This document shows, in pieces, positions 1 to 48,937 of a DNA stretch of 48,937 bases. Position numbers and translations under genes: made by a program. The DNA is from Desulfococcaceae bacterium. Lineage in GTDB: Bacteria > Desulfobacterota > Desulfobacteria > Desulfobacterales > Desulfosalsimonadaceae. Positions within the stretch are counted from its first letter, which is position 1. Each line of letters begins with the position of its first letter. Location of the stretch: contig JAQYVU010000025.1 of NCBI GenBank assembly GCA_030145385.1, positions 1 to 48,937 of the forward strand. The letters are read 5' to 3'. The notes beneath the pieces are model-generated. The model did no database searches. It was not told the origin of the DNA and saw nothing but the letters and a program-made list of their open reading frames with translations.

Positions 1-1098
1 GCAGATCAGCACTTCATTTTCCTGGTAAACATGATCCGGGTTTGTCCAGAAGGGGAAGGGACCGTCATTTAATCCGATGCGCCATTCATCTCCCAGCATT
101 CCGATGCCGTGCTCATATCCGGGTACCATATAATCCGCGAAACCACCGGCTTCTGAAAAATCCATCATCTGTTCTGCCAGTAAAGACGGAGTGATGCCGG
201 CCCGGTATGTTTCCAGAGTTTTTTTAACGATACTGACAAAATTATCCGCATGCCAGCGCTGCCGGTCGGTTGCCGGTCCGATCAGGTAATTGTGGGAATG
301 GTCGCCCAGACCCAGCTTGAATGTGGAATGGATATCCACCATCAGGGGTTCGCCGGCCTGGATTTCACGCCGCGAGGGTGGTGTGCAGGCACCCCCGGCA
401 AATCCGGTCCGGTATCCGCTGGCGATCTCATTGCCGCCGGTAAATGACCATTCCCATTCACTGCCCGCTCTTCTCATGGCCAGGGCCGCAATGCCGGCAA
501 TTTCCGTTTCCGTCATGCCTTTGTATCCGCCGTTCTTAATGGCGTCAAAAACCGCCTGGTGCCCGATATCCACAATGCGCGATGCTTCTTTAAACCGGTT
601 AATCGTGCCCGTATCTTTTATTAACGCCAGTTTGTCGACAATGGTGTGTGCGTTCACGAGCTCGCAGCCGGATAATGCCGCGTCAAACTGCTGGTATTCA
701 TAATGGGTCATCCAGCCTTCCGGCAGGTAATTGGACATGCCGCTTTCAATGCCCACCCGGCCTTTCCCGTTTTGCAGCAGTTCCGTGATAAAGTCGGAAA
801 TTTGTTCAATCTGATCCTGGCCACCCATGGGCGCAAATCCGTATACATGATCTTCGCCCAGCCAGGAGTCATCTGCTGCGCGGGCCGCGTCAATAACAAA
901 AGTAAATGCCGTGGGCAGTCCGTCCGGCGGAATGACAATAAAACTTCGCCACGGAAAAAAGGCGTCCGTGGTCCAGGAAAGTGTGCGCAGCCGGGAACCC
1001 AAATAAACGTCAATGTTTTCCTTTTGCATTTGTTCCTGAATATTTTTAATGCGTTGGGGAAAATCGATAAAATACGGATCATTGTTTTGGATCGTCAT
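1..1098 (-). CDS. M24 family metallopeptidase (Xaa-Pro peptidase/creatinase-like), 3' end cut by window edge
   Basis: The minus strand is open from the ATG at 1098 to the window edge (366 codons, no stop), so the C-terminus is missing. A GGAG lies 7 nt before the ATG. The first ~130 residues match the creatinase-like N-terminal domain; the rest is the pita-bread M24 domain. Visible metal-ligand candidates are the Asp in MVDIH, the Asp in LGDHSHN and the His in GYEHGIGM. The final Glu-rich part is beginning (ENEVLIC) where the window ends. The family removes N-terminal residues before proline or hydrolyses related amide bonds using two metal ions, usually in the cytoplasm. The exact substrate cannot be read. 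It follows the SCP2-like gene on the same strand, separated by a palindromic repeat. Confidence 0.85.
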   Translation of the reverse strand, partial: MTIQNNDPYFIDFPQRIKNIQEQMQKENIDVYLGSRLRTLSWTTDAFFPWRSFIVIPPDGLPTAFTFVIDAARAADDSWLGEDHVYGFAPMGGQDQIEQISDFITELLQNGKGRVGIESGMSNYLPEGWMTHYEYQQFDAALSGCELVNAHTIVDKLALIKDTGTINRFKEASRIVDIGHQAVFDAIKNGGYKGMTETEIAGIAALAMRRAGSEWEWSFTGGNEIASGYRTGFAGGACTPPSRREIQAGEPLMVDIHSTFKLGLGDHSHNYLIGPATDRQRWHADNFVSIVKKTLETYRAGITPSLLAEQMMDFSEAGGFADYMVPGYEHGIGMLGDEWRIGLNDGPFPFWTNPDHVYQENEVLIC

Positions 1099-1144
1099 GG
1101 TTGTCTCCTTTATAAAATTCTTAATGAAAATTTGAAAATTTTTT

Positions 1145-1228
1145 CAATTTCAAGGCAGGCGAAAATTTTAACCGGAGGAATACAAATGGTATTTTGAGGC
1201 TTAAAATTTGAGCCTAACGCAGAAATTG
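1145..1228 (-). repeat. Palindromic element, copy 0 of the CTGCGTT/CGCCTTG family
   Basis: Read on the minus strand this spacer shows the family layout: CAATTTCTGCGTT, then arm GGCTCAAATTTTAA, a loop with AATAC-n5-GTATT, arm TTAAAATTTTCGCC (12 of 14 paired), then GCCTTGAAATTG. The outer CAATTTC/GAAATTG arms also pair. It lies between the SCP2-like gene and the M24 gene, which are co-directional on the minus strand. Confidence 0.65.
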
Positions 1229-1257
1229 GAGAAATTAGCAATTTTTATAAGACATTT

Positions 1258-1659
1258 TTAGTAGTCAGTGGGAATGGTGGCCAATACTTTGTTTAAGCGG
1301 TCGGCCAACGATGCCAGCCGGAGGGCTTTGACCATGTTTCCTTTGAGTTTGAGCTTTAAAGTCATCAGCGCTTTCTGGGCATTGAGTTCGCCGCGGGTAA
1401 TTTTGGCAAAAGTTTCGTAATCGCCGGTAACGGCAAACTCCGGTTTTGGAGATTTTCCCTCTCCGATGAGCATTTGCTCAAAGTTGCCGTCGACAAATTT
1501 AAAATAAAGATATTTTTCCGATCCATCCGGACAATTCTGGTAAATATTGCTCATGGATGAGGTCACGAAATTCATTCTCTCCGGCGGCAGTTCGGCTTTA
1601 AGGCGTTGTTCCGCCTCATCCCGCCATTGAGGGCTCAGGTATTTGACTTTTTCGGCCAT
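1258..1659 (-). CDS. SCP2 sterol-binding-domain-like protein
   Basis: 133 residues with an AAGGAGG ribosome binding site 8 nt before the ATG. The C-terminal half has the SCP2 pattern: a conserved acidic strand region (FAVTGDYETFAKITRGELNA), a run of helix residues, and the hallmark LKGNMVKALRL segment. SCP2-like single-domain proteins have a hydrophobic tunnel that binds lipids or acyl-CoAs. In anaerobic fatty-acid degraders they commonly sit beside TetR regulators and acyl-CoA enzymes. The TetR gene lies 26 bp upstream on the same strand, so the two are probably one transcript. Ligand unknown. Confidence 0.75.
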   Translation of the reverse strand: MAEKVKYLSPQWRDEAEQRLKAELPPERMNFVTSSMSNIYQNCPDGSEKYLYFKFVDGNFEQMLIGEGKSPKPEFAVTGDYETFAKITRGELNAQKALMTLKLKLKGNMVKALRLASLADRLNKVLATIPTDY

Positions 1660-1685
1660 GGTGATTCCTCCTTGTGGTGATCGGT

Positions 1686-2270
1686 TTATTTATTAACAAA
1701 CAACCCATGGGCAAACAGATCCACCGTGTCCTCAAACATTTCATGGATCAGTTTGTCTTCGGTTTTAATATACATCCGGATGATAAACATTTTATAGACC
1801 ATAAAAACGACTTCCGACACACGGTCCGGATCGATGTCGCGAAAGACCTTGTCAGCGATTCCCTGTTTTAAAATTGCTTTAATCAGTTCTACAGAGTTTT
1901 GATTGATATCATAAAAAGGATCTTTTGCGGCAAACATGGGAAAAATTTCCGGATCACGAATCAGCACCTGCCGGAGCTGAATATCTTCGGACAGGTATTC
2001 TACTGCTTTAAAGCACATGGCTGAAAACTTCTGCTTAACGTCCGTTTCATTTTCTACTGCTTCCAGAACTTTTGACTGCCACTTCAAAAGCGCGTGGGAT
2101 ACAGTTTTATGGTACAAATCTTTTTTGTTTTTTACATACAGATACAGGTTCCCCTTGGTCATGTTCAGCCGGCCGGCAACATCATCCATGGTTGTTTTCC
2201 GGTATCCGAATTCCGAAAATGCGGACAGGGCGACCTGGTAAATGGTTTCAATGTCTTCTCTGGGTTTCAT
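1686..2270 (-). CDS. TetR/AcrR family transcriptional regulator
   Basis: I start at the ATG at 2270; a TTG nine codons upstream (2297) keeps the frame open but falls inside the putative operator. The N-terminal ~50 residues are a TetR helix-turn-helix (ALSAFSEFGYRKTTMDDVA, then MTKGNLYLYVKNKKDLY). The rest is the helical ligand-binding and dimerisation domain. It is probably an autoregulated repressor of itself and the SCP2-like gene behind it, sensing an acyl-CoA or lipid-like ligand. That ligand class is inferred from the neighbour only. Confidence 0.88.
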   Translation of the reverse strand: MKPREDIETIYQVALSAFSEFGYRKTTMDDVAGRLNMTKGNLYLYVKNKKDLYHKTVSHALLKWQSKVLEAVENETDVKQKFSAMCFKAVEYLSEDIQLRQVLIRDPEIFPMFAAKDPFYDINQNSVELIKAILKQGIADKVFRDIDPDRVSEVVFMVYKMFIIRMYIKTEDKLIHEMFEDTVDLFAHGLFVNK

Positions 2271-2283
2271 AGCGTCTCGTTTT

Positions 2284-2312
2284 AAATAAATGAACAATTT
2301 GTTTATTTGTTT
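2284..2312. promoter_or_regulatory. Candidate TetR operator (inverted repeat)
   Basis: Two 14-bp arms, 2284-2297 and 2299-2312, around a single central base, pair at 12 of 14 positions (TTGTTYATTTRTTT). The site starts 14 bp before the tetR ATG and directly follows a candidate -10 element, so binding would block transcription. Size and position suit a TetR dimer. No direct evidence of binding. Confidence 0.4.
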
Positions 2313-2340
2313 ATTTAAGATATGATGGGTTTAAAGTCAA
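2313..2340 (-). promoter_or_regulatory. Candidate sigma-70-type promoter for the tetR-SCP2 operon
   Basis: On the minus strand TTGACT (2335-2340) is followed after 16 bp by TTAAAT (2313-2318), placed just upstream of the palindrome and the tetR start. The -35 is good and the -10 moderate. Confidence 0.35.
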
Positions 2341-2436
2341 TATTTTTCATATTGCGAATATTTTTTTTAAATTATATTAAATACTGGTTATTGAAAGATT
2401 CAGATATCAATTTGTGAAAAAGGATAAAAAGCAGGA

Positions 2437-3063
2437 ATGACCAATAAGCAGGACAAAGAATTACATTTGATCAGAAGAAAGAAAAAAAAGAATATTATCC
2501 ATGAAATATATTTATACGACCAGACGCTGGTCAAAAGATTTATAAAAACTGCCCCCTTGCCCGATATTCGCAAGGTATGGATGATGGAAGACACAGCGCT
2601 TCGACGCCTTGAAGGATTGCCGGTTCCTATGACACACGGTTATGAGGAAAAGCAATTGAATGGTGCAAAAGAAATTATTTATGCCCGGGAGTATCTGGAA
2701 GGAAAGCCAATCGAATCATTTTCCGATGAAGATATGGAACCTATGGCCAGAATGATGGTGCGGATTCATCAGCGGGGAGTGGTCACCCGAGATCCATCAC
2801 TTGAAAATTTTATTAAAACCGCTGACGGGAAAATTCGTTTTATTGATTTTGGCCGATCCATCATATTAAATCCGAAAAATCCGATGATTATTGACTATCA
2901 GGGAAAGGAGCTGGCACGGATATGGTGTCACGCCTTTGCCGGCAATGATGCATTATATACCCGCTTTCATGATAAATATTTTGAATTGTTATCGTGCAGT
3001 TCAGCCAGGCGTTTTCTGATGGAAAAGATCAGTTTTCAATGGTATAAATTGATAATGGGATAA
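2437..3063 (+). CDS. Lipopolysaccharide kinase-like protein (WaaP/KdkA/Bud32-type fold)
   Basis: 208 residues. The kinase signature is visible: a candidate ATP-binding Lys in LVKRFIK (about residue 33), a catalytic-loop-like RGVVTRDPSLENF (Asp about 120, Asn about 125) and a DFG motif in RFIDFGRS (about 138). There is no activation-segment or C-lobe substrate domain as in Ser/Thr kinases, and length fits the small KdkA/WaaP/Bud32 class that phosphorylates sugars of the lipid A-core or similar substrates. The lipid A-type acyltransferase 640 bp downstream supports an envelope role. A small kinase of another substrate cannot be excluded. Confidence 0.7.
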   Translation: MTNKQDKELHLIRRKKKKNIIHEIYLYDQTLVKRFIKTAPLPDIRKVWMMEDTALRRLEGLPVPMTHGYEEKQLNGAKEIIYAREYLEGKPIESFSDEDMEPMARMMVRIHQRGVVTRDPSLENFIKTADGKIRFIDFGRSIILNPKNPMIIDYQGKELARIWCHAFAGNDALYTRFHDKYFELLSCSSARRFLMEKISFQWYKLIMG

Positions 3064-3136
3064 GGGACTGGCTCTATTTGCAGAACCGGCAAAAAGAGTA
3101 ATGCCGCATAAATCATTAATAAAAAGGATTTTCCAG

Positions 3137-3685
3137 ATGAAAAAATTACATATTATAATATTTATGTCAGTTTTTTCTTTTGTATTGGTGATTAGTGTTC
3201 CCGGATCAACGATTGCTGCATCTCTTGAACAGTATCTCGACTGCAATCTGGGGCAGTTGGTCAACTTTAAGTGTGATGTCGCCAGCACGGATATAATGCC
3301 GGCAAGTGAATCTGGTTTTTCAACCCGAAGCAGCGGATCCTCCATGGGAAAACTCCATAAATATATGGGGTATGGTACCCTCATAGCCGCCGCTGCCGCC
3401 GGTGTATCCGGATCAGATGACGGTTTCCATAAAGGGGCGGGTAATGCGGCGGCTGCCTTGGCGGTTGCAACCTGTATCACCGGTTTTACGGAATACAGTC
3501 ATTATTTTGATATGGAAGAGGGCTTTTCTCCTTATAATATTCATATCGTGCTGGCTACTCTGGCAACCGCCGGATTTGTGGCAACGGCCATTGATGCAAA
3601 CGACAATGACGATGACGGCCATGCCGGACTGGGCATCGGGTCCACCGTGCTGATGGCGGTTCCGGTCGTGATTTTCCATTTTTAA
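3137..3685 (+). CDS. Uncharacterised exported/membrane protein with periodic histidines
   Basis: I choose the ATG at 3137 (AGGA 9-12 nt upstream) because it starts a clean signal peptide (MKKL, hydrophobic core, STIAAS cleavage region); an in-frame ATG at 3101 is less likely. After ~45 polar residues with two Cys (DCN and FKCD) there are about four hydrophobic helices. Histidines sit at or near helix ends (KLHKYMGY, FHKGAGN, YSHYFD, YNIHIVL, GHAGLG), a pattern that recalls small b-type cytochromes such as the b561 superfamily. I cannot assign it to a family; haem binding is a guess. It lies between a kinase-like and an acyltransferase gene. Confidence 0.65.
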   Translation: MKKLHIIIFMSVFSFVLVISVPGSTIAASLEQYLDCNLGQLVNFKCDVASTDIMPASESGFSTRSSGSSMGKLHKYMGYGTLIAAAAAGVSGSDDGFHKGAGNAAAALAVATCITGFTEYSHYFDMEEGFSPYNIHIVLATLATAGFVATAIDANDNDDDGHAGLGIGSTVLMAVPVVIFHF

Positions 3686-3706
3686 AAATTTTTTTTCGAG
3701 TGTGTA

Positions 3707-4660
3707 ATGAAACTAAAAAAATCTGTCAGGCATAATATAGCATATGCCGGCGTGTTAATACTGCTTGCCTTTTTCAGGGCAATTCCGAGGCGTGCCGGAA
3801 TTGCCCTGGGCAGGGCGCTGGCGCTTGGTTTTTATGCGGTTGCCAGATATCACCGGGAAAATACAATACGTCATCTGACCATGGCATTTGGTGATGAAAA
3901 ATCCCCTGCGGAAATCAGGCGGATCGCACGCCACGTGTTTTTGCATTTTGCAACCGCTGCTGTGGATGCCATAAGAATCCCCATTCATATCAAAAACGGG
4001 ATTGACCGGTATATTACGACAAAAAATTTACATCATCTGGAACAGGCCCATAATGATAAAAAAGGGTTTCTGCTGCTGACCGGTCATTTCGGAAACTGGG
4101 AGTTAATGGGAACCTGGGTGGCCCAGAAGGGATTTCAGCCGCATGTGGTGGGGGCGGCTTTGTCAAATCCCAGGCTTAATAAGCTCATGGTTGATACAAG
4201 AAATGCTGCCGGTTATATCAATATCGAAAGGGGCAATGCCACCAGAGGCATCATTAAAGCAGTAAAAGACGGTTTTCCGGTGGCATTGCTGATTGATCAG
4301 GATACCCGGGCAAAGGGTGTTTTTGTTGATTTTTTCGGCATCAAAGCGCATACGCCCATCGGTGCTGCCGTTTTAGCCGGAAAGCTGGATGTCCCCCTCA
4401 TTCCCATGGCCATGCATTTAAAAAAAGATCTGACCTATGAAATGGAAAGTTTTGAACCCATCTGCTATATCGATACCGGTGATAAGCAAAAAGATATCAT
4501 CGCTTTCACCCAAAAGTGTTCGGACGTATGTGAACAAATGATCCGGCGGCATCCGGAACAATGGGTCTGGATGCACCGGCGCTGGAAAAAGCAGCCGGGC
4601 GATGCGCTTAAAAAGAAATATATTTGGCAGGTCAACAGCCCGGCGGCTATTAGATCCTGA
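3707..4660 (+). CDS. Lysophospholipid/Kdo2-lipid A acyltransferase (LpxL/HtrB family)
   Basis: 317 residues, the usual length for LpxL/HtrB proteins. One N-terminal hydrophobic segment anchors it to the inner membrane. The catalytic HxxxxE motif is present as TGHFGNWEL (about residues 124-131), followed by the family segment LLIDQDTRAKGVFVDFFG and the P-rich region. The family transfers a secondary acyl chain from acyl-ACP onto a lipid A precursor. It starts 21 bp after the preceding membrane protein gene and is probably co-transcribed with it. A gene symbol is not given because acyl and site specificity cannot be read. Confidence 0.85.
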   Translation: MKLKKSVRHNIAYAGVLILLAFFRAIPRRAGIALGRALALGFYAVARYHRENTIRHLTMAFGDEKSPAEIRRIARHVFLHFATAAVDAIRIPIHIKNGIDRYITTKNLHHLEQAHNDKKGFLLLTGHFGNWELMGTWVAQKGFQPHVVGAALSNPRLNKLMVDTRNAAGYINIERGNATRGIIKAVKDGFPVALLIDQDTRAKGVFVDFFGIKAHTPIGAAVLAGKLDVPLIPMAMHLKKDLTYEMESFEPICYIDTGDKQKDIIAFTQKCSDVCEQMIRRHPEQWVWMHRRWKKQPGDALKKKYIWQVNSPAAIRS

Positions 4661-4663
4661 ATC

Positions 4664-5164
4664 CTATTGGCTTTCAATCTCGTTAAGCTTGATCCGGGCT
4701 TCTTCATTGTCCGGATTTTCTTTAATTTCAGAAATTAACTCATCGATTGCTTTTTCTTTCATGCCTTTTCTGTAGTATTCCATGGCCTGGTGATAATGGG
4801 ATGGGGTGTTGTCTTTTTCAATGTTTCTGGCATCAATGTATTTGGCGTGGGCTTCGGCATTGGACGGATCGATTTTAATGGCAATCTGATAAAAGACAAT
4901 TGCATCGTCAATTTCACCCTTCCCATAATACACATCCCCCACTTTCAATGCATCCGCAGAGTCTTCAATGTTCCATTGCTTCATGCGGTCGCGGTCCCGC
5001 TGCTGAAGCTCAAAATCAAAGTCTTTCATTTTATTGACTTCATCTGCCACCCCGGTTTTGTCATGTTTGAATATAATATTGGTGTCTTCACCGAAACCGG
5101 ACGCAGGCACCAGGCAAATGGCCAGTAAGCTGACTGTTAATTTAATAAAATAAGATATTTTCAT
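4664..5164 (-). CDS. Exported TPR-repeat protein
   Basis: 166 residues with an N-terminal signal peptide (MKISYFIKL, hydrophobic core, ASGFGED). The mature part has TPR-like helices: ALKVGDVYYGKGEIDDAIVFYQIAIKIDPSNAEAHAKY (quoted in pieces: GDVYYGKGEIDDA, IKIDPSNAEA) and a second unit with MEYYRKGMKEKAIDEL and NPDNEEAR. Such proteins are periplasmic interaction modules. It converges on the acyltransferase gene with only 3 bp between stop codons. The TCCTCC complement before the start is a strong ribosome binding site (GGAGG). Confidence 0.75.
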   Translation of the reverse strand: MKISYFIKLTVSLLAICLVPASGFGEDTNIIFKHDKTGVADEVNKMKDFDFELQQRDRDRMKQWNIEDSADALKVGDVYYGKGEIDDAIVFYQIAIKIDPSNAEAHAKYIDARNIEKDNTPSHYHQAMEYYRKGMKEKAIDELISEIKENPDNEEARIKLNEIESQ

Positions 5165-5623
5165 GAAACCCTCCTGAAGTGGAAATCTTTGTAAAAACGT
5201 TAAGCAAAATATTGATATTCTATAATCACTGATGATTCTAAATATATGGCAATAGGATTAAACTGTCAATTTGATAAGGCTAATCGGAAATACATAATGT
5301 GAATCGGTTTGGCATCCTGATTTCAAGCGTTCTCAGCCGGACCGGAATTTATGTATAAATGATTCTCAACCTCTCAACAATCGATGGTAATTTATTCTCA
5401 ATGATTTACTGGTAACTTAACCCGAATTTCAATGGTGAAAATTAAAAAAATTTGTTTCTCACTTTTTTTAAAAAATGTTATATTTTAAAAAACCAACTCT
5501 TTTGAAATTCAATAGACGCTTATCTGTTCTTCATCCTTTCGAATCAATAGTTTATACGAAAAAATATCTGTTTTTGGTAATATTGAGTAAGTATGAAATC
5601 AACTGGTTTTCAAGGAGAATATC
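5165..5623. other. AT-rich intergenic region upstream of the transporter operon
   Basis: Divergent promoter region between the TPR gene (minus) and the SLC13 gene (plus), 459 bp. Long A/T runs are present. I see no convincing gene, tRNA or strong palindrome; promoters for both directions are expected here but none is clear enough to call. Confidence 0.5.
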
Positions 5624-7180
5624 ATGCATGATGAAAAACCGGGTGTCAGTAAAAGTTTGTCTCAAAAAATCGGATTATTCCTGGGGCCGGTCCTGTTTCT
5701 GATCGTGATCCTTTTTTTCGATTTAGAGCCGGGTAAACCGATTGTCACCCGTATGGCGGCCGTGGCGGTGCTGATGGCCGTCTGGTGGATAACAGACGCC
5801 ATCCCGCTTTTTGCCACCGCTTTGCTGCCCATGCTGCTTTACCCCCTGCTGGGAATACTGAAAGGCAAGGCCACGGCGCCGATTTATATCAATAGTACGA
5901 TTTTTCTGTTTATCGGGGGGTTTATGATTGCCCTGACAATGGAAAAATGGCAACTGCACCGGCGTATTGCCCTGTTTATCATCCGTCTGATCGGCGGCGG
6001 CCCGACCCGGATTGTGCTGGGGTTTATGATAGCGGCGGCATTCTTGTCCATGTGGATTTCAAATACTGCAACGGCGATTATGATGATCCCCATTGGACTG
6101 GCAATTATAACGCAGATGGAATCAAAGTTTGATGTCGAAGACACACACAAGTTTACCGTGGGCCTGATGCTGGGAATCGCATATGCCTGTTCCATGGGCG
6201 GGGTCGCCACCCTGGTGGGAACCCCCCCGAATTTGTCGTTTGCAAGGATTTTTGAAATCACTTTTCCGCAGGCGGAACCGATTGCGTTCGGCACCTGGTT
6301 TATCATGGGCCTGCCCCTGTGCATTGTCATGATCATCATTATCTGGCTGATGCTCACTCAAATATTTTTCCGGGTGCCGGCCCACCTGACCGTGGACCGG
6401 TCCATCGTGGATAAGGAATACAGGGAACTGGGAAAGATCCGGTTTGAAGAAAAAGTCGTACTGGCGGTATTTTTCTTAACCGCTTTTTTGTGGGTGTTTC
6501 GAAAAAAACTGAACCTTGGATTTTTTGCCATACCGGGCTGGTCGCAATGGATTCCGTATCCGGATTTAATCGATGACGGTACCGTGGGGTTGGGCATGGC
6601 CATGATCATGTTTTTGATTCCCACCCGGAGTCCTGATGCCGGATCGGCCATGATTATGGGGCCGGATGTCATCAAAAATATTCCCTGGAATATCGTCCTG
6701 CTTTTCGGCGGGGGGTTTGCCCTGGCAAAAGGATTCCAGGTCACCGGCCTTTCCGCGCTGATCGGCAATAAATTTGCCGGCCTTGCCGGGATGTCCCCTG
6801 TTCTGATGATTCTGTTTATCTGTTTTGGGCTGACATTTTTAACGGAATTGACGTCTAATACCGCCACCACGGAAATGATACTTCCGATACTGGCATCCGT
6901 GGCATTTGCCATGAAAGCAAACCCGCTGCTGCTGATGATCCCGGCCACCCTTTCCGCCTCCTGTGCATTCATGATGCCGGTGGCCACGCCGCCCAATGCC
7001 ATTATTTTTGGCAGCGGCCGGATTAAAATTGCCGAGATGGCAAAGGTCGGCATTTTTATTAATATTATCGGCATACTGATCATTACCTGCCTGTTTTATT
7101 TTTTCGGTACCGCCATTTTTGGAATAGATCCGGGGGTGTTTCCCGAATGGGCAAAGGCGATGGGAACCGGTGCCCATTGA
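5624..7180 (+). CDS. SLC13/DASS family Na+-coupled di/tricarboxylate transporter
   Basis: 518 residues with about 11-12 hydrophobic segments. The two inverted repeats each carry the family SNT substrate and sodium motif: WISNTATAIMMIP (about 138) and LTSNTATTEMILP (about 412). VATPPNA near the end and GTPPN in the first half are also typical. The family imports succinate, malate, fumarate, citrate or related anions with sodium across the inner membrane. CAAGGAG lies 8 nt before the ATG. The neighbours (solute-binding protein, stress protein, porin) suggest an uptake unit for small carboxylates. Confidence 0.9.
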   Translation: MHDEKPGVSKSLSQKIGLFLGPVLFLIVILFFDLEPGKPIVTRMAAVAVLMAVWWITDAIPLFATALLPMLLYPLLGILKGKATAPIYINSTIFLFIGGFMIALTMEKWQLHRRIALFIIRLIGGGPTRIVLGFMIAAAFLSMWISNTATAIMMIPIGLAIITQMESKFDVEDTHKFTVGLMLGIAYACSMGGVATLVGTPPNLSFARIFEITFPQAEPIAFGTWFIMGLPLCIVMIIIIWLMLTQIFFRVPAHLTVDRSIVDKEYRELGKIRFEEKVVLAVFFLTAFLWVFRKKLNLGFFAIPGWSQWIPYPDLIDDGTVGLGMAMIMFLIPTRSPDAGSAMIMGPDVIKNIPWNIVLLFGGGFALAKGFQVTGLSALIGNKFAGLAGMSPVLMILFICFGLTFLTELTSNTATTEMILPILASVAFAMKANPLLLMIPATLSASCAFMMPVATPPNAIIFGSGRIKIAEMAKVGIFINIIGILIITCLFYFFGTAIFGIDPGVFPEWAKAMGTGAH

Positions 7181-7249
7181 TCTTTTCTGTGAGATGGTTT
7201 CGTTCAACCGTCAATCCATGCAAGCAAGTCACTGGGAAAGGGAAATAAA

Positions 7250-8437
7250 ATGATCAAAAAATTCATGCATTGGATATTTTTCTGCCTGGTGATGTTCGCC
7301 GTATCTTCAGCGGGTGCCTTAGCTGCCGAAGCCCCGATCATTCTCGGAATTCCGCTTCCGTTAAGCGGTCCTCTGAAGGAATTCGGATTGATCATGCAAA
7401 ATTCGTTTGAAATGGCAAAAGAATCTGTCAATCGGACCGGCGGCATCAATGGGCACCCATTAGAACTTGTTTACGCGGATGACCGGGGAGAAAAGGATTC
7501 GGTGGGCGAAGTTTTTGAGCGGCTGGTGGTCAAATCCGGTGCAGTCATGATGGTCGGCGGATATGCCAGTGATGCTACCTATCATCTGGCGGCGTTGGCG
7601 GACAGGAAAAAAATGCCGTTTCTGATCTGTACGGCATCTGCGGACAAGATCACGCAAAAGGGCTGGAAGCATATTTTCCGGCTGAATCCGCCGATCAGTG
7701 AATACACCCAAGGGCTTGAAGATTTCTGGATCAAGAACTATCAGCCCCGATCGATCGCCATTATATATGAAAACAGTATGTTCGGGACCGACGGGGCGTT
7801 GCGGATGATCGAGTTCTGCCGGGATCATGCCATCGAGATCCGGGCGCACATTGATTATGACAAACGCCGGGCCGGACCGTTATATTTCCGTTCGTTGCTG
7901 GCGCCGCTGACCGACGACCCGCCGGATGTCATTTATATGGTGTCATACCTGGATGACGCGGTTGCGCTGGTGAAACAGCTCCGGGAGCTGGATATCAACT
8001 CATTGCTCTGCGGCGGGGCCGGGGGGTTTACTTTAGAAGAATTCATCAGGCGGGCCGGAGACCGGGCTGAAAATTTACTGACCGCCACCCTGTGGTCTGA
8101 GCATGTGCCTTACCCCGGCGCCCGGGAATATTATGCCCGATATGCTGCGCGATATGATGAATTTCCGGACTATCACGGCGCCGAGGCGTATTCGTCGCTG
8201 CTGGTGGCGGCAGATGCCCTGAAGCGATCCTCTTCCCTGAAAACCAAAGATATTTGCGCGGCCCTTCAAAAAACATATATGCGGACCCCGTTCGGGCCGG
8301 TGAAATTTTACAATTACCATGATTTTGAAAGACAAAACAGTATCAACACGCTGGTTTTGCAAGTGATTAACGGTCGATTTGAACTGATCTGGCCGCCGGA
8401 AATCGCTTCAAGCCTTTTTGTCCTGCCGGAGAAATAA
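7250..8437 (+). CDS. Periplasmic ABC-type substrate-binding protein (Peripla_BP_6, LivK-like)
   Basis: 395 residues. An N-terminal signal peptide ends near GALAAEAP. The mature protein starts with the LivK-type strand IILGIPLPLSGPLKEFG, then GGINGHPLELVYADDRGE and the second-lobe features DVIYMVSYLDDA and YHGAEAYSS. The family binds amino acids, amides, aromatic or other small carboxylates. No permease or ATPase genes accompany it here, so it is either an orphan binding protein for a transporter encoded elsewhere or part of a sensory system. GGGAAATAAA precedes the ATG. Confidence 0.88.
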   Translation: MIKKFMHWIFFCLVMFAVSSAGALAAEAPIILGIPLPLSGPLKEFGLIMQNSFEMAKESVNRTGGINGHPLELVYADDRGEKDSVGEVFERLVVKSGAVMMVGGYASDATYHLAALADRKKMPFLICTASADKITQKGWKHIFRLNPPISEYTQGLEDFWIKNYQPRSIAIIYENSMFGTDGALRMIEFCRDHAIEIRAHIDYDKRRAGPLYFRSLLAPLTDDPPDVIYMVSYLDDAVALVKQLRELDINSLLCGGAGGFTLEEFIRRAGDRAENLLTATLWSEHVPYPGAREYYARYAARYDEFPDYHGAEAYSSLLVAADALKRSSSLKTKDICAALQKTYMRTPFGPVKFYNYHDFERQNSINTLVLQVINGRFELIWPPEIASSLFVLPEK

Positions 8438-8489
8438 AAAAATAAAGAAAACGTTTGGTTTTATCCCGTAAAAAACTTTGGAGGAACCA

Positions 8490-8984
8490 ATGGAGAAAAT
8501 AAATAAAATCATGGTGGCGATTGATCTGTCGGTGCATTCGCAAAAAACGCTCCGGTATGGGATGCTGCTGGCTGATCAGCTGAATGCGGAACTGGTGATC
8601 GTTAATGTGATTAATCAAAGAGATCTGAATGCCATCCTCAAGCTGGCGGAAGGACAATTTGACAGATCGATTGAAGATTACGTCAACAAGGCTTCAAAAG
8701 AGTATGTTTCCCGGACCCAAGAGGAACGATCCCGGGACATTGATCAGCTGGTAGACGATTTGTCACCGGAAAAAACCGGCGTTAAAACAGTTTTCAGGGT
8801 AGGGACCCCTTTTCAGGAGCTGATTGATGCAGCAGTGGAAGAGGAGGCTGACCTGCTGGTTATGGGCTCAAAAGGGCGAAGCAACCTGGCCAGCGTTTTT
8901 TTGGGGGCAACCGCTGAAAAGGTTTATCGGTTCTGCCCGATTCCTTTATTGAGCATCCGACCGGACCAGCATGTGCGGGTTTGA
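8490..8984 (+). CDS. Universal stress protein (UspA family)
   Basis: The ATG at 8490 has GGAGG 5 nt upstream; an in-frame TTG at 8478 overlaps that ribosome binding site and is rejected. 164 residues with the Usp strand IMVAIDLS at the start and the ATP-binding signature [19 protein letters not shown] (G-2x-G-9x-G-S/T type) near the C-terminus. These cytoplasmic proteins modulate stress survival or transporter activity. A Usp next to a carboxylate transporter is a common arrangement in sulfate reducers and suggests a role tied to that uptake system (inference). Confidence 0.9.
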
Positions 8985-9059
8985 CCTGATTCGCATTCAT
9001 GATGCATCAAAAGATTTTTTTCATTTTATTTCAAAGCCTTTTTAAAGGGGGAAAAGTTG

Positions 9060-10352
9060 ATGAAAAAATATCCCATTATTTTACTGGTGCTGCTGTCTGT
9101 TTTACTCTTACCAGAGGCTTCCCGGGCCAATTTTCAGGCAGTGGATGATCTTTTATATAATGCCATTCATAACGGGAAGGTGTGGGGCCAGCTGCAAAGT
9201 GTTACCATGACCCAGAACTGGGATGAACCGCCGGCCGGAGACAAGTGGGGCGGGGAGGCATCTTCTTCCAGCATGAGTGTTAAGTTCGGTTATGAAACAG
9301 CGCAATGGGAAAATTTCAGCGCTGGGGCGGAGTGGCAGAAGGTAGGGATGCTGTGGGAGGAAAATGAAGACGATGATGATGGGAAAAAAAATAATAACAA
9401 CAGCACGGAAAGCATCAATCAGTTGTACCTGAAATATAAATCCGACCGGCAGAGCCTGCAGGCCGGACGTCAGTATCTGAAGCTGGAGTTTTTAAGGGAC
9501 AATCCTATCCGGAGTAAAATGCATTATTATGAAGGGATTGTTTACCGGGCGGATCTGCCGTCGCAATTTGATATACTGTTCGGCCATGTGTCCCGCTTTT
9601 CCGGGCTGAGCAAGGAATGGTTCAAGGATATTGACTCCACATTCAGCTTAAACGGTGTCATTGACCGAAACGGTAATCCGCTGACCGGTTCGGCCAAAGA
9701 CAATATCGGTAACACAGACGGTGTTTATGTAGGGTACCTGACATGGAAAGGGCTTTCAAACACCACCCTCCAGGTCTATGATTACTGGTTTGATGATATC
9801 ATTAATATTGTGGGCGGGAATCTGTATTTTGATCCGCCCATGGGCCCGGTCAGAGGGATTTTCAAGCTCCGGTTTGCCAAACAGGACAGTATCGGTGATC
9901 TGGATGATATTGCGCTGGTGGATTCTTATCTGGCGGAATTGTCCGCCGGTTTTAAGTACGAAAACCTTGAACTTCACATGGGCTATACTACCGTCAGCGA
10001 TCCAAAAGAAAATGAGACCAACAAAATATTTGCCCCCTATGATTCCTTGTTTGTCGCTGACAAGGGCATGATCGGATCCGGCACCCTGGCGTCATTAAAT
10101 GCCGGGTCTGACACCATCTGGTGGCTGGGGCGGTACAATGCGGGCAATTTTAAATCTCTTTTTATTTTATGGCTCACCGAAGAAGACAACAAGGATGAGA
10201 ATGCGGAGTTAAATATTATCCTCACATATAATTTTACCAAGCGTTTTTACGGCCAGACCAAGACCGCTTTCGGCAAATTTAAAAATTTCAACGGTCCCGG
10301 CGAGGATATGGACCGACAGGACCTGCGCCTGTTTTTAGGGTATAAATTTTAA
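9060..10352 (+). CDS. Outer-membrane porin-like beta-barrel protein
   Basis: 430 residues from the ATG at 9060 (AAGGGGG just upstream; the TTG one codon earlier is rejected). Signal peptide MKKYPIIL...EASRANF. The mature protein has alternating hydrophobic and polar short strands separated by polar, Asp/Asn-rich turns, including an acidic loop EENEDDDDGKKNNNN around residue 105, and ends with LRLFLGYKF, a typical C-terminal aromatic barrel signal. It resembles alginate-export/OprD-like porins. It is the fourth gene of the transporter, binding protein, stress protein group and probably gives outer-membrane passage for the same solute. Confidence 0.78.
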   Translation: MKKYPIILLVLLSVLLLPEASRANFQAVDDLLYNAIHNGKVWGQLQSVTMTQNWDEPPAGDKWGGEASSSSMSVKFGYETAQWENFSAGAEWQKVGMLWEENEDDDDGKKNNNNSTESINQLYLKYKSDRQSLQAGRQYLKLEFLRDNPIRSKMHYYEGIVYRADLPSQFDILFGHVSRFSGLSKEWFKDIDSTFSLNGVIDRNGNPLTGSAKDNIGNTDGVYVGYLTWKGLSNTTLQVYDYWFDDIINIVGGNLYFDPPMGPVRGIFKLRFAKQDSIGDLDDIALVDSYLAELSAGFKYENLELHMGYTTVSDPKENETNKIFAPYDSLFVADKGMIGSGTLASLNAGSDTIWWLGRYNAGNFKSLFILWLTEEDNKDENAELNIILTYNFTKRFYGQTKTAFGKFKNFNGPGEDMDRQDLRLFLGYKF

Positions 10353-10382
10353 TTTTTTGTTATATAATAAAAACGGATTCGA

Positions 10383-11003
10383 TCAGCAAATCCTCGGGAA
10401 TTGTTCCCCGGTCTGCATATCCGCGATTCGTTCACTGCGGATCAAGGTTCTCGTGATGACCGTGCCGGGGTGATCGGAGACCACTTCTCCGATAGCACAG
10501 GCGTCTTGGCCCAGCGGGTTGTTCTGCATCAGAGCGAGGGCTTTTTCTGCATGTTTTTTTTTAACAAACGCCAGCAGTTTTCCTTCATTGGCCACATAGA
10601 GCGGATACCGCCCCAAAAGTTCGCAGATGCCGGCCACGGATTTTTTGACCGGGGTTTTCTCTTCCGATATGGTGATACCCACTTGGGATTGTCCGGCAAT
10701 TTCATTTAATGTGGTGCCAATGCCGCCGAGGGTCGGGTCCCGGAGTACATGAATGTCAATGCCGGCTTAGATCATTTCTTTGACCATGTGGTTTAAGGCG
10801 GCGCTGCCACTTTAATATCCCCGGTCTACAATATAAACCCCGGCGTTTTGGGCAGCCTTGCTCATGGCAATGATGATTTTTTCAAGATCTCTGATTAAAA
10901 GTCCTTCCTCAATGATAACTCCCGCACTTAAATATCTGGGCTCGGCACCGCACATGGCAGTATCATTGACCGTGCCGTTGACCGTCAGATCGCCGATTTT
11001 TCA
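10383..11003 (-). pseudogene. hypE: hypE pseudogene (hydrogenase maturation, carbamoyl-phosphate branch)
   Basis: One minus-strand frame carries clear HypE segments: [29 protein letters not shown], then LRDPTLGGIGTTLNEIAGQ, VAGICELLGRYPLYVANEGK and the C-terminal FPRIC, whose terminal Cys carries the nitrile group in active HypE. Two in-frame TAA stops (10812-10814 and 10767-10769) interrupt it, the N-terminal ~70-80 residues are absent, and the central ~75 residues between IVDRG and the SAALNHMV segment are missing. It is therefore decayed by truncation, in-frame deletion and stops. No other hyp or hydrogenase genes are in the window. Confidence 0.85.
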
Positions 11004-11042
11004 CCGGTTTTTTTTGTAAAAAATAGATTGGCTTTTTTTTTG

Positions 11043-11071
11043 TTGACATTATAAAAGTGAAGCTATATTTT
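11043..11071 (+). promoter_or_regulatory. Candidate sigma-70 promoter for the TetR gene
   Basis: A perfect TTGACA (11043-11048) is followed after 17 bp by TATTTT (11066-11071), 109 bp before the tetR start. An alternative -10, TATATT, lies two bases earlier. Confidence 0.5.
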
Positions 11072-11179
11072 TTTAGTTAAAAAAAGAGATTCAACTTGTA
11101 AAAAATAGAATTAGTTTTTCAGTTCCATTTATTGTGAGTTTTGAGCCACTCTGAAAAAAATAATTATGAAAGGAATGAA

Positions 11180-11839
11180 ATGGCGGTAAAGAAGAAAATG
11201 GAGGCCCGAAAACGGCAGATAATAGGGGTGGCGGCCAAGGTGTTTGCGGGAAAAGGGTTTCAGGAAGCGACCATTTCAGAGATCGCGCAAAAAGCCAAGA
11301 TTTCCGAAGCGTCTATTTATGAATATTTTACCACAAAAGAAGGATTGCTGTTCTCAATTCCCGCAGAATCAGCCAAGGAAATCTTTGACTTAATGGAATT
11401 CCATTTAAAGCTCATTCGGGGCGCGGCAAATAAACTGCGTTCCATTGTGTTTCTTTTTATGCACTCATACCAGAACCATGCGGAGTTTGCTTCCATTATC
11501 ATGTTGATTTTAAAGCATAACAAGCGGTTTCTGGAAACCGAAGGGCACCTGGTGATCCGCCAGGGCATTAAAAATATTAATAAGGTGATTGAAGAAGGGG
11601 TTGACTCCGGCGAGTTTCGCAAAGACCTCAATCCATATCTGGTCCGGTCGATAATTATCGGAACCATTGAACATCTGGTCACCAACTGGATCATGACCGG
11701 CCGGCCGGAAAATCTGGAAGAATTCGTTGACCCGATGATTGACTGTATTATTGAAGGAATTCAAAGCCGGCCCAGTGAACCGGTTCATTGGAGTATGAGG
11801 AAAATGCCGCTGGAAGTAAAAAATAATGATGAGAGTTAA
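11180..11839 (+). CDS. TetR/AcrR family regulator of the downstream acyl-CoA cluster
   Basis: The ATG at 11180 is preceded by GAAAGGAATGAA; a TTG 13 codons upstream (11141) is a weaker start. 219 residues. The helix-turn-helix is clear (AAKVFAGKGFQEATISEIA, KISEASIYEYFTTKEGLL), and the C-terminal domain resembles FadR/YsiA-like TetR proteins that respond to acyl-CoAs. It is followed after 108 bp by the carboxylase genes and lies first in the cluster, so it probably controls it. Target and ligand are inferred from position. Confidence 0.87.
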   Translation: MAVKKKMEARKRQIIGVAAKVFAGKGFQEATISEIAQKAKISEASIYEYFTTKEGLLFSIPAESAKEIFDLMEFHLKLIRGAANKLRSIVFLFMHSYQNHAEFASIIMLILKHNKRFLETEGHLVIRQGIKNINKVIEEGVDSGEFRKDLNPYLVRSIIIGTIEHLVTNWIMTGRPENLEEFVDPMIDCIIEGIQSRPSEPVHWSMRKMPLEVKNNDES

Positions 11840-11947
11840 ACCCTGCTCCAATGTTGGGTGGTTTTAGCGGAAAAAATCGACGGGCAACTTTAAAAAATTA
11901 AACAAACAAAGTGGCACTATAAATATTTTGTGAGAAGGAAAGAGACG

Positions 11948-13564
11948 ATGGATGTTATTGAAAGTAAGATCGATGTCAATTCCGAAAGCTATAAGAAAAA
12001 TGTTCAGGATATGACCGCCCTGGTTGAAGATCTGAACAGGGAACTTGACATTGCCATGAATCAGCGTTCTCAAAAGGCGCTTGACCGGCAAAAGGAGTCC
12101 GGAAAAATCCCGGCAAAAAAGAAGCTGGAACTGCTGCTGGACAAAAACACCCCATTTCTGGAAATTGCCCCCCTGGCCGCAAAGGGCATGTATGACGGCA
12201 AGATTCATAAAGCAGGCGTTATCATCGGTATCGGTATGATTGAAGGCCGCGAATGCATGATCACTCTTAATGACGCCACCATTAAAGGGGGTTCCATCTA
12301 CCCCATGGGGGTCAAGAAATCATTAAGATGTCAGGCGATTGCCATGGAAAACCGGCTTCCCCTGATATCCCTGCTCGATTCAGCCGGTGCGTATCTGCCC
12401 ATGCAGTCGGAAATTTTCCCGGACTTAGATGACGGCGGCAGGATATTTTACAACCAGGCCATGATGTCTAAAATGGGTGTCGCCCAGATTGTGGGGGTGA
12501 TGGGGCTTTGTACGGCGGGCGGTGCTTACGGGGCTGCCATGTGTGATGATATTGTTCACGTCAAAGGACACGGCGCCATTTTTCTGGGCGGCCCCCCCCT
12601 GGTCAAGGCTGCCACCGGTGAAGAGGTCACTGCCAATGACCTGGGCGGGCCCGAACTTCATTGCAGTGATTCCGGTGTGTCTGATTATTATGCGGAAGAT
12701 GATCCGCATGCCATCCAGATCATCCGGAGTATTGTCAAAAATCTGCCGGCAAATGAAAAATCAAAGCTCACGATGGAAGAACCGGAACCGCCCTTGTATG
12801 ACCCAAAAGAATTGTATGGGATCGTGAGCCCGGACCTGACGAAACCCTATGATTGCCGGGAAGTGATTGCCAGAATCGTGGACGGCAGCCGGTTTCTGGA
12901 ATTCAAGGAAATGTACGGTCCAACCCTGGTGACCGGATGGGCCCATATTCACGGGTTTCCGGTGGGTATTTTGGCCAACAACGGCATTTTGTTTTCCGAC
13001 AGCGCCCAGAAGGCCACTCAGTTTATCCAGTTGTGCGATAAACGAAAAATTCCGCTTTTGTTTCTTCAGAATATCAACGGATTTATCGTGGGCAGCCAGT
13101 ATGAACGCGGCGGGATTACCAAAGACGGGCATAAAATGGTCAACGCGGTGTCAACTGCCACGGTTCCCAAATTTACGGTTGTGGTGGGCGCGTCTTTCGG
13201 GGCCGGCAATTACGCCATGTGCGGCCGGGCTTATTCACCGAGATTCATGTGGATGTGGCCCAACGCCCAGATCGGTGTGATGGGCGGCGAGCAGGCGGCC
13301 GGTGTTCTGGAAACCATCACCAATGATCAGCGGGCAAGACTCGGTCAGCCCCCCATGACTGACGAAGAAGTTGAGTTTATCAAGGGATCGGTTATTGAAA
13401 ACGCACGCAAGGAAGGAAACGCTTATTACGCGACTTCCCAGTTATGGGATGACGGTATTATCGATCCGGTAAAGACAAGAGATGTTCTGGGGCTTGCCAT
13501 TTCCGCGTCGCTCAATGCTCCACTTCGAGATGACACATACGGCTTCGGTGTCTTCCGAATGTGA
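11948..13564 (+). CDS. Acyl-CoA carboxylase carboxyltransferase (beta) subunit, methylcrotonyl/geranyl-CoA-carboxylase-like
   Basis: 538 residues from the ATG at 11948 (GAAGGAAAGAG upstream; an in-frame GTG at 11930 is rejected). It shows both crotonase-fold halves of a biotin-dependent carboxyltransferase. The segments LLDSAGAYLPMQSEIFPD, the GGPPLVKAATGEEVTANDLGG region (read in parts) and GGEQAAGVLE follow the MCC/GCC beta-subunit pattern more than PCC. It transfers CO2 from carboxybiotin to an acyl-CoA, in this group a beta-methyl-branched enoyl-CoA. With the biotin carboxylase and carrier genes behind it, it makes a three-gene carboxylase. Substrate is inferred. Confidence 0.88.
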   Translation: MDVIESKIDVNSESYKKNVQDMTALVEDLNRELDIAMNQRSQKALDRQKESGKIPAKKKLELLLDKNTPFLEIAPLAAKGMYDGKIHKAGVIIGIGMIEGRECMITLNDATIKGGSIYPMGVKKSLRCQAIAMENRLPLISLLDSAGAYLPMQSEIFPDLDDGGRIFYNQAMMSKMGVAQIVGVMGLCTAGGAYGAAMCDDIVHVKGHGAIFLGGPPLVKAATGEEVTANDLGGPELHCSDSGVSDYYAEDDPHAIQIIRSIVKNLPANEKSKLTMEEPEPPLYDPKELYGIVSPDLTKPYDCREVIARIVDGSRFLEFKEMYGPTLVTGWAHIHGFPVGILANNGILFSDSAQKATQFIQLCDKRKIPLLFLQNINGFIVGSQYERGGITKDGHKMVNAVSTATVPKFTVVVGASFGAGNYAMCGRAYSPRFMWMWPNAQIGVMGGEQAAGVLETITNDQRARLGQPPMTDEEVEFIKGSVIENARKEGNAYYATSQLWDDGIIDPVKTRDVLGLAISASLNAPLRDDTYGFGVFRM

Positions 13565-13702
13565 TGGCTGCATAAAAAGTCCAATTTCTGCGTTGCGCTT
13601 GATTCTTCGCGTCTTCAACGTATGAAAAATAAGAATCGTCGCTCAGGATTTGCGACGCCTTGCCAATTTTATTAAGATTTGGTGAACTTTTTTTTTGCCA
13701 TC
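13563..13702 (+). repeat. Palindromic element, copy 1 (type 2)
   Basis: Starts inside the stop codon of the carboxyltransferase gene (TGATGGC) and is bounded by GATGGC/GCCATC. Core: CTGCGTTGCG, GATTCTT, TCAACGTA, then AAGAATC, CTCAGGATTTGCG and GACGCCTTG. GATTCTT pairs with AAGAATC and the outer AAAAAGTCCAA pairs with the TTGGTGAACTTTTT side. Confidence 0.65.
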
Positions 13703-13733
13703 GAAAGCTGACTTTTTTACAGGAATAATAAAA

Positions 13734-15227
13734 ATGTTTAAAAAAATACTCATCGCAAACAGAGGGGAGATAGCCCTTCGGGTGATCAATACCTGCCGGG
13801 ATATGGGGGTGAAAACCGTGGCGGTTTATTCGGATGCGGATAAATTGGCACTGCATGTGCTGGCTGCGGATGAAGCGTTTTACTTAGGGGCTTCCGAACC
13901 GGCCCAAAGTTATCTGAATATGGATAAAATAATTGATGCCGCAAAAACCACCGGTGCCCAGGCCATTCATCCGGGGTACGGCTTTTTGGCTGAAAACAGC
14001 GAGTTTGTTGAAAAATGCGACCAGCAGGGTGTTGTGTTTATCGGACCGCCGGCCAAGGTAATCAAGGATCTCGGCGATAAAATCACGTCCCGCAAAATAA
14101 TGGTCAACAGCGGTGTACCGGTAACACCGGGGTTGACCAGTACGGAAGCGGATCCCGGCGTCATGAGCGTGGAAGCTGAAAAAATCGGGTATCCCGTGCT
14201 CATTAAAGCCACAGCCGGCGGGGGCGGCAAAGGAATCCGGATTGTTCATTCGTCTGAAGAGATGGCCGATGCCTGCGCGGCGGCTTCCCGCGAAGCCGTC
14301 AATGCATTTGGCAACGGTGAAATCTATCTGGAAAAGTTTTTCACCAAAGCCCGCCATATCGAGTTTCAGGTGCTGGCAGATAAATTCGGCAACACCATTC
14401 ATCTGCTGGAAAGAGAATGCTCCATTCAAAGAAGGCACCAGAAAATCATTGAAGAAACCCCGTCTTTTGTTATGACTCCGGCGCTCAGGCAGGAAATGGG
14501 CAAGGCTGCGGTGACGGCTGCTAAAGCATCCGGGTATGTTAACGCGGGAACTGTTGAATTTTTACTGGATGAAAATAATAAATTTTATTTCCTGGAAGTC
14601 AATACCCGCCTGCAGGTGGAGCACCCGGTAACGGAAATGATCACCGGTGTTGACCTGGTCCGCTGGCAGCTTGAAATTGCATATGGCAAAGAACTGACAC
14701 TCAAACAGGAAGATATCGCAGGCCGCGGCCATTCCATTGAATGCCGGATTTATGCCGAAGACCCGGAAAATGATTTTTTCCCGTCACCCGGAACAATATC
14801 GTTTTTAAAGGAACCGACCGGGCCGGGCATCCGCAATGACTGCGGGGTGTATTCAGAGTTTGAAGTGCCTGTGGATTATGATCCGATTCTTTCAAAATTG
14901 ATTGTTCATGCGCAAACCAGGGACCTTGCGATTGCCAAAATGATCAAGGCATTAAAGAGCTATATTGTGATCGGCGTGAAAACACCCATTGATTTTTTGA
15001 TGGATGTCTTAAAATCAGAGCCGTTTATCTGCGGAGAAGTTTTTACGGATTTTATTGAAACCCATTTTGAAAACTGGCAGCCGGACATGTCCGATGCCGA
15101 CCTTGCCCGGATCGCTTTTGTGATCGATGAAATGTGCGGCAATCGAAAGGCAAAGAAACTGGTTTGTGCAAAAGATGCGATGCCGACACCCTGGCAGACA
15201 TTAGGCAGTTGGCGGCATGGTCTTTAG
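13734..15227 (+). CDS. Biotin carboxylase (alpha) subunit of acyl-CoA carboxylase, without carrier domain
   Basis: 497 residues from the ATG at 13734 (AGGAATAATAAAA upstream). N-terminal KILIANRGEIALRVI, the ATP-grasp glycine loop IKATAGGGGKGIR (about residue 160), ECSIQRRHQKIIEE and the catalytic EVNTRLQVEHPVTE (about 290) are all intact. It carboxylates biotin using ATP and bicarbonate. Most PCC/MCC alpha subunits continue into a BT and a biotinyl domain; this one stops after the BC domain plus ~45 residues, and the carrier is encoded separately just downstream. Confidence 0.92.
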   Translation: MFKKILIANRGEIALRVINTCRDMGVKTVAVYSDADKLALHVLAADEAFYLGASEPAQSYLNMDKIIDAAKTTGAQAIHPGYGFLAENSEFVEKCDQQGVVFIGPPAKVIKDLGDKITSRKIMVNSGVPVTPGLTSTEADPGVMSVEAEKIGYPVLIKATAGGGGKGIRIVHSSEEMADACAAASREAVNAFGNGEIYLEKFFTKARHIEFQVLADKFGNTIHLLERECSIQRRHQKIIEETPSFVMTPALRQEMGKAAVTAAKASGYVNAGTVEFLLDENNKFYFLEVNTRLQVEHPVTEMITGVDLVRWQLEIAYGKELTLKQEDIAGRGHSIECRIYAEDPENDFFPSPGTISFLKEPTGPGIRNDCGVYSEFEVPVDYDPILSKLIVHAQTRDLAIAKMIKALKSYIVIGVKTPIDFLMDVLKSEPFICGEVFTDFIETHFENWQPDMSDADLARIAFVIDEMCGNRKAKKLVCAKDAMPTPWQTLGSWRHGL

Positions 15228-15257
15228 TAATGAAACCATGTGTATATTCAGGTTTTT

Positions 15258-15377
15258 AAGGCAAAGAAAAAAGTCCAAATTTAAGGCGCGTGAGTTCTGA
15301 GGAGAGAAGCGTACTTAATGTACGTTGATCGACGAAGAATGAATCGCAACGCAGAAGTAGGGCTTTTTGCGAAGCCA
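15258..15377 (-). repeat. Palindromic element, copy 2 (type 2, inverted)
   Basis: On the minus strand: GGCTTCGCAAAAAG, CTGCGTTGCGATTCATTCTTCG, GATCAACGTA, AAGTACGC, CTCCTCAGAACTCACGCGCCTTAAATTTGG and a terminal AAAAAAG...GCC arm. It is closely related to copies 1 and 8 and separates the biotin carboxylase and carrier genes. Confidence 0.65.
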
Positions 15378-15401
15378 TTATGTCGATGGAGGAAATATCC
15401 A

Positions 15402-15908
15402 GTGGAATACAGGCTGAAAATAAAAGAAGAGACCCTTTCCGTGGAAGTGGAAAATGACGGTGAGGAAAAAATCAAGGCCGTTATCGGCGAAAAAGAGTTT
15501 GATGTCAGCTACACGGCGGTGAATGACCACCGGATTCATCTGGTTGTAAACGGTCAGGGAGTAAATGCCTATGTGAGTGACCAGGGTGACGGAAAAATTA
15601 TTGCGATCAAGGGGAAATCCTATTTTGTTTGCGATGCGGACCTGCTGGAACAAAGCAAAACAAGGAAAAAAGGGCCGGGATCAAATCCTCAGGAAGTCAC
15701 GCCGCCAATGCCTGCGGTTGTCATATCCGTTGCGGTAGTCGAGGGAGATGTCGTGGAAAAAGGGCAGGCGGTTGTTATTGTATCAGCCATGAAAATGGAA
15801 ACATCCCTGGCTGCGCCGTTTAACGGGACGGTTCAAAAAGTAAATGTCGCTGAAGGGGATAAGGTCATGCCCGGCGATATTCTTGTGGATATTGAAAAGG
15901 AAGAATGA
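15402..15908 (+). CDS. Biotin carboxyl carrier protein of acyl-CoA carboxylase (BCCP)
   Basis: I choose the GTG at 15402: GGAGGAAATATCCA precedes it directly, whereas the longer in-frame ATG (15318) would translate the palindromic repeat. 168 residues. The first ~100 form a beta-rich part like the BT domain of PCC/MCC alpha subunits. After a charged linker (SKTRKKGPGSNPQ) comes the biotinyl domain with the biotinylated Lys in SAMKMET. It carries CO2 between the BC and CT subunits of the same cluster. A BCCP split from the BC subunit is known in several bacteria and archaea. Confidence 0.9.
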   Translation: MEYRLKIKEETLSVEVENDGEEKIKAVIGEKEFDVSYTAVNDHRIHLVVNGQGVNAYVSDQGDGKIIAIKGKSYFVCDADLLEQSKTRKKGPGSNPQEVTPPMPAVVISVAVVEGDVVEKGQAVVIVSAMKMETSLAAPFNGTVQKVNVAEGDKVMPGDILVDIEKEE

Positions 15909-16034
15909 TGGCGTCGTCAAAAGCCCCATCTACTGCGTTGCAGCGTTTTTTCAGACTCTCAATATACTATTTGTATTATCTCAAGTCTGAAAAAACGCTA
16001 CGCCTTGTATATGGAACTTTTTACTTAACCATCT
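15907..16034 (+). repeat. Palindromic element, copy 3 (type 1)
   Basis: Begins inside the BCCP stop codon (TGATGGCG). Outer imperfect arms GATGGCGTCGTCAAAAG / its complement near 16000-16034. Inside are CTGCGTTGC, a perfect 16-bp stem (AGCGTTTTTTCAGACT with AGTCTGAAAAAACGCT), a loop with ATAC-TATTT-GTAT, and ACGCCTTG. Confidence 0.75.
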
Positions 16035-16183
16035 GGATTCTTGCAAATAAGTCATTCATATTCATCATCGTTGTTTGAAATGATTGACAGCTTATTGGAT
16101 GATACAGTCGTGAAATGTGACCATTAGAACCTTTTACCGATTTATCAGGAAATAGATTAAAATAAAATCCAAGGAGTTTTATC

Positions 16184-16963
16184 ATGTCCGGAAAAGACCT
16201 GCTTTACGAAGTCAAAGACAATATCGGATATATCACTATCAACCGTGAAAAAAACCGGAATTCCATCAGCGCTCAGGCAATTGATCTGTTTATGAAATAT
16301 CTGGATCAGGCTGAAAAAGACGATGCGGTGCGGGTTGTTTGCGTAACTGGTGCCGGTGAAAAAGCCTTTTGTTCCGGGGCGGACCTTGGCGGTGCCATGA
16401 GTGCGGAAGACGGCGGTAAAAATCAGGCATTTCAAAATTATGCCAACCTGTTAAAGCGCCTTGCAGGGTATTCAAAACCCACGGTGGCAAAGGTAAACGG
16501 GTACTGCCTGGCCGGGGGGACGGGATTCATGCTGGCCTGTGATATTGTGATTGCGCGTAATAATGCCAAGTTCGGCACCCCGGAAGTCAATGTGGGACTT
16601 TTCCCCATGATGATCGGCGCCTTGATTTTCAGAAATGTGTTAAAGAAAAAAGCCATGGAAATGGTACTGCTCGGCGAAAAACTTTCAGCTGCCCAGGCCC
16701 AGGAAATGGGCCTGATCACCCGGTCGGTGCCGGCGGACAATCTGGACGAAACAGTAGATACAATTCTTAAAAGCCTGGCCGCCAAAAGTCCCATTGGAAT
16801 GAAAATCGGAAAAGACGCTTTTTATGCCATGCAGGATATGGGGTTTGAAGATGCTCTGGATTTTCTTTGCCAAAAACTGGCCGAAGTCGCTGCAACCGAA
16901 GATGCCGTGGAAGGGATTACGGCGTTTATTGAGAAGCGGCCGCCGGTATTTAAAGGCAAATGA
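16184..16963 (+). CDS. Enoyl-CoA hydratase/isomerase family protein (LiuC/AtuE-like)
   Basis: 259 residues, usual crotonase length. AAGGAG lies upstream of the ATG. Oxyanion-hole segments are FCSGADLGG (about 65) and LAGGTGFMLACD (about 107). The second catalytic Glu is kept in GTPEVNVGLFP (about 130), but the Glu that classical crotonases have at the equivalent of rat E144 (GGGCEL) is Gly here (AGGTGF). A Gly at this place is known in some methylglutaconyl-CoA-type hydratases. In context it would hydrate a 3-methylglutaconyl-CoA-like product of the carboxylase. Confidence 0.88.
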   Translation: MSGKDLLYEVKDNIGYITINREKNRNSISAQAIDLFMKYLDQAEKDDAVRVVCVTGAGEKAFCSGADLGGAMSAEDGGKNQAFQNYANLLKRLAGYSKPTVAKVNGYCLAGGTGFMLACDIVIARNNAKFGTPEVNVGLFPMMIGALIFRNVLKKKAMEMVLLGEKLSAAQAQEMGLITRSVPADNLDETVDTILKSLAAKSPIGMKIGKDAFYAMQDMGFEDALDFLCQKLAEVAATEDAVEGITAFIEKRPPVFKGK

Positions 16964-17088
16964 TGGCGTCGTCAAAAATCCCATCTACTGCGTTGTAGCG
17001 ATTTTTCTGCCCCTCAATATACTACATGTATTATCTTGGGCCAGAAAAATCACCACGCCTTGTATATGGAATTTTTAACTTAGCCCTC
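16962..17088 (+). repeat. Palindromic element, copy 4 (type 1)
   Basis: Starts inside the hydratase stop codon (TGATGGCG). It shares outer arms with copy 3 but its inner stem is different: GCGATTTTTCTG pairs with CAGAAAAATCAC around a loop with ATAC-TACAT-GTAT. CTGCGTT and ACGCCTTG flanks are conserved. Confidence 0.75.
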
Positions 17089-17123
17089 TTGAGATATTTA
17101 CTGATTTATTAAGGATATTTTCA

Positions 17124-18890
17124 ATGAACAACCATATTCATAAAGACAAACTCATTATTGCAAACTGCAGCGGATATTTGGGAGACAAACTGTCTGCGGC
17201 AAAAGAACTTGTTGAAGGCGGCGAAATCCATGTGCTGACCGGTGATTACCTGGCGGAACTGACCATGGCGCTCTTGTTTCGGATGAAAATGAAAGCCCCT
17301 GAAAAAGGATATGCCACCACATTTCTCAAGCAGATGAATGACGTGATGGGGCCTTGCCTGGATAAAAATATTAAAATTGTGGCAAATGCCGGGGGCTTAA
17401 ATCCAAAAGGCCTTGCCGCAGAACTTGAAAAAATTGCCGAACAACTCGGTATTCATCCCAAAATCGCCTTTATTGAAGGCGATGACCTGCTGCCCCGGAT
17501 TCAGGAACTTCAGGAACAGGGGGAAATATTTACGCATTTGGATAAAGGCATCAGCCTCAAGGAAGCCGGTGCCATGCCGATTACCGCCAATGCTTATCTG
17601 GGCGGTTGGGGAATCACCAAAGCGCTGAACGAAGGCGCGGATATTGTCATCGGCGGCCGGCTGGCGGATGCGGCCCTGGTCTCCGGACCCAGTGCCTGGA
17701 AATTCGGGTGGAAGGAAGATGACTGGGATCGATTGGCCGGTGCCTATGTTGCCGGGCATATTATCGAATGCGGTGCCCAGGCCACGGGCGGGAATTATTC
17801 GTTTATTGAAGAAGTCCCCAGCTTTAAGAACGTGGGATATCCTATTGCCGAAATGCATGAGGACGGTTCGTTTGTGATTACCAAACATCCCGGTACGGGC
17901 GGACTGGTTTCCGTGGGAACAGTCACCGCCCAGCTGTTGTATGAAATCCGGGAACCGGCATACCTGACACCGGATGTAAAGGCGCGCTTTGACACGATTG
18001 ATATATCCCAGCAGGAACCTGACCGGGTTTTGATTGATGGTGTTAAAGGAGAACCGCCCACTGATTCGGCAAAAGTATGCATTAACAATCTTTTTGGGTA
18101 CCGAAATTCCATGACTGTCGTGCTCACCGGTCTTGATATTGAGAAAAAGGCGGAAATTGTGGAAGAAACCCTTTTTGACCTTTTGGGCGGCAAAGACCAT
18201 TTCGCCTTTACCGACGTCCAGCTGATCAGGATTGACAAGGCTAATCCCGAACATAATGATGTCGCGTGTGCGCATTTAAAAATTTCACTCATGGACCCGG
18301 ATCAGAAAAAGGTGGGAAAACTGTTTTCTGCCAAGCTGGTGGAAATGGCATTATCCAGTATACCGGGCTTTACCATGACCAGCCCGCCTTCAAATGGTGC
18401 TCCGGCGCTTCAGCACTGGCCGACATTGGTGAAAAATGAATTTCTGGAACACAAGGTTTATCTGAATGGTTCGGAATTTACTGTCAAGCCGGTGGGCGTT
18501 TATCCTGAAATAAAGACTATCAGCCCGGTTCCAGTGGATTTGGTCGATATCTCTATAAAAAATATTCGAAAAATACCCTTTGGCCGGTTGTTTGCCACCC
18601 GATCCGGTGACAAAGGCGGCAATGCCAATCTCGGAGTGTGGGCAAAAAATATTGAGGCGTATTCATTTTTAAACCGGTTTCTAACGATTGAAAAATTAAA
18701 AGATTTGCTGCCGGATATGGACCCTTTTGACATTGAACGTTATGAATTGCCCAACCTTTTGGCGATTAATTTTTATATAAAAGGGGTTCTGGGTGAAGGC
18801 GTGGCGGCATCCGTCAGAAATGATCCCCAGGCCAAGACACTTGGTGAATATCTGCGGGCTAAAATCATAGAGGCGCCGGATATTTTATAA
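17124..18890 (+). CDS. AtuA family protein (acyclic terpene utilisation, DUF1446)
   Basis: 588 residues. The N-terminal ~450 residues match the AtuA/DUF1446 family: IIANCSGYLGDKLSAAKEL, LTGDYLAELTM, NAGGLNPKGLA, DIVIGGRLADAALV and HIIECGAQATGGN. The C-terminal ~110 residues form the associated AtuA-like domain (RLFATRSGDKGGNANLGVW). AtuA is required for growth on citronellol/geraniol in Pseudomonas but its reaction is not established. Here it sits between the hydratase and two acyl-CoA dehydrogenases, in line with an Atu/Liu-like pathway. AAGGATATTTTCA precedes the ATG. Confidence 0.88.
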   Translation: MNNHIHKDKLIIANCSGYLGDKLSAAKELVEGGEIHVLTGDYLAELTMALLFRMKMKAPEKGYATTFLKQMNDVMGPCLDKNIKIVANAGGLNPKGLAAELEKIAEQLGIHPKIAFIEGDDLLPRIQELQEQGEIFTHLDKGISLKEAGAMPITANAYLGGWGITKALNEGADIVIGGRLADAALVSGPSAWKFGWKEDDWDRLAGAYVAGHIIECGAQATGGNYSFIEEVPSFKNVGYPIAEMHEDGSFVITKHPGTGGLVSVGTVTAQLLYEIREPAYLTPDVKARFDTIDISQQEPDRVLIDGVKGEPPTDSAKVCINNLFGYRNSMTVVLTGLDIEKKAEIVEETLFDLLGGKDHFAFTDVQLIRIDKANPEHNDVACAHLKISLMDPDQKKVGKLFSAKLVEMALSSIPGFTMTSPPSNGAPALQHWPTLVKNEFLEHKVYLNGSEFTVKPVGVYPEIKTISPVPVDLVDISIKNIRKIPFGRLFATRSGDKGGNANLGVWAKNIEAYSFLNRFLTIEKLKDLLPDMDPFDIERYELPNLLAINFYIKGVLGEGVAASVRNDPQAKTLGEYLRAKIIEAPDIL

Positions 18891-19030
18891 TGGCGTCGTC
18901 AAAAGTCCCATCTGCTGCGTTATAGTGGTTATTCAGCCTCTCAATATACGACTTGTATTATCTCAAGTCTGAATAACCACTACGCCTTGCCAAATTTTAT
19001 GTGAATGGTGGAACTTTTTACTTAGCCATC
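18889..19030 (+). repeat. Palindromic element, copy 5 (type 1)
   Basis: Begins at the atuA-like stop codon (TAATGGCG) and ends with GCCATC. Inner perfect stem TAGTGGTTATTCAG with CTGAATAACCACTA around TCAATATACGACTTGTATTATCTC; flanks CTGCGTT and CGCCTTG. The stem sequence differs from copies 3 and 4. Confidence 0.75.
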
Positions 19031-19122
19031 TGGGTGTTTTTATGATTTTTTTCATCGCTATTTGAATGATATGATGGTTTATATTAAAAAAAAATAAATA
19101 GTTATCATGTAGGGGGCGTGGA

Positions 19123-20280
19123 ATGGCATCAACAAAAAATAGCATCAGTGCTCAGGAATATTTTACTAAAGAACATCAGCAACTGCGGATGGCGCTCAGG
19201 GATGTTATCAAAAAGGAGGTGCTCCCGAATATCAATGAATGGGAAGAATCCGGAGCGTTTCCCGTATCCCTGTATCCTCTTTTTGGGGAACTTGGTTTTT
19301 TGGGAATCGGCTATCCGGAAGAAGTCGGCGGCACCGGCGGGGACATTTTTGATACGGTGGTTGCCAACGAAGAGCTGATGCGATCCGGATCCGGCGGATT
19401 TGCCGCCGGTATTGGGTCTTTAAATATTGCGCTGCCGCCCATCATAAAAAAGGGGACAGACGAACAAAAAGAGCGTTTTGTTAAACCGGTTTTACAGGGC
19501 AAACGGATTGCCGCTTTAGGTATTACGGAGCCGGGCGGCGGGTCGGATGTGGCAAATATTCAGACCACGGCAGTAAAAGACGGTGACAGTTATATTGTCA
19601 ACGGAGCCAAAACATTTATCACCAGCGGTGCTCGCGCTGATCAGCTGACCTGTGCCGTTCGCACCGGTGACCCCGGGGCCCACGGCATTAGTTTTCTGCT
19701 TATCGAGAAAGATACGCCGGGATATTCGGTGGGTAAGAGTCTTAAAAAAACAGGATGGTGGGCATCGGATACGGCTGAGATATTTTTTGACAATTGCCGT
19801 GTGCCAGCGCCGAATTTAATCGGCGAAGAAAATATGGGTTTTTATACCATTATGGAAAATTTCCAGATGGAAAGGCTCCAGCTTTGCATCATGGCAAATA
19901 TGACGGCTGAAATGGCCCTTGAAGAAGCGCAGAAATACACCAAAGAGCGCAAGGCATTCGGAAAGCCCCTGAAAGGATTTCAGGTGACCCGGCACAAACT
20001 GGTGGATATGGCAACGCTTGTTGAAGTCAGTCGGGAATACACTTATCGGGTAGCTGCGAAGATGAATGCCGGCATCGACCAGGTCAAGGAAATCTCCATG
20101 GCCAAGAATTTTGCCTGCAGCGTCAGCGACCGGGTCACCTATGATGCGGTGCAGCTTTTTGGCGGATACGGCTATATGCGTGAATATCTGGTGGAACGGC
20201 TCTACCGGGATAATCGCATTTTATCCATTGGCGGCGGAACTACAGAGATTATGAAAGAAATTATCTCCAAGTTGATGTAA
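19123..20280 (+). CDS. Acyl-CoA dehydrogenase (isovaleryl/citronellyl-CoA-dehydrogenase-like) 1
   Basis: 385 residues, standard ACAD length; ATG after AGGGGGCGTGGA. FAD-binding signatures ITEPGGGSDVA and TFITSGARAD are present, as is the C-terminal QLFGGYGYMREYLVERLYRD. The usual medium/short-chain catalytic Glu position reads SIGGGTTEI (no Glu), while helix G has QMERLQL, the place of the catalytic Glu in isovaleryl-CoA and long-chain ACADs. It oxidises an acyl-CoA to the 2-enoyl-CoA, passing electrons to ETF. Branched substrate is inferred from this and from the carboxylase neighbours. Confidence 0.9.
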   Translation: MASTKNSISAQEYFTKEHQQLRMALRDVIKKEVLPNINEWEESGAFPVSLYPLFGELGFLGIGYPEEVGGTGGDIFDTVVANEELMRSGSGGFAAGIGSLNIALPPIIKKGTDEQKERFVKPVLQGKRIAALGITEPGGGSDVANIQTTAVKDGDSYIVNGAKTFITSGARADQLTCAVRTGDPGAHGISFLLIEKDTPGYSVGKSLKKTGWWASDTAEIFFDNCRVPAPNLIGEENMGFYTIMENFQMERLQLCIMANMTAEMALEEAQKYTKERKAFGKPLKGFQVTRHKLVDMATLVEVSREYTYRVAAKMNAGIDQVKEISMAKNFACSVSDRVTYDAVQLFGGYGYMREYLVERLYRDNRILSIGGGTTEIMKEIISKLM

Positions 20281-20375
20281 TGCGAAAACAGGTATTCTGC
20301 CACAATTATTAACGGAAAAAGAATTTTACCAAATTTTATATTGAGTATAAACTATTCTAAGAAAAGGGGTAACAC

Positions 20376-21527
20376 ATGGGCAGCGAAATTTATTTTAGCA
20401 AAGATCATGATCTGGTGCGCAAGGCCGTCCGGGATTTTGTTAACAAAGAGATTAATCCTTATGTGGATGAGTGGGAGGAAAAAGGTATTGCCCCGCTGCA
20501 TGAATTGTTTAAAAAAATGGGGGATCTGGGATTCCTCGGCATCCGTTATGATGAAAAATACGGCGGGGAAGGTCTTGATTACTGGTATGAAACCGTTGTC
20601 ATGGAAGAATTTGCCCGTATTCATTGCGGCGGCGTTCCCATGGCCATTGCGGTTCAAATGAGCATGGCCACGCCGGCTATTGATGAATTCGGCAGTGAAT
20701 ACTTAAAGGAAACTTATTTAAAACCGGCCATTAAAGGGGATATGGTTTCTGCCATTGCCGTGACCGAGCCGGATGCCGGGTCTGATGTGGCGGCGTTGAA
20801 AACATTCGCAAAAAAAGATGGTGATTCATATATCTTAAGCGGTTCTAAAACTTACATCACTAACGGCACCCAGGCGGATTTTCTCACTTTGCTGGCCCGG
20901 ACCAGCGATGAACCGGGATATCATTCATTTGGTTTGTTTGTGGTTCCTACGAACCTGCCCGGATTTAATGTCAGTAAAAAGCTGGATAAAATGGGCATGC
21001 GAAGCAGCGATACCGCAGAGCTGTATTTTGATGACATGCGGATTCCGGCGGAAAATCTGATCGGAAGGGAAGGGGAAGGATTTATCCAGCAGATGATGCA
21101 GTTTCAGCATGAACGGTTTGCCGTGCTTCCTTTGACGTATATCAGCGCTAAAGAGATTATTGATGAAACTGTTGAATACCTCAAGGGGCGGATTGTATTC
21201 GGCAAACCCCTGATCAAAAAGCAGGTCCTGCGTCACCGGCTCGTGGAATGGCTGAGTGAAATTGAATGTCTTAAACAGCTGACCTATCATATCGTCCGCA
21301 TGAAAATGGCCGACCAGGATGTTTCAAAAGAAATTTCCATGGGAAAACTCTTCGGCGGGAGTCTGCTGAGTAAGGTGACTGACGGATGCCTTCAGATGTA
21401 CGGCGGGATCGGATTGATGAATGAAATGCGAATATCCCGGATTTACCGGGATTCCCGTCTGCTGTCCATCGGCGGGGGGGCCAGTGAGGTTATGTCCGAC
21501 GTCATCGCCAAACTCGAGGGATATTAA
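20376..21527 (+). CDS. Acyl-CoA dehydrogenase (isovaleryl/citronellyl-CoA-dehydrogenase-like) 2
   Basis: 383 residues; AAGGGG precedes the ATG. It is a divergent paralogue of the preceding gene: VTEPDAGSDVA and TYITNGTQAD for FAD, QHERFAV at the isovaleryl-type catalytic Glu position, and SIGGGASEV instead of the short-chain Glu motif. The helix before the C-terminus reads MYGGIGLMNEMRISRIYRD. Two dehydrogenases may act at two steps of one pathway (for example different chain lengths after each cycle) or on different substrates. ETF genes are not in the window. Confidence 0.9.
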   Translation: MGSEIYFSKDHDLVRKAVRDFVNKEINPYVDEWEEKGIAPLHELFKKMGDLGFLGIRYDEKYGGEGLDYWYETVVMEEFARIHCGGVPMAIAVQMSMATPAIDEFGSEYLKETYLKPAIKGDMVSAIAVTEPDAGSDVAALKTFAKKDGDSYILSGSKTYITNGTQADFLTLLARTSDEPGYHSFGLFVVPTNLPGFNVSKKLDKMGMRSSDTAELYFDDMRIPAENLIGREGEGFIQQMMQFQHERFAVLPLTYISAKEIIDETVEYLKGRIVFGKPLIKKQVLRHRLVEWLSEIECLKQLTYHIVRMKMADQDVSKEISMGKLFGGSLLSKVTDGCLQMYGGIGLMNEMRISRIYRDSRLLSIGGGASEVMSDVIAKLEGY

Positions 21528-21528
21528 C

Positions 21529-21614
21529 CTGATTCATCCATTTGCGGCGTTATAAGGGACTCGCGGTAGCACACTACAGCGTCGTCCCTTATGCCTTGCA
21601 ACTGAATGAATCAG
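21529..21614 (+). repeat. Palindromic element, copy 6
   Basis: Two bases after the dehydrogenase stop. Outer arms CTGATTCATCCATTTGC and GCAACTGAATGAATCAG pair at 15 of 17. Inner GGCGTT, perfect stem ATAAGGGAC/GTCCCTTAT, a third small hairpin GTAG-CACA-CTAC, then GCCTTGC. Same architecture as the other copies with unrelated arm sequence. Confidence 0.75.
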
Positions 21615-21642
21615 ATCAATATTGGATTTGATGGGGAAAATA

Positions 21643-22443
21643 ATGAAATTCATTTGTAAAGATCTGGCGGATGAATATGCGGCCTTGGATGATATGGTCA
21701 AAGACCTTGATGCCGACGGCTGGCAGACAGTGACTCCTTTTTATAACTGGACGATCAAGGATGAAATAAGCCATTTGGCATACTTTGACAAGACCGCCTG
21801 CCTGTCGGCCATTGATTCGGATGCCTTTGCCGCGGAATTTGAAAAAATTCTTCAAGGCATTACAAGCTATGATGATGTATACCGAAACGTCAATGCCATG
21901 GGCGGGGCAATGTCCGATGCGGACCTGCTGGCATGGTGGCGAAAAGAACGGGCCCAACTGGTGGTAGCGTTTGGATCCCTGAAACCCGATACCCGGGTTC
22001 CCTGGTACGGCCCTGCCATGAGTGCAAGAAGTTCTGCAACCGCCCGTATTATGGAAACCTGGGCGCACGGCCAGGATGTTGCAGATGCCTTGCAGGTGAA
22101 CCGACCTGCTACGGATCGCCTCAGGCATATTGCCTTTCTGGGGGTGTCGACGTTTAAATGGAGTTTTAAAAACCGGCAGCTGGCGGTGCCGGATCCGGCG
22201 GTTCGCGTGGTGCTGAATAGTCCAACGGATGCGTTGTGGGTTTGGGGGCCGGAAGACGCGGAAAATTTGGTCAGCGGGTCGGCAGAAGACTTTTGTCTGG
22301 TTGTTACCCAGCGGCGCAATGTATCGGATACCGGATTAAAAATCCAGGGCGACATTGCCGGCCAGTGGATACAGATTGCCCAGGCCTTTGCCGGTCCGCC
22401 GGCAGATGGCCCGGCTCCGGGAGTAAGAAAAAATATTGCTTAA
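21643..22443 (+). CDS. TIGR03084-like metal-binding protein (DinB/maleylpyruvate-isomerase fold)
   Basis: The ATG at 21643 has GGGG 6 nt upstream; an ATG at 21631 is also in frame. About 266 residues. The N-terminal DinB-like helices contain GWQTVTPFYNWTIKDEISHLAYFD with the first candidate metal His, and METWAHGQDVADAL supplies another His. The C-terminal half (PVRVVLNSP-like region, WVWGPEDAENLV, LVVTQRRNVSDTGL, IAQAFAGPP) matches the TIGR03084 family I know mainly from actinobacteria, where it occurs near AtuA, carboxylase and ACAD genes (from memory). Possibly a thiol- or CoA-dependent enzyme; the reaction is unknown. Confidence 0.75.
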   Translation: MKFICKDLADEYAALDDMVKDLDADGWQTVTPFYNWTIKDEISHLAYFDKTACLSAIDSDAFAAEFEKILQGITSYDDVYRNVNAMGGAMSDADLLAWWRKERAQLVVAFGSLKPDTRVPWYGPAMSARSSATARIMETWAHGQDVADALQVNRPATDRLRHIAFLGVSTFKWSFKNRQLAVPDPAVRVVLNSPTDALWVWGPEDAENLVSGSAEDFCLVVTQRRNVSDTGLKIQGDIAGQWIQIAQAFAGPPADGPAPGVRKNIA

Positions 22444-22568
22444 ATCAGCTTGTTTTTGAGAAAATACGGTTCTGCAAGTTAAGAATACAAAAATAAAACC
22501 GGCCTGTTGAGTTCCATGCCAGTCGTTGTTGCGGAGAGATCATCCACAATTAAATGAGGAGGGATTCA

Positions 22569-23447
22569 ATGGATTTAAGCAATAAGGTCGTTGTTACCTG
22601 TGCCATCACCGGTGTTCTCACCAACCCGGGGAAATTTAACGTTCCGGTAACCCCTGCAGAGATGGCGGAAGCCACCCGGCAGGCCTTTGACCAGGGTGCT
22701 TCCATCGTCCATGCCCATTTCAGGTCACAGCAGCCGGGCATGGGAATGTGGCCCACATGGGATTTAAAAGAGGTCGGCGATATACTGACCGCCATTCGGC
22801 ACCGGGTACCGAAGATGATTATTAATATGAGTACCGGAGTTATGGGTGCCAATATTTCAGGACCCATGGCATGTCTGGCAAAGTTTAAACCGGAAATGGC
22901 CGCGTGCAATGCCGGATCTTTGAATTATCTGAAAATCCGCAAAGACGGCCAATGGGCCTGGCCCCCGATCCTTTTTGACAACCCGGTTGAAAAGGTGACG
23001 CAATTTACCGACACCATGACTGCGCATAAAATTGTTCCTGAATTTGAATGTTTTGACACCGGTATTGTTCGCAGCGTCGGGATGTTCAAGGCAAACGGTA
23101 TGTTCTCCGGCAATCCCCATCTGTCCTTTGTCATGGGGGTCGACTCGGGCATGCCCGCACGATGCGACCTGCTGCCAATTTTAAAGGATGAACTGCCGGA
23201 AAATTCTCACTGGCAGGTAATTGCCACAGGGTCCGGCCGTGAAAAACTCTGGGAACTTCACCGGGCCGCAATTGAGCTTGGCGGAAATGTCCGGACCGGT
23301 CTTGAAGACACGTTTTATCTGCCAGATGGTAAAAAAGCCGAAAATAACGGGCAGCTGGTAGAAGCCCTGGTAAAGATCATCCGGGAGCAGGGCAAGGAAC
23401 CGGCCAGTCCGGAAGAGGCGCGGGCGATATTAGAAATTAAGAGGTAG
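22569..23447 (+). CDS. Beta-keto acid cleavage enzyme (BKACE, DUF849 family)
   Basis: 292 residues from the ATG at 22569, which has GAGGAGGG 5-12 nt upstream (the ATG at 22554 lies before that site). TIM-barrel enzyme with the zinc-binding HAHFR (the family usually reads HxHxR, about residue 45) and a later GLEDTFYL that supplies the Glu of the active site. BKACEs condense a beta-keto acid with acetyl-CoA and cleave it to acetoacetate plus a new acyl-CoA, or run the reverse. Here it may process the terminal keto acid or acetoacetate of the acyl-CoA pathway. Substrate is not predictable from what I can see. Confidence 0.88.
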   Translation: MDLSNKVVVTCAITGVLTNPGKFNVPVTPAEMAEATRQAFDQGASIVHAHFRSQQPGMGMWPTWDLKEVGDILTAIRHRVPKMIINMSTGVMGANISGPMACLAKFKPEMAACNAGSLNYLKIRKDGQWAWPPILFDNPVEKVTQFTDTMTAHKIVPEFECFDTGIVRSVGMFKANGMFSGNPHLSFVMGVDSGMPARCDLLPILKDELPENSHWQVIATGSGREKLWELHRAAIELGGNVRTGLEDTFYLPDGKKAENNGQLVEALVKIIREQGKEPASPEEARAILEIKR

Positions 23448-23546
23448 ACTTCCGGACAATTGATTTGGCTGCGTTATCAGTCGGAGATATACGAAACAGT
23501 ATTATCTCCTCTTTCCGGCCTTGCCAAATCAATTGTCTGAAAGTCT
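23446..23546 (+). repeat. Palindromic element, copy 7
   Basis: Overlaps the BKACE stop codon (TAGACTT). Outer arms AGACTTCCGGACAATTGATTTGGC and GCCAAATCAATTGTCTGAAAGTCT pair almost perfectly over 24 bp. Inside are CTGCGTT, GGAGATA/TATCTCC, ATAC-n6-GTAT and GGCCTTG. Confidence 0.75.
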
Positions 23547-23554
23547 TTATTTGT

Positions 23555-23629
23555 AGGTCGGGATTCTTTCCCGACAAATGGAACATGCCAATCAGTAAAT
23601 TTGGTGCCGGGTAAGAAACCCGGCCTTTG
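23555..23629 (+). repeat. Double-hairpin dispersed repeat
   Basis: Two small hairpins, GTCGGGATTCTTTCCCGAC and GCCGGGTAAGAAACCCGGC, which are also complementary to each other over ~21 bp (4 mismatches). This is the type of short dispersed palindrome common in bacterial chromosomes. It lies just upstream of the flavoenzyme gene. Confidence 0.6.
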
Positions 23630-23683
23630 CAGGAATTCATCAATCAATACGTAAGAGACTTTATTCATATAAAGGAAAAACAC

Positions 23684-25684
23684 ATGTATCAGAATCTGCT
23701 GAGTCCGATTACAATCAACAAGCTGGAAATCAGAAACCGGGTGGTCTATCCCTCCTTAGGGTTGCTGTATTCCTATGATGGAACATTAAATGACCGGTAT
23801 TACGAATATTTTCGTGAAAAAGCCCGCGGCGGCACCGGACTGGTGACCGTAGGGCCTGTGGGGATCGACTTTATCGGTTCCGGCGGTATCATTCCCATGC
23901 TCGACAGTGATGATGCCATTCCCGGGTTTAAGAAGATGACGTCAGTAATCAAAGAAGAAGGGGCCCGGGCCTGGATTCAGTTGTTTCACGCCGGCGCCTA
24001 TTCATATCCCATGCTGCTCAAAGGGGATGCGCCCATTGCGCCGTCCGCCGTTTACTCCAGGTATTCCAAAGCCATGCCCCGGGAAATGACCATCGAAGAT
24101 ATTGAAAAAGTCCGCGAAGCATTTGTCAGTGCCGCAGCAAGAGCGCAGGAAGCCGGGTTTGACGGGGTCGAGATCCTCGGCTCCGGCGGCTACCTCATCA
24201 CCCAGTTTCTTTCTTCGATTAAAAACCAGCGGACCGACGCATACGGCGGCAGCTTTGAAAATCGGGTCCGGTTCCCCAAAGAGGTGATCGAACGCACCCG
24301 AGAACGTCTGGGCGCTGATTTCCCCCTGACCATCCGCATGGCCGGCAATGATTTTGTGACCGGCAGCAATACGGATAACGAAACAAAGGAATTTGCGAAA
24401 GTATACGAAGCAGCCGGTGTCGATGCCATTAGTGTGACCGGCGGCTGGCATGAAACCCATGTCCCCCAGCTGCCGGCCAGTCTGCCCCAGTCCGGTTTTG
24501 CGTTTCTGGCATATAATATCAAAAAAGAGGTCTCAGTGCCGGTGATGGCCTCCAACCGGATTTCTTCTCCCGAGACCGCCGAAAAACTGCTCAAAGATGG
24601 CTATGCCGACATGGTGAGTATCGGCCGGGGGCTGATCGCCGATCCTCACTGGGTCAACAAGGCCATGGTCGGCCGATCCGATGAAATCCGGCCCTGTGTG
24701 GCATGCCTTCAGGGCTGCATGGACAATGTCATGACCGGGCAGCCGGTCACATGTGTGGCAAATCCCCTGGCCGGTTACGAAGGAGAGCGGATAATTGAGA
24801 AATGTAAAACTCCGAAAAATGTTATGGTAGTGGGTGCGGGTCTGGCCGGACTGGAGGCAGCGGTCACTGCGGCCACGGCAGGCCACTCGGTGGATTTGTA
24901 TGAAAAAAATGATGAAATCGGAGGGCAGCTATGGGTTGCCGGCGCGCCGCCCCATAAAGGAGAATTGTTTAAATTTGTTCGGTATTATCAGGCGATGCTC
25001 TGGAAACACAATGTTTCCCTGCATTTGAACACCAGGGTGGATGATCGGCTGATCAGGGAAAAAAATCCGGATTTTCTGATTGTGGCCGAAGGCGCGGAAC
25101 CTTTGCTCCCGCCGATTGACGGCATGGATGATCCGAGTGTGATATCCGCCTGGGATCTGCTCAAAGAAGACAGGCTGCTGGGTGATGAAGTGGCTATTAT
25201 CGGCGGCGGCGCCGTAGGCCTTGAAACTGCATTAAAGGTTGCCGCCAAAGGAACCATCACGCCCGAAATCCTGCATTTCCTGTTTACCTATGAAGCTGAA
25301 AGCGTTGAACGGCTTCGGGAACTTATGTTTCAGGGGACGTCGAACGTCACAGTGTTTGAAATGCTCCCCAAAGTCGGAAAAGATGTGGGCAAATCGACTA
25401 AATGGGTATTGATGAGTGATCTGGATAAATACGGGGTGGCCTTCACCACCGAGGCGAAGGTGGTTTCAATTAAAAATGGTTTGCTGACATATGAAAAAGA
25501 CGGCAAAACACATCAGCAACAGTTTGATCATATCATTAACGCAGCCGGTTCAAAGTCCGTTAAAAACATTGCTGAAAAAATTGAAAAAATGAACATTCCA
25601 TTTGCCGTGATCGGTGACGGGGCACAACCGGGAAAAATTAACCACGCGGTTCATGGTGGTTTTCTGGCAGCTCTTGAGATTTGA
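23684..25684 (+). CDS. 2,4-dienoyl-CoA reductase-like NADH:flavin oxidoreductase (FadH/Old Yellow Enzyme family)
   Basis: 666 residues from the ATG at 23684 (AAAGGAAAAACAC upstream). N-terminal FMN TIM barrel (LLSPITINKLEIRNRV, RTDAYGGSFENR, SIGRGLIADP), then the 4Fe-4S cysteines CVACLQGC and a fourth Cys 11 residues on, then an FAD domain (VVGAGLAGLEAA, about 390) and a NAD(P)H domain (IIGGGAVGLETA). FadH proteins reduce 2,4-dienoyl-CoAs. The usual catalytic His-containing motif (HGAHGYL) reads GSGGYL here, so a different substrate is possible. Suits an unsaturated, terpene-like acyl-CoA pathway. Confidence 0.88.
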   Translation: MYQNLLSPITINKLEIRNRVVYPSLGLLYSYDGTLNDRYYEYFREKARGGTGLVTVGPVGIDFIGSGGIIPMLDSDDAIPGFKKMTSVIKEEGARAWIQLFHAGAYSYPMLLKGDAPIAPSAVYSRYSKAMPREMTIEDIEKVREAFVSAAARAQEAGFDGVEILGSGGYLITQFLSSIKNQRTDAYGGSFENRVRFPKEVIERTRERLGADFPLTIRMAGNDFVTGSNTDNETKEFAKVYEAAGVDAISVTGGWHETHVPQLPASLPQSGFAFLAYNIKKEVSVPVMASNRISSPETAEKLLKDGYADMVSIGRGLIADPHWVNKAMVGRSDEIRPCVACLQGCMDNVMTGQPVTCVANPLAGYEGERIIEKCKTPKNVMVVGAGLAGLEAAVTAATAGHSVDLYEKNDEIGGQLWVAGAPPHKGELFKFVRYYQAMLWKHNVSLHLNTRVDDRLIREKNPDFLIVAEGAEPLLPPIDGMDDPSVISAWDLLKEDRLLGDEVAIIGGGAVGLETALKVAAKGTITPEILHFLFTYEAESVERLRELMFQGTSNVTVFEMLPKVGKDVGKSTKWVLMSDLDKYGVAFTTEAKVVSIKNGLLTYEKDGKTHQQQFDHIINAAGSKSVKNIAEKIEKMNIPFAVIGDGAQPGKINHAVHGGFLAALEI

Positions 25685-26139
25685 TGGATGAAAATATTCA
25701 AATCGCCGGCTTAATTGACCAAAGCAGTATCCGAGAATTAAACAGCCTGTTAAATGTCATTGCTGTTAAGGATTTTTACTGGCATAAGGCTCCATACATA
25801 AGGGCCGCGATTACGGAAAAGCGGTGTTTTGTCATAAAAAATGATTCCATGATCATGGGGGCCATGATCATGGAATTCAGAGTTCCGGATGAACAATACC
25901 CCCGGCCCTCGCTGGCAATCGGCACATTAAGCGTGCGGCCCGGTTTCAGAAGAAACGGACTCGGTATTCTGCTTGTTTCTCATGCCAGAGCAATGGCCGG
26001 ACAAGAGAAAAAACGGCTTTACGTGGAATCCTTTCTTGAATTCAGGCAGTTGAGTTTTTATCAACGGCTCGGGTTTAAGGAAGGTTCCCAAAAAGAATAT
26101 CACGGCAAGCCGTATCATGTTTTGTTTATCGATCCATAA
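25684..26139 (+). CDS. GNAT family N-acetyltransferase
   Basis: The ATG at 25684 overlaps the preceding stop codon (TGATG), so the two genes are translationally coupled. 151 residues. The acetyl-CoA-binding motif A is clear (LSVRPGFRRNGLGILLVSHARA) and motif B reads FYQRLGFKEGSQ. It transfers an acyl group from acyl-CoA to an amine; the acceptor is unknown. Its tight link to the flavoenzyme makes it the last gene of the acyl-CoA cluster. Confidence 0.82.
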   Translation: MDENIQIAGLIDQSSIRELNSLLNVIAVKDFYWHKAPYIRAAITEKRCFVIKNDSMIMGAMIMEFRVPDEQYPRPSLAIGTLSVRPGFRRNGLGILLVSHARAMAGQEKKRLYVESFLEFRQLSFYQRLGFKEGSQKEYHGKPYHVLFIDP

Positions 26140-26472
26140 TCTGACGCATCTGGACAAGTTTGATCCTGAGCATTTTACAATGTGATAGTGTGGCATTCAA
26201 CCTCTTGAAATTAAGTAATTCTTGACATTGTCAAATAAATTATTCAGCGTGTAGATATGGGATCGGATATTGTTCTAAACCGATTCTTGTTCTGTTAGAC
26301 TGTAATACATAAAAGACTTTAATTTTCATCCACAGTATTCTTCTTGCTTCATTCTCTCTCGATGTTTCGCCAACAACTCTCTTTTGTTTTTCATTTTGGG
26401 CACTCGGTATCTTAAATAATAAAAATATCTCTCCATTTTGATGGATATATTATTTTAAAAAGAGGATCTCCA
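26140..26472. other. AT-rich intergenic region with a small palindrome
   Basis: 333 bp between the acyl-CoA cluster and the hydrolase gene. The only clear structure is a perfect TTGACA-T-TGTCAA palindrome at 26222-26234, which could be an operator or overlap a -35 element; no matching -10 at good spacing is evident. Base composition drops noticeably here. Confidence 0.4.
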
Positions 26473-27345
26473 ATGAAACAAATTGATTTTGATATCGATG
26501 GGCATCATCTCTTTTGTCTTGGATATAATACTGACGCTGATGGCACTCCTATTATTCTGATACACGGTTTATTATCCAACCCCTATTTCTGGTGGACAGA
26601 ACATGTAAAATTGTTTGAAAAATATGGACCGGTTTACGCTATATCTCTTCCTGGTCACTTCCCTTCTTCTTTTCCAAAAAACAATCTTAAAATTGATGAA
26701 AAATTTTTTGCCAAAATGATTTCCAAACAAATCAGATACCTGGTTGGAGACCGGTCAGTAATATTGATTGGGCATTCAACAGGGGGGGAAGCAGGGCTTA
26801 TTGCCGCTATTTATCATCCCGAAATGGTAGAAAGCCTCATAATCATGTCGGCCAAATCTCACGGCCGGGTAACAGAGGGTATTTTTGGTTTTTTTCAATT
26901 TATTAACTGCCGTCTTGGTTTTTTAGGACGCTGGCTATTTGCCTCTATCGCAAAGGCAAATTCCTTTTCAAGAACCGTCCACAAATATCTGCTCAGTGAT
27001 GTTGCCTATGATAAATCAGCGATGTTCTCCTACCCTGATTTTGACGCCTATATTGATTTTTATTTGCCCGCTCATAAAAAACTAAACAGTAAATCTATGG
27101 GTGATTATTTTAAAGGCCTTTATGAAATCGATTTTACAGATAAGCTTTCTGAAATCAAATGTCCGGTATTGCTGCTTTACAGTGAAAACGATCCATATAC
27201 GTCCGTTGATGACGGAGAATTAATCAATAAACATATTGTACAATCAGAGTTACAAATCATTCCCAAAAGCGGTCATTTGTTTATGTTTGAAACGCCTGAG
27301 GCATCGCAAAAAATTCTGACCTCCTGGCTGGAAAAAACTGTTTGA
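26473..27345 (+). CDS. Alpha/beta hydrolase
   Basis: 290 residues. The fold is clear: oxyanion region ILIHGLLSNPYFWW, nucleophile elbow GHSTGGEAG (Ser at about 98), acid residue in YSENDPYTS and catalytic His in PKSGHLFMFE. Probably a cytoplasmic esterase, lactonase or thioesterase; no specificity can be read. AAAGAGGATCTCCA precedes the ATG. AT-rich codon use differs from the acyl-CoA cluster to the left, which suggests separate origin. Confidence 0.85.
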   Translation: MKQIDFDIDGHHLFCLGYNTDADGTPIILIHGLLSNPYFWWTEHVKLFEKYGPVYAISLPGHFPSSFPKNNLKIDEKFFAKMISKQIRYLVGDRSVILIGHSTGGEAGLIAAIYHPEMVESLIIMSAKSHGRVTEGIFGFFQFINCRLGFLGRWLFASIAKANSFSRTVHKYLLSDVAYDKSAMFSYPDFDAYIDFYLPAHKKLNSKSMGDYFKGLYEIDFTDKLSEIKCPVLLLYSENDPYTSVDDGELINKHIVQSELQIIPKSGHLFMFETPEASQKILTSWLEKTV

Positions 27346-27836
27346 AAACAATATATATAAAATTGATAACATCCTGTTTTTCAGTGGTTTTAGATGCATT
27401 CTCTCCAGCACTTGCGCGCAAGATATTTTCAATAATAGGAAATCTTCCGTGGCCATCTCCATCGGATGGGACGGAAAAGCCAGTGGCCCTTCAGGACGCC
27501 GATAAACAGGTTATGAATTTTGAGAGCCTCGAATTACGTGGTTGGGTCCTGGGAAATAAGATCATTCTTCCAACGCCAGGTCATTCCCCTTGCTCTGTAT
27601 CACTGTATTGGCCGGATCAGAAAGCATTATTTGTTAGTGACGCCGATTGGATTGGTAATCCCGTTTTTTTAGCTTCATCTCTTAGAGATAGTCTTGCCAG
27701 CCTTAATCAAATATTAGAATATACTGAAGCTGGCTATGTGGAATTGTTAATACCGGCCCATGGGTGTTATTTTGGTTTGTCATTACGAGGAAAGGGGACC
27801 GGCCGACAAAGTAATCCCTGTCTTAAATATGATTGA
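27342..27836 (+). pseudogene. Truncated MBL-fold hydrolase remnant
   Basis: An open frame from a TTG at 27342 that overlaps the hydrolase stop. The C-terminal half is metallo-beta-lactamase-like: ILPTPGHSPCSVSLYWPD, LFVSDADWIGNP and LLIPAHG, the same order as in the intact MBL gene at 41342 (SPGHTPGHLSFWFPD, MFLGDYDL). The N-terminal HxHxDH metal motif is missing and the last ~20 codons run into a dispersed palindrome. I read it as a fragment without metal-site function, though a short expressed protein is possible. Confidence 0.6.
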
Positions 27837-27862
27837 TTTGATCGTGCTTCCTCGCAATGACA
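27779..27862. repeat. Dispersed palindrome, TGTCATTACGAGG/CCTCGCAATGACA type
   Basis: Terminal arms TGTCATTACGAGGAA and TTCCTCGCAATGACA pair with one mismatch around ~55 bp containing GACAAAGTAATCCC. A second copy is at 34829-34914. Repeats of this sequence type are frequent in many bacterial genomes. The left half is translated by the MBL remnant. Confidence 0.75.
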
Positions 27863-27920
27863 GAAAAGTTAATTTTGATATATTTTGTTCAGGCATTATC
27901 GGAACAAACAATTTAGCCTG

Positions 27921-28217
27921 TTATCCGGATAGCGCTTTTATCATCTCTTCAGCCTGATCCGGAGTAGCGACCGGATGTACTTTGAATGTGCAAAAAGGAA
28001 CATATTGCTGGAGACCGTTCATCACTTCTAATTCAGTGCCTTCATTAATTGCATATCCATTGCGTTCACCGACAAAAACGCCCCAGTCTTTTGTTAATCC
28101 CTTTTTGATATCCTGCCTGATCAGGGCCATCAACAGGCTCCATCCCGCCCCTCGTTCTTTGGGGTCGATCGGTATTGTTGATTGGACGACTTCCCAGAGT
28201 ACCAGATACTTTCCCAT
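27921..28217 (-). CDS. Small hypothetical protein, probable alpha+beta barrel monomer
   Basis: I start at the ATG at 28217, which has AAGGGG 8 nt upstream; longer in-frame starts lack a site. 98 residues: strand YLVLWEVVQS, helix with SLLMALIRQDIKKG, WGVFVGERNGYAINEG, then FCTFKVHPVAT and a final helix. The beta-alpha-beta layout recalls small dimeric alpha/beta-barrel proteins, but I do not recognise the family. No cofactor motif is visible. Confidence 0.65.
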   Translation of the reverse strand: MGKYLVLWEVVQSTIPIDPKERGAGWSLLMALIRQDIKKGLTKDWGVFVGERNGYAINEGTELEVMNGLQQYVPFCTFKVHPVATPDQAEEMIKALSG

Positions 28218-28403
28218 GATATTTCCCCTTGTGTGAAAAAAATCTGATGATTGAAAAAAACAACCAATAAATATTCTGGTCATAGCCTCCAAAGAGAACA
28301 ATAAATTATTCCCTTTGGAGGCATTGAATCGGCAGCTTGAGCACCATTTTCATGATCCCTGTAAATTTGATGAACCGTTAAAAAGTCAGTTGTTGATATA
28401 TGG

Positions 28404-28832
28404 TTACGCTTCCAAAAGGTGTTTGAATGTTTCCAGGGAATGTTTGATATCTTTCGTGCCCTGCTTGACAACAAAGCCCTCTGCGAATTTTCCCAGCACC
28501 GGAACCGGAATCGTGTATTCCACGACCACGTCAACCTTTGTGCTGTTTCCTTGCTGGGCAAAGTCCCAGTTCCAGACAGCCTCAATCCCGGCAGTGCTTC
28601 TGGTGACGGATTTCCGGTTTAATATCTCCTCGACAATCTCATTCTTGCCTTTAAATTTGATGCCGAGGAATTTATACGTCCAATTGTAAGTCTGGCCGAC
28701 ACCTTCTCCTTCAATGTTGCTGACGTCGATTAAAAGGGGCATCCACTCCGGCAGTCTCTCGGTATCTTTCAGCAGCCCGTAAACTTTTTCCACCGGCGCA
28801 TCAATAACGACGCTTCCTTCTGCTTTTACCAT
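28404..28832 (-). CDS. SRPBCC (START/polyketide-cyclase-like) family protein
   Basis: 142 residues from the ATG at 28832 with GGAGGATAAAATC upstream. The opening EGSVVIDAPVEKVYGLLKDTERLPEWMP is the classic SRPBCC start, followed by the curved-sheet strands (VVVEYTIPVPV) and a long C-terminal helix (KHSLETFKHLLEA). The fold binds hydrophobic ligands; specific roles range from cyclases to lipid carriers. It sits two genes away from an SRPBCC-unrelated small protein on the same strand; no operon logic is evident. Confidence 0.8.
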   Translation of the reverse strand: MVKAEGSVVIDAPVEKVYGLLKDTERLPEWMPLLIDVSNIEGEGVGQTYNWTYKFLGIKFKGKNEIVEEILNRKSVTRSTAGIEAVWNWDFAQQGNSTKVDVVVEYTIPVPVLGKFAEGFVVKQGTKDIKHSLETFKHLLEA

Positions 28833-28845
28833 GATTTTATCCTCC

Positions 28846-29097
28846 TTAATGATTGATTGTTTTACAGGGATCCCCGGATGCAGAAAAGACTTTGCCCAAA
28901 AAAGGATGTACAATCAAATTTTTTGCTTCTTTAGACAAACTTAATTTGAAATCGGATTCACCGCAGAACTTACTTGTCGGCAGGTTTGTTTTTTCGAAAC
29001 CCGGACAGGGGAGATTCAGCTTGTTGCCGCATTCATTGCGGAACGTTGCTCCCTCAGGAGGTTTGAAGTGACATTTTGGGCATTTCATTTTTCTCAC
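28846..29097 (-). pseudogene. Degenerate double zinc-ribbon fragment
   Basis: 83 codons. The start MKCPKCHFKPPEGATF and NECGNKL, then SKFCGES, follow the tandem zinc-ribbon pattern found at the N-terminus of many signalling proteins (CPxC...CxxCG...CPxC...FCxxC). Three of the eight cysteines are gone: FCxEC reads FRNEC, CPxC reads CPGF, and the last CxxC reads CGESDF. The protein then ends after 40 unrelated residues without any effector domain. I interpret it as the decaying 5' end of a larger gene. Confidence 0.55.
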
Positions 29098-29481
29098 CGG
29101 GGTGAAAATATGAAAAGATTTATACCCAGGCGGAATAACGGCTGAATAAGGTTTCCAAATTACAGAAGTTAATGAGATGGGAAAAGGTATAATTTTGCCA
29201 CCGCTTGGGTAGCTATAATTTAGTCTTGGGAGTAGAAACCGTGTTTGTCAAGAATTTCTGTATTTTGGTAAAAAAATGAATCTTAATGTGCTACTATGTG
29301 GTAGCGTTTTCGTATTGCCGTTTGTTCAAAAATTAATATTTTCAATTTAATTTTTAGTATGTTGCTAATAGCAGTATCTGTTCTGCCCGCATAGAAAATT
29401 AAAAATGTCGTTTATTCGGAATTTGTTTATTTGTTATTTTTGGGTCTGAATGGACTGTTCAACGGTTTAACAGTTCAAAAC

Positions 29482-29518
29482 ACCGCAGGGTGGTTTGGCA
29501 AAGCATAATTCACTAAAC
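29482..29518. repeat. Dispersed hairpin, CCGCAGGGTGG type
   Basis: ACCGCAGGGTGGTTTGGCAAAGCATAATTCACTAAA: arms around GGCAAAGC are partly degenerate here. A cleaner copy (GGTGGATTAGCAAAGCGTAATCCACC) lies at 35271-35306. This sequence type is widely dispersed in proteobacterial genomes. Confidence 0.6.
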
Positions 29519-29596
29519 ATAATACTTTGAATTTATGAATTATCCTCTCCGCCGTTTCGGGGAAGAGGATGAAATTTCATGCCCGTTACCGACAAC

Positions 29597-29758
29597 TCAG
29601 CGTCCGCGTTGAACGTGTTTGCAACTTCCGCCCGGAACCGTAATGTCCGCGCCGGCGCCCTTGTTTGTCATTGCTCTTTTGTCAAGGGATTGAAGCGCGC
29701 GCTTATAAAAACTCCTGGTTGTCACCATTGACTGTTTTTTTGAACATTTTTTCTCCAT
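29597..29758 (-). CDS. Possible 53-residue protein of unknown function
   Basis: An ATG at 29758 opens a 53-codon frame ending TGA at 29597. Composition is Lys/Arg-rich with two Cys (MEKKC, GGSCKH) and codon use in the middle (GGCGCCGGCGCGGAC) resembles coding DNA, standing out from the AT-rich surroundings. No strong ribosome binding site is visible and I know no homologue. It may be a small protein or the remnant of a larger gene. Confidence 0.3.
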   Translation of the reverse strand: MEKKCSKKQSMVTTRSFYKRALQSLDKRAMTNKGAGADITVPGGSCKHVQRGR

Positions 29759-29772
29759 CTTTATTCTTGTTT

Positions 29773-29801
29773 TTGAAAATTAAGTATGAATTAATTATAG
29801 A
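29773..29801 (+). promoter_or_regulatory. Candidate promoter of the aspS/gatC-gatA-gatB operon
   Basis: TTGAAA (29773-29778), 17-bp spacer, TATAGA (29796-29801). The aspS ATG is 73 bp downstream, leaving a leader of roughly 65 nt that is AT-rich and shows no T-box or other riboswitch fold I can recognise. Confidence 0.5.
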
Positions 29802-29873
29802 TTAAGTAAAAATTAATTAATTAAAAAAAATTACCAACCGTGAAACCGATATTAAAGACAGAAGGGATCATAA

Positions 29874-31988
29874 ATGAACTGGCAGGAACGAACCGGTTGC
29901 GGCAATGTCTATAAAGATGATGTAGGGCGGGAAATCCAGCTGCAGGGCTGGGTGGATGCCAGAAGAGACCATGGCGAGGTGCTGTTCATTCATTTAAGGG
30001 ATTGGACGGGCATTGTTCAGGTGGTTTTTCAGGAAACCGGGTCAAAGGATATGCTGGAAACAGCCCAGGGTCTGCGCGAGGAATACTGTATCGAGATCAC
30101 CGGCCGCGTGGTTGCACGGGCTCCGGGTACGGAAAATTCATCCATCGCCACCGGAACCATCGAAGTGGCGGCATCTGCCTTAACGGTGTTAAACGCGTCC
30201 GCGGGCCTGCCGTTTCATATTTCCGAAAAAGCCATGGTGGCCGGCGCTGTGGTCGGAACGCCCGCCAATGTGGCCGAAGACCTTCGTCTCCAGTATCGCT
30301 ACCTGGATTTGCGGCGGCCGTCCATGCAGGATAATCTCATCAAGCGCCACCAGATTATTAAATCCGCCCGGAAGATTTTAGAAGACCGGGGGTTTATCGA
30401 GGTGGAAACCCCCAGTCTGACCAAAAGCACGCCCGAAGGTGCCCGGGACTATATTGTTCCCAGCCGTGTTCACCCGGGAGAGTTTTACGCGCTTCCCCAG
30501 TCCCCGCAACTGTTCAAGCAGCTGCTGATGGTCAGCGGGCTGGAACGGTATTACCAGGTGGCCCGATGTTTCAGGGATGAAGACCTGCGGCCCAACCGGC
30601 AGCCGGAATTTACCCAGCTTGACATGGAAGCGGCCTTTATTGATGAATCTTTTTTATTTGAAATGATTGAAGAAATCGTGGCTCAGATGTTCGTTGTGGG
30701 CGGCATCGACCTGCCGCGGCCGTTTCCGAAGATGCCCTACCAGGAGGCCATCGCCTCGACCGGGTCGGACCGTCCGGACCTGCGGTTCGGCCTGCGGTTT
30801 GTGGCTGCCACGGATTTGTTTACAGACACTTCCTATGCCATTTTTAAACAGATATTAAAGCGCAACGGTTCCATCATCGGGATTAACGTGAAGGGACAAT
30901 CCGAGGCCCTGAGCAAAAACGTTCTGCAGAATGAATACGCCAAGCAGATCGTACCCGGTTTCGGCGGCAAGGGCATGACCTGGATGCGCATGGTTGATGG
31001 AAAGCTGGATTCCAATATTGTTCAGTTTTTCAGCCCGGCCGAACAGCAGGGCATTATCGAGCGGTTCGGGTGCGAGGACGGTGATGTGCTCATGATCATT
31101 GCCGATCCTTCCTATGCGCTTGCCACCAAGGTGCTGGGCCAGCTTCGAGTGCATGTGGCCGGGCGCCTGGGCTTGATTCCTGAAAATACCTGGTGTCCGG
31201 TCTGGGTGACCGATTTTCCCTTGTTTGATCCCACGGAAACCGGCGGCGTCACCTCCACGCACCATCCGTTTACCGCACCGGACCGCACTGACTTTGACCC
31301 TGAAAACGTTTCTGATCTTTTGTCGCTTAAGTCCCGGGCCTATGACATCGTATTAAACGGTGAGGAACTGGGCGGCGGCAGTATTCGTATTGATAACCGC
31401 GAGGTGCAGCAGAAAATTTTTACCGCGCTGGGTCTGACCCCGGAAGAAGCCGCCGAAAAATTCGGGTTCTTTTTGCAGGCCTTTGAATTCGGAGCCCCGC
31501 CCCATGGCGGCATCGCTTTGGGCATTGACCGGGTCGCGGCCATGGTGCTCAGCGCCCGGTCCATACGAGACGTGATCGCCTTTCCGAAAAACAGAAGCGC
31601 CTTTTGTCCCTTAACCCACGCCCCGTCTCTGGTGTCCCATGAACAACTCGCGGAGCTGGAGCTTTTGAATCTGGGCGGCGAAGAAGCCATGCCGGGCAAG
31701 GCGGAAAAAAATCTGCTGGAAACCTTGTCCTGGGTCTCCCGCATCGGCATCCGCGAAGAAGAGGCGTCGATGATCGAAACCGCTGTTGACCAGGCGGAAA
31801 AACTGGCAGCGCAACTTTGCGTCCAGGCCACGGACACGGAGCCGATGTTTTCGGTGATTGCTCTGCAAAACCGCACCCGGCCGGGTCGCGAGGCGGCAGC
31901 GCATTTTGGCGTTGAAAACGGCGATCTGCTGGCAAACGCGCCGGAAGTCAAGGGCGACTTTTTTAAAGTGGCAAATATTATTGAATAA
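29874..31988 (+). CDS. aspS: Aspartyl-tRNA synthetase fused to GatC (AspRS-GatC)
   Basis: 704 residues, over 100 longer than usual bacterial AspRS (~590). Residues 1 to about 600 are a full bacterial AspRS: OB-fold anticodon domain (LQGWVDARRDHGEVLF), class II motif 2 (FRDEDLRPNRQPEFTQLD), the GAD insert, and motif 3 (GIALGIDRVAAMVL). The DHG at the position of E. coli Leu30 (DLG) is the residue associated with non-discriminating AspRS that also charges tRNA-Asn. The last ~95 residues are GatC: LSWVSRIGIREEEA, a long helix, then LLANAPEVKGDFFKVANIIE. The fusion ties Asp-tRNA(Asn) synthesis to the amidotransferase encoded next. Confidence 0.95.
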   Translation: MNWQERTGCGNVYKDDVGREIQLQGWVDARRDHGEVLFIHLRDWTGIVQVVFQETGSKDMLETAQGLREEYCIEITGRVVARAPGTENSSIATGTIEVAASALTVLNASAGLPFHISEKAMVAGAVVGTPANVAEDLRLQYRYLDLRRPSMQDNLIKRHQIIKSARKILEDRGFIEVETPSLTKSTPEGARDYIVPSRVHPGEFYALPQSPQLFKQLLMVSGLERYYQVARCFRDEDLRPNRQPEFTQLDMEAAFIDESFLFEMIEEIVAQMFVVGGIDLPRPFPKMPYQEAIASTGSDRPDLRFGLRFVAATDLFTDTSYAIFKQILKRNGSIIGINVKGQSEALSKNVLQNEYAKQIVPGFGGKGMTWMRMVDGKLDSNIVQFFSPAEQQGIIERFGCEDGDVLMIIADPSYALATKVLGQLRVHVAGRLGLIPENTWCPVWVTDFPLFDPTETGGVTSTHHPFTAPDRTDFDPENVSDLLSLKSRAYDIVLNGEELGGGSIRIDNREVQQKIFTALGLTPEEAAEKFGFFLQAFEFGAPPHGGIALGIDRVAAMVLSARSIRDVIAFPKNRSAFCPLTHAPSLVSHEQLAELELLNLGGEEAMPGKAEKNLLETLSWVSRIGIREEEASMIETAVDQAEKLAAQLCVQATDTEPMFSVIALQNRTRPGREAAAHFGVENGDLLANAPEVKGDFFKVANIIE

Positions 31989-32013
31989 CAAATTAAAGGA
32001 CACATAACCCGGT

Positions 32014-33228
32014 ATGAACGATACGCTGTTTAATTTTATTAATTCCGATCCTGCCCCGGCGCATTCCGACGGGCCGTTAAAAGACCTCCGGATTTCGCTT
32101 CATCCCAATATATCGGTGGCAAAATGGCCGACTGACGCGGGATCGGCTGCGCTGGAAAATTTTCGTCCCCTTGAAGACGCCACGGTGGTTAAGCGCCTTA
32201 AAGACCAAGGCGCGCAACTGCAGGGCCTGACCCGCATGGGTGAGCTGGGATTCGGTGTTGCGTCGGATACGGCGCATTTGGCGATTTCTCAAAAAAAATC
32301 CGATGCCGCCCTGGTGGTCGACACCATGGGCGAGGCCCGTTATCTTTCCGCTTTGGCCGGTGCATGGGGATTTAAGCCGAGCTATGGGAGCTGCTCGCGC
32401 CTGGGCCTGATCGGCCTGGTCCCTTCCATGGAATGCATCAGCACGATTTGTACTTCCCCGCGTCAGATGGCGGATATTTTTTCGGCGATCAGCGGCCAGG
32501 ACGCAAATGATTTTTCCATGCTCTGGGACGGCCTGCCGGAGTTTGGCGAAATAAAAGAAAAAACCGGACAAGTCCGGCAGGCGGGCATTATTCCCGAACA
32601 ACTGGCTGAACTGGATGAGCAGGAAAAAAAAGCGTTTGAAAACGCCCTGGACGGATTAACGCAAAAGGGGATCACCATAAAGGAATGTTCTTTTCCTTCT
32701 TATCCGTTGTTTAAGTCCGTTCACCAGACAGCAGGATCGACCGAAGCGTCTTCTGCTGCCGGAAGATACGACAGCGTCCGGTACGGCCGTCGCGCAAAGG
32801 GCACCGCCAACTGGAACGACATGTACCTGGAGTCCCGAAAGGAAATGTTCGGAAGCCTCGTAAAATCCTATCTGTTTCAGGGGGCGTATTTCCAATATAA
32901 GGATTATGACACGTTTGAACATGCCGCCCGGCTGCGCGGTCTTTTGGTTAAGCAGTGTCGCTCCCTTTTCAAGGATGTCGACATCATCCTGTCTCCGGCC
33001 CGGCGTCGAACCTGCGATGCCTTACAGGCGGCATCCGTATCGGACGTATATGACGCCTTTGCCCTGACATTGCCGGCCAGCGTGACCGGATCACCGGCTG
33101 TCTGCATGCCCGGCCGGGTCATGGCGGGCGATATGGACCTGGGGCTTCAGGTGATGGGTCCGCATCTGTCGGATGAAATGCTTTTAAATTTTGCCATTGA
33201 AATGACCCAGGAAAATACAAGGAATTGA
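32014..33228 (+). CDS. gatA: GatA homologue lacking the amidase catalytic triad
   Basis: 404 residues versus ~480 for GatA. It follows the GatA path: GPLKDLRISLHPNI, WPTDAGSAALENF, DATVVKRLKDQGA, WGFKPSYGSCSRLGLIG, TEASSAAGRYDSVRYG and GLQVMG. The catalytic Lys (normally ALKDNI) is His30; the PGGSSGGSAAAV loop carrying the cis-Ser is absent (AISQKKSDAAL); the nucleophile in DTGGSIRQ is Glu107 (DTMGEAR). The N-terminal ~60 residues are also missing. Thus it should not hydrolyse glutamine; a structural or tRNA-handling role in the GatCAB complex is inferred. It starts 25 bp after aspS-gatC and overlaps gatB's ribosome binding region. Confidence 0.9.
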   Translation: MNDTLFNFINSDPAPAHSDGPLKDLRISLHPNISVAKWPTDAGSAALENFRPLEDATVVKRLKDQGAQLQGLTRMGELGFGVASDTAHLAISQKKSDAALVVDTMGEARYLSALAGAWGFKPSYGSCSRLGLIGLVPSMECISTICTSPRQMADIFSAISGQDANDFSMLWDGLPEFGEIKEKTGQVRQAGIIPEQLAELDEQEKKAFENALDGLTQKGITIKECSFPSYPLFKSVHQTAGSTEASSAAGRYDSVRYGRRAKGTANWNDMYLESRKEMFGSLVKSYLFQGAYFQYKDYDTFEHAARLRGLLVKQCRSLFKDVDIILSPARRRTCDALQAASVSDVYDAFALTLPASVTGSPAVCMPGRVMAGDMDLGLQVMGPHLSDEMLLNFAIEMTQENTRN

Positions 33229-33233
33229 AACCC

Positions 33234-34667
33234 ATGTCATATGAAGCTGTCATCGGCCTTGAAATTCATGTTCAGTTGAATTGTCCCACCAAATTATTCT
33301 GCAATTGCGCCAACGTTGCCACTGAGCAGGCCAACAGTCATATCTGCCCGATCTGCATCTGGGTGCCGGGAGCGGTGCCGCAGCTGAGCGAAAGCGCCCT
33401 GAAGCAGGCGGCCCTGACCTGTCTGGCCCTGAACTGCGAAATTCAGGAAGAAAGCGGTTTTGACCAGAAAGTGTACTATTATCCCGACCTGCCCAAGGGA
33501 TTTCAGTTGTCCCAGCATCATAAGCCCCTGTCCCGCAAAGGCTGGCTGGATATTACGGGTGAAGACGGCAAATCCCGGCGGTTGCGCATTCACCATATTC
33601 ATATGGAAGAGGATGTGGCCAAGCTGGTGCATGAAACCGAAGGCCAGGCACGAATCAGCCTGGTGGATTTCAACCGTGCCGGCGCGCCTTTAGTTGAAAT
33701 CGTCACCGAGCCGGACATGCGCAGTTCTTATGAAGCCATGGCGTTTCTTCGTGCCGTGCGGACCCAGATCCGTTATGCCGGAACCGCTGAATGCAGTATG
33801 GAAAGCGGCACCATGCGATGTGATGCCAACATTTCCCTGCGTCCTGCCGGCAGTGAAGAATTTTTCACCAAGGTGGAAGTCAAAAACATGAATTCCGTCA
33901 AGGCGGTGGGAAGCGCCATTGCCTATGAGATCGAACGCCAGTCCAAATTGCTGGATGAGGGACAGCCGGTGACCATGCATACGCGTCTGTGGGATCCGGA
34001 GAAAAATGTCACCACCTACATGCGGGACAAATTCGCCGGACCGTGTGTCCCCGACCCGTCCGTGCCTCGTATCCGGATGTCCAAAGCACAAATCGATCTC
34101 CTGGCCGAGCGGCTGCCGGAAATGCCGTCTGTAAAACAGGCGCGCTTTGTGGAACAATTCAAATTAACCGAGGAAGAGGCCGCCCAGATGAGTGCTGAGC
34201 GGGATCTGGCCGATTATTTTGAAACCCTCGTAAACGCCGGCATTACTCCCCATACTGCCGCCCAGTGGATGGCCGGCCGTTTTCTGCCCGTGTTGAAAGA
34301 ACAGCAACAGGAAATCGCCTCCACGTCCCTGACGCCCGACCGGGCCGCGGAACTGCTGTCCATGCTTGAAAAGGAAGTCATTAATGCCAAGCAGGCGCGA
34401 AAGATTCTGCTGCTGATGTTTACATCGGAGAAAACCGCTGCCGCCATTGCCGATGAAAAAGGGTTTAAGCAGCTAACCGACCCGGCTGTTCTGACCGCCA
34501 TTCTGGAGCAGGTCATGGCCGATCAGCCGGATGCCGTGGCCAATCTGCGTTCCGGCAAAAAACAGGCTGCCAGCTTTCTCATCGGCCAGGCCATGCAGCA
34601 GTCCCGGGGCAAGGCAAATCCCAAACTGCTTGCCGATCTTCTGGAAAATCTCATGGGGGCGAATTAA
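33234..34667 (+). CDS. gatB: Asp/Glu-tRNA amidotransferase subunit B with altered conserved loop
   Basis: 477 residues; AAGGA lies 10 nt before the ATG at 33234, inside the end of gatA. GatB features are present: EAVIGLEIHVQL, zinc-knuckle cysteines FCNC and HICPIC, YYYPDLPKGFQLSQ, IHMEEDVAKLVHE, RAGAPLVEIVTEPD, GTMRCDANISLRP, VEVKNMNS, and a C-terminal YqeY-like tail domain. GatB phosphorylates and then amidates Asp- or Glu-tRNA. The near-invariant stretch that normally reads DYRYFPEPDLP after MRxKE is replaced by YMRDKFAGPCVPDPSVP (34017-34067), losing the DYRYF residues. Length otherwise usual. Confidence 0.93.
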   Translation: MSYEAVIGLEIHVQLNCPTKLFCNCANVATEQANSHICPICIWVPGAVPQLSESALKQAALTCLALNCEIQEESGFDQKVYYYPDLPKGFQLSQHHKPLSRKGWLDITGEDGKSRRLRIHHIHMEEDVAKLVHETEGQARISLVDFNRAGAPLVEIVTEPDMRSSYEAMAFLRAVRTQIRYAGTAECSMESGTMRCDANISLRPAGSEEFFTKVEVKNMNSVKAVGSAIAYEIERQSKLLDEGQPVTMHTRLWDPEKNVTTYMRDKFAGPCVPDPSVPRIRMSKAQIDLLAERLPEMPSVKQARFVEQFKLTEEEAAQMSAERDLADYFETLVNAGITPHTAAQWMAGRFLPVLKEQQQEIASTSLTPDRAAELLSMLEKEVINAKQARKILLLMFTSEKTAAAIADEKGFKQLTDPAVLTAILEQVMADQPDAVANLRSGKKQAASFLIGQAMQQSRGKANPKLLADLLENLMGAN

Positions 34668-34742
34668 ATTCGGCAATTCACACAGTCAGGACAAAACGTT
34701 GATTCAGTATCTGGCTTCGGCATTTATTACAAAGCTATGTAG

Positions 34743-34774
34743 GGGAGGGCTTTATGCCCTCCTGGTTTATTTTC
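34743..34774 (+). terminator. Rho-independent terminator candidate after gatB
   Basis: GGAGGGC-TTTAT-GCCCTCC hairpin followed by TGGTTTATTTT. The 7-bp GC-rich stem is strong; the T tract is interrupted. It would end the aspS-gatC/gatA/gatB transcript. Confidence 0.6.
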
Positions 34775-34828
34775 CCCTGATTTCTGACTCTGTTAATTAG
34801 TCTCTGAGCGAAACCCTTAAATAAAGCT

Positions 34829-34914
34829 GTCATTACGCGGAGTGAGGAACGAACGACAAAGTAATCCCCTGTCTTTGAGGAGATTGCTTCGGTCGTGCCT
34901 CCCTCGCAATGACG
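34829..34914. repeat. Dispersed palindrome, TGTCATTACG/CGCAATGACG type, copy 2
   Basis: Contains GTCATTACGCGGAGTGAGGAACG, GACAAAGTAATCCCC and, on the other side, GGAGATTGCTTCGGTCGTGCCTCCCTCGCAATGAC. Internal GTAATC/GATTGC and outer GTCATT/AATGAC arms pair. Same family as 27779-27862. Confidence 0.75.
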
Positions 34915-35270
34915 GGATATCCATTGTTGAAGGACTTTCCGTTCAAGCACTAATTCTCACTGATCGGGGGATTGGTTGTTTATTTCAAAGCTCTCAATCG
35001 CCAGAATCGCATCAATTCATGGAAACATTTTCCACTCACAGCATTGACCGAATCCAATGTCGGTCAAACAAAAAAATCCTATTTTTATGATTATCTGTCT
35101 GAAAACATGCAGTTATTTAAATCCATTCTTTCATTTGAAAAATTTTTATGCTAAAAATTATTTTACTAATGATGGGGGGTGATGTTTAAGTCGTTTTTAA
35201 TATAAGACTCACGAGTACCTATAGTCTTTTCATTCAATCATTCCTTAAAAGCATTCAATCCGGTCCACAG

Positions 35271-35306
35271 ACCGCAGGGTGGATTAGCAAAGCGTAATCC
35301 ACCAAA
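35271..35306. repeat. Dispersed hairpin, GGTGGATTAGC/GTAATCCACC type
   Basis: GGTGGATTAGCAAAGCGTAATCCACC forms a 10-12 bp hairpin preceded by ACCGCAG. It is the intact version of the degenerate copy at 29482-29518. Confidence 0.7.
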
Positions 35307-35425
35307 AAAAGAACCGGCGATTAAAGAGAAAATGTTTCAACCGCCGGTGATGAATAGTCATAAGATTCTGTAATTTAGTGATAAGGTTCCTGTTTGCATT
35401 AATATAATAATCAAGGAGGGCGGTC

Positions 35426-37123
35426 ATGAATCATCAGGCGGATAAACCCTGGCTGAGCAGCTACGAAGCTCGGCTGGCCCCGGAAATACCTATACCGGAG
35501 ATTACCTTTACCGATATGCTGGAAGAAGGCTTAACCACCTATCCGGACCGGGTGGCCCTGCATTTTCTCGGCACCCGGCTGACCTTCCGCGAGTTGAATG
35601 ATCTGGCAGCGACGTTTGCGTCGTTTCTGCGATCGGGCGGCTATGGTCCGGACGACGTGGTCGGCATCCAGCTGCCGAATATTCCGGAATATCCCATTGC
35701 CCTGGCGGGCGCTCTCAAAGCCGGGTGCGCAATAACGGGAATTTCGCCGTTGCTGACGGCCAGGGAGATGGTTCACCAGATCAATGATGCCGAAGCCCGG
35801 GTGATCGTTATTCTCGATTCCCTGTTCGAGGAGCGCCTGCTCAAAATCAAAGACAAAATTCCGAATGTCGAAAAGATCGTTGTCGCCAATGTAGGGAATT
35901 TTTTGCCGTGGCCCAAACGGATACTCGGAAAGCTTTTCAAGAAAATACCCACCGGCGCCATTGTACCTGTTTCGGGCAAGGCGGTTTTGCCGTTCAAAAA
36001 GGTCCTGGCGTCCCATGAACCGGTTAACGGTAAACCGGAAATCACGCCGGACAACACCTGCCTGATCCAGTACACCGGCGGAACTACCGGCCTGCCCAAA
36101 GGGACCGAGCTGACCCACCGCAATCTCGTGGCCAATACGACCCATGCCAAAGAGTGGGCAGGATGGGATATTGGAAATGACGTGCTCTGTTCTGCGTTCC
36201 CGTATTTTCATCTGGCCGGTCTGGCTTTCGGGATGGTGGCCATGAGTACCGCCAACACCCAGTGCCTGATACCGGACCCGCGCAATACCGACCATTTCTG
36301 CAGGGAGATTGATCAGAATAACGCCACGGTTGTGGCCAATGTGCCGACCCTGTACCAGATGCTGCTGGACAACCCCAGGTTCAGAGCGATTGATTTTTCC
36401 ATGCTGAAAATTTGTTTATCCGGGGCAGCCCCTTTTTCCGTTAAAGCGATTAATGCCTTTGAAAAAGTGGTTGGAAAAGGGAAAGTGCTTGAAGTTTACG
36501 GCATGACCGAAACCAGTCCGCTGGTAACCATGAACCCTCTTGAAGGTACCAAAAAAATTGGTTCCGTGGGTATCCCGATTCAAAACACGGCCGTGAAACT
36601 GGTGGATACCGAAACCGGGACCAGGGAGGTAGCACCGGGAGAAGCAGGGGAAGTGATCGTTCGCGGCCCCCAGGTGATGAAGGGCTACCACAACCAGCCG
36701 GAGGAGACCGCACACGCGCTGCGCGAATTCCAGGGTGAAAAATGGCTGTATACCGGCGATGTGGCCAAAATGGACGAAGACGGTTTTTTCTACATTGTGG
36801 ATCGCACCAAAGACATGCTGATCGTCAGCGGCTATAAAGTGTTTTCCCGGGAAGTCGAGGAAACCCTGTACCAGCATCCGGACATCGAATTCTGTGCCAT
36901 TGTGGGCGTACCCGACCCGGATCGCCCGGGAAGCGAACGGGTTAAGGCGGTGATTCAGCTGAAAAGCGCGGCCAAACAGAAAGATCCGGAGACGGTCAAA
37001 TCCGGCATCACCGCGTTCTGCCGGGAAAACCTGGTGCCTTACAAAATACCGAAAATCGTCGAACTGGTGGACGAAATGCCCCTGACCGCCGTGGGGAAGG
37101 TGGAAAAGAAAGCGTTGAGGTAA
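35426..37123 (+). CDS. Long/medium-chain acyl-CoA synthetase (AMP-binding ligase)
   Basis: 565 residues; AAGGAGGGCGGTC precedes the ATG. ANL-superfamily motifs are all intact: P-loop YTGGTTGLPKGTELTHRN (about 205), VYGMTETSP (about 350), YTGDVAKMDEDGF (about 435), the hinge DRTKDMLIVSGYKVFSREVEE, and the C-terminal catalytic Lys in TAVGKVEKKAL. It activates a carboxylic acid with ATP to the acyl-CoA via an acyl-adenylate. It may feed the branched acyl-CoA cluster upstream, but it is separated from it by 9 kb and has its own leader. Confidence 0.92.
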   Translation: MNHQADKPWLSSYEARLAPEIPIPEITFTDMLEEGLTTYPDRVALHFLGTRLTFRELNDLAATFASFLRSGGYGPDDVVGIQLPNIPEYPIALAGALKAGCAITGISPLLTAREMVHQINDAEARVIVILDSLFEERLLKIKDKIPNVEKIVVANVGNFLPWPKRILGKLFKKIPTGAIVPVSGKAVLPFKKVLASHEPVNGKPEITPDNTCLIQYTGGTTGLPKGTELTHRNLVANTTHAKEWAGWDIGNDVLCSAFPYFHLAGLAFGMVAMSTANTQCLIPDPRNTDHFCREIDQNNATVVANVPTLYQMLLDNPRFRAIDFSMLKICLSGAAPFSVKAINAFEKVVGKGKVLEVYGMTETSPLVTMNPLEGTKKIGSVGIPIQNTAVKLVDTETGTREVAPGEAGEVIVRGPQVMKGYHNQPEETAHALREFQGEKWLYTGDVAKMDEDGFFYIVDRTKDMLIVSGYKVFSREVEETLYQHPDIEFCAIVGVPDPDRPGSERVKAVIQLKSAAKQKDPETVKSGITAFCRENLVPYKIPKIVELVDEMPLTAVGKVEKKALR

Positions 37124-37514
37124 GAAAAAACTAAAATTTTGTATAAAAAAGGCCTGGAAAAGTAAATGGGGCATGTAAATGGAGTCAACTTTTGCTCGTT
37201 TTGTGTTTGATTGAGTAAAAAATCGGATAGTTGGACGTTTGTCTTTTGCTGTTTGTATGATTTAGTTTGTACAATTTGTCAACAACGTTACTATAAGGGC
37301 ATCTTGCATTGGGGAGCAATCTCAATATTTGCAATAAAAAGGACAGTCTGGCAAGTCAACAACAGTGTTTTTATGGAGTGAAATTATTTTGATCTTTTTA
37401 AAGAAAACATTGTTTAAAAAATAATACTATGTATTAGTGATTGGACTACATAATTTTTTTAAAAAAGTTTTAAAAAATTCTTGAAATCTGTTAAGGTATA
37501 GATTAACAAGCATT
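37124..37514. other. AT-rich intergenic region before the toxin-antitoxin locus
   Basis: 391 bp, strongly AT-rich, with TTTAAAAAA runs near the end. It must hold the promoter of the toxin operon, but no clear -35/-10 pair at standard spacing or operator palindrome stands out. Confidence 0.4.
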
Positions 37515-37925
37515 ATGAAAAAGAAAATATTTTTTCAACAACTACCAATACCTTCGCGTTATGGTAAAACAATTCATAATGTTTATTTTGCGGTTGAAGG
37601 TGATAAATCAGCCGTAATGACAAATTATAATCGTTTACCAAAAGACGATCAAGGCGCCGTAAGAGCAATAATCGTCAAAATGGCAACTGTCGAAGACTTT
37701 AAATCAGACAGAGTAAAATGGAATTTAAAAAGCTATAATTATGGTGAGATTCGACCTTTTCCTCATCGATTCTTTTTTTTTCAAAAATGTGGCAATAATC
37801 TGATTTTTTTTGATTATTGCTTAAAAAAAACAAATTCACTTAATGATGCTTTTTATAAGCAGATTAATAAAAGGAAGAAAAAATATGAAGAAGAATTCGA
37901 AAAAAAATACGGCTCCACTCGTTGA
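37515..37925 (+). CDS. RelE/HigB-like (Gp49-type) toxin
   Basis: 136 residues. The central region KMATVEDFKSDRVKWNLK, EIRPFPHRFFFF, NLIFFDYCLKKTN and a helix with NKRKKKYEEEF follow the RelE/ParE-superfamily Gp49 pattern: small beta-sheet with Arg/Lys residues and a conserved KK near the C-terminal strand. Such toxins cleave mRNA at ribosomes. The gene overlaps the downstream XRE gene by 41 bp, toxin first, as in HigBA-type systems. The N-terminal ~45 residues are longer than in typical HigB. AT-rich codons set it off from the neighbouring genes. Confidence 0.72.
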   Translation: MKKKIFFQQLPIPSRYGKTIHNVYFAVEGDKSAVMTNYNRLPKDDQGAVRAIIVKMATVEDFKSDRVKWNLKSYNYGEIRPFPHRFFFFQKCGNNLIFFDYCLKKTNSLNDAFYKQINKRKKKYEEEFEKKYGSTR

Positions 37926-38385
37926 TGAATTCGCTGATTTTTTTTCTGCCGAACCCGATGTAAATGAGAAAGCTTGGGGTCTTATCTATGACTTTTATCA
38001 TGGGATCTTAACATATATGGAAAAGAACGATATTTCACGCTCAGACCTTGCAAAAAAGCTGAATAGGTCGCGATCGGCAATAACTCAAATGTTTAACAAG
38101 ACACCAAACGTATCCTTGAAAAAAATGGTGGAAATAGCCGATGCCTTAAACCAAAATCTTAAAATTAGCTTTGAAACAATTGGTTCTTTTGTTGAAGAAA
38201 CAGATATCCGACCGGCAAAAGCCTCATATGTTCCAGTTGGTGCGGGTAATGTCCTAGTCGATGCAGACGATAGCTCTCAATTTGATGGCATTAATAGTTG
38301 CAGCGCTAAAGTAATTCCATTTAAACGAGGAATAAGCGCCACAATCGATACTGGTATTGGTTATGCTGATGCTGCTAATGGATAA
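37885..38385 (+). CDS. XRE family antitoxin
   Basis: 166 residues from the ATG at 37885 (GGAAGAAAAAAT upstream; an ATG at 37843 is further inside the toxin gene and less well placed). A helix-turn-helix is clear at about residues 45-95: ISRSDLAKKLNRSRSAITQMFNKTPNVSLKKMVEIADAL (quoted in parts: SDLAKKLNRSRSAITQMF). The preceding acidic N-terminus (DEFADFFSAEPDV) and the C-terminal ~70 residues of low complexity are unusual for a HigA-like protein. It is expected to neutralise the toxin and repress the operon. Confidence 0.75.
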   Translation: MKKNSKKNTAPLVDEFADFFSAEPDVNEKAWGLIYDFYHGILTYMEKNDISRSDLAKKLNRSRSAITQMFNKTPNVSLKKMVEIADALNQNLKISFETIGSFVEETDIRPAKASYVPVGAGNVLVDADDSSQFDGINSCSAKVIPFKRGISATIDTGIGYADAANG

Positions 38386-38407
38386 CATATTTTGAATGGA
38401 GTAAACC

Positions 38408-38827
38408 ATGAAGCTTTCTAAGCCAATGAAAAAAATACTTATGGATGAAATCGCTTATGTGATTGATGCCATGGAAAAAGATGATAACGACGAAAAAAAG
38501 TTATATTATTTTTCCGGTATTCATGGAGTTGTAAATCGAATTTTCAATATAGAATTTAATGAAGATCTTGTCTTTCTTCATACTGTTTTAAAAAGTTCTC
38601 ATGAAGCAATAAGCGCAAGACTACAAGCTATGAAAAATGGTCAAGATTCAGTAATCCTATTATTTACAATTCAATTTCAAAAGTTAATAGAAATTGCGAA
38701 AGAGCTTTCTGGAAAAATAAAAAAAGACGAGCCTTTTGATGATGTACTTAAAAAATTGTCAGTTATCGCATATACAACAACAGGAAATGGTTTTTACTTA
38801 TTAGATAAAGGCATAATAAAACTTTAA
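38408..38827 (+). CDS. Unknown protein, third gene of the toxin-antitoxin locus
   Basis: 139 residues, starts 22 bp after the XRE gene with GAATGGAG upstream. It appears all-helical (KPMKKILMDEIAYVIDAMEK, LHTVLKSSHEAISARLQAM, QFQKLIEIAKELSGKIKK) with no signal peptide, metal or catalytic motif that I recognise. Same AT-rich codon use as the toxin and antitoxin, so the three probably moved together. It may be an accessory factor; that is inference from position only. Confidence 0.6.
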   Translation: MKLSKPMKKILMDEIAYVIDAMEKDDNDEKKLYYFSGIHGVVNRIFNIEFNEDLVFLHTVLKSSHEAISARLQAMKNGQDSVILLFTIQFQKLIEIAKELSGKIKKDEPFDDVLKKLSVIAYTTTGNGFYLLDKGIIKL

Positions 38828-38865
38828 ATCATAAAAAAATCCATTAAATATCTTGTGGTCTGTCA

Positions 38866-38909
38866 AAATCCGGTTATTTTTCTTTTAAAAAAAATGACCG
38901 GATTTATTT
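38866..38909 (+). terminator. Rho-independent terminator after the toxin-antitoxin locus
   Basis: AAATCCGGTTATTTTT and AAAAAATGACCGGATTT pair at 13 of 14 around a short A/T-rich loop, followed by ATTTATTT. Ends the three-gene transcript and could work in both directions. Confidence 0.6.
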
Positions 38910-39138
38910 ATCAGAATTAGAGAAGTGGAGGGCTTTAATAAATGAACCGGGACGTTGTTGATAAATTACACAAACTCTATTACAGCAAAGACACCTGACC
39001 AATTAACGAATTGTAACGGGAAAAAATAAAATCAGTTTCACGATTTCGATAACTGTAAACTCCCAGCATCTTATCCTCTTTATTTTTCTTGATGGGCAAG
39101 AAAAGTAACAAAAGAACCCAGCCCTGCGCTGCGGTGAT

Positions 39139-39297
39139 CCCTGACCCGATGGTTTTCGTGGCGGGGGACAAACTCGCTCTGTACAGTGGCATGCCGGATT
39201 TTTTGTCATTATATAGTTTGTCGAAACCGACAGGTTTACTGTTTTTAACCCGCTCAAACAGTGTCCCCCTTCTTCCACGCAAACCATCGGGTCAGGG
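39139..39297. repeat. Long inverted-repeat element
   Basis: Left arm CCCTGACCCGATGGTTTTCGTGGCGGGGGACA (39139-39170, quoted in parts of the strand) is complementary to 39262-39297 with one mismatch and a four-base indel. Between the arms is ~90 bp with further partial pairing (AACTCGCTC / GAGCGGGTT). Apparent reading frames through it are dictated by the palindrome and not credible as genes. It looks like a non-autonomous or REP-type element. Confidence 0.65.
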
Positions 39298-39666
39298 CCG
39301 CATCGCAATGGGCAAAACCCCTCCGATGAAAGTATTTCACCATTTATTTTATATTCATACTTAGGCAAAGGGTATTGATCAGAGACTTTGTATGAGCGAA
39401 ATCGGGGGTCTTCATTCTTGACAGATTTCACGGAATTCAAATGAATGGCGGGCCACAAGTCAACTTACCACAATCACAAAAGCCTTAAACATCTCCTTTA
39501 ATAGGCGCTATATCGCACGTTTGAGGGGTAAACCATCAAAAAAGCAATAACCGGGATCAAGCCTGCTCTTGCCGGCTTTCCTTCTTTTATGTTATCATCC
39601 CCCATTCCTTTTACTATGACCGGTTCCGGCGGTTGATTCCGGGCGCAAATATTACGAGAATACGCT

Positions 39667-41217
39667 ATGCGGATGATGAAATCAAATCACATAAAATGGC
39701 TCTGGATCGTTACGTTTATATGGATAACATCCTGTTCTCAATTTGCCGAAGAAACCCTTTCGCAAAAAGGATATGAATGCGATGGCATAAAAAGAAACGC
39801 GTCTGTTCACCTTTCCAAAGAACTCGAATCCCTTTCTGAATTAACAAAGAACAAAACCGGAGTTTATGTACTGGAAGACGGCGGCGGATCCCTGGTTGCC
39901 CGCGCCTGGTTTTGTGAATATGCGGAACAAACAATCGATATTCAGTATTTTATTTTTTCTACCGATAATGTGGGTCTTATTGCCTGTGATTTCCTGGTCA
40001 GAGCTGCGGACAGAGGCATCAAAATAAGAATGCTGGTAGATGACATCATGGTGGCAGCGGACCTTGATGATGTATTAACCCTGGATTCTCATGAGAACAT
40101 TGACATTAAGATTTACAACCCGGGAGTAAACCTCGGCAAAAACATATATGAAAAGATAAAAAAGTTTACATTCGACTTCCGATCGGCCAATCAGCGCATG
40201 CACAACAAAACATTTATTGTCGACGGACAAGTCGTTATCACCGGCGGGCGAAATATTGCGGATGAATATTTTGACTATGATCATGAATATAATTTCAGGG
40301 ACAGGGATGTACTTTTACTTGGAAAAGTAACGGATACGGTGCAGCGTTCTTTTGATGAATTCTGGAATGATTCACTGAGTGTTCCGGTAGCAAAATTAGA
40401 AGATAACAGCAGCGCTGATAAGTTTGACAAGGATCCATTTGAAAAACTTCACGAATATGCCTGTAATCCGGAAAATTTCTGGCCCCAGGTGAAGACAAGA
40501 ATAGAGAATTTGCATACCGCTTTTCAAAGCATTAAGGAGTCCGGTCATCTGATCTGGGCGGACCGTGTTGATTTTGTTTCCGACAAACCAGGTAAAAATC
40601 ATGAAATCAAAGGGTTGGGCGGGGGCGGGCTTTCAACGGATGCTTTGGTCGCTTTGGTAAAAAGCGCAACGCATTCGATCGATATTCAATCCCCTTATTT
40701 AATTACAACAGAGCCTGTGATCAATTTATTTGAAAACGCTGTAAAACGGGGTGTTAAAATCAGAATACTGACCAACAGCCTTTCTTCTACTGATAATATT
40801 GAAGCGTTTAGCGGATATCAGCGGGACAGAGAAAAATTACTGAAAACCGGCGTCAGGATCTTTGAATTTCGTCCGGATGCGGCTGTCCGGTATGAAATCA
40901 TGACCGGCGCGCTGCAATCGGAAATTAACTTTATGCCGATATTCGGCCTGCATGCCAAGACGATGGTTATTGATGGAAAAATCACCGTGATCGGAACATT
41001 TAATCTCGACCCGAGAAGCGCCAACTTAAATACCGAATGTATTGCGGTCATATACTCCGAAGACACGGCAAAAGGTGTTTTAAAAGTCATGGAAGTTGAA
41101 TTCCAGCCTGAAAATTCATGGGAAACAACATTAACGTTTAATCCGGATTCTAAAGCAGGTGTAAAAAAATGCCTTAAAACCTGGACCCGAAAAGTGGTTC
41201 CCAAGGATATTTTGTAA
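39667..41217 (+). CDS. Phospholipase D-like lipoprotein (cardiolipin-synthase-related)
   Basis: 516 residues. The N-terminus is a lipoprotein signal (hydrophobic core, then ITSC with the lipid-modified Cys about residue 23). Both HKD motifs are complete: HNKTFIVDG (about 178) and HAKTMVIDG (about 427), each with the downstream Gly/Asn (GGRN, GTFN). The long middle insertion and lipid anchor match exported PLD-family proteins that may remodel or scavenge phospholipids in the periplasm. It is followed by an MBL-fold gene on the same strand. Exact reaction unknown. Confidence 0.85.
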   Translation: MRMMKSNHIKWLWIVTFIWITSCSQFAEETLSQKGYECDGIKRNASVHLSKELESLSELTKNKTGVYVLEDGGGSLVARAWFCEYAEQTIDIQYFIFSTDNVGLIACDFLVRAADRGIKIRMLVDDIMVAADLDDVLTLDSHENIDIKIYNPGVNLGKNIYEKIKKFTFDFRSANQRMHNKTFIVDGQVVITGGRNIADEYFDYDHEYNFRDRDVLLLGKVTDTVQRSFDEFWNDSLSVPVAKLEDNSSADKFDKDPFEKLHEYACNPENFWPQVKTRIENLHTAFQSIKESGHLIWADRVDFVSDKPGKNHEIKGLGGGGLSTDALVALVKSATHSIDIQSPYLITTEPVINLFENAVKRGVKIRILTNSLSSTDNIEAFSGYQRDREKLLKTGVRIFEFRPDAAVRYEIMTGALQSEINFMPIFGLHAKTMVIDGKITVIGTFNLDPRSANLNTECIAVIYSEDTAKGVLKVMEVEFQPENSWETTLTFNPDSKAGVKKCLKTWTRKVVPKDIL

Positions 41218-41341
41218 AACGTGAATAGGATCGCACCTTGATTAAAGCATTATAGCTATGGCTCCTCAAAATCAGCGGCAATGGCGTAACCGGGGATCAA
41301 ATTTTGAATTGTTCAAATGCTAAGAAGGATAAAAAGAATCA

Positions 41342-42247
41342 ATGGATGAAATAAAAGCAGGCCCCATAAGGATGCTGCCCGGGCCGGGGAAGGGCAAATA
41401 CCCCCATTGCCATTCATTATATATTGAAGGTGCCGGTGTGCTCATCGATCCTGCCTCGGATAGGGAGCGGCTGGTGCGCCTGCGCGAGGAAGAGGGGGTG
41501 AGCATGATCTGGCTGACCCATTGGCATGAGGACCATCTCATGCACTGGGATCTGTTTTCAGACCTGCCCCTTTGGGTGGGCCGGCAGGATGCGCCGCCGC
41601 TGATGGATATGGAGACGTTTCTGGACTGGTATAACATGGATCTGCCGGAAAATATTCATCTGCGGGATTTCTGGCGGTCACTTTTAAAGGAGCAGTTTCA
41701 TTATGCGCCCAGAACGCCGGACCGCCTTTTGGATGACGGTGAAATGATTGAAATTAACGGGGTCAGAATCGAAGTTATCCATTCTCCGGGACACACCCCG
41801 GGGCATCTGTCCTTCTGGTTTCCGGATCACAAGGTCATGTTTCTGGGCGATTATGATCTGACGCCCTTCGGTCCCTGGTATGGGGATAAATATTCCTCCA
41901 TACAGCAAACACTGGAATCAGCGGAAACCTTAAGAAGATTTCCAGCCAATACCTGGTTTACCTGTCACGAAACCGGGGTCTTTTACGGCGATACCGAAAA
42001 ATTGTGGGACCAGTACCTTGCCGTTGTGGACCGGAGAGAGGAAAAGTTATTCGAATATCTGAAAAGCCCCCACAATTCTTACCGGACCATGGAAGACATT
42101 ATCAACCAGTGGATTGTCTACGGCAAGGCCCGGGAGCCGTTGGATTTTTTTAAATTCGGGGAGCGGGCCAATATGGGAAAACATCTTGAAAAGCTCATTG
42201 AAAGCGGGCGTGTCTGTCAGGACGGGGAACACTTTTATGCCCTGTGA
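41342..42247 (+). CDS. MBL-fold metallo-hydrolase
   Basis: 301 residues. The metal-binding motif is THWHEDH (about residue 59), followed by SPGHTPGHLSFWF with the next His (about 144), LGDYDLTPFG supplying the bridging Asp, and a late TCHETG. A C-terminal helical domain (about 225-300) is common in flavin-independent glyoxalase II/LACTB2-like members. It probably hydrolyses a thioester or lactone; substrate unknown. GAAGGATAAAAAGAATCA precedes the ATG. The truncated copy at 27342-27836 is of the same family. Confidence 0.85.
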   Translation: MDEIKAGPIRMLPGPGKGKYPHCHSLYIEGAGVLIDPASDRERLVRLREEEGVSMIWLTHWHEDHLMHWDLFSDLPLWVGRQDAPPLMDMETFLDWYNMDLPENIHLRDFWRSLLKEQFHYAPRTPDRLLDDGEMIEINGVRIEVIHSPGHTPGHLSFWFPDHKVMFLGDYDLTPFGPWYGDKYSSIQQTLESAETLRRFPANTWFTCHETGVFYGDTEKLWDQYLAVVDRREEKLFEYLKSPHNSYRTMEDIINQWIVYGKAREPLDFFKFGERANMGKHLEKLIESGRVCQDGEHFYAL

Positions 42248-42567
42248 TTTTTGAAGTTGCATGCTTTATCCCCGTTATAAATTGTTTGGGTCCGGACCAG
42301 ACCCCAGCTGAAAGTTTCGCTGATGATATAATCAAGAACGCACATGTAAGGGATTAGTTCTTCTTCCCCTTGTTCTTTAAAAAATCGGCAGATAAAACAT
42401 TCATGATAATCAACGCCAAAATCGTATTCAATCCCGTTTCCTTTAAACACATCAAGCACCCAGTTGTACGGATGTTCCCTTTTGTGTGTGTTCACTGACT
42501 TGAATATTAGAAAGCGTGCAGGATGTGGCGTTGGGTATAAGAATCCAAAATAAAAAGGGTTACGCAT
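42235..42567 (-). pseudogene. C-terminal fragment of an L-2-amino-thiazoline-4-carboxylate hydrolase-like protein
   Basis: The frame reads DFGVDYHECFICRFFKEQ, ELIPYMCVLDYIISE, GLVRTQTIYNGDKACNF, the C-terminal half of the ATC-hydrolase-like family, including its conserved Cys residues. The first ~35 codons from the nominal ATG lie in the tRNA-Glu terminator and in unrelated sequence, and the N-terminal half of the family is missing. I therefore regard it as a truncated gene. Its 3' end overlaps the 3' end of the MBL gene by 13 bp. Confidence 0.55.
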
Positions 42568-42584
42568 GATTACGTAACCCTTTT
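42553..42584 (-). terminator. Terminator of tRNA-Glu
   Basis: AAAAGGGTTACG and CGTAACCCTTTT form a perfect 12-bp stem with an 8-nt loop, followed on the minus strand by TATTTT, 10 bp downstream of the tRNA 3' end. Confidence 0.75.
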
Positions 42585-42594
42585 GTTTTTATAT

Positions 42595-42670
42595 TGGTGA
42601 CCCCAGCGGGACTCGAACCCGCGTTACCGGCGTGAGAGGCCAGCGTCCTAGGCCACTAGACGATGGGGCC
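42595..42670 (-). tRNA. tRNA-Glu (anticodon CTC)
   Basis: 76 nt including an encoded CCA. Acceptor GGCCCCA pairs with TGGGGTC (one G-T), discriminator A, D arm GTCTAGTGGCCTAGGAC, anticodon stem CTGGC/GCCGG with loop CTCTCAC (anticodon CTC), and T arm GCGGGTTCGAGTCCCGC. Closely follows the bacterial tRNA-Glu pattern. Confidence 0.95.
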
Positions 42671-42781
42671 AATATCACTTTAACTATTTGTCATTTAAGC
42701 GTATTTGAAGAAATTAGGTGTTCTGTTCAAATAATGATACATACATATTTTGAAGGTGTTATTTTGTCAAATACTATTTTG

Positions 42782-42991
42782 TCATTCATTGGCCGGTTTT
42801 TTGCCCCTTCGGAATCCGAAGACCAGATAAATGAGCCAGCCGATAAAGGGCGTCAGGGTAAGTATCCACCAGGCCGCTTTTTCGCCCGTGGACTTGAATT
42901 GTTTCATTGATATATCCACCAGCATCCAGATGGTCAGCAAAAAAAACGGGATGGTCATGGCGATGAAGGTGATGATGGTCTTGAGTTCCAT
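42782..42991 (-). CDS. Small membrane protein with PLDc_N-like domain
   Basis: 69 residues from the ATG at 42991 (AAGGGCTATA upstream); longer frames run into the palindromic element. Two membrane segments (FIAMTIPFFLLTIWMLVDI and WWILTLTPFIGWLIYLVF) separated by a short polar stretch TGEKAAW, then a basic tail. This is the arrangement of the phospholipase-D N-terminal (PLDc_N) domain, found alone in many bacteria. The role of stand-alone copies is unknown. Confidence 0.72.
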   Translation of the reverse strand: MELKTIITFIAMTIPFFLLTIWMLVDISMKQFKSTGEKAAWWILTLTPFIGWLIYLVFGFRRGKKPANE

Positions 42992-43005
42992 TATAGCCCT
43001 TTTTG

Positions 43006-43126
43006 TCGGCTTCGCAAAAAAGACCAACTTTTTCGTTACACTTTATCCTTCGTCGGTTCAACGTACGAAAAGTACGCCTCTCTCCTCAGGATTTGTGCGC
43101 CTTAAATTTGTTTTTTTTTCAAAGCC
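43006..43126 (+). repeat. Palindromic element, copy 8 (type 2)
   Basis: GGCTTCGCAAAAAAG, TTTCGTTACACTTTATCCTTCGTCG, TTCAACGTAC-GAAAA-GTACGC, CTCTCCTCAGGATTTGTGCGCCTTAAATTTG and a terminal AAAGCC. Matches the order of copies 1 and 2. It lies between the MltB gene and the PLDc_N gene. Confidence 0.65.
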
Positions 43127-43163
43127 TTAAGAATTAGAAAAATTACTGAGTTTTTTGTAAATT

Positions 43164-44099
43164 TCAGGTTTTTAGTTTTTCGGTAATTTTTATAACGGTT
43201 TCCACATAATATGAGCTGTGGTTGTAGTGATAAACCACTTTGCCGGCTTCTTCACGGCTGATGCCGGGCTTCCAGCCGTAGTGTTTCAGGTAGTTGGCAA
43301 TGCTGGCAATGGCATCTTCATGGTGAAACAGATTCACACTGCCGTCTTTGTTCCCGTCTTCTGCCAGAATAATGATATTGCTGGGCATAAACTGGGCAAG
43401 GCCCATGGCGCCGGCATAGGATCCGTTGATGTTATAAGGGTCCATGCCTTCGTTTTCCACATATGTGAGAAAAGCGATGAGTTCTTTGTATGCCCATTTT
43501 GATTTTCGGACTGCTTTTTTTTCATACTCTTGTCTTGTCACCCGGTTTTCTTTGGGGATTTTATTCCAGAACCGGTCCCGGATGGTTTTGTCTTCTAAAA
43601 CAGCCATTGTCGAAAGGATGCTGATGACCGGGCGGTTGCCCACATAAGCGCCGAAACGGGTTTCCACCAGCATGATCGCGGTAATGACTTCCTTGTCCAC
43701 GCCGTAATCCATTTCCGCCTTTAACAGGTCGGCATGGTGAGCGCGCATATAGTCATTGGCTTTTTTGATGGATTTTGATGAAAGAAACTGGTCATAGTTC
43801 AGTTTGCCTTCCTGGTGCCTGAAATAAGAAGAGACCCCTTTGATATCAAAAAATACCCCTGGATTGTTGTAAATACGATTGATCTGTTCTGCGGTGAAAT
43901 TGGCCTTTTCGTCACTGATTAAACGGGTTTCGAGGGTTTGAAAACTGATGCTGTCTTCAGATGAACAGGCGGTTGCCGGCATTGCGGCTACAATCACTAT
44001 GATAAGAACCACATTGATGATCCAATTGTTGGTCCGGTTGATGATCTGGTTGAACATCCGGGAAAATGAGTCCGGCAACAGGGTCAGAACGTTTTTCAC
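43164..44099 (-). CDS. mltB: Lytic murein transglycosylase B-like protein (SLT_2)
   Basis: 311 residues. The GTG start at 44099 has a perfect GGAGG 6 nt upstream and overlaps the stop of the PHP gene (GTGA), so translation is probably coupled. A hydrophobic segment ending in ATAC provides a lipoprotein-like anchor. The catalytic Glu is in IMLVETRFGAYVGNRP (about residue 147), with MGLAQFMPSN and the C-terminal NYLKHYGWKPG region typical for MltB. It cleaves peptidoglycan glycan strands, forming 1,6-anhydro ends. Confidence 0.9.
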   Translation of the reverse strand: MKNVLTLLPDSFSRMFNQIINRTNNWIINVVLIIVIVAAMPATACSSEDSISFQTLETRLISDEKANFTAEQINRIYNNPGVFFDIKGVSSYFRHQEGKLNYDQFLSSKSIKKANDYMRAHHADLLKAEMDYGVDKEVITAIMLVETRFGAYVGNRPVISILSTMAVLEDKTIRDRFWNKIPKENRVTRQEYEKKAVRKSKWAYKELIAFLTYVENEGMDPYNINGSYAGAMGLAQFMPSNIIILAEDGNKDGSVNLFHHEDAIASIANYLKHYGWKPGISREEAGKVVYHYNHSSYYVETVIKITEKLKT

Positions 44100-44932
44100 G
44101 AAGCACCTCCATTTTGGATTTTCAGGATTTCATGATTGCTGATCGTTAGTGGAATATCATACGGTTTCCGCCGGGTAAATGCCGAGACATGGCGGTAGCC
44201 GGTTTTGACGAGCAAGTCGATCGCCTTGTCAAAATGCCGGGCCACCTGATGCGGCTGATGGGCGTCTGACCCGATGGTCATGCGAATATTTTTTTCATGG
44301 CACTTTTTTAACAAAGAAGGATTTGGGTAAAATTCTTTTGCCTTATGATTGTAGCCGCTTGTGTTTAATTCCACCGTAAGGTTTTTATAGCTGATTTTAG
44401 ACAATATTTCATCAAATTTTTTTTCAAATTCAGCAGAAGGATGACGTCCGAATTTTTTGATGATGTCCAGGTGGCAGATGATATCCACATCTGTTTCTTC
44501 GATCATCTTATCTAAGAGCGAAAGATAATCTCTGCATATCACATCAATGTTTTCATTCTCACGGGCCTCGGTGTCTTTTGAACTGACAATGTTTAATTTG
44601 TTAATAAAATGAACCGATCCGCCGATGACATCAAAATCAAACGGGGCAATAATTTTTTTTACAGCATGCGCGCTTTTCGGGTCATAATCAACTTCAAGCC
44701 CCACCTTTACCCGGATATGGCTTTTATAGGTGTGTGCCAGCTGACGGGCGGATTGGTAATAAAAAGGCACATAGTCCGGTGTCATGGACAGGTGTTTCCC
44801 GCTTTCATGCAGGGTCAGGTGGTCCAGAAAACAGATTTCCGACAGACCCGCTGCAATGGCATTTTGGATGTATTGGGCCATGGTGCCGTTTGCATGGTTG
44901 CAAAGGGAGGTATGTACGTGGTAATCAATCAT
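44096..44932 (-). CDS. PHP-family histidinol-phosphatase (HisK-type)
   Basis: 278 residues. PHP metal ligands are visible: DYHVHTSLCNH at the start, FLDHLT (about 40), GLEVDY (about 79), GSVHFI (about 105), CHLDIIKKF (about 150) and SDAHQPHQVA (about 224). The order fits the HisJ/HisK histidinol-phosphate phosphatase group of the PHP family; no other his genes are here, so a related phosphoesterase is possible. Its stop overlaps the start of the mltB-like gene. Confidence 0.85.
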   Translation of the reverse strand: MIDYHVHTSLCNHANGTMAQYIQNAIAAGLSEICFLDHLTLHESGKHLSMTPDYVPFYYQSARQLAHTYKSHIRVKVGLEVDYDPKSAHAVKKIIAPFDFDVIGGSVHFINKLNIVSSKDTEARENENIDVICRDYLSLLDKMIEETDVDIICHLDIIKKFGRHPSAEFEKKFDEILSKISYKNLTVELNTSGYNHKAKEFYPNPSLLKKCHEKNIRMTIGSDAHQPHQVARHFDKAIDLLVKTGYRHVSAFTRRKPYDIPLTISNHEILKIQNGGAS

Positions 44933-45011
44933 TTATTAATGTAACAAATCAGCATAGATGTAGTTAATAGTTGTTATAACCTTGCCCGTTTCAAGGTAGG
45001 GTTAAATTGAT

Positions 45012-45066
45012 TTTTCGTAATCATAATCATAATCGTACTCATAATCAATTCATAATCTTAATCAAT
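45012..45066. repeat. Short ATAATC tandem-like repeats upstream of the four-helix-bundle gene
   Basis: CGTAATCATAATCATAATCGTACTCATAATC and CATAATCTTAATC precede the gene. A complementary GATTATGATGATGATTAAGAGTATGG lies at its end (45468-45495), so the gene is bracketed by imperfect inverted repeats. Confidence 0.6.
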
Positions 45067-45076
45067 TGGATTTAAC

Positions 45077-45484
45077 ATGCCGAATGTCTTTGATCATGAA
45101 AAGCTTCACGTATACCAAGCATCTCTGGAGTTTATTGTGTGGCTTGATAATATCCAGGAACGAATTCCAAAAAGAATTTCTGTTTACGGTCAGCTTGATC
45201 GTGCTTCAACATCTATTCCACTGAATATTGCTGAGGGCAATGGAAAATTTACCCAGAAAGATAGATGCCGGTTTTTTGATATCGCACGCGGCTCTGCATT
45301 TGAATGTGCCGCAGCCTTGAATGTTTTATCGGTAAAAAGAATATTAGAAGATCATGAAATAAAATCCGGTAAAGCGATCCTTTTAAAAATTGTTTCAATG
45401 ATTGTCGGACTAATAAAAAGTAATTCAACGGAACGGGTTTGTGAATCATTGACAAGATATGGATGCGATTATGATGATGATTAA
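45077..45484 (+). CDS. Four-helix-bundle protein (S23/23S rRNA intervening-sequence-protein family)
   Basis: 135 residues matching the four-helix-bundle family: FDHEKLHVYQASLEFIVW, YGQLDRASTSIPLNIAEG (the conserved P-N-IAEG motif), FFDIARGSAFECAAALN, and a final helix. Relatives are encoded inside 23S rRNA intervening sequences, or serve as Avd proteins of retroelements, but most are free-standing and uncharacterised. No reverse transcriptase or variable repeat is nearby. It is flanked by the ATAATC repeats described above, part of which it encodes (CDYDDD at the C-terminus). Confidence 0.85.
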   Translation: MPNVFDHEKLHVYQASLEFIVWLDNIQERIPKRISVYGQLDRASTSIPLNIAEGNGKFTQKDRCRFFDIARGSAFECAAALNVLSVKRILEDHEIKSGKAILLKIVSMIVGLIKSNSTERVCESLTRYGCDYDDD

Positions 45485-45532
45485 GAGTATGGTTATGAAT
45501 AGATGCCTTTGTTCTTTGGAGTCGGTTAATAA

Positions 45533-46897
45533 ATGAAAAAATTAAAGACCACTTACTGCTGTCAGGAATGCGGGTATCATGCGCCCAAATGGCTTGGTCG
45601 CTGCCCGGAGTGTGGCGGATGGGATTCCTTTGTTGAAGAACGCACAGCGCCGGTGAACCAGCCCGGGGTAAGGCCTGGAAAGCCTCTTTTGCAATCCTCG
45701 CCGGTGTCCATTGATTCAATTGAAATCGATGAAGAGCACCGGACGCTGACCGGCATTGGTGAGTTTGACCGTGTGTTGGGCGGCGGCCTTGTGCAGGGCA
45801 GTCTGGTCCTCATCGGGGGTGACCCGGGGATCGGCAAATCCACCCTGATTCTTCAGGTCATTCACGGTCTGGCTATGGGGAACAAAAAGATTTTATATGT
45901 GTCCGGCGAAGAATCCATTCGCCAGATCAAAATGCGGAGTCAGCGCCTGGGAACTGTTTCGCCCGGCATGCTGGTTGTTTCGGAAATTAATATTGATGTT
46001 ATTCTGGATATGACCGATTCGATGAGACCGGATGCCCTTGTGATTGATTCGATTCAGACCATGTTCAGCCCGGATGCGTCATCCGCTCCCGGCAGCGTGA
46101 GCCAGGTGCGGGAAGCCACAATGAAATTGATGTTGATGGCCAAACAGACTGGTATCCCGACGTTTCTGATCGGTCACGTGACCAAAGACGGTGCCATTGC
46201 AGGACCCAGAATTATGGAGCACATGGTAGATACGGTATTGTATTTTGAAGGGGATCAGAATCATGAATTCCGTATTCTCCGGGCAGTTAAAAACCGGTTT
46301 GGCTCCACAAATGAAATCGGCGTGTTTGAAATGCAAGAAAACGGGCTGGCGGAAGTGAAGAATCCGTCAGCAATTTTTATAGCAGAACGGGCGGCCAATG
46401 CGCCCGGATCCGTGGTGACAGCCTGTATCGAAGGAACGCGGCCGATTCTGGTGGAGCTTCAGGCATTGATCAGCAGTGCGGGATTTGGAACACCGCGCCG
46501 GACGGTTCTGGGACTGGATTATAACCGGGTCTCTTTGCTCGTGGCGGTGATGGAAAAAAAATTAGGCTTGAATTTGGCCGGGCATGATATATTTATGAAT
46601 GTTACCGGTGGCGTAAAAGTCACGGAACCGGCGGTTGATTTGGGAATCGTATCAGCTGTGGCGTCGAGTTTTCTGGACCGGCCGATCCCTGAAGCCATGA
46701 TTGCCATCGGCGAGGTCGGCCTTTCCGGCGAAGTAAGGGGGGTCTCTCATCTGGAATCCCGAATTTCCGAAATCGAAAAAATGGGATTTACACGGTGCAT
46801 TGTGCCGAAAACAAGTTTAAAACAGATGACTAAAAAAAATGGTATTGAGTTGATCGGGATTAGCAAGTTGGCCGAGGTGATGGAAAACCTGTTTTAA
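45533..46897 (+). CDS. radA: DNA repair protein RadA (Sms)
   Basis: 454 residues, standard length. N-terminal zinc finger CCQECGYHAPKWLGRCPECG, Walker A GGDPGIGKST (about 97), the RadA-specific KNRFGS motif (about 255), and a C-terminal Lon-protease-like domain (GVKVTEPAVDLGIV). RadA is a RecA-related ATPase that promotes branch migration in homologous recombination. It leads an operon-like set with rlmE and yebC. Confidence 0.95.
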   Translation: MKKLKTTYCCQECGYHAPKWLGRCPECGGWDSFVEERTAPVNQPGVRPGKPLLQSSPVSIDSIEIDEEHRTLTGIGEFDRVLGGGLVQGSLVLIGGDPGIGKSTLILQVIHGLAMGNKKILYVSGEESIRQIKMRSQRLGTVSPGMLVVSEINIDVILDMTDSMRPDALVIDSIQTMFSPDASSAPGSVSQVREATMKLMLMAKQTGIPTFLIGHVTKDGAIAGPRIMEHMVDTVLYFEGDQNHEFRILRAVKNRFGSTNEIGVFEMQENGLAEVKNPSAIFIAERAANAPGSVVTACIEGTRPILVELQALISSAGFGTPRRTVLGLDYNRVSLLVAVMEKKLGLNLAGHDIFMNVTGGVKVTEPAVDLGIVSAVASSFLDRPIPEAMIAIGEVGLSGEVRGVSHLESRISEIEKMGFTRCIVPKTSLKQMTKKNGIELIGISKLAEVMENLF

Positions 46898-46947
46898 AAT
46901 AGATAAACTTGACGCCGGTGAAATTCAACTATAAATACGTATAATAA

Positions 46948-47574
46948 ATGACACGAAAAAAAACAAAGAATAAATATCAGACCGATCATTATGCGCGAAA
47001 AGCGAAAAAAGAGAACTTTCCAGCCCGTTCCGTTTATAAGCTTAAAGAGATTCAGGAGAAATTTAAGTTAATTAAAAAGGGGCATAAGATTCTGGATTTG
47101 GGTTGCGCCCCGGGATCCTGGGCTAAATTCGCCGCAGGGCTTGCCGGAGCAAAAGGGCAGGTGATCGGTATTGATCTCAAAAAAGTATCTGAACGATTTG
47201 CTGCAAACACGCGCATCATCATCGGCGATGTGCTTGAGTTGGCCCAAAAGGATAAAGAAAATCTGGCTGAAATCATTGGAACAGGCTATCATGCGGTTTT
47301 AAGTGATATGGCACCGTCAACCACCGGACGCAAAGAAGTGGACGCGGCCCGGTCATATTATCTCTGTATGGCTGCCCTGGAAATCGCCCGAAAGGCGCTT
47401 GAACCGGATGGTTGTTTTGTATGCAAGATTTTCCAGGGCGAAGATTTTGAAGAATTTAAAGATGCGGTCTGCAGCAGTTTTGACAATCATAAAATTTATA
47501 AGCCCCAAAGCTGCCGCAAGGAAAGCAAGGAAATATATATCATTGGTTTGGGGAAAAAACAGGAGGAAAACTGA
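46948..47574 (+). CDS. rlmE: 23S rRNA U2552 2'-O-methyltransferase RlmE (FtsJ/RrmJ)
   Basis: 208 residues. S-adenosylmethionine motif [14 protein letters not shown] (about 48), and the K-D-K-E catalytic tetrad: [18 protein letters not shown] (about 120), CKIFQGED (about 160) and SKEIYIIG (about 198). It methylates U2552 of 23S rRNA late in 50S assembly. It lies 50 bp after radA and its TGA overlaps the yebC ATG. Confidence 0.93.
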
Positions 47575-48320
47575 TGTCGGGACATAGTAAATGGGCAAAT
47601 ATAAAACACAAAAAGGGTGCTGAGGATGCGAAGCGGGGAAAAGTTTTTACAAAAGTCGTCAAGGAAATAATTGTTGCCGCCCGTTTTGGCGGTGGCGATC
47701 CGAATGCCAACCCGAGGCTTCGCACGGTACTGCTCAAGGCAAAAGCATGCAATCTTCCCAAGGACAATATCGATCGGGCAATTAAAAAAGGGATCGGTGA
47801 ACTTGACGGTGTCAATTACGAGGAAAACGCCTATGAAGGGTATGGCCCGGGCGGGGTGGCGGTCCTGGTGGAATCGTTGACTGACAATAAAAATCGGACA
47901 GTGGCAGATGTCCGTCATATATTCAGCAAATATAACGGGAATCTCGGTGAAAACGGTTGCGTGGGCTGGATGTTTGATAAAAAAGGCTGGTTTGCAGTAG
48001 CAAAATCCGATGCGGATGAAGAAGAGCTGATGATGATGGCTTTGGAAGCCGGTGCCGAAGATGTCAAAGATGACGATGATGATAATTTTGAGATCATTAC
48101 CGCACCGGAAGATTTTGAGGCGGTCAAGGCAGCCCTGGAAGCGGCTTCTGTTACTATTGTGGATTCGGAAGTGACCATGCTGCCCCAGAATTATGTCAGC
48201 CTGGAAGGCAAGGATGCCGAAACCATGATGAAATTGATGGATGCTCTGGATGACAATGATGATGTGCAGAAAGTGTATACGAATGCGGATATTTCGGATG
48301 AGGTGATGGCGTCCATGTAA
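47574..48320 (+). CDS. yebC: YebC/PmpR family protein
   Basis: 248 residues. [25 protein letters not shown] is the family's opening (quoted in parts: [13 protein letters not shown]), followed by the long [19 protein letters not shown] helix and the [17 protein letters not shown] strand. Members act as transcriptional regulators or, as shown for YebC2, help ribosomes at proline stretches. ATG overlaps the rlmE stop (TGATG), with AGGAGG upstream. Confidence 0.93.
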
Positions 48321-48335
48321 AATTCACAACAAAAC

Positions 48336-48444
48336 ATCATCTGACATCATATAGCGGCGTTGCAATCTGCTTCAAAATGCTCACATACGATTGTATGCAC
48401 CGCTTTTTCAACAGATTCCGCCTTGCTCTCTGATGTGATCTGAC
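48336..48444 (+). repeat. Palindromic element, copy 9
   Basis: GGCGTTGC, arm AATCTGCTTCAAAATGC paired with GCTTTTTCAACAGATT, a loop containing perfect CATAC-GATT-GTATG, then CGCCTTGC. Outer ATCTGACATCA and TGATGTGATC arms pair in part. Same architecture as copies 3-7, with its own arm sequence. Confidence 0.7.
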
Positions 48445-48502
48445 GCTTTGATGCGAATTTGGAATGCAAATTTAAATTTTGGATATTCCAATTTCATAAT
48501 AG

Positions 48503-48540
48503 AAAAAGCCTCTCAGGATTTTTGTCCTGAGAGGCTTTTT
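48503..48540. terminator. Bidirectional rho-independent terminator
   Basis: AAAAAGCCTCTCAGGA and TCCTGAGAGGCTTTTT form a perfect 16-bp stem around TTTTTG, with T runs on both strands, between convergent yebC and nadA. Confidence 0.85.
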
Positions 48541-48611
48541 CTATGTTTGTCGATACTTTCGGCCTCAAATCGGGGTCGAGAAATAACTGGAAAAGGTTTC
48601 GGGTGTCAGGT

Positions 48612-48653
48612 TTCAGGTGTGAAAAAGCATTATTCTGAAACCTGACCACTGGC
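48612..48653. repeat. Dispersed hairpin GTCAGGTTTCAG/CTGAAACCTGAC
   Basis: A perfect 12-bp stem around ~18 bp, with further similarity outside (GGGTGTCAGG / CCACTGGCACC). Typical of short intergenic dispersed repeats. Confidence 0.55.
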
Positions 48654-48762
48654 ACCTGTGATAACTCACAAGGATTTATTCGTTTTTTGGGCAGAGATTC
48701 AGGAATAAGCCAAAAATCCTTTTCCCTTCAGTCTTCCACCTTCAGCCTATCCACCTAAAAAA

Positions 48763-48937
48763 TCATAATTCAATCATTCGCTGAACCGAGGCTAACGCCG
48801 GCACCCGGATATCCTCCGGCACCTTGACTTCGCCGGTGCCGTTTTCAAGACTGTCCACAACATCGGCCAATGTTATCTTTTTCATATCCACGCATTCCAT
48901 GGCCATTGACGCCGGGTAAAACGTTTTGCCCGGATTG
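48763..48937 (-). CDS. nadA: Quinolinate synthase, C-terminal end (5' part beyond window)
   Basis: 58 codons on the minus strand ending TGA at 48763: NPGKTFYPASMAMEC, then DMKKITLADVVDSLENG, EVKVPEDIRVPAL and SVQRMIEL. This is the C-terminus of NadA, including the last cluster Cys (MEC) and the MKxITL and VPEDIR motifs. NadA condenses iminoaspartate with dihydroxyacetone phosphate to quinolinate for NAD synthesis, using a 4Fe-4S cluster. The rest lies to the right of the window. Confidence 0.85.
   Translation of the reverse strand, partial: NPGKTFYPASMAMECVDMKKITLADVVDSLENGTGEVKVPEDIRVPALASVQRMIEL

Follow-up and report, generated by a model that had tools for sequence, protein, structure and literature searches.

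The window, which is the whole 48,937-nucleotide stretch analysed here from a Desulfococcaceae bacterium, carries an apparent acyl-CoA degradation operon (Table 1) with no HMG-CoA lyase (HMGL) gene among the genes of 11141-26139, which raises the question of which acyl-CoAs are processed and which enzyme performs the cleavage step. Profile searches of the open reading frames confirmed every family named in the initial annotation (TetR, three-subunit carboxylase, hydratase, AtuA, two dehydrogenases, TIGR03084 protein, BKACE and FadH-like enzyme), all on the plus strand. The TetR reading frame starts at 11141, not 11180, and a GNAT acetyltransferase gene, absent from that annotation, shares a 4-bp overlap with the flavoenzyme gene.

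Table 1. Genes of the operon, with window positions and the profile matches behind each assignment
Product	Position	Strand	Matches and features
TetR-family regulator, YsiA-like C-terminal domain	11141..11839	+	PF08359, PF00440
Carboxyltransferase (CT, beta subunit), MCC/GCC branch by sequence, Gly169	11930..13564	+	PF01039, Carboxyl_trans 469 bits
Biotin carboxylase (BC) subunit, 510 aa	13695..15227	+	PF00289, PF02786, PF02785
Separate biotin carboxyl carrier protein (BCCP)	15318..15908	+	PF00364
Enoyl-CoA hydratase/isomerase family (ECH), proposed hydratase of carboxylated enoyl-CoA	16184..16963	+	PF00378
AtuA, proposed retro-aldol lyase	17124..18890	+	PF07287 (535 bits), PF23544; ferredoxin-like C-terminal domain
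Acyl-CoA dehydrogenase 1	19123..20280	+	PF00441, PF02770, PF02771
Acyl-CoA dehydrogenase 2 (ACD2)	20376..21527	+	PF00441, PF02770, PF02771
TIGR03084 protein, DinB/MDMPI superfamily	21622..22443	+	TIGR03084 319.6 bits, cut-off 247.95
BKACE, carboxylase-linked subfamily	22554..23447	+	PF05853, 273.9 bits vs gathering score 24.8
FadH-like 2,4-dienoyl-CoA reductase-type flavoenzyme	23627..25684	+	PF00724, PF07992
GNAT acetyltransferase	25681..26139	+	PF13508, PF00583

The TetR regulator scores 118.6 bits against the Bacillus FadR model, under the cut-off of 200, and the repeats found 5' of its gene in the operator search are weak and AT-rich. The domain search gave no carrier domain match in the BC subunit, and the BCCP contains the AMKM motif, with M-K-M starting at residue 158. 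The operon genes scanned include no thiolase, short-chain dehydrogenase or acyl-CoA ligase, and among the genes scanned in 11141-27345 there is no member of the families of AtuB and AtuG (citronellol/citronellal dehydrogenases) or of the ligase AtuH. The genome contains a dsrA match of 612 bits, over the cut-off, by which the host is likely a sulfate reducer and hence an anaerobe; this fits the anaerobic host supposed at the outset.

The operon probably encodes a carboxylation-hydration-retro-aldol route ('beta-decarboxymethylation') that acts on isoprenoid-type acyl-CoAs with a beta-methyl branch and a size above that of 3-methylcrotonyl-CoA (estimated probability about 0.6), a reading which upholds the initial proposal that a likely anaerobe degrades such branched acyl-CoAs by an Atu/Liu-like pathway. 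The dehydrogenases would form the 3-methyl-2-enoyl-CoA, the CT/BC/BCCP carboxylase would add CO2 to the 3-methyl group, the hydratase would add water to give 3-hydroxy-3-alkylglutaryl-CoA, and AtuA would cleave this product into acetate and 3-oxoacyl-CoA. BKACE may offer a second exit, where free beta-keto acids from HMG-CoA-lyase-type cleavage would react with acetyl-CoA to give shortened acyl-CoA and acetoacetate, while the FadH-like enzyme would remove the 2,4-dienes of unsaturated chains and 3-methylcrotonyl-CoA ends would pass to a separate Liu-type locus (C130). We infer the substrates, the order of the steps, the product split at the AtuA step and the reaction of BKACE here; the family identities, the link of a pocket residue to AtuA and not to HMGL, the fold of AtuA and one replacement of AtuA by BKACE come from comparison. 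Standing against the proposed route are a 3-residue insertion in the CT, a CT score higher for methylcrotonyl-CoA carboxylase (MCC) than for geranyl-CoA carboxylase (GCC), and the lack of a thiolase, dehydrogenase of the short-chain type or ligase among the operon genes scanned, besides the AtuA loci with no carboxylase match, the exceptions to the pocket-residue linkage and the BKACE homologues without AtuA described below.

Anoxic sediments commonly contain isoprenoid acids derived from chlorophyll side chains, terpenes and archaeal lipids. No description of a carboxylation route for them in sulfate reducers was found in the open-licence literature, where the one paper retrieved on anaerobic decarboxymethylation of isoprenoids concerns, by its title, alkane degradation by Pseudomonas aeruginosa. 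An anaerobic Atu pathway has already been published for Thauera linaloolentis (PMC4847356). The operon has AtuA, a GCC-type pocket residue, the hydratase, an acyl-CoA dehydrogenase and a TetR-type regulator in common with the Atu pathway of Pseudomonas (in Thauera also without oxygen), but it possesses a separate BC and BCCP and a CT with the MCC-type insertion, adds the TIGR03084 protein, BKACE and FadH-like enzyme, and has no detected homologue of atuB, atuG or atuH. The AtuA-TIGR03084-carboxylase clusters of Actinobacteria (pDK3 of Rhodococcus sp. DK180 and pMYCCH.01 of Mycolicibacterium chubuense NBB4) likewise contain CT, BC, enoyl-CoA hydratase, TIGR03084 protein, AtuA, acyl-CoA dehydrogenase and TetR, while their BC is of ~670 aa (probably including the carrier domain), their CT has no insertion, an AMP-ligase lies inside the cluster and no BKACE is annotated.

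Among solved structures, the closest relatives of the operon CT are human MCC beta (8j4z, 648 bits) and GCC beta (5ikl, 457 bits), with classical PCC-type chains at 259 bits or less; 9tps, whose chain is named PCC beta, reaches 643 bits and carries the MCC-type HFGR motif. By these scores and the alignment, which agree with the MCC/GCC-like carboxylase described initially, the CT is a member of the MCC/GCC branch as opposed to the PCC branch. According to PMC4673880, Phe191 of MCC blocks geranyl-CoA from the pocket and Gly there is a mark of GCC, while lack of a 3-residue insertion is the second GCC mark and the insertion is listed as an MCC mark. The operon CT has Gly169 at the Phe191 column, as placed in our alignment with MCC beta, and retains the 3-residue insertion, ungapped there against MCC beta, so that the second GCC mark is absent.

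A small residue (G/A/S/T) occupies this column in 72/74 AtuA-linked CTs covering the site, while all HMGL-linked CTs (12/12) have Phe (residue against linkage, Fisher p 6e-13 with relatedness ignored). The count omits L077, where the site is missing, the PCC-like CT of the genome itself (L046) and four CTs from L053 and L059 that fall outside the MCC/GCC branch, and includes L119, a poor partial reading frame; 14 HMGL loci were examined, eight of them without a CT, and from 431 plasmid records with a CT match, 16 were taken for spread from 60, plus three via AtuA matches. Small-residue CTs with no AtuA nearby are found at L219, L222 and L223, and Phe CTs near AtuA, in a second operon, at L220 and L221. 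The small residue at this CT position, as read from the aligned sequences, thus tracks AtuA linkage as against HMG-CoA-lyase linkage, and such a pocket-residue rule could re-annotate many 'methylcrotonyl-CoA carboxylase' genes. The best CT tree, covering 59 of 96 CTs, requires two changes for the small residue, with at least two in 97% of 200 bootstrap trees; two independent origins are not claimed, as a single origin has an AU p of 0.375.

The gene set is conserved in relatives, as the proposal had demanded. In L048, from another species of the genus, the order from TetR to GNAT is retained minus acyl-CoA dehydrogenase 1, with a GNAT homologue of 65% identity in the same position, and a carboxylase match lies within 9 kb of AtuA at 58/80 named loci and 21/27 loci of the phylum. 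The 22/80 and 6/27 AtuA loci with no carboxylase match within 9 kb include many short contigs, and the annotated atuA stretch of Sphingobium has no carboxylase match. HMGL matches are present in none of the AtuA neighbourhoods (0/80 named, 0/27 phylum). In 18/28 AtuA genomes (those with long matches among 41 with an AtuA match), no match to the HMGL model exceeds 63.1 bits, while in the other ten the best match is at least 166 bits.

The statement that there is no HMG-CoA-lyase-type gene is correct for the cluster but not for the genome, which encodes one at C130:17970-18935, adjoining another CT. This gene and the overlap of gene families would suit an ordinary leucine/isovalerate (Liu) cluster with an unlinked HMG-CoA lyase, as the Liu pathway also has a dehydrogenase, a biotin-dependent carboxylase and a hydratase. 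Such a reading is very improbable, as the C130 locus is itself of Liu type, combining HMGL, acetoacetate-CoA ligase and a CT with Phe, while the operon has Gly and AtuA in place of the Phe of HMGL-linked CTs, and AtuA occurs in genomes with no clear HMGL. Both the pocket residue and the presence of a distinct Liu-type locus led us to reject a leucine/isovalerate function.

The predicted structure of AtuA matches CmlA of citramalate lyase (9evf_A) with a Z score of 31.7, the next entry scoring 8.6; 406/588 residues are aligned over model range 6-449 (rmsd 3.5, 16% identity). Chain B (9evf_B) is also among the fold matches, many others of which cover only residues ~324-430, and other folds may also fit. 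A profile match to 9erq/9evf has an E value of 2e-6, and the C-terminal part alone gave no PDB match by sequence. By the model, AtuA is CmlA-like in its N-terminal part and probably CmlB-like in its C-terminal part, while citramalate lyase differs in having separate chains and a small substrate. The entries 9erq and 9evf are known as citramalate lyase from their entry and molecule names, and literature searches found no publication on the 9evf structure. In the accessible part of PMC12016498, which draws here in part on unpublished work, the AtuA-like ThnQS from the anaerobic breakdown of naphthalene by a sulfate-reducing culture reportedly splits a comparable tertiary alcohol that neighbours a CH2-CO-CoA arm; it differs in having two genes and a cyclic substrate, with no biotin carboxylase described in that part.

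Because of the CmlA fold, the ThnQS precedent and the AtuA genomes with no clear HMGL, AtuA is likely the lyase of the operon, on model and analogy, and its fold provides a structural reason for treating it as such. A cleavage step other than HMG-CoA lyase thus exists, as initially suggested, although its first candidate is AtuA, a known part, and not BKACE. That HMG-CoA lyase is missing from the cluster does not speak for BKACE, since none of the AtuA neighbourhoods examined (0/80 and 0/27) has HMGL, AtuA is likely the lyase and an HMGL gene is found elsewhere in the genome.

BKACE retains His53, His55, Arg247 and Glu251, and the HxH, Arg and Glu-Asp residues, to which we assign the usual roles of the family (3-keto-5-aminohexanoate cleavage enzyme and relatives, PF05853), are kept in all 21 subfamily members aligned, the L045 row not being used. 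This subfamily, present in 21/395 genomes, differs from other BKACE in its link to acyl-CoA carboxylase genes (16/21 loci, this operon and L048 included). In 15/21 genomes a close homologue occurs without AtuA, frequently with a pair of different CTs next to it. In one genome of the same order (G232), which has no AtuA match, the orthologous operon CT-BC-BCCP-ECH-BKACE-ACD (L227) has BKACE in AtuA's slot between ECH and ACD2, overlapping ECH by 4 bp, and its CT falls inside the AtuA clade, of the same type as the operon CT (support 96/94). BKACE as an incidental neighbour was ruled out, as it lies inside the G232 operon and near carboxylase genes at most other loci.

This swap hints at a second way of performing the cleavage chemistry and supports a part for BKACE in the variant pathway, where it could act in the cleavage or in a subsequent step. 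Tentatively, the carboxylase-linked subfamily may give sulfate reducers a second, AtuA-independent cleavage branch for acyl-CoAs with a beta-methyl group, either cutting 3-hydroxy-3-alkylglutaryl-CoA or taking the free beta-keto acid from HMG-CoA lyase, with acetoacetate as product and not acetate plus 3-oxoacyl-CoA; the host would then hold genes for both branches. HMGL-model matches of at least 121 bits are found in 19/21 BKACE genomes, six of them with weak ones only (121-152 bits). The association (19/21 against 5/23, p 4e-6, relatedness ignored) is weaker at 160 bits or more (13/21 against 5/23, p 0.013, relatedness again ignored), which makes this second branch slightly less probable.

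That BKACE itself cleaves 3-hydroxy-3-alkylglutaryl-CoA as a non-orthologous stand-in for AtuA and HMG-CoA lyase, with BKACE and AtuA then coexisting as lyases in the present operon, is unlikely. It would account for the slot, CT placement and conserved residues just described, but the clean swap is found in one genome only, the HMGL matches could supply the cleavage, and the family reaction given in PMC6365646 is acetyl transfer from the beta-keto acid to acetyl-CoA. Literature on BKACE and beta-keto acid cleavage, judged by title, included none on isoprenoids. The natural swap makes the role of this large, partly uncharacterised family directly testable.

The flavoenzyme has 2,4-dienoyl-CoA reductase 1ps9 as its top PDB match (E 6e-114), followed by NCR (6qkg, E 2e-97), which we take to be naphthoyl-CoA reductase, and contains Cys357/360/364/376, Tyr189 and His275, presumably its functional residues. 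Together with ThnQS, the NCR match could point to an alicyclic substrate (ring acid, sterol or PAH-derived side chain), where the carboxylase, hydratase and AtuA would serve in ring opening or side-chain trimming, on the pattern of the thn pathway for naphthalene. This appears improbable, as the flavoenzyme is nearer to 2,4-dienoyl-CoA reductase, and the thn step, as described in the part of that report available, involves no biotin carboxylase, while carboxylase genes are among the most constant partners of AtuA.

For the hydratase and both dehydrogenases, the family assignments stand, while the libraries do not decide on the finer labels 'methylglutaconyl-type' and 'isovaleryl-type', with no NCBIfam model at cut-off among the matches listed. 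The hydratase lacks the first crotonase Glu and retains the second; among AtuA-linked homologues (same strand, within 6 kb of AtuA), Gly/Leu at the first column with Glu at the second is found in 62/71, and Glu at the first in 0/71. The TIGR03084 protein contains His51, Glu145 and His149, presumably metal-binding. Both dehydrogenases display what we take to be the isovaleryl-type active-site pattern, and ACD2 recurs in operons of the same type, with homologues of 73-92% identity at L048, L075, L076, L077 and L227.

The genome (5.24 Mb in 209 contigs, of which the window is contig C24) contains dsrA (612 bits, above the cut-off), which makes an anaerobic life with dissimilatory sulfur metabolism likely. 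The cluster of plus-strand genes described in the initial annotation stands as observed, as every gene family named there was confirmed by Pfam and NCBIfam, while the final gene of the run, a GNAT acetyltransferase, is added here. The operon genes are separated by 90–275 bp, with one 4-bp overlap, so a single transcript for the whole run is possible. In G333, another species of the genus, a 19.9 kb locus (L048) retains the TetR-to-GNAT order with 48–94% identity, lacking the first dehydrogenase, and its having no match to the flanking window genes used as queries fits the operon boundaries. The longest gap, between the biotin carrier (BCCP) and hydratase genes, contains an inverted repeat; as the two genes overlap slightly in the sister species, this gap may be a later insertion. 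The gene combination is apparently new in likely sulfate reducers.

Features of the window and two loci used for comparison
Feature	Location	Strand	Content
Operon under study	window, 11141-26139	+	
Inverted repeat	window, 15942-15999		perfect, 16 nt, 26-nt loop; inside the 275-bp biotin carrier/hydratase gap
Downstream genes	window, 29874-34667		fusion of aspartyl-tRNA synthetase with a GatC-like domain, then amidase (GatA-like) and GatB
Liu-type (leucine route) locus	contig C130		dehydrogenase, hydratase, Phe-type carboxyltransferase, HMG-CoA lyase-like, acetoacetate-CoA ligase
Operon of G232 (genome of the same taxonomic order), identity to window	G232		ligase, carboxyltransferase (72%), biotin carboxylase (64%), BCCP (48%), enoyl-CoA hydratase (66%), BKACE (77%), dehydrogenase 2 (75%), TetR

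No close solved relative of AtuA was found by sequence, but its AlphaFold model (pLDDT 88.9) matches chain A of 9evf, entitled 'Citramalate lyase - ADP - pyruvate complex', at Z 31.7 (406 residues aligned; the next entry has Z 8.6) and with a Foldseek E of 8e-19; chain B is listed as well and, in our reading, would correspond to the C-terminal part of AtuA. A profile search (E 2e-6) retrieved chain A under the name 'Acyclic terpene utilization AtuA family protein | Citramalate lyase, subunit A (cmlA)', and Arg179, Asp182, Glu215 and Cys216, invariant in 18 AtuA proteins, are common to CmlA in the profile alignment. Citramalate lyase converts a tertiary alcohol to acetate and pyruvate, a bond cleavage of the type proposed for AtuA. 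No HMG-CoA lyase (HMGL) gene is linked to AtuA in the 80 collection loci listed or the 27 phylum loci, and the best HMGL-model match in the 28 AtuA genomes tested is at least 166 bits in 10 and at most 63.1 bits in 18. Because of the fold match to CmlA, these genome counts and the 2025 review of ThnQS, an AtuA-like lyase of anaerobic naphthalene (thn) degradation that reportedly cleaves a comparable tertiary alcohol (PMC12016498), AtuA is taken as the first candidate for a lyase that would release acetate and leave CoA on the 3-oxoacyl part, the products (acetate and 3-oxoacyl-CoA) being inferred by analogy with ThnQS and a Thauera system (PMC4847356). The initial annotation had proposed an anaerobic Atu/Liu-like variant with a different cleavage step, an outline which is retained, while its argument from BKACE and a missing HMG-CoA-lyase-type gene fails, the first candidate for that step being AtuA, as already known from the Atu (acyclic terpene utilization) and thn systems.

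The carboxyltransferase (CT) of the window scores 648 bits with human methylcrotonyl-CoA carboxylase (MCC) beta, 640 bits with Pseudomonas MCC beta and 457 bits with geranyl-CoA carboxylase (GCC) beta, but at most 259 bits with classical chains of the propionyl-CoA carboxylase type; 9tps (643 bits) is named propionyl-CoA carboxylase beta, yet contains the MCC-type motif HFGR. The GCC structure paper (PMC4673880) reports a clash of geranyl-CoA with Phe191 of MCC beta, Gly162 at the same place in GCC, and a three-residue insertion of MCC directly ahead of the Phe, and states that swapping the pocket residue can alter substrate preference. The pocket column was assigned here as that of the F in HFGR, which is number 191 in the human chain; CTs without the insertion lack the three residues directly before it. 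The window CT retains the insertion, as do CTs of its type, and contains DDGGR at the HFGR site, with Gly169 at the pocket column. Among phylum and listed collection AtuA loci, the pocket residue is Gly, Ala, Ser or Thr, never Phe, in all 68 CTs that span the site (counting that of the window), whereas Phe occurs in 6/6 CTs found at phylum HMGL loci. In the named plasmid records, HMGL-linked CTs have Phe in 6/6 cases and AtuA-linked CTs a small residue in four and Phe in two of six; the Phe CTs of L220 and L221 belong to a second operon, the AtuA-operon CT there having Gly. Pooled, the small residue is found in 72/74 AtuA-linked CTs and Phe in 12/12 HMGL-linked ones (p 6e-13, kinship ignored), an apparently new rule across CT neighbourhoods. 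Three loci (L219, L222, L223) have an Ala CT without AtuA within 8 kb, and six (L211, L214-L216, L225, L226) a Phe CT with neither HMGL nor AtuA detected nearby. The best CT tree places two origins of the small residue, a single origin not being rejected by the test. The annotated cluster L224 (Polaromonas sp. JS666 plasmid 2) contains two Phe-type CTs, HMG-CoA lyase, 2,4-dienoyl-CoA reductase and several acyl-CoA dehydrogenases.

AtuA is matched in 41 of the 395 phylum genomes, and an alignment scan of the genome collection matched 586 candidates, of which 80 loci were listed, including SAR324, Desulfobacterales, SAR86, Acidimicrobiia and Mycobacterium. At up to 9 kb from AtuA, the 80 listed loci contain CT (51), biotin carboxylase (BC; 56), enoyl-CoA hydratase (57), acyl-CoA dehydrogenase (45) and TIGR03084 (24), and the 27 phylum loci contain 19, 17, 20, 16 and 3, respectively; a carboxylase match is absent nearby in 22/80 and 6/27 loci, many contigs being short. 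Operons closely resembling that of the window are found in SAR324 (L075) and Desulfobacterales (L076), the latter also carrying TIGR03084 and the flavoenzyme. As annotated, Rhodococcus sp. DK180 has the same set (CT, BC, hydratase, TIGR03084, AtuA, dehydrogenase, ligase and TetR), which is also present in Mycolicibacterium chubuense NBB4, there with CT and BC on the opposite strand; for the atuA stretch of Sphingobium sp. TomMM7A, no carboxylase is annotated within 12 kb. In a genome of the same family without an AtuA match, locus L187 (G134:C72) contains dehydrogenase 1, CT, BC, hydratase and TIGR03084 arranged as in L079, minus the intervening AtuA. AtuA-like matches as two adjacent pieces (N-terminal and C-terminal) occur in G039, G075, G077 (C55), G137, G157, G206, G234, G271, G344 and G372, and perhaps resemble separate lyase subunits.

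Given the gene row on C130, the window operon is probably dispensable for leucine, and 3-methylcrotonyl-CoA formed at the end of an isoprenoid chain would have an outlet in the C130 route. The C130 HMGL scores 183.5 bits, under the NCBIfam cut-off of 246, no BC match was found in the stretch read, and the contig end is reached beyond the dehydrogenase gene.

The BKACE subfamily of the window (20 relatives, 62–93% identity) occurs in 21/395 phylum genomes, of which 15 have no AtuA match and G083 only partial ones, and the HxH, Arg and Glu-Asp residues are kept in all 21 aligned members. CT or BC lies within 6 kb in 14/21 loci, or is linked in 16/21 counting the window and L048, where both are more distant within the gene run; among the five remaining loci, two are contigs under 6.1 kb. 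Nine loci (L053, L059, L230, L233, L234, L235, L236, L239 and L240) contain paired CT genes with 27–33% identity to the window CT, often with enoyl-CoA hydratase, and the L053 pair is methylmalonyl-CoA-decarboxylase-alpha-like (TIGR01117 about 450 bits, below cut-off). In G232, which has no AtuA match, BKACE overlaps the hydratase gene by 4 bp in the position of AtuA in other operons, and the CT, with the pocket Gly, is nested in the window-type AtuA clade (support 96/94). The gene order and CT placement in this one genome thus indicate that BKACE can occupy the position of AtuA in this operon, an apparently new alternation; both are present in the window. The published reaction of the BKACE family is an acetyl transfer that converts a beta-keto acid and acetyl-CoA to acetoacetate and acyl-CoA (PMC6365646), and HMG-CoA lyase yields acetyl-CoA and acetoacetate (PMC12016498); a longer chain cut in the HMGL manner would give a free beta-keto acid, which would suit BKACE as a natural substrate. 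HMGL-model matches occur in 19/21 BKACE genomes versus 5/23 AtuA genomes without BKACE (p 4e-6), and matches of at least 160 bits in 13/21 versus 5/23 (p 0.013), an association which is only suggestive because kinship is ignored in both tests. Possibly, BKACE itself performs a direct cleavage.

At a position near the C-terminus that is Glu in the C130 dehydrogenase, both window dehydrogenases have Gly; they also carry an ER motif in the region that contains the base of isovaleryl-CoA dehydrogenase. Of the two crotonase Glu columns, the first has Glu in 0/71 AtuA-linked hydratases and the second in 65/71, and 11/40 other hydratases have Glu at both. The window flavoenzyme carries the cysteines for FeS binding and the Tyr/His pair known from 2,4-dienoyl-CoA reductase; a 6-unsaturated isoprenoid chain, once shortened, would need such an enzyme. 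The TIGR03084 protein contains His51, Glu145 and His149, which correspond to the metal-ligand pattern of maleylpyruvate isomerase.
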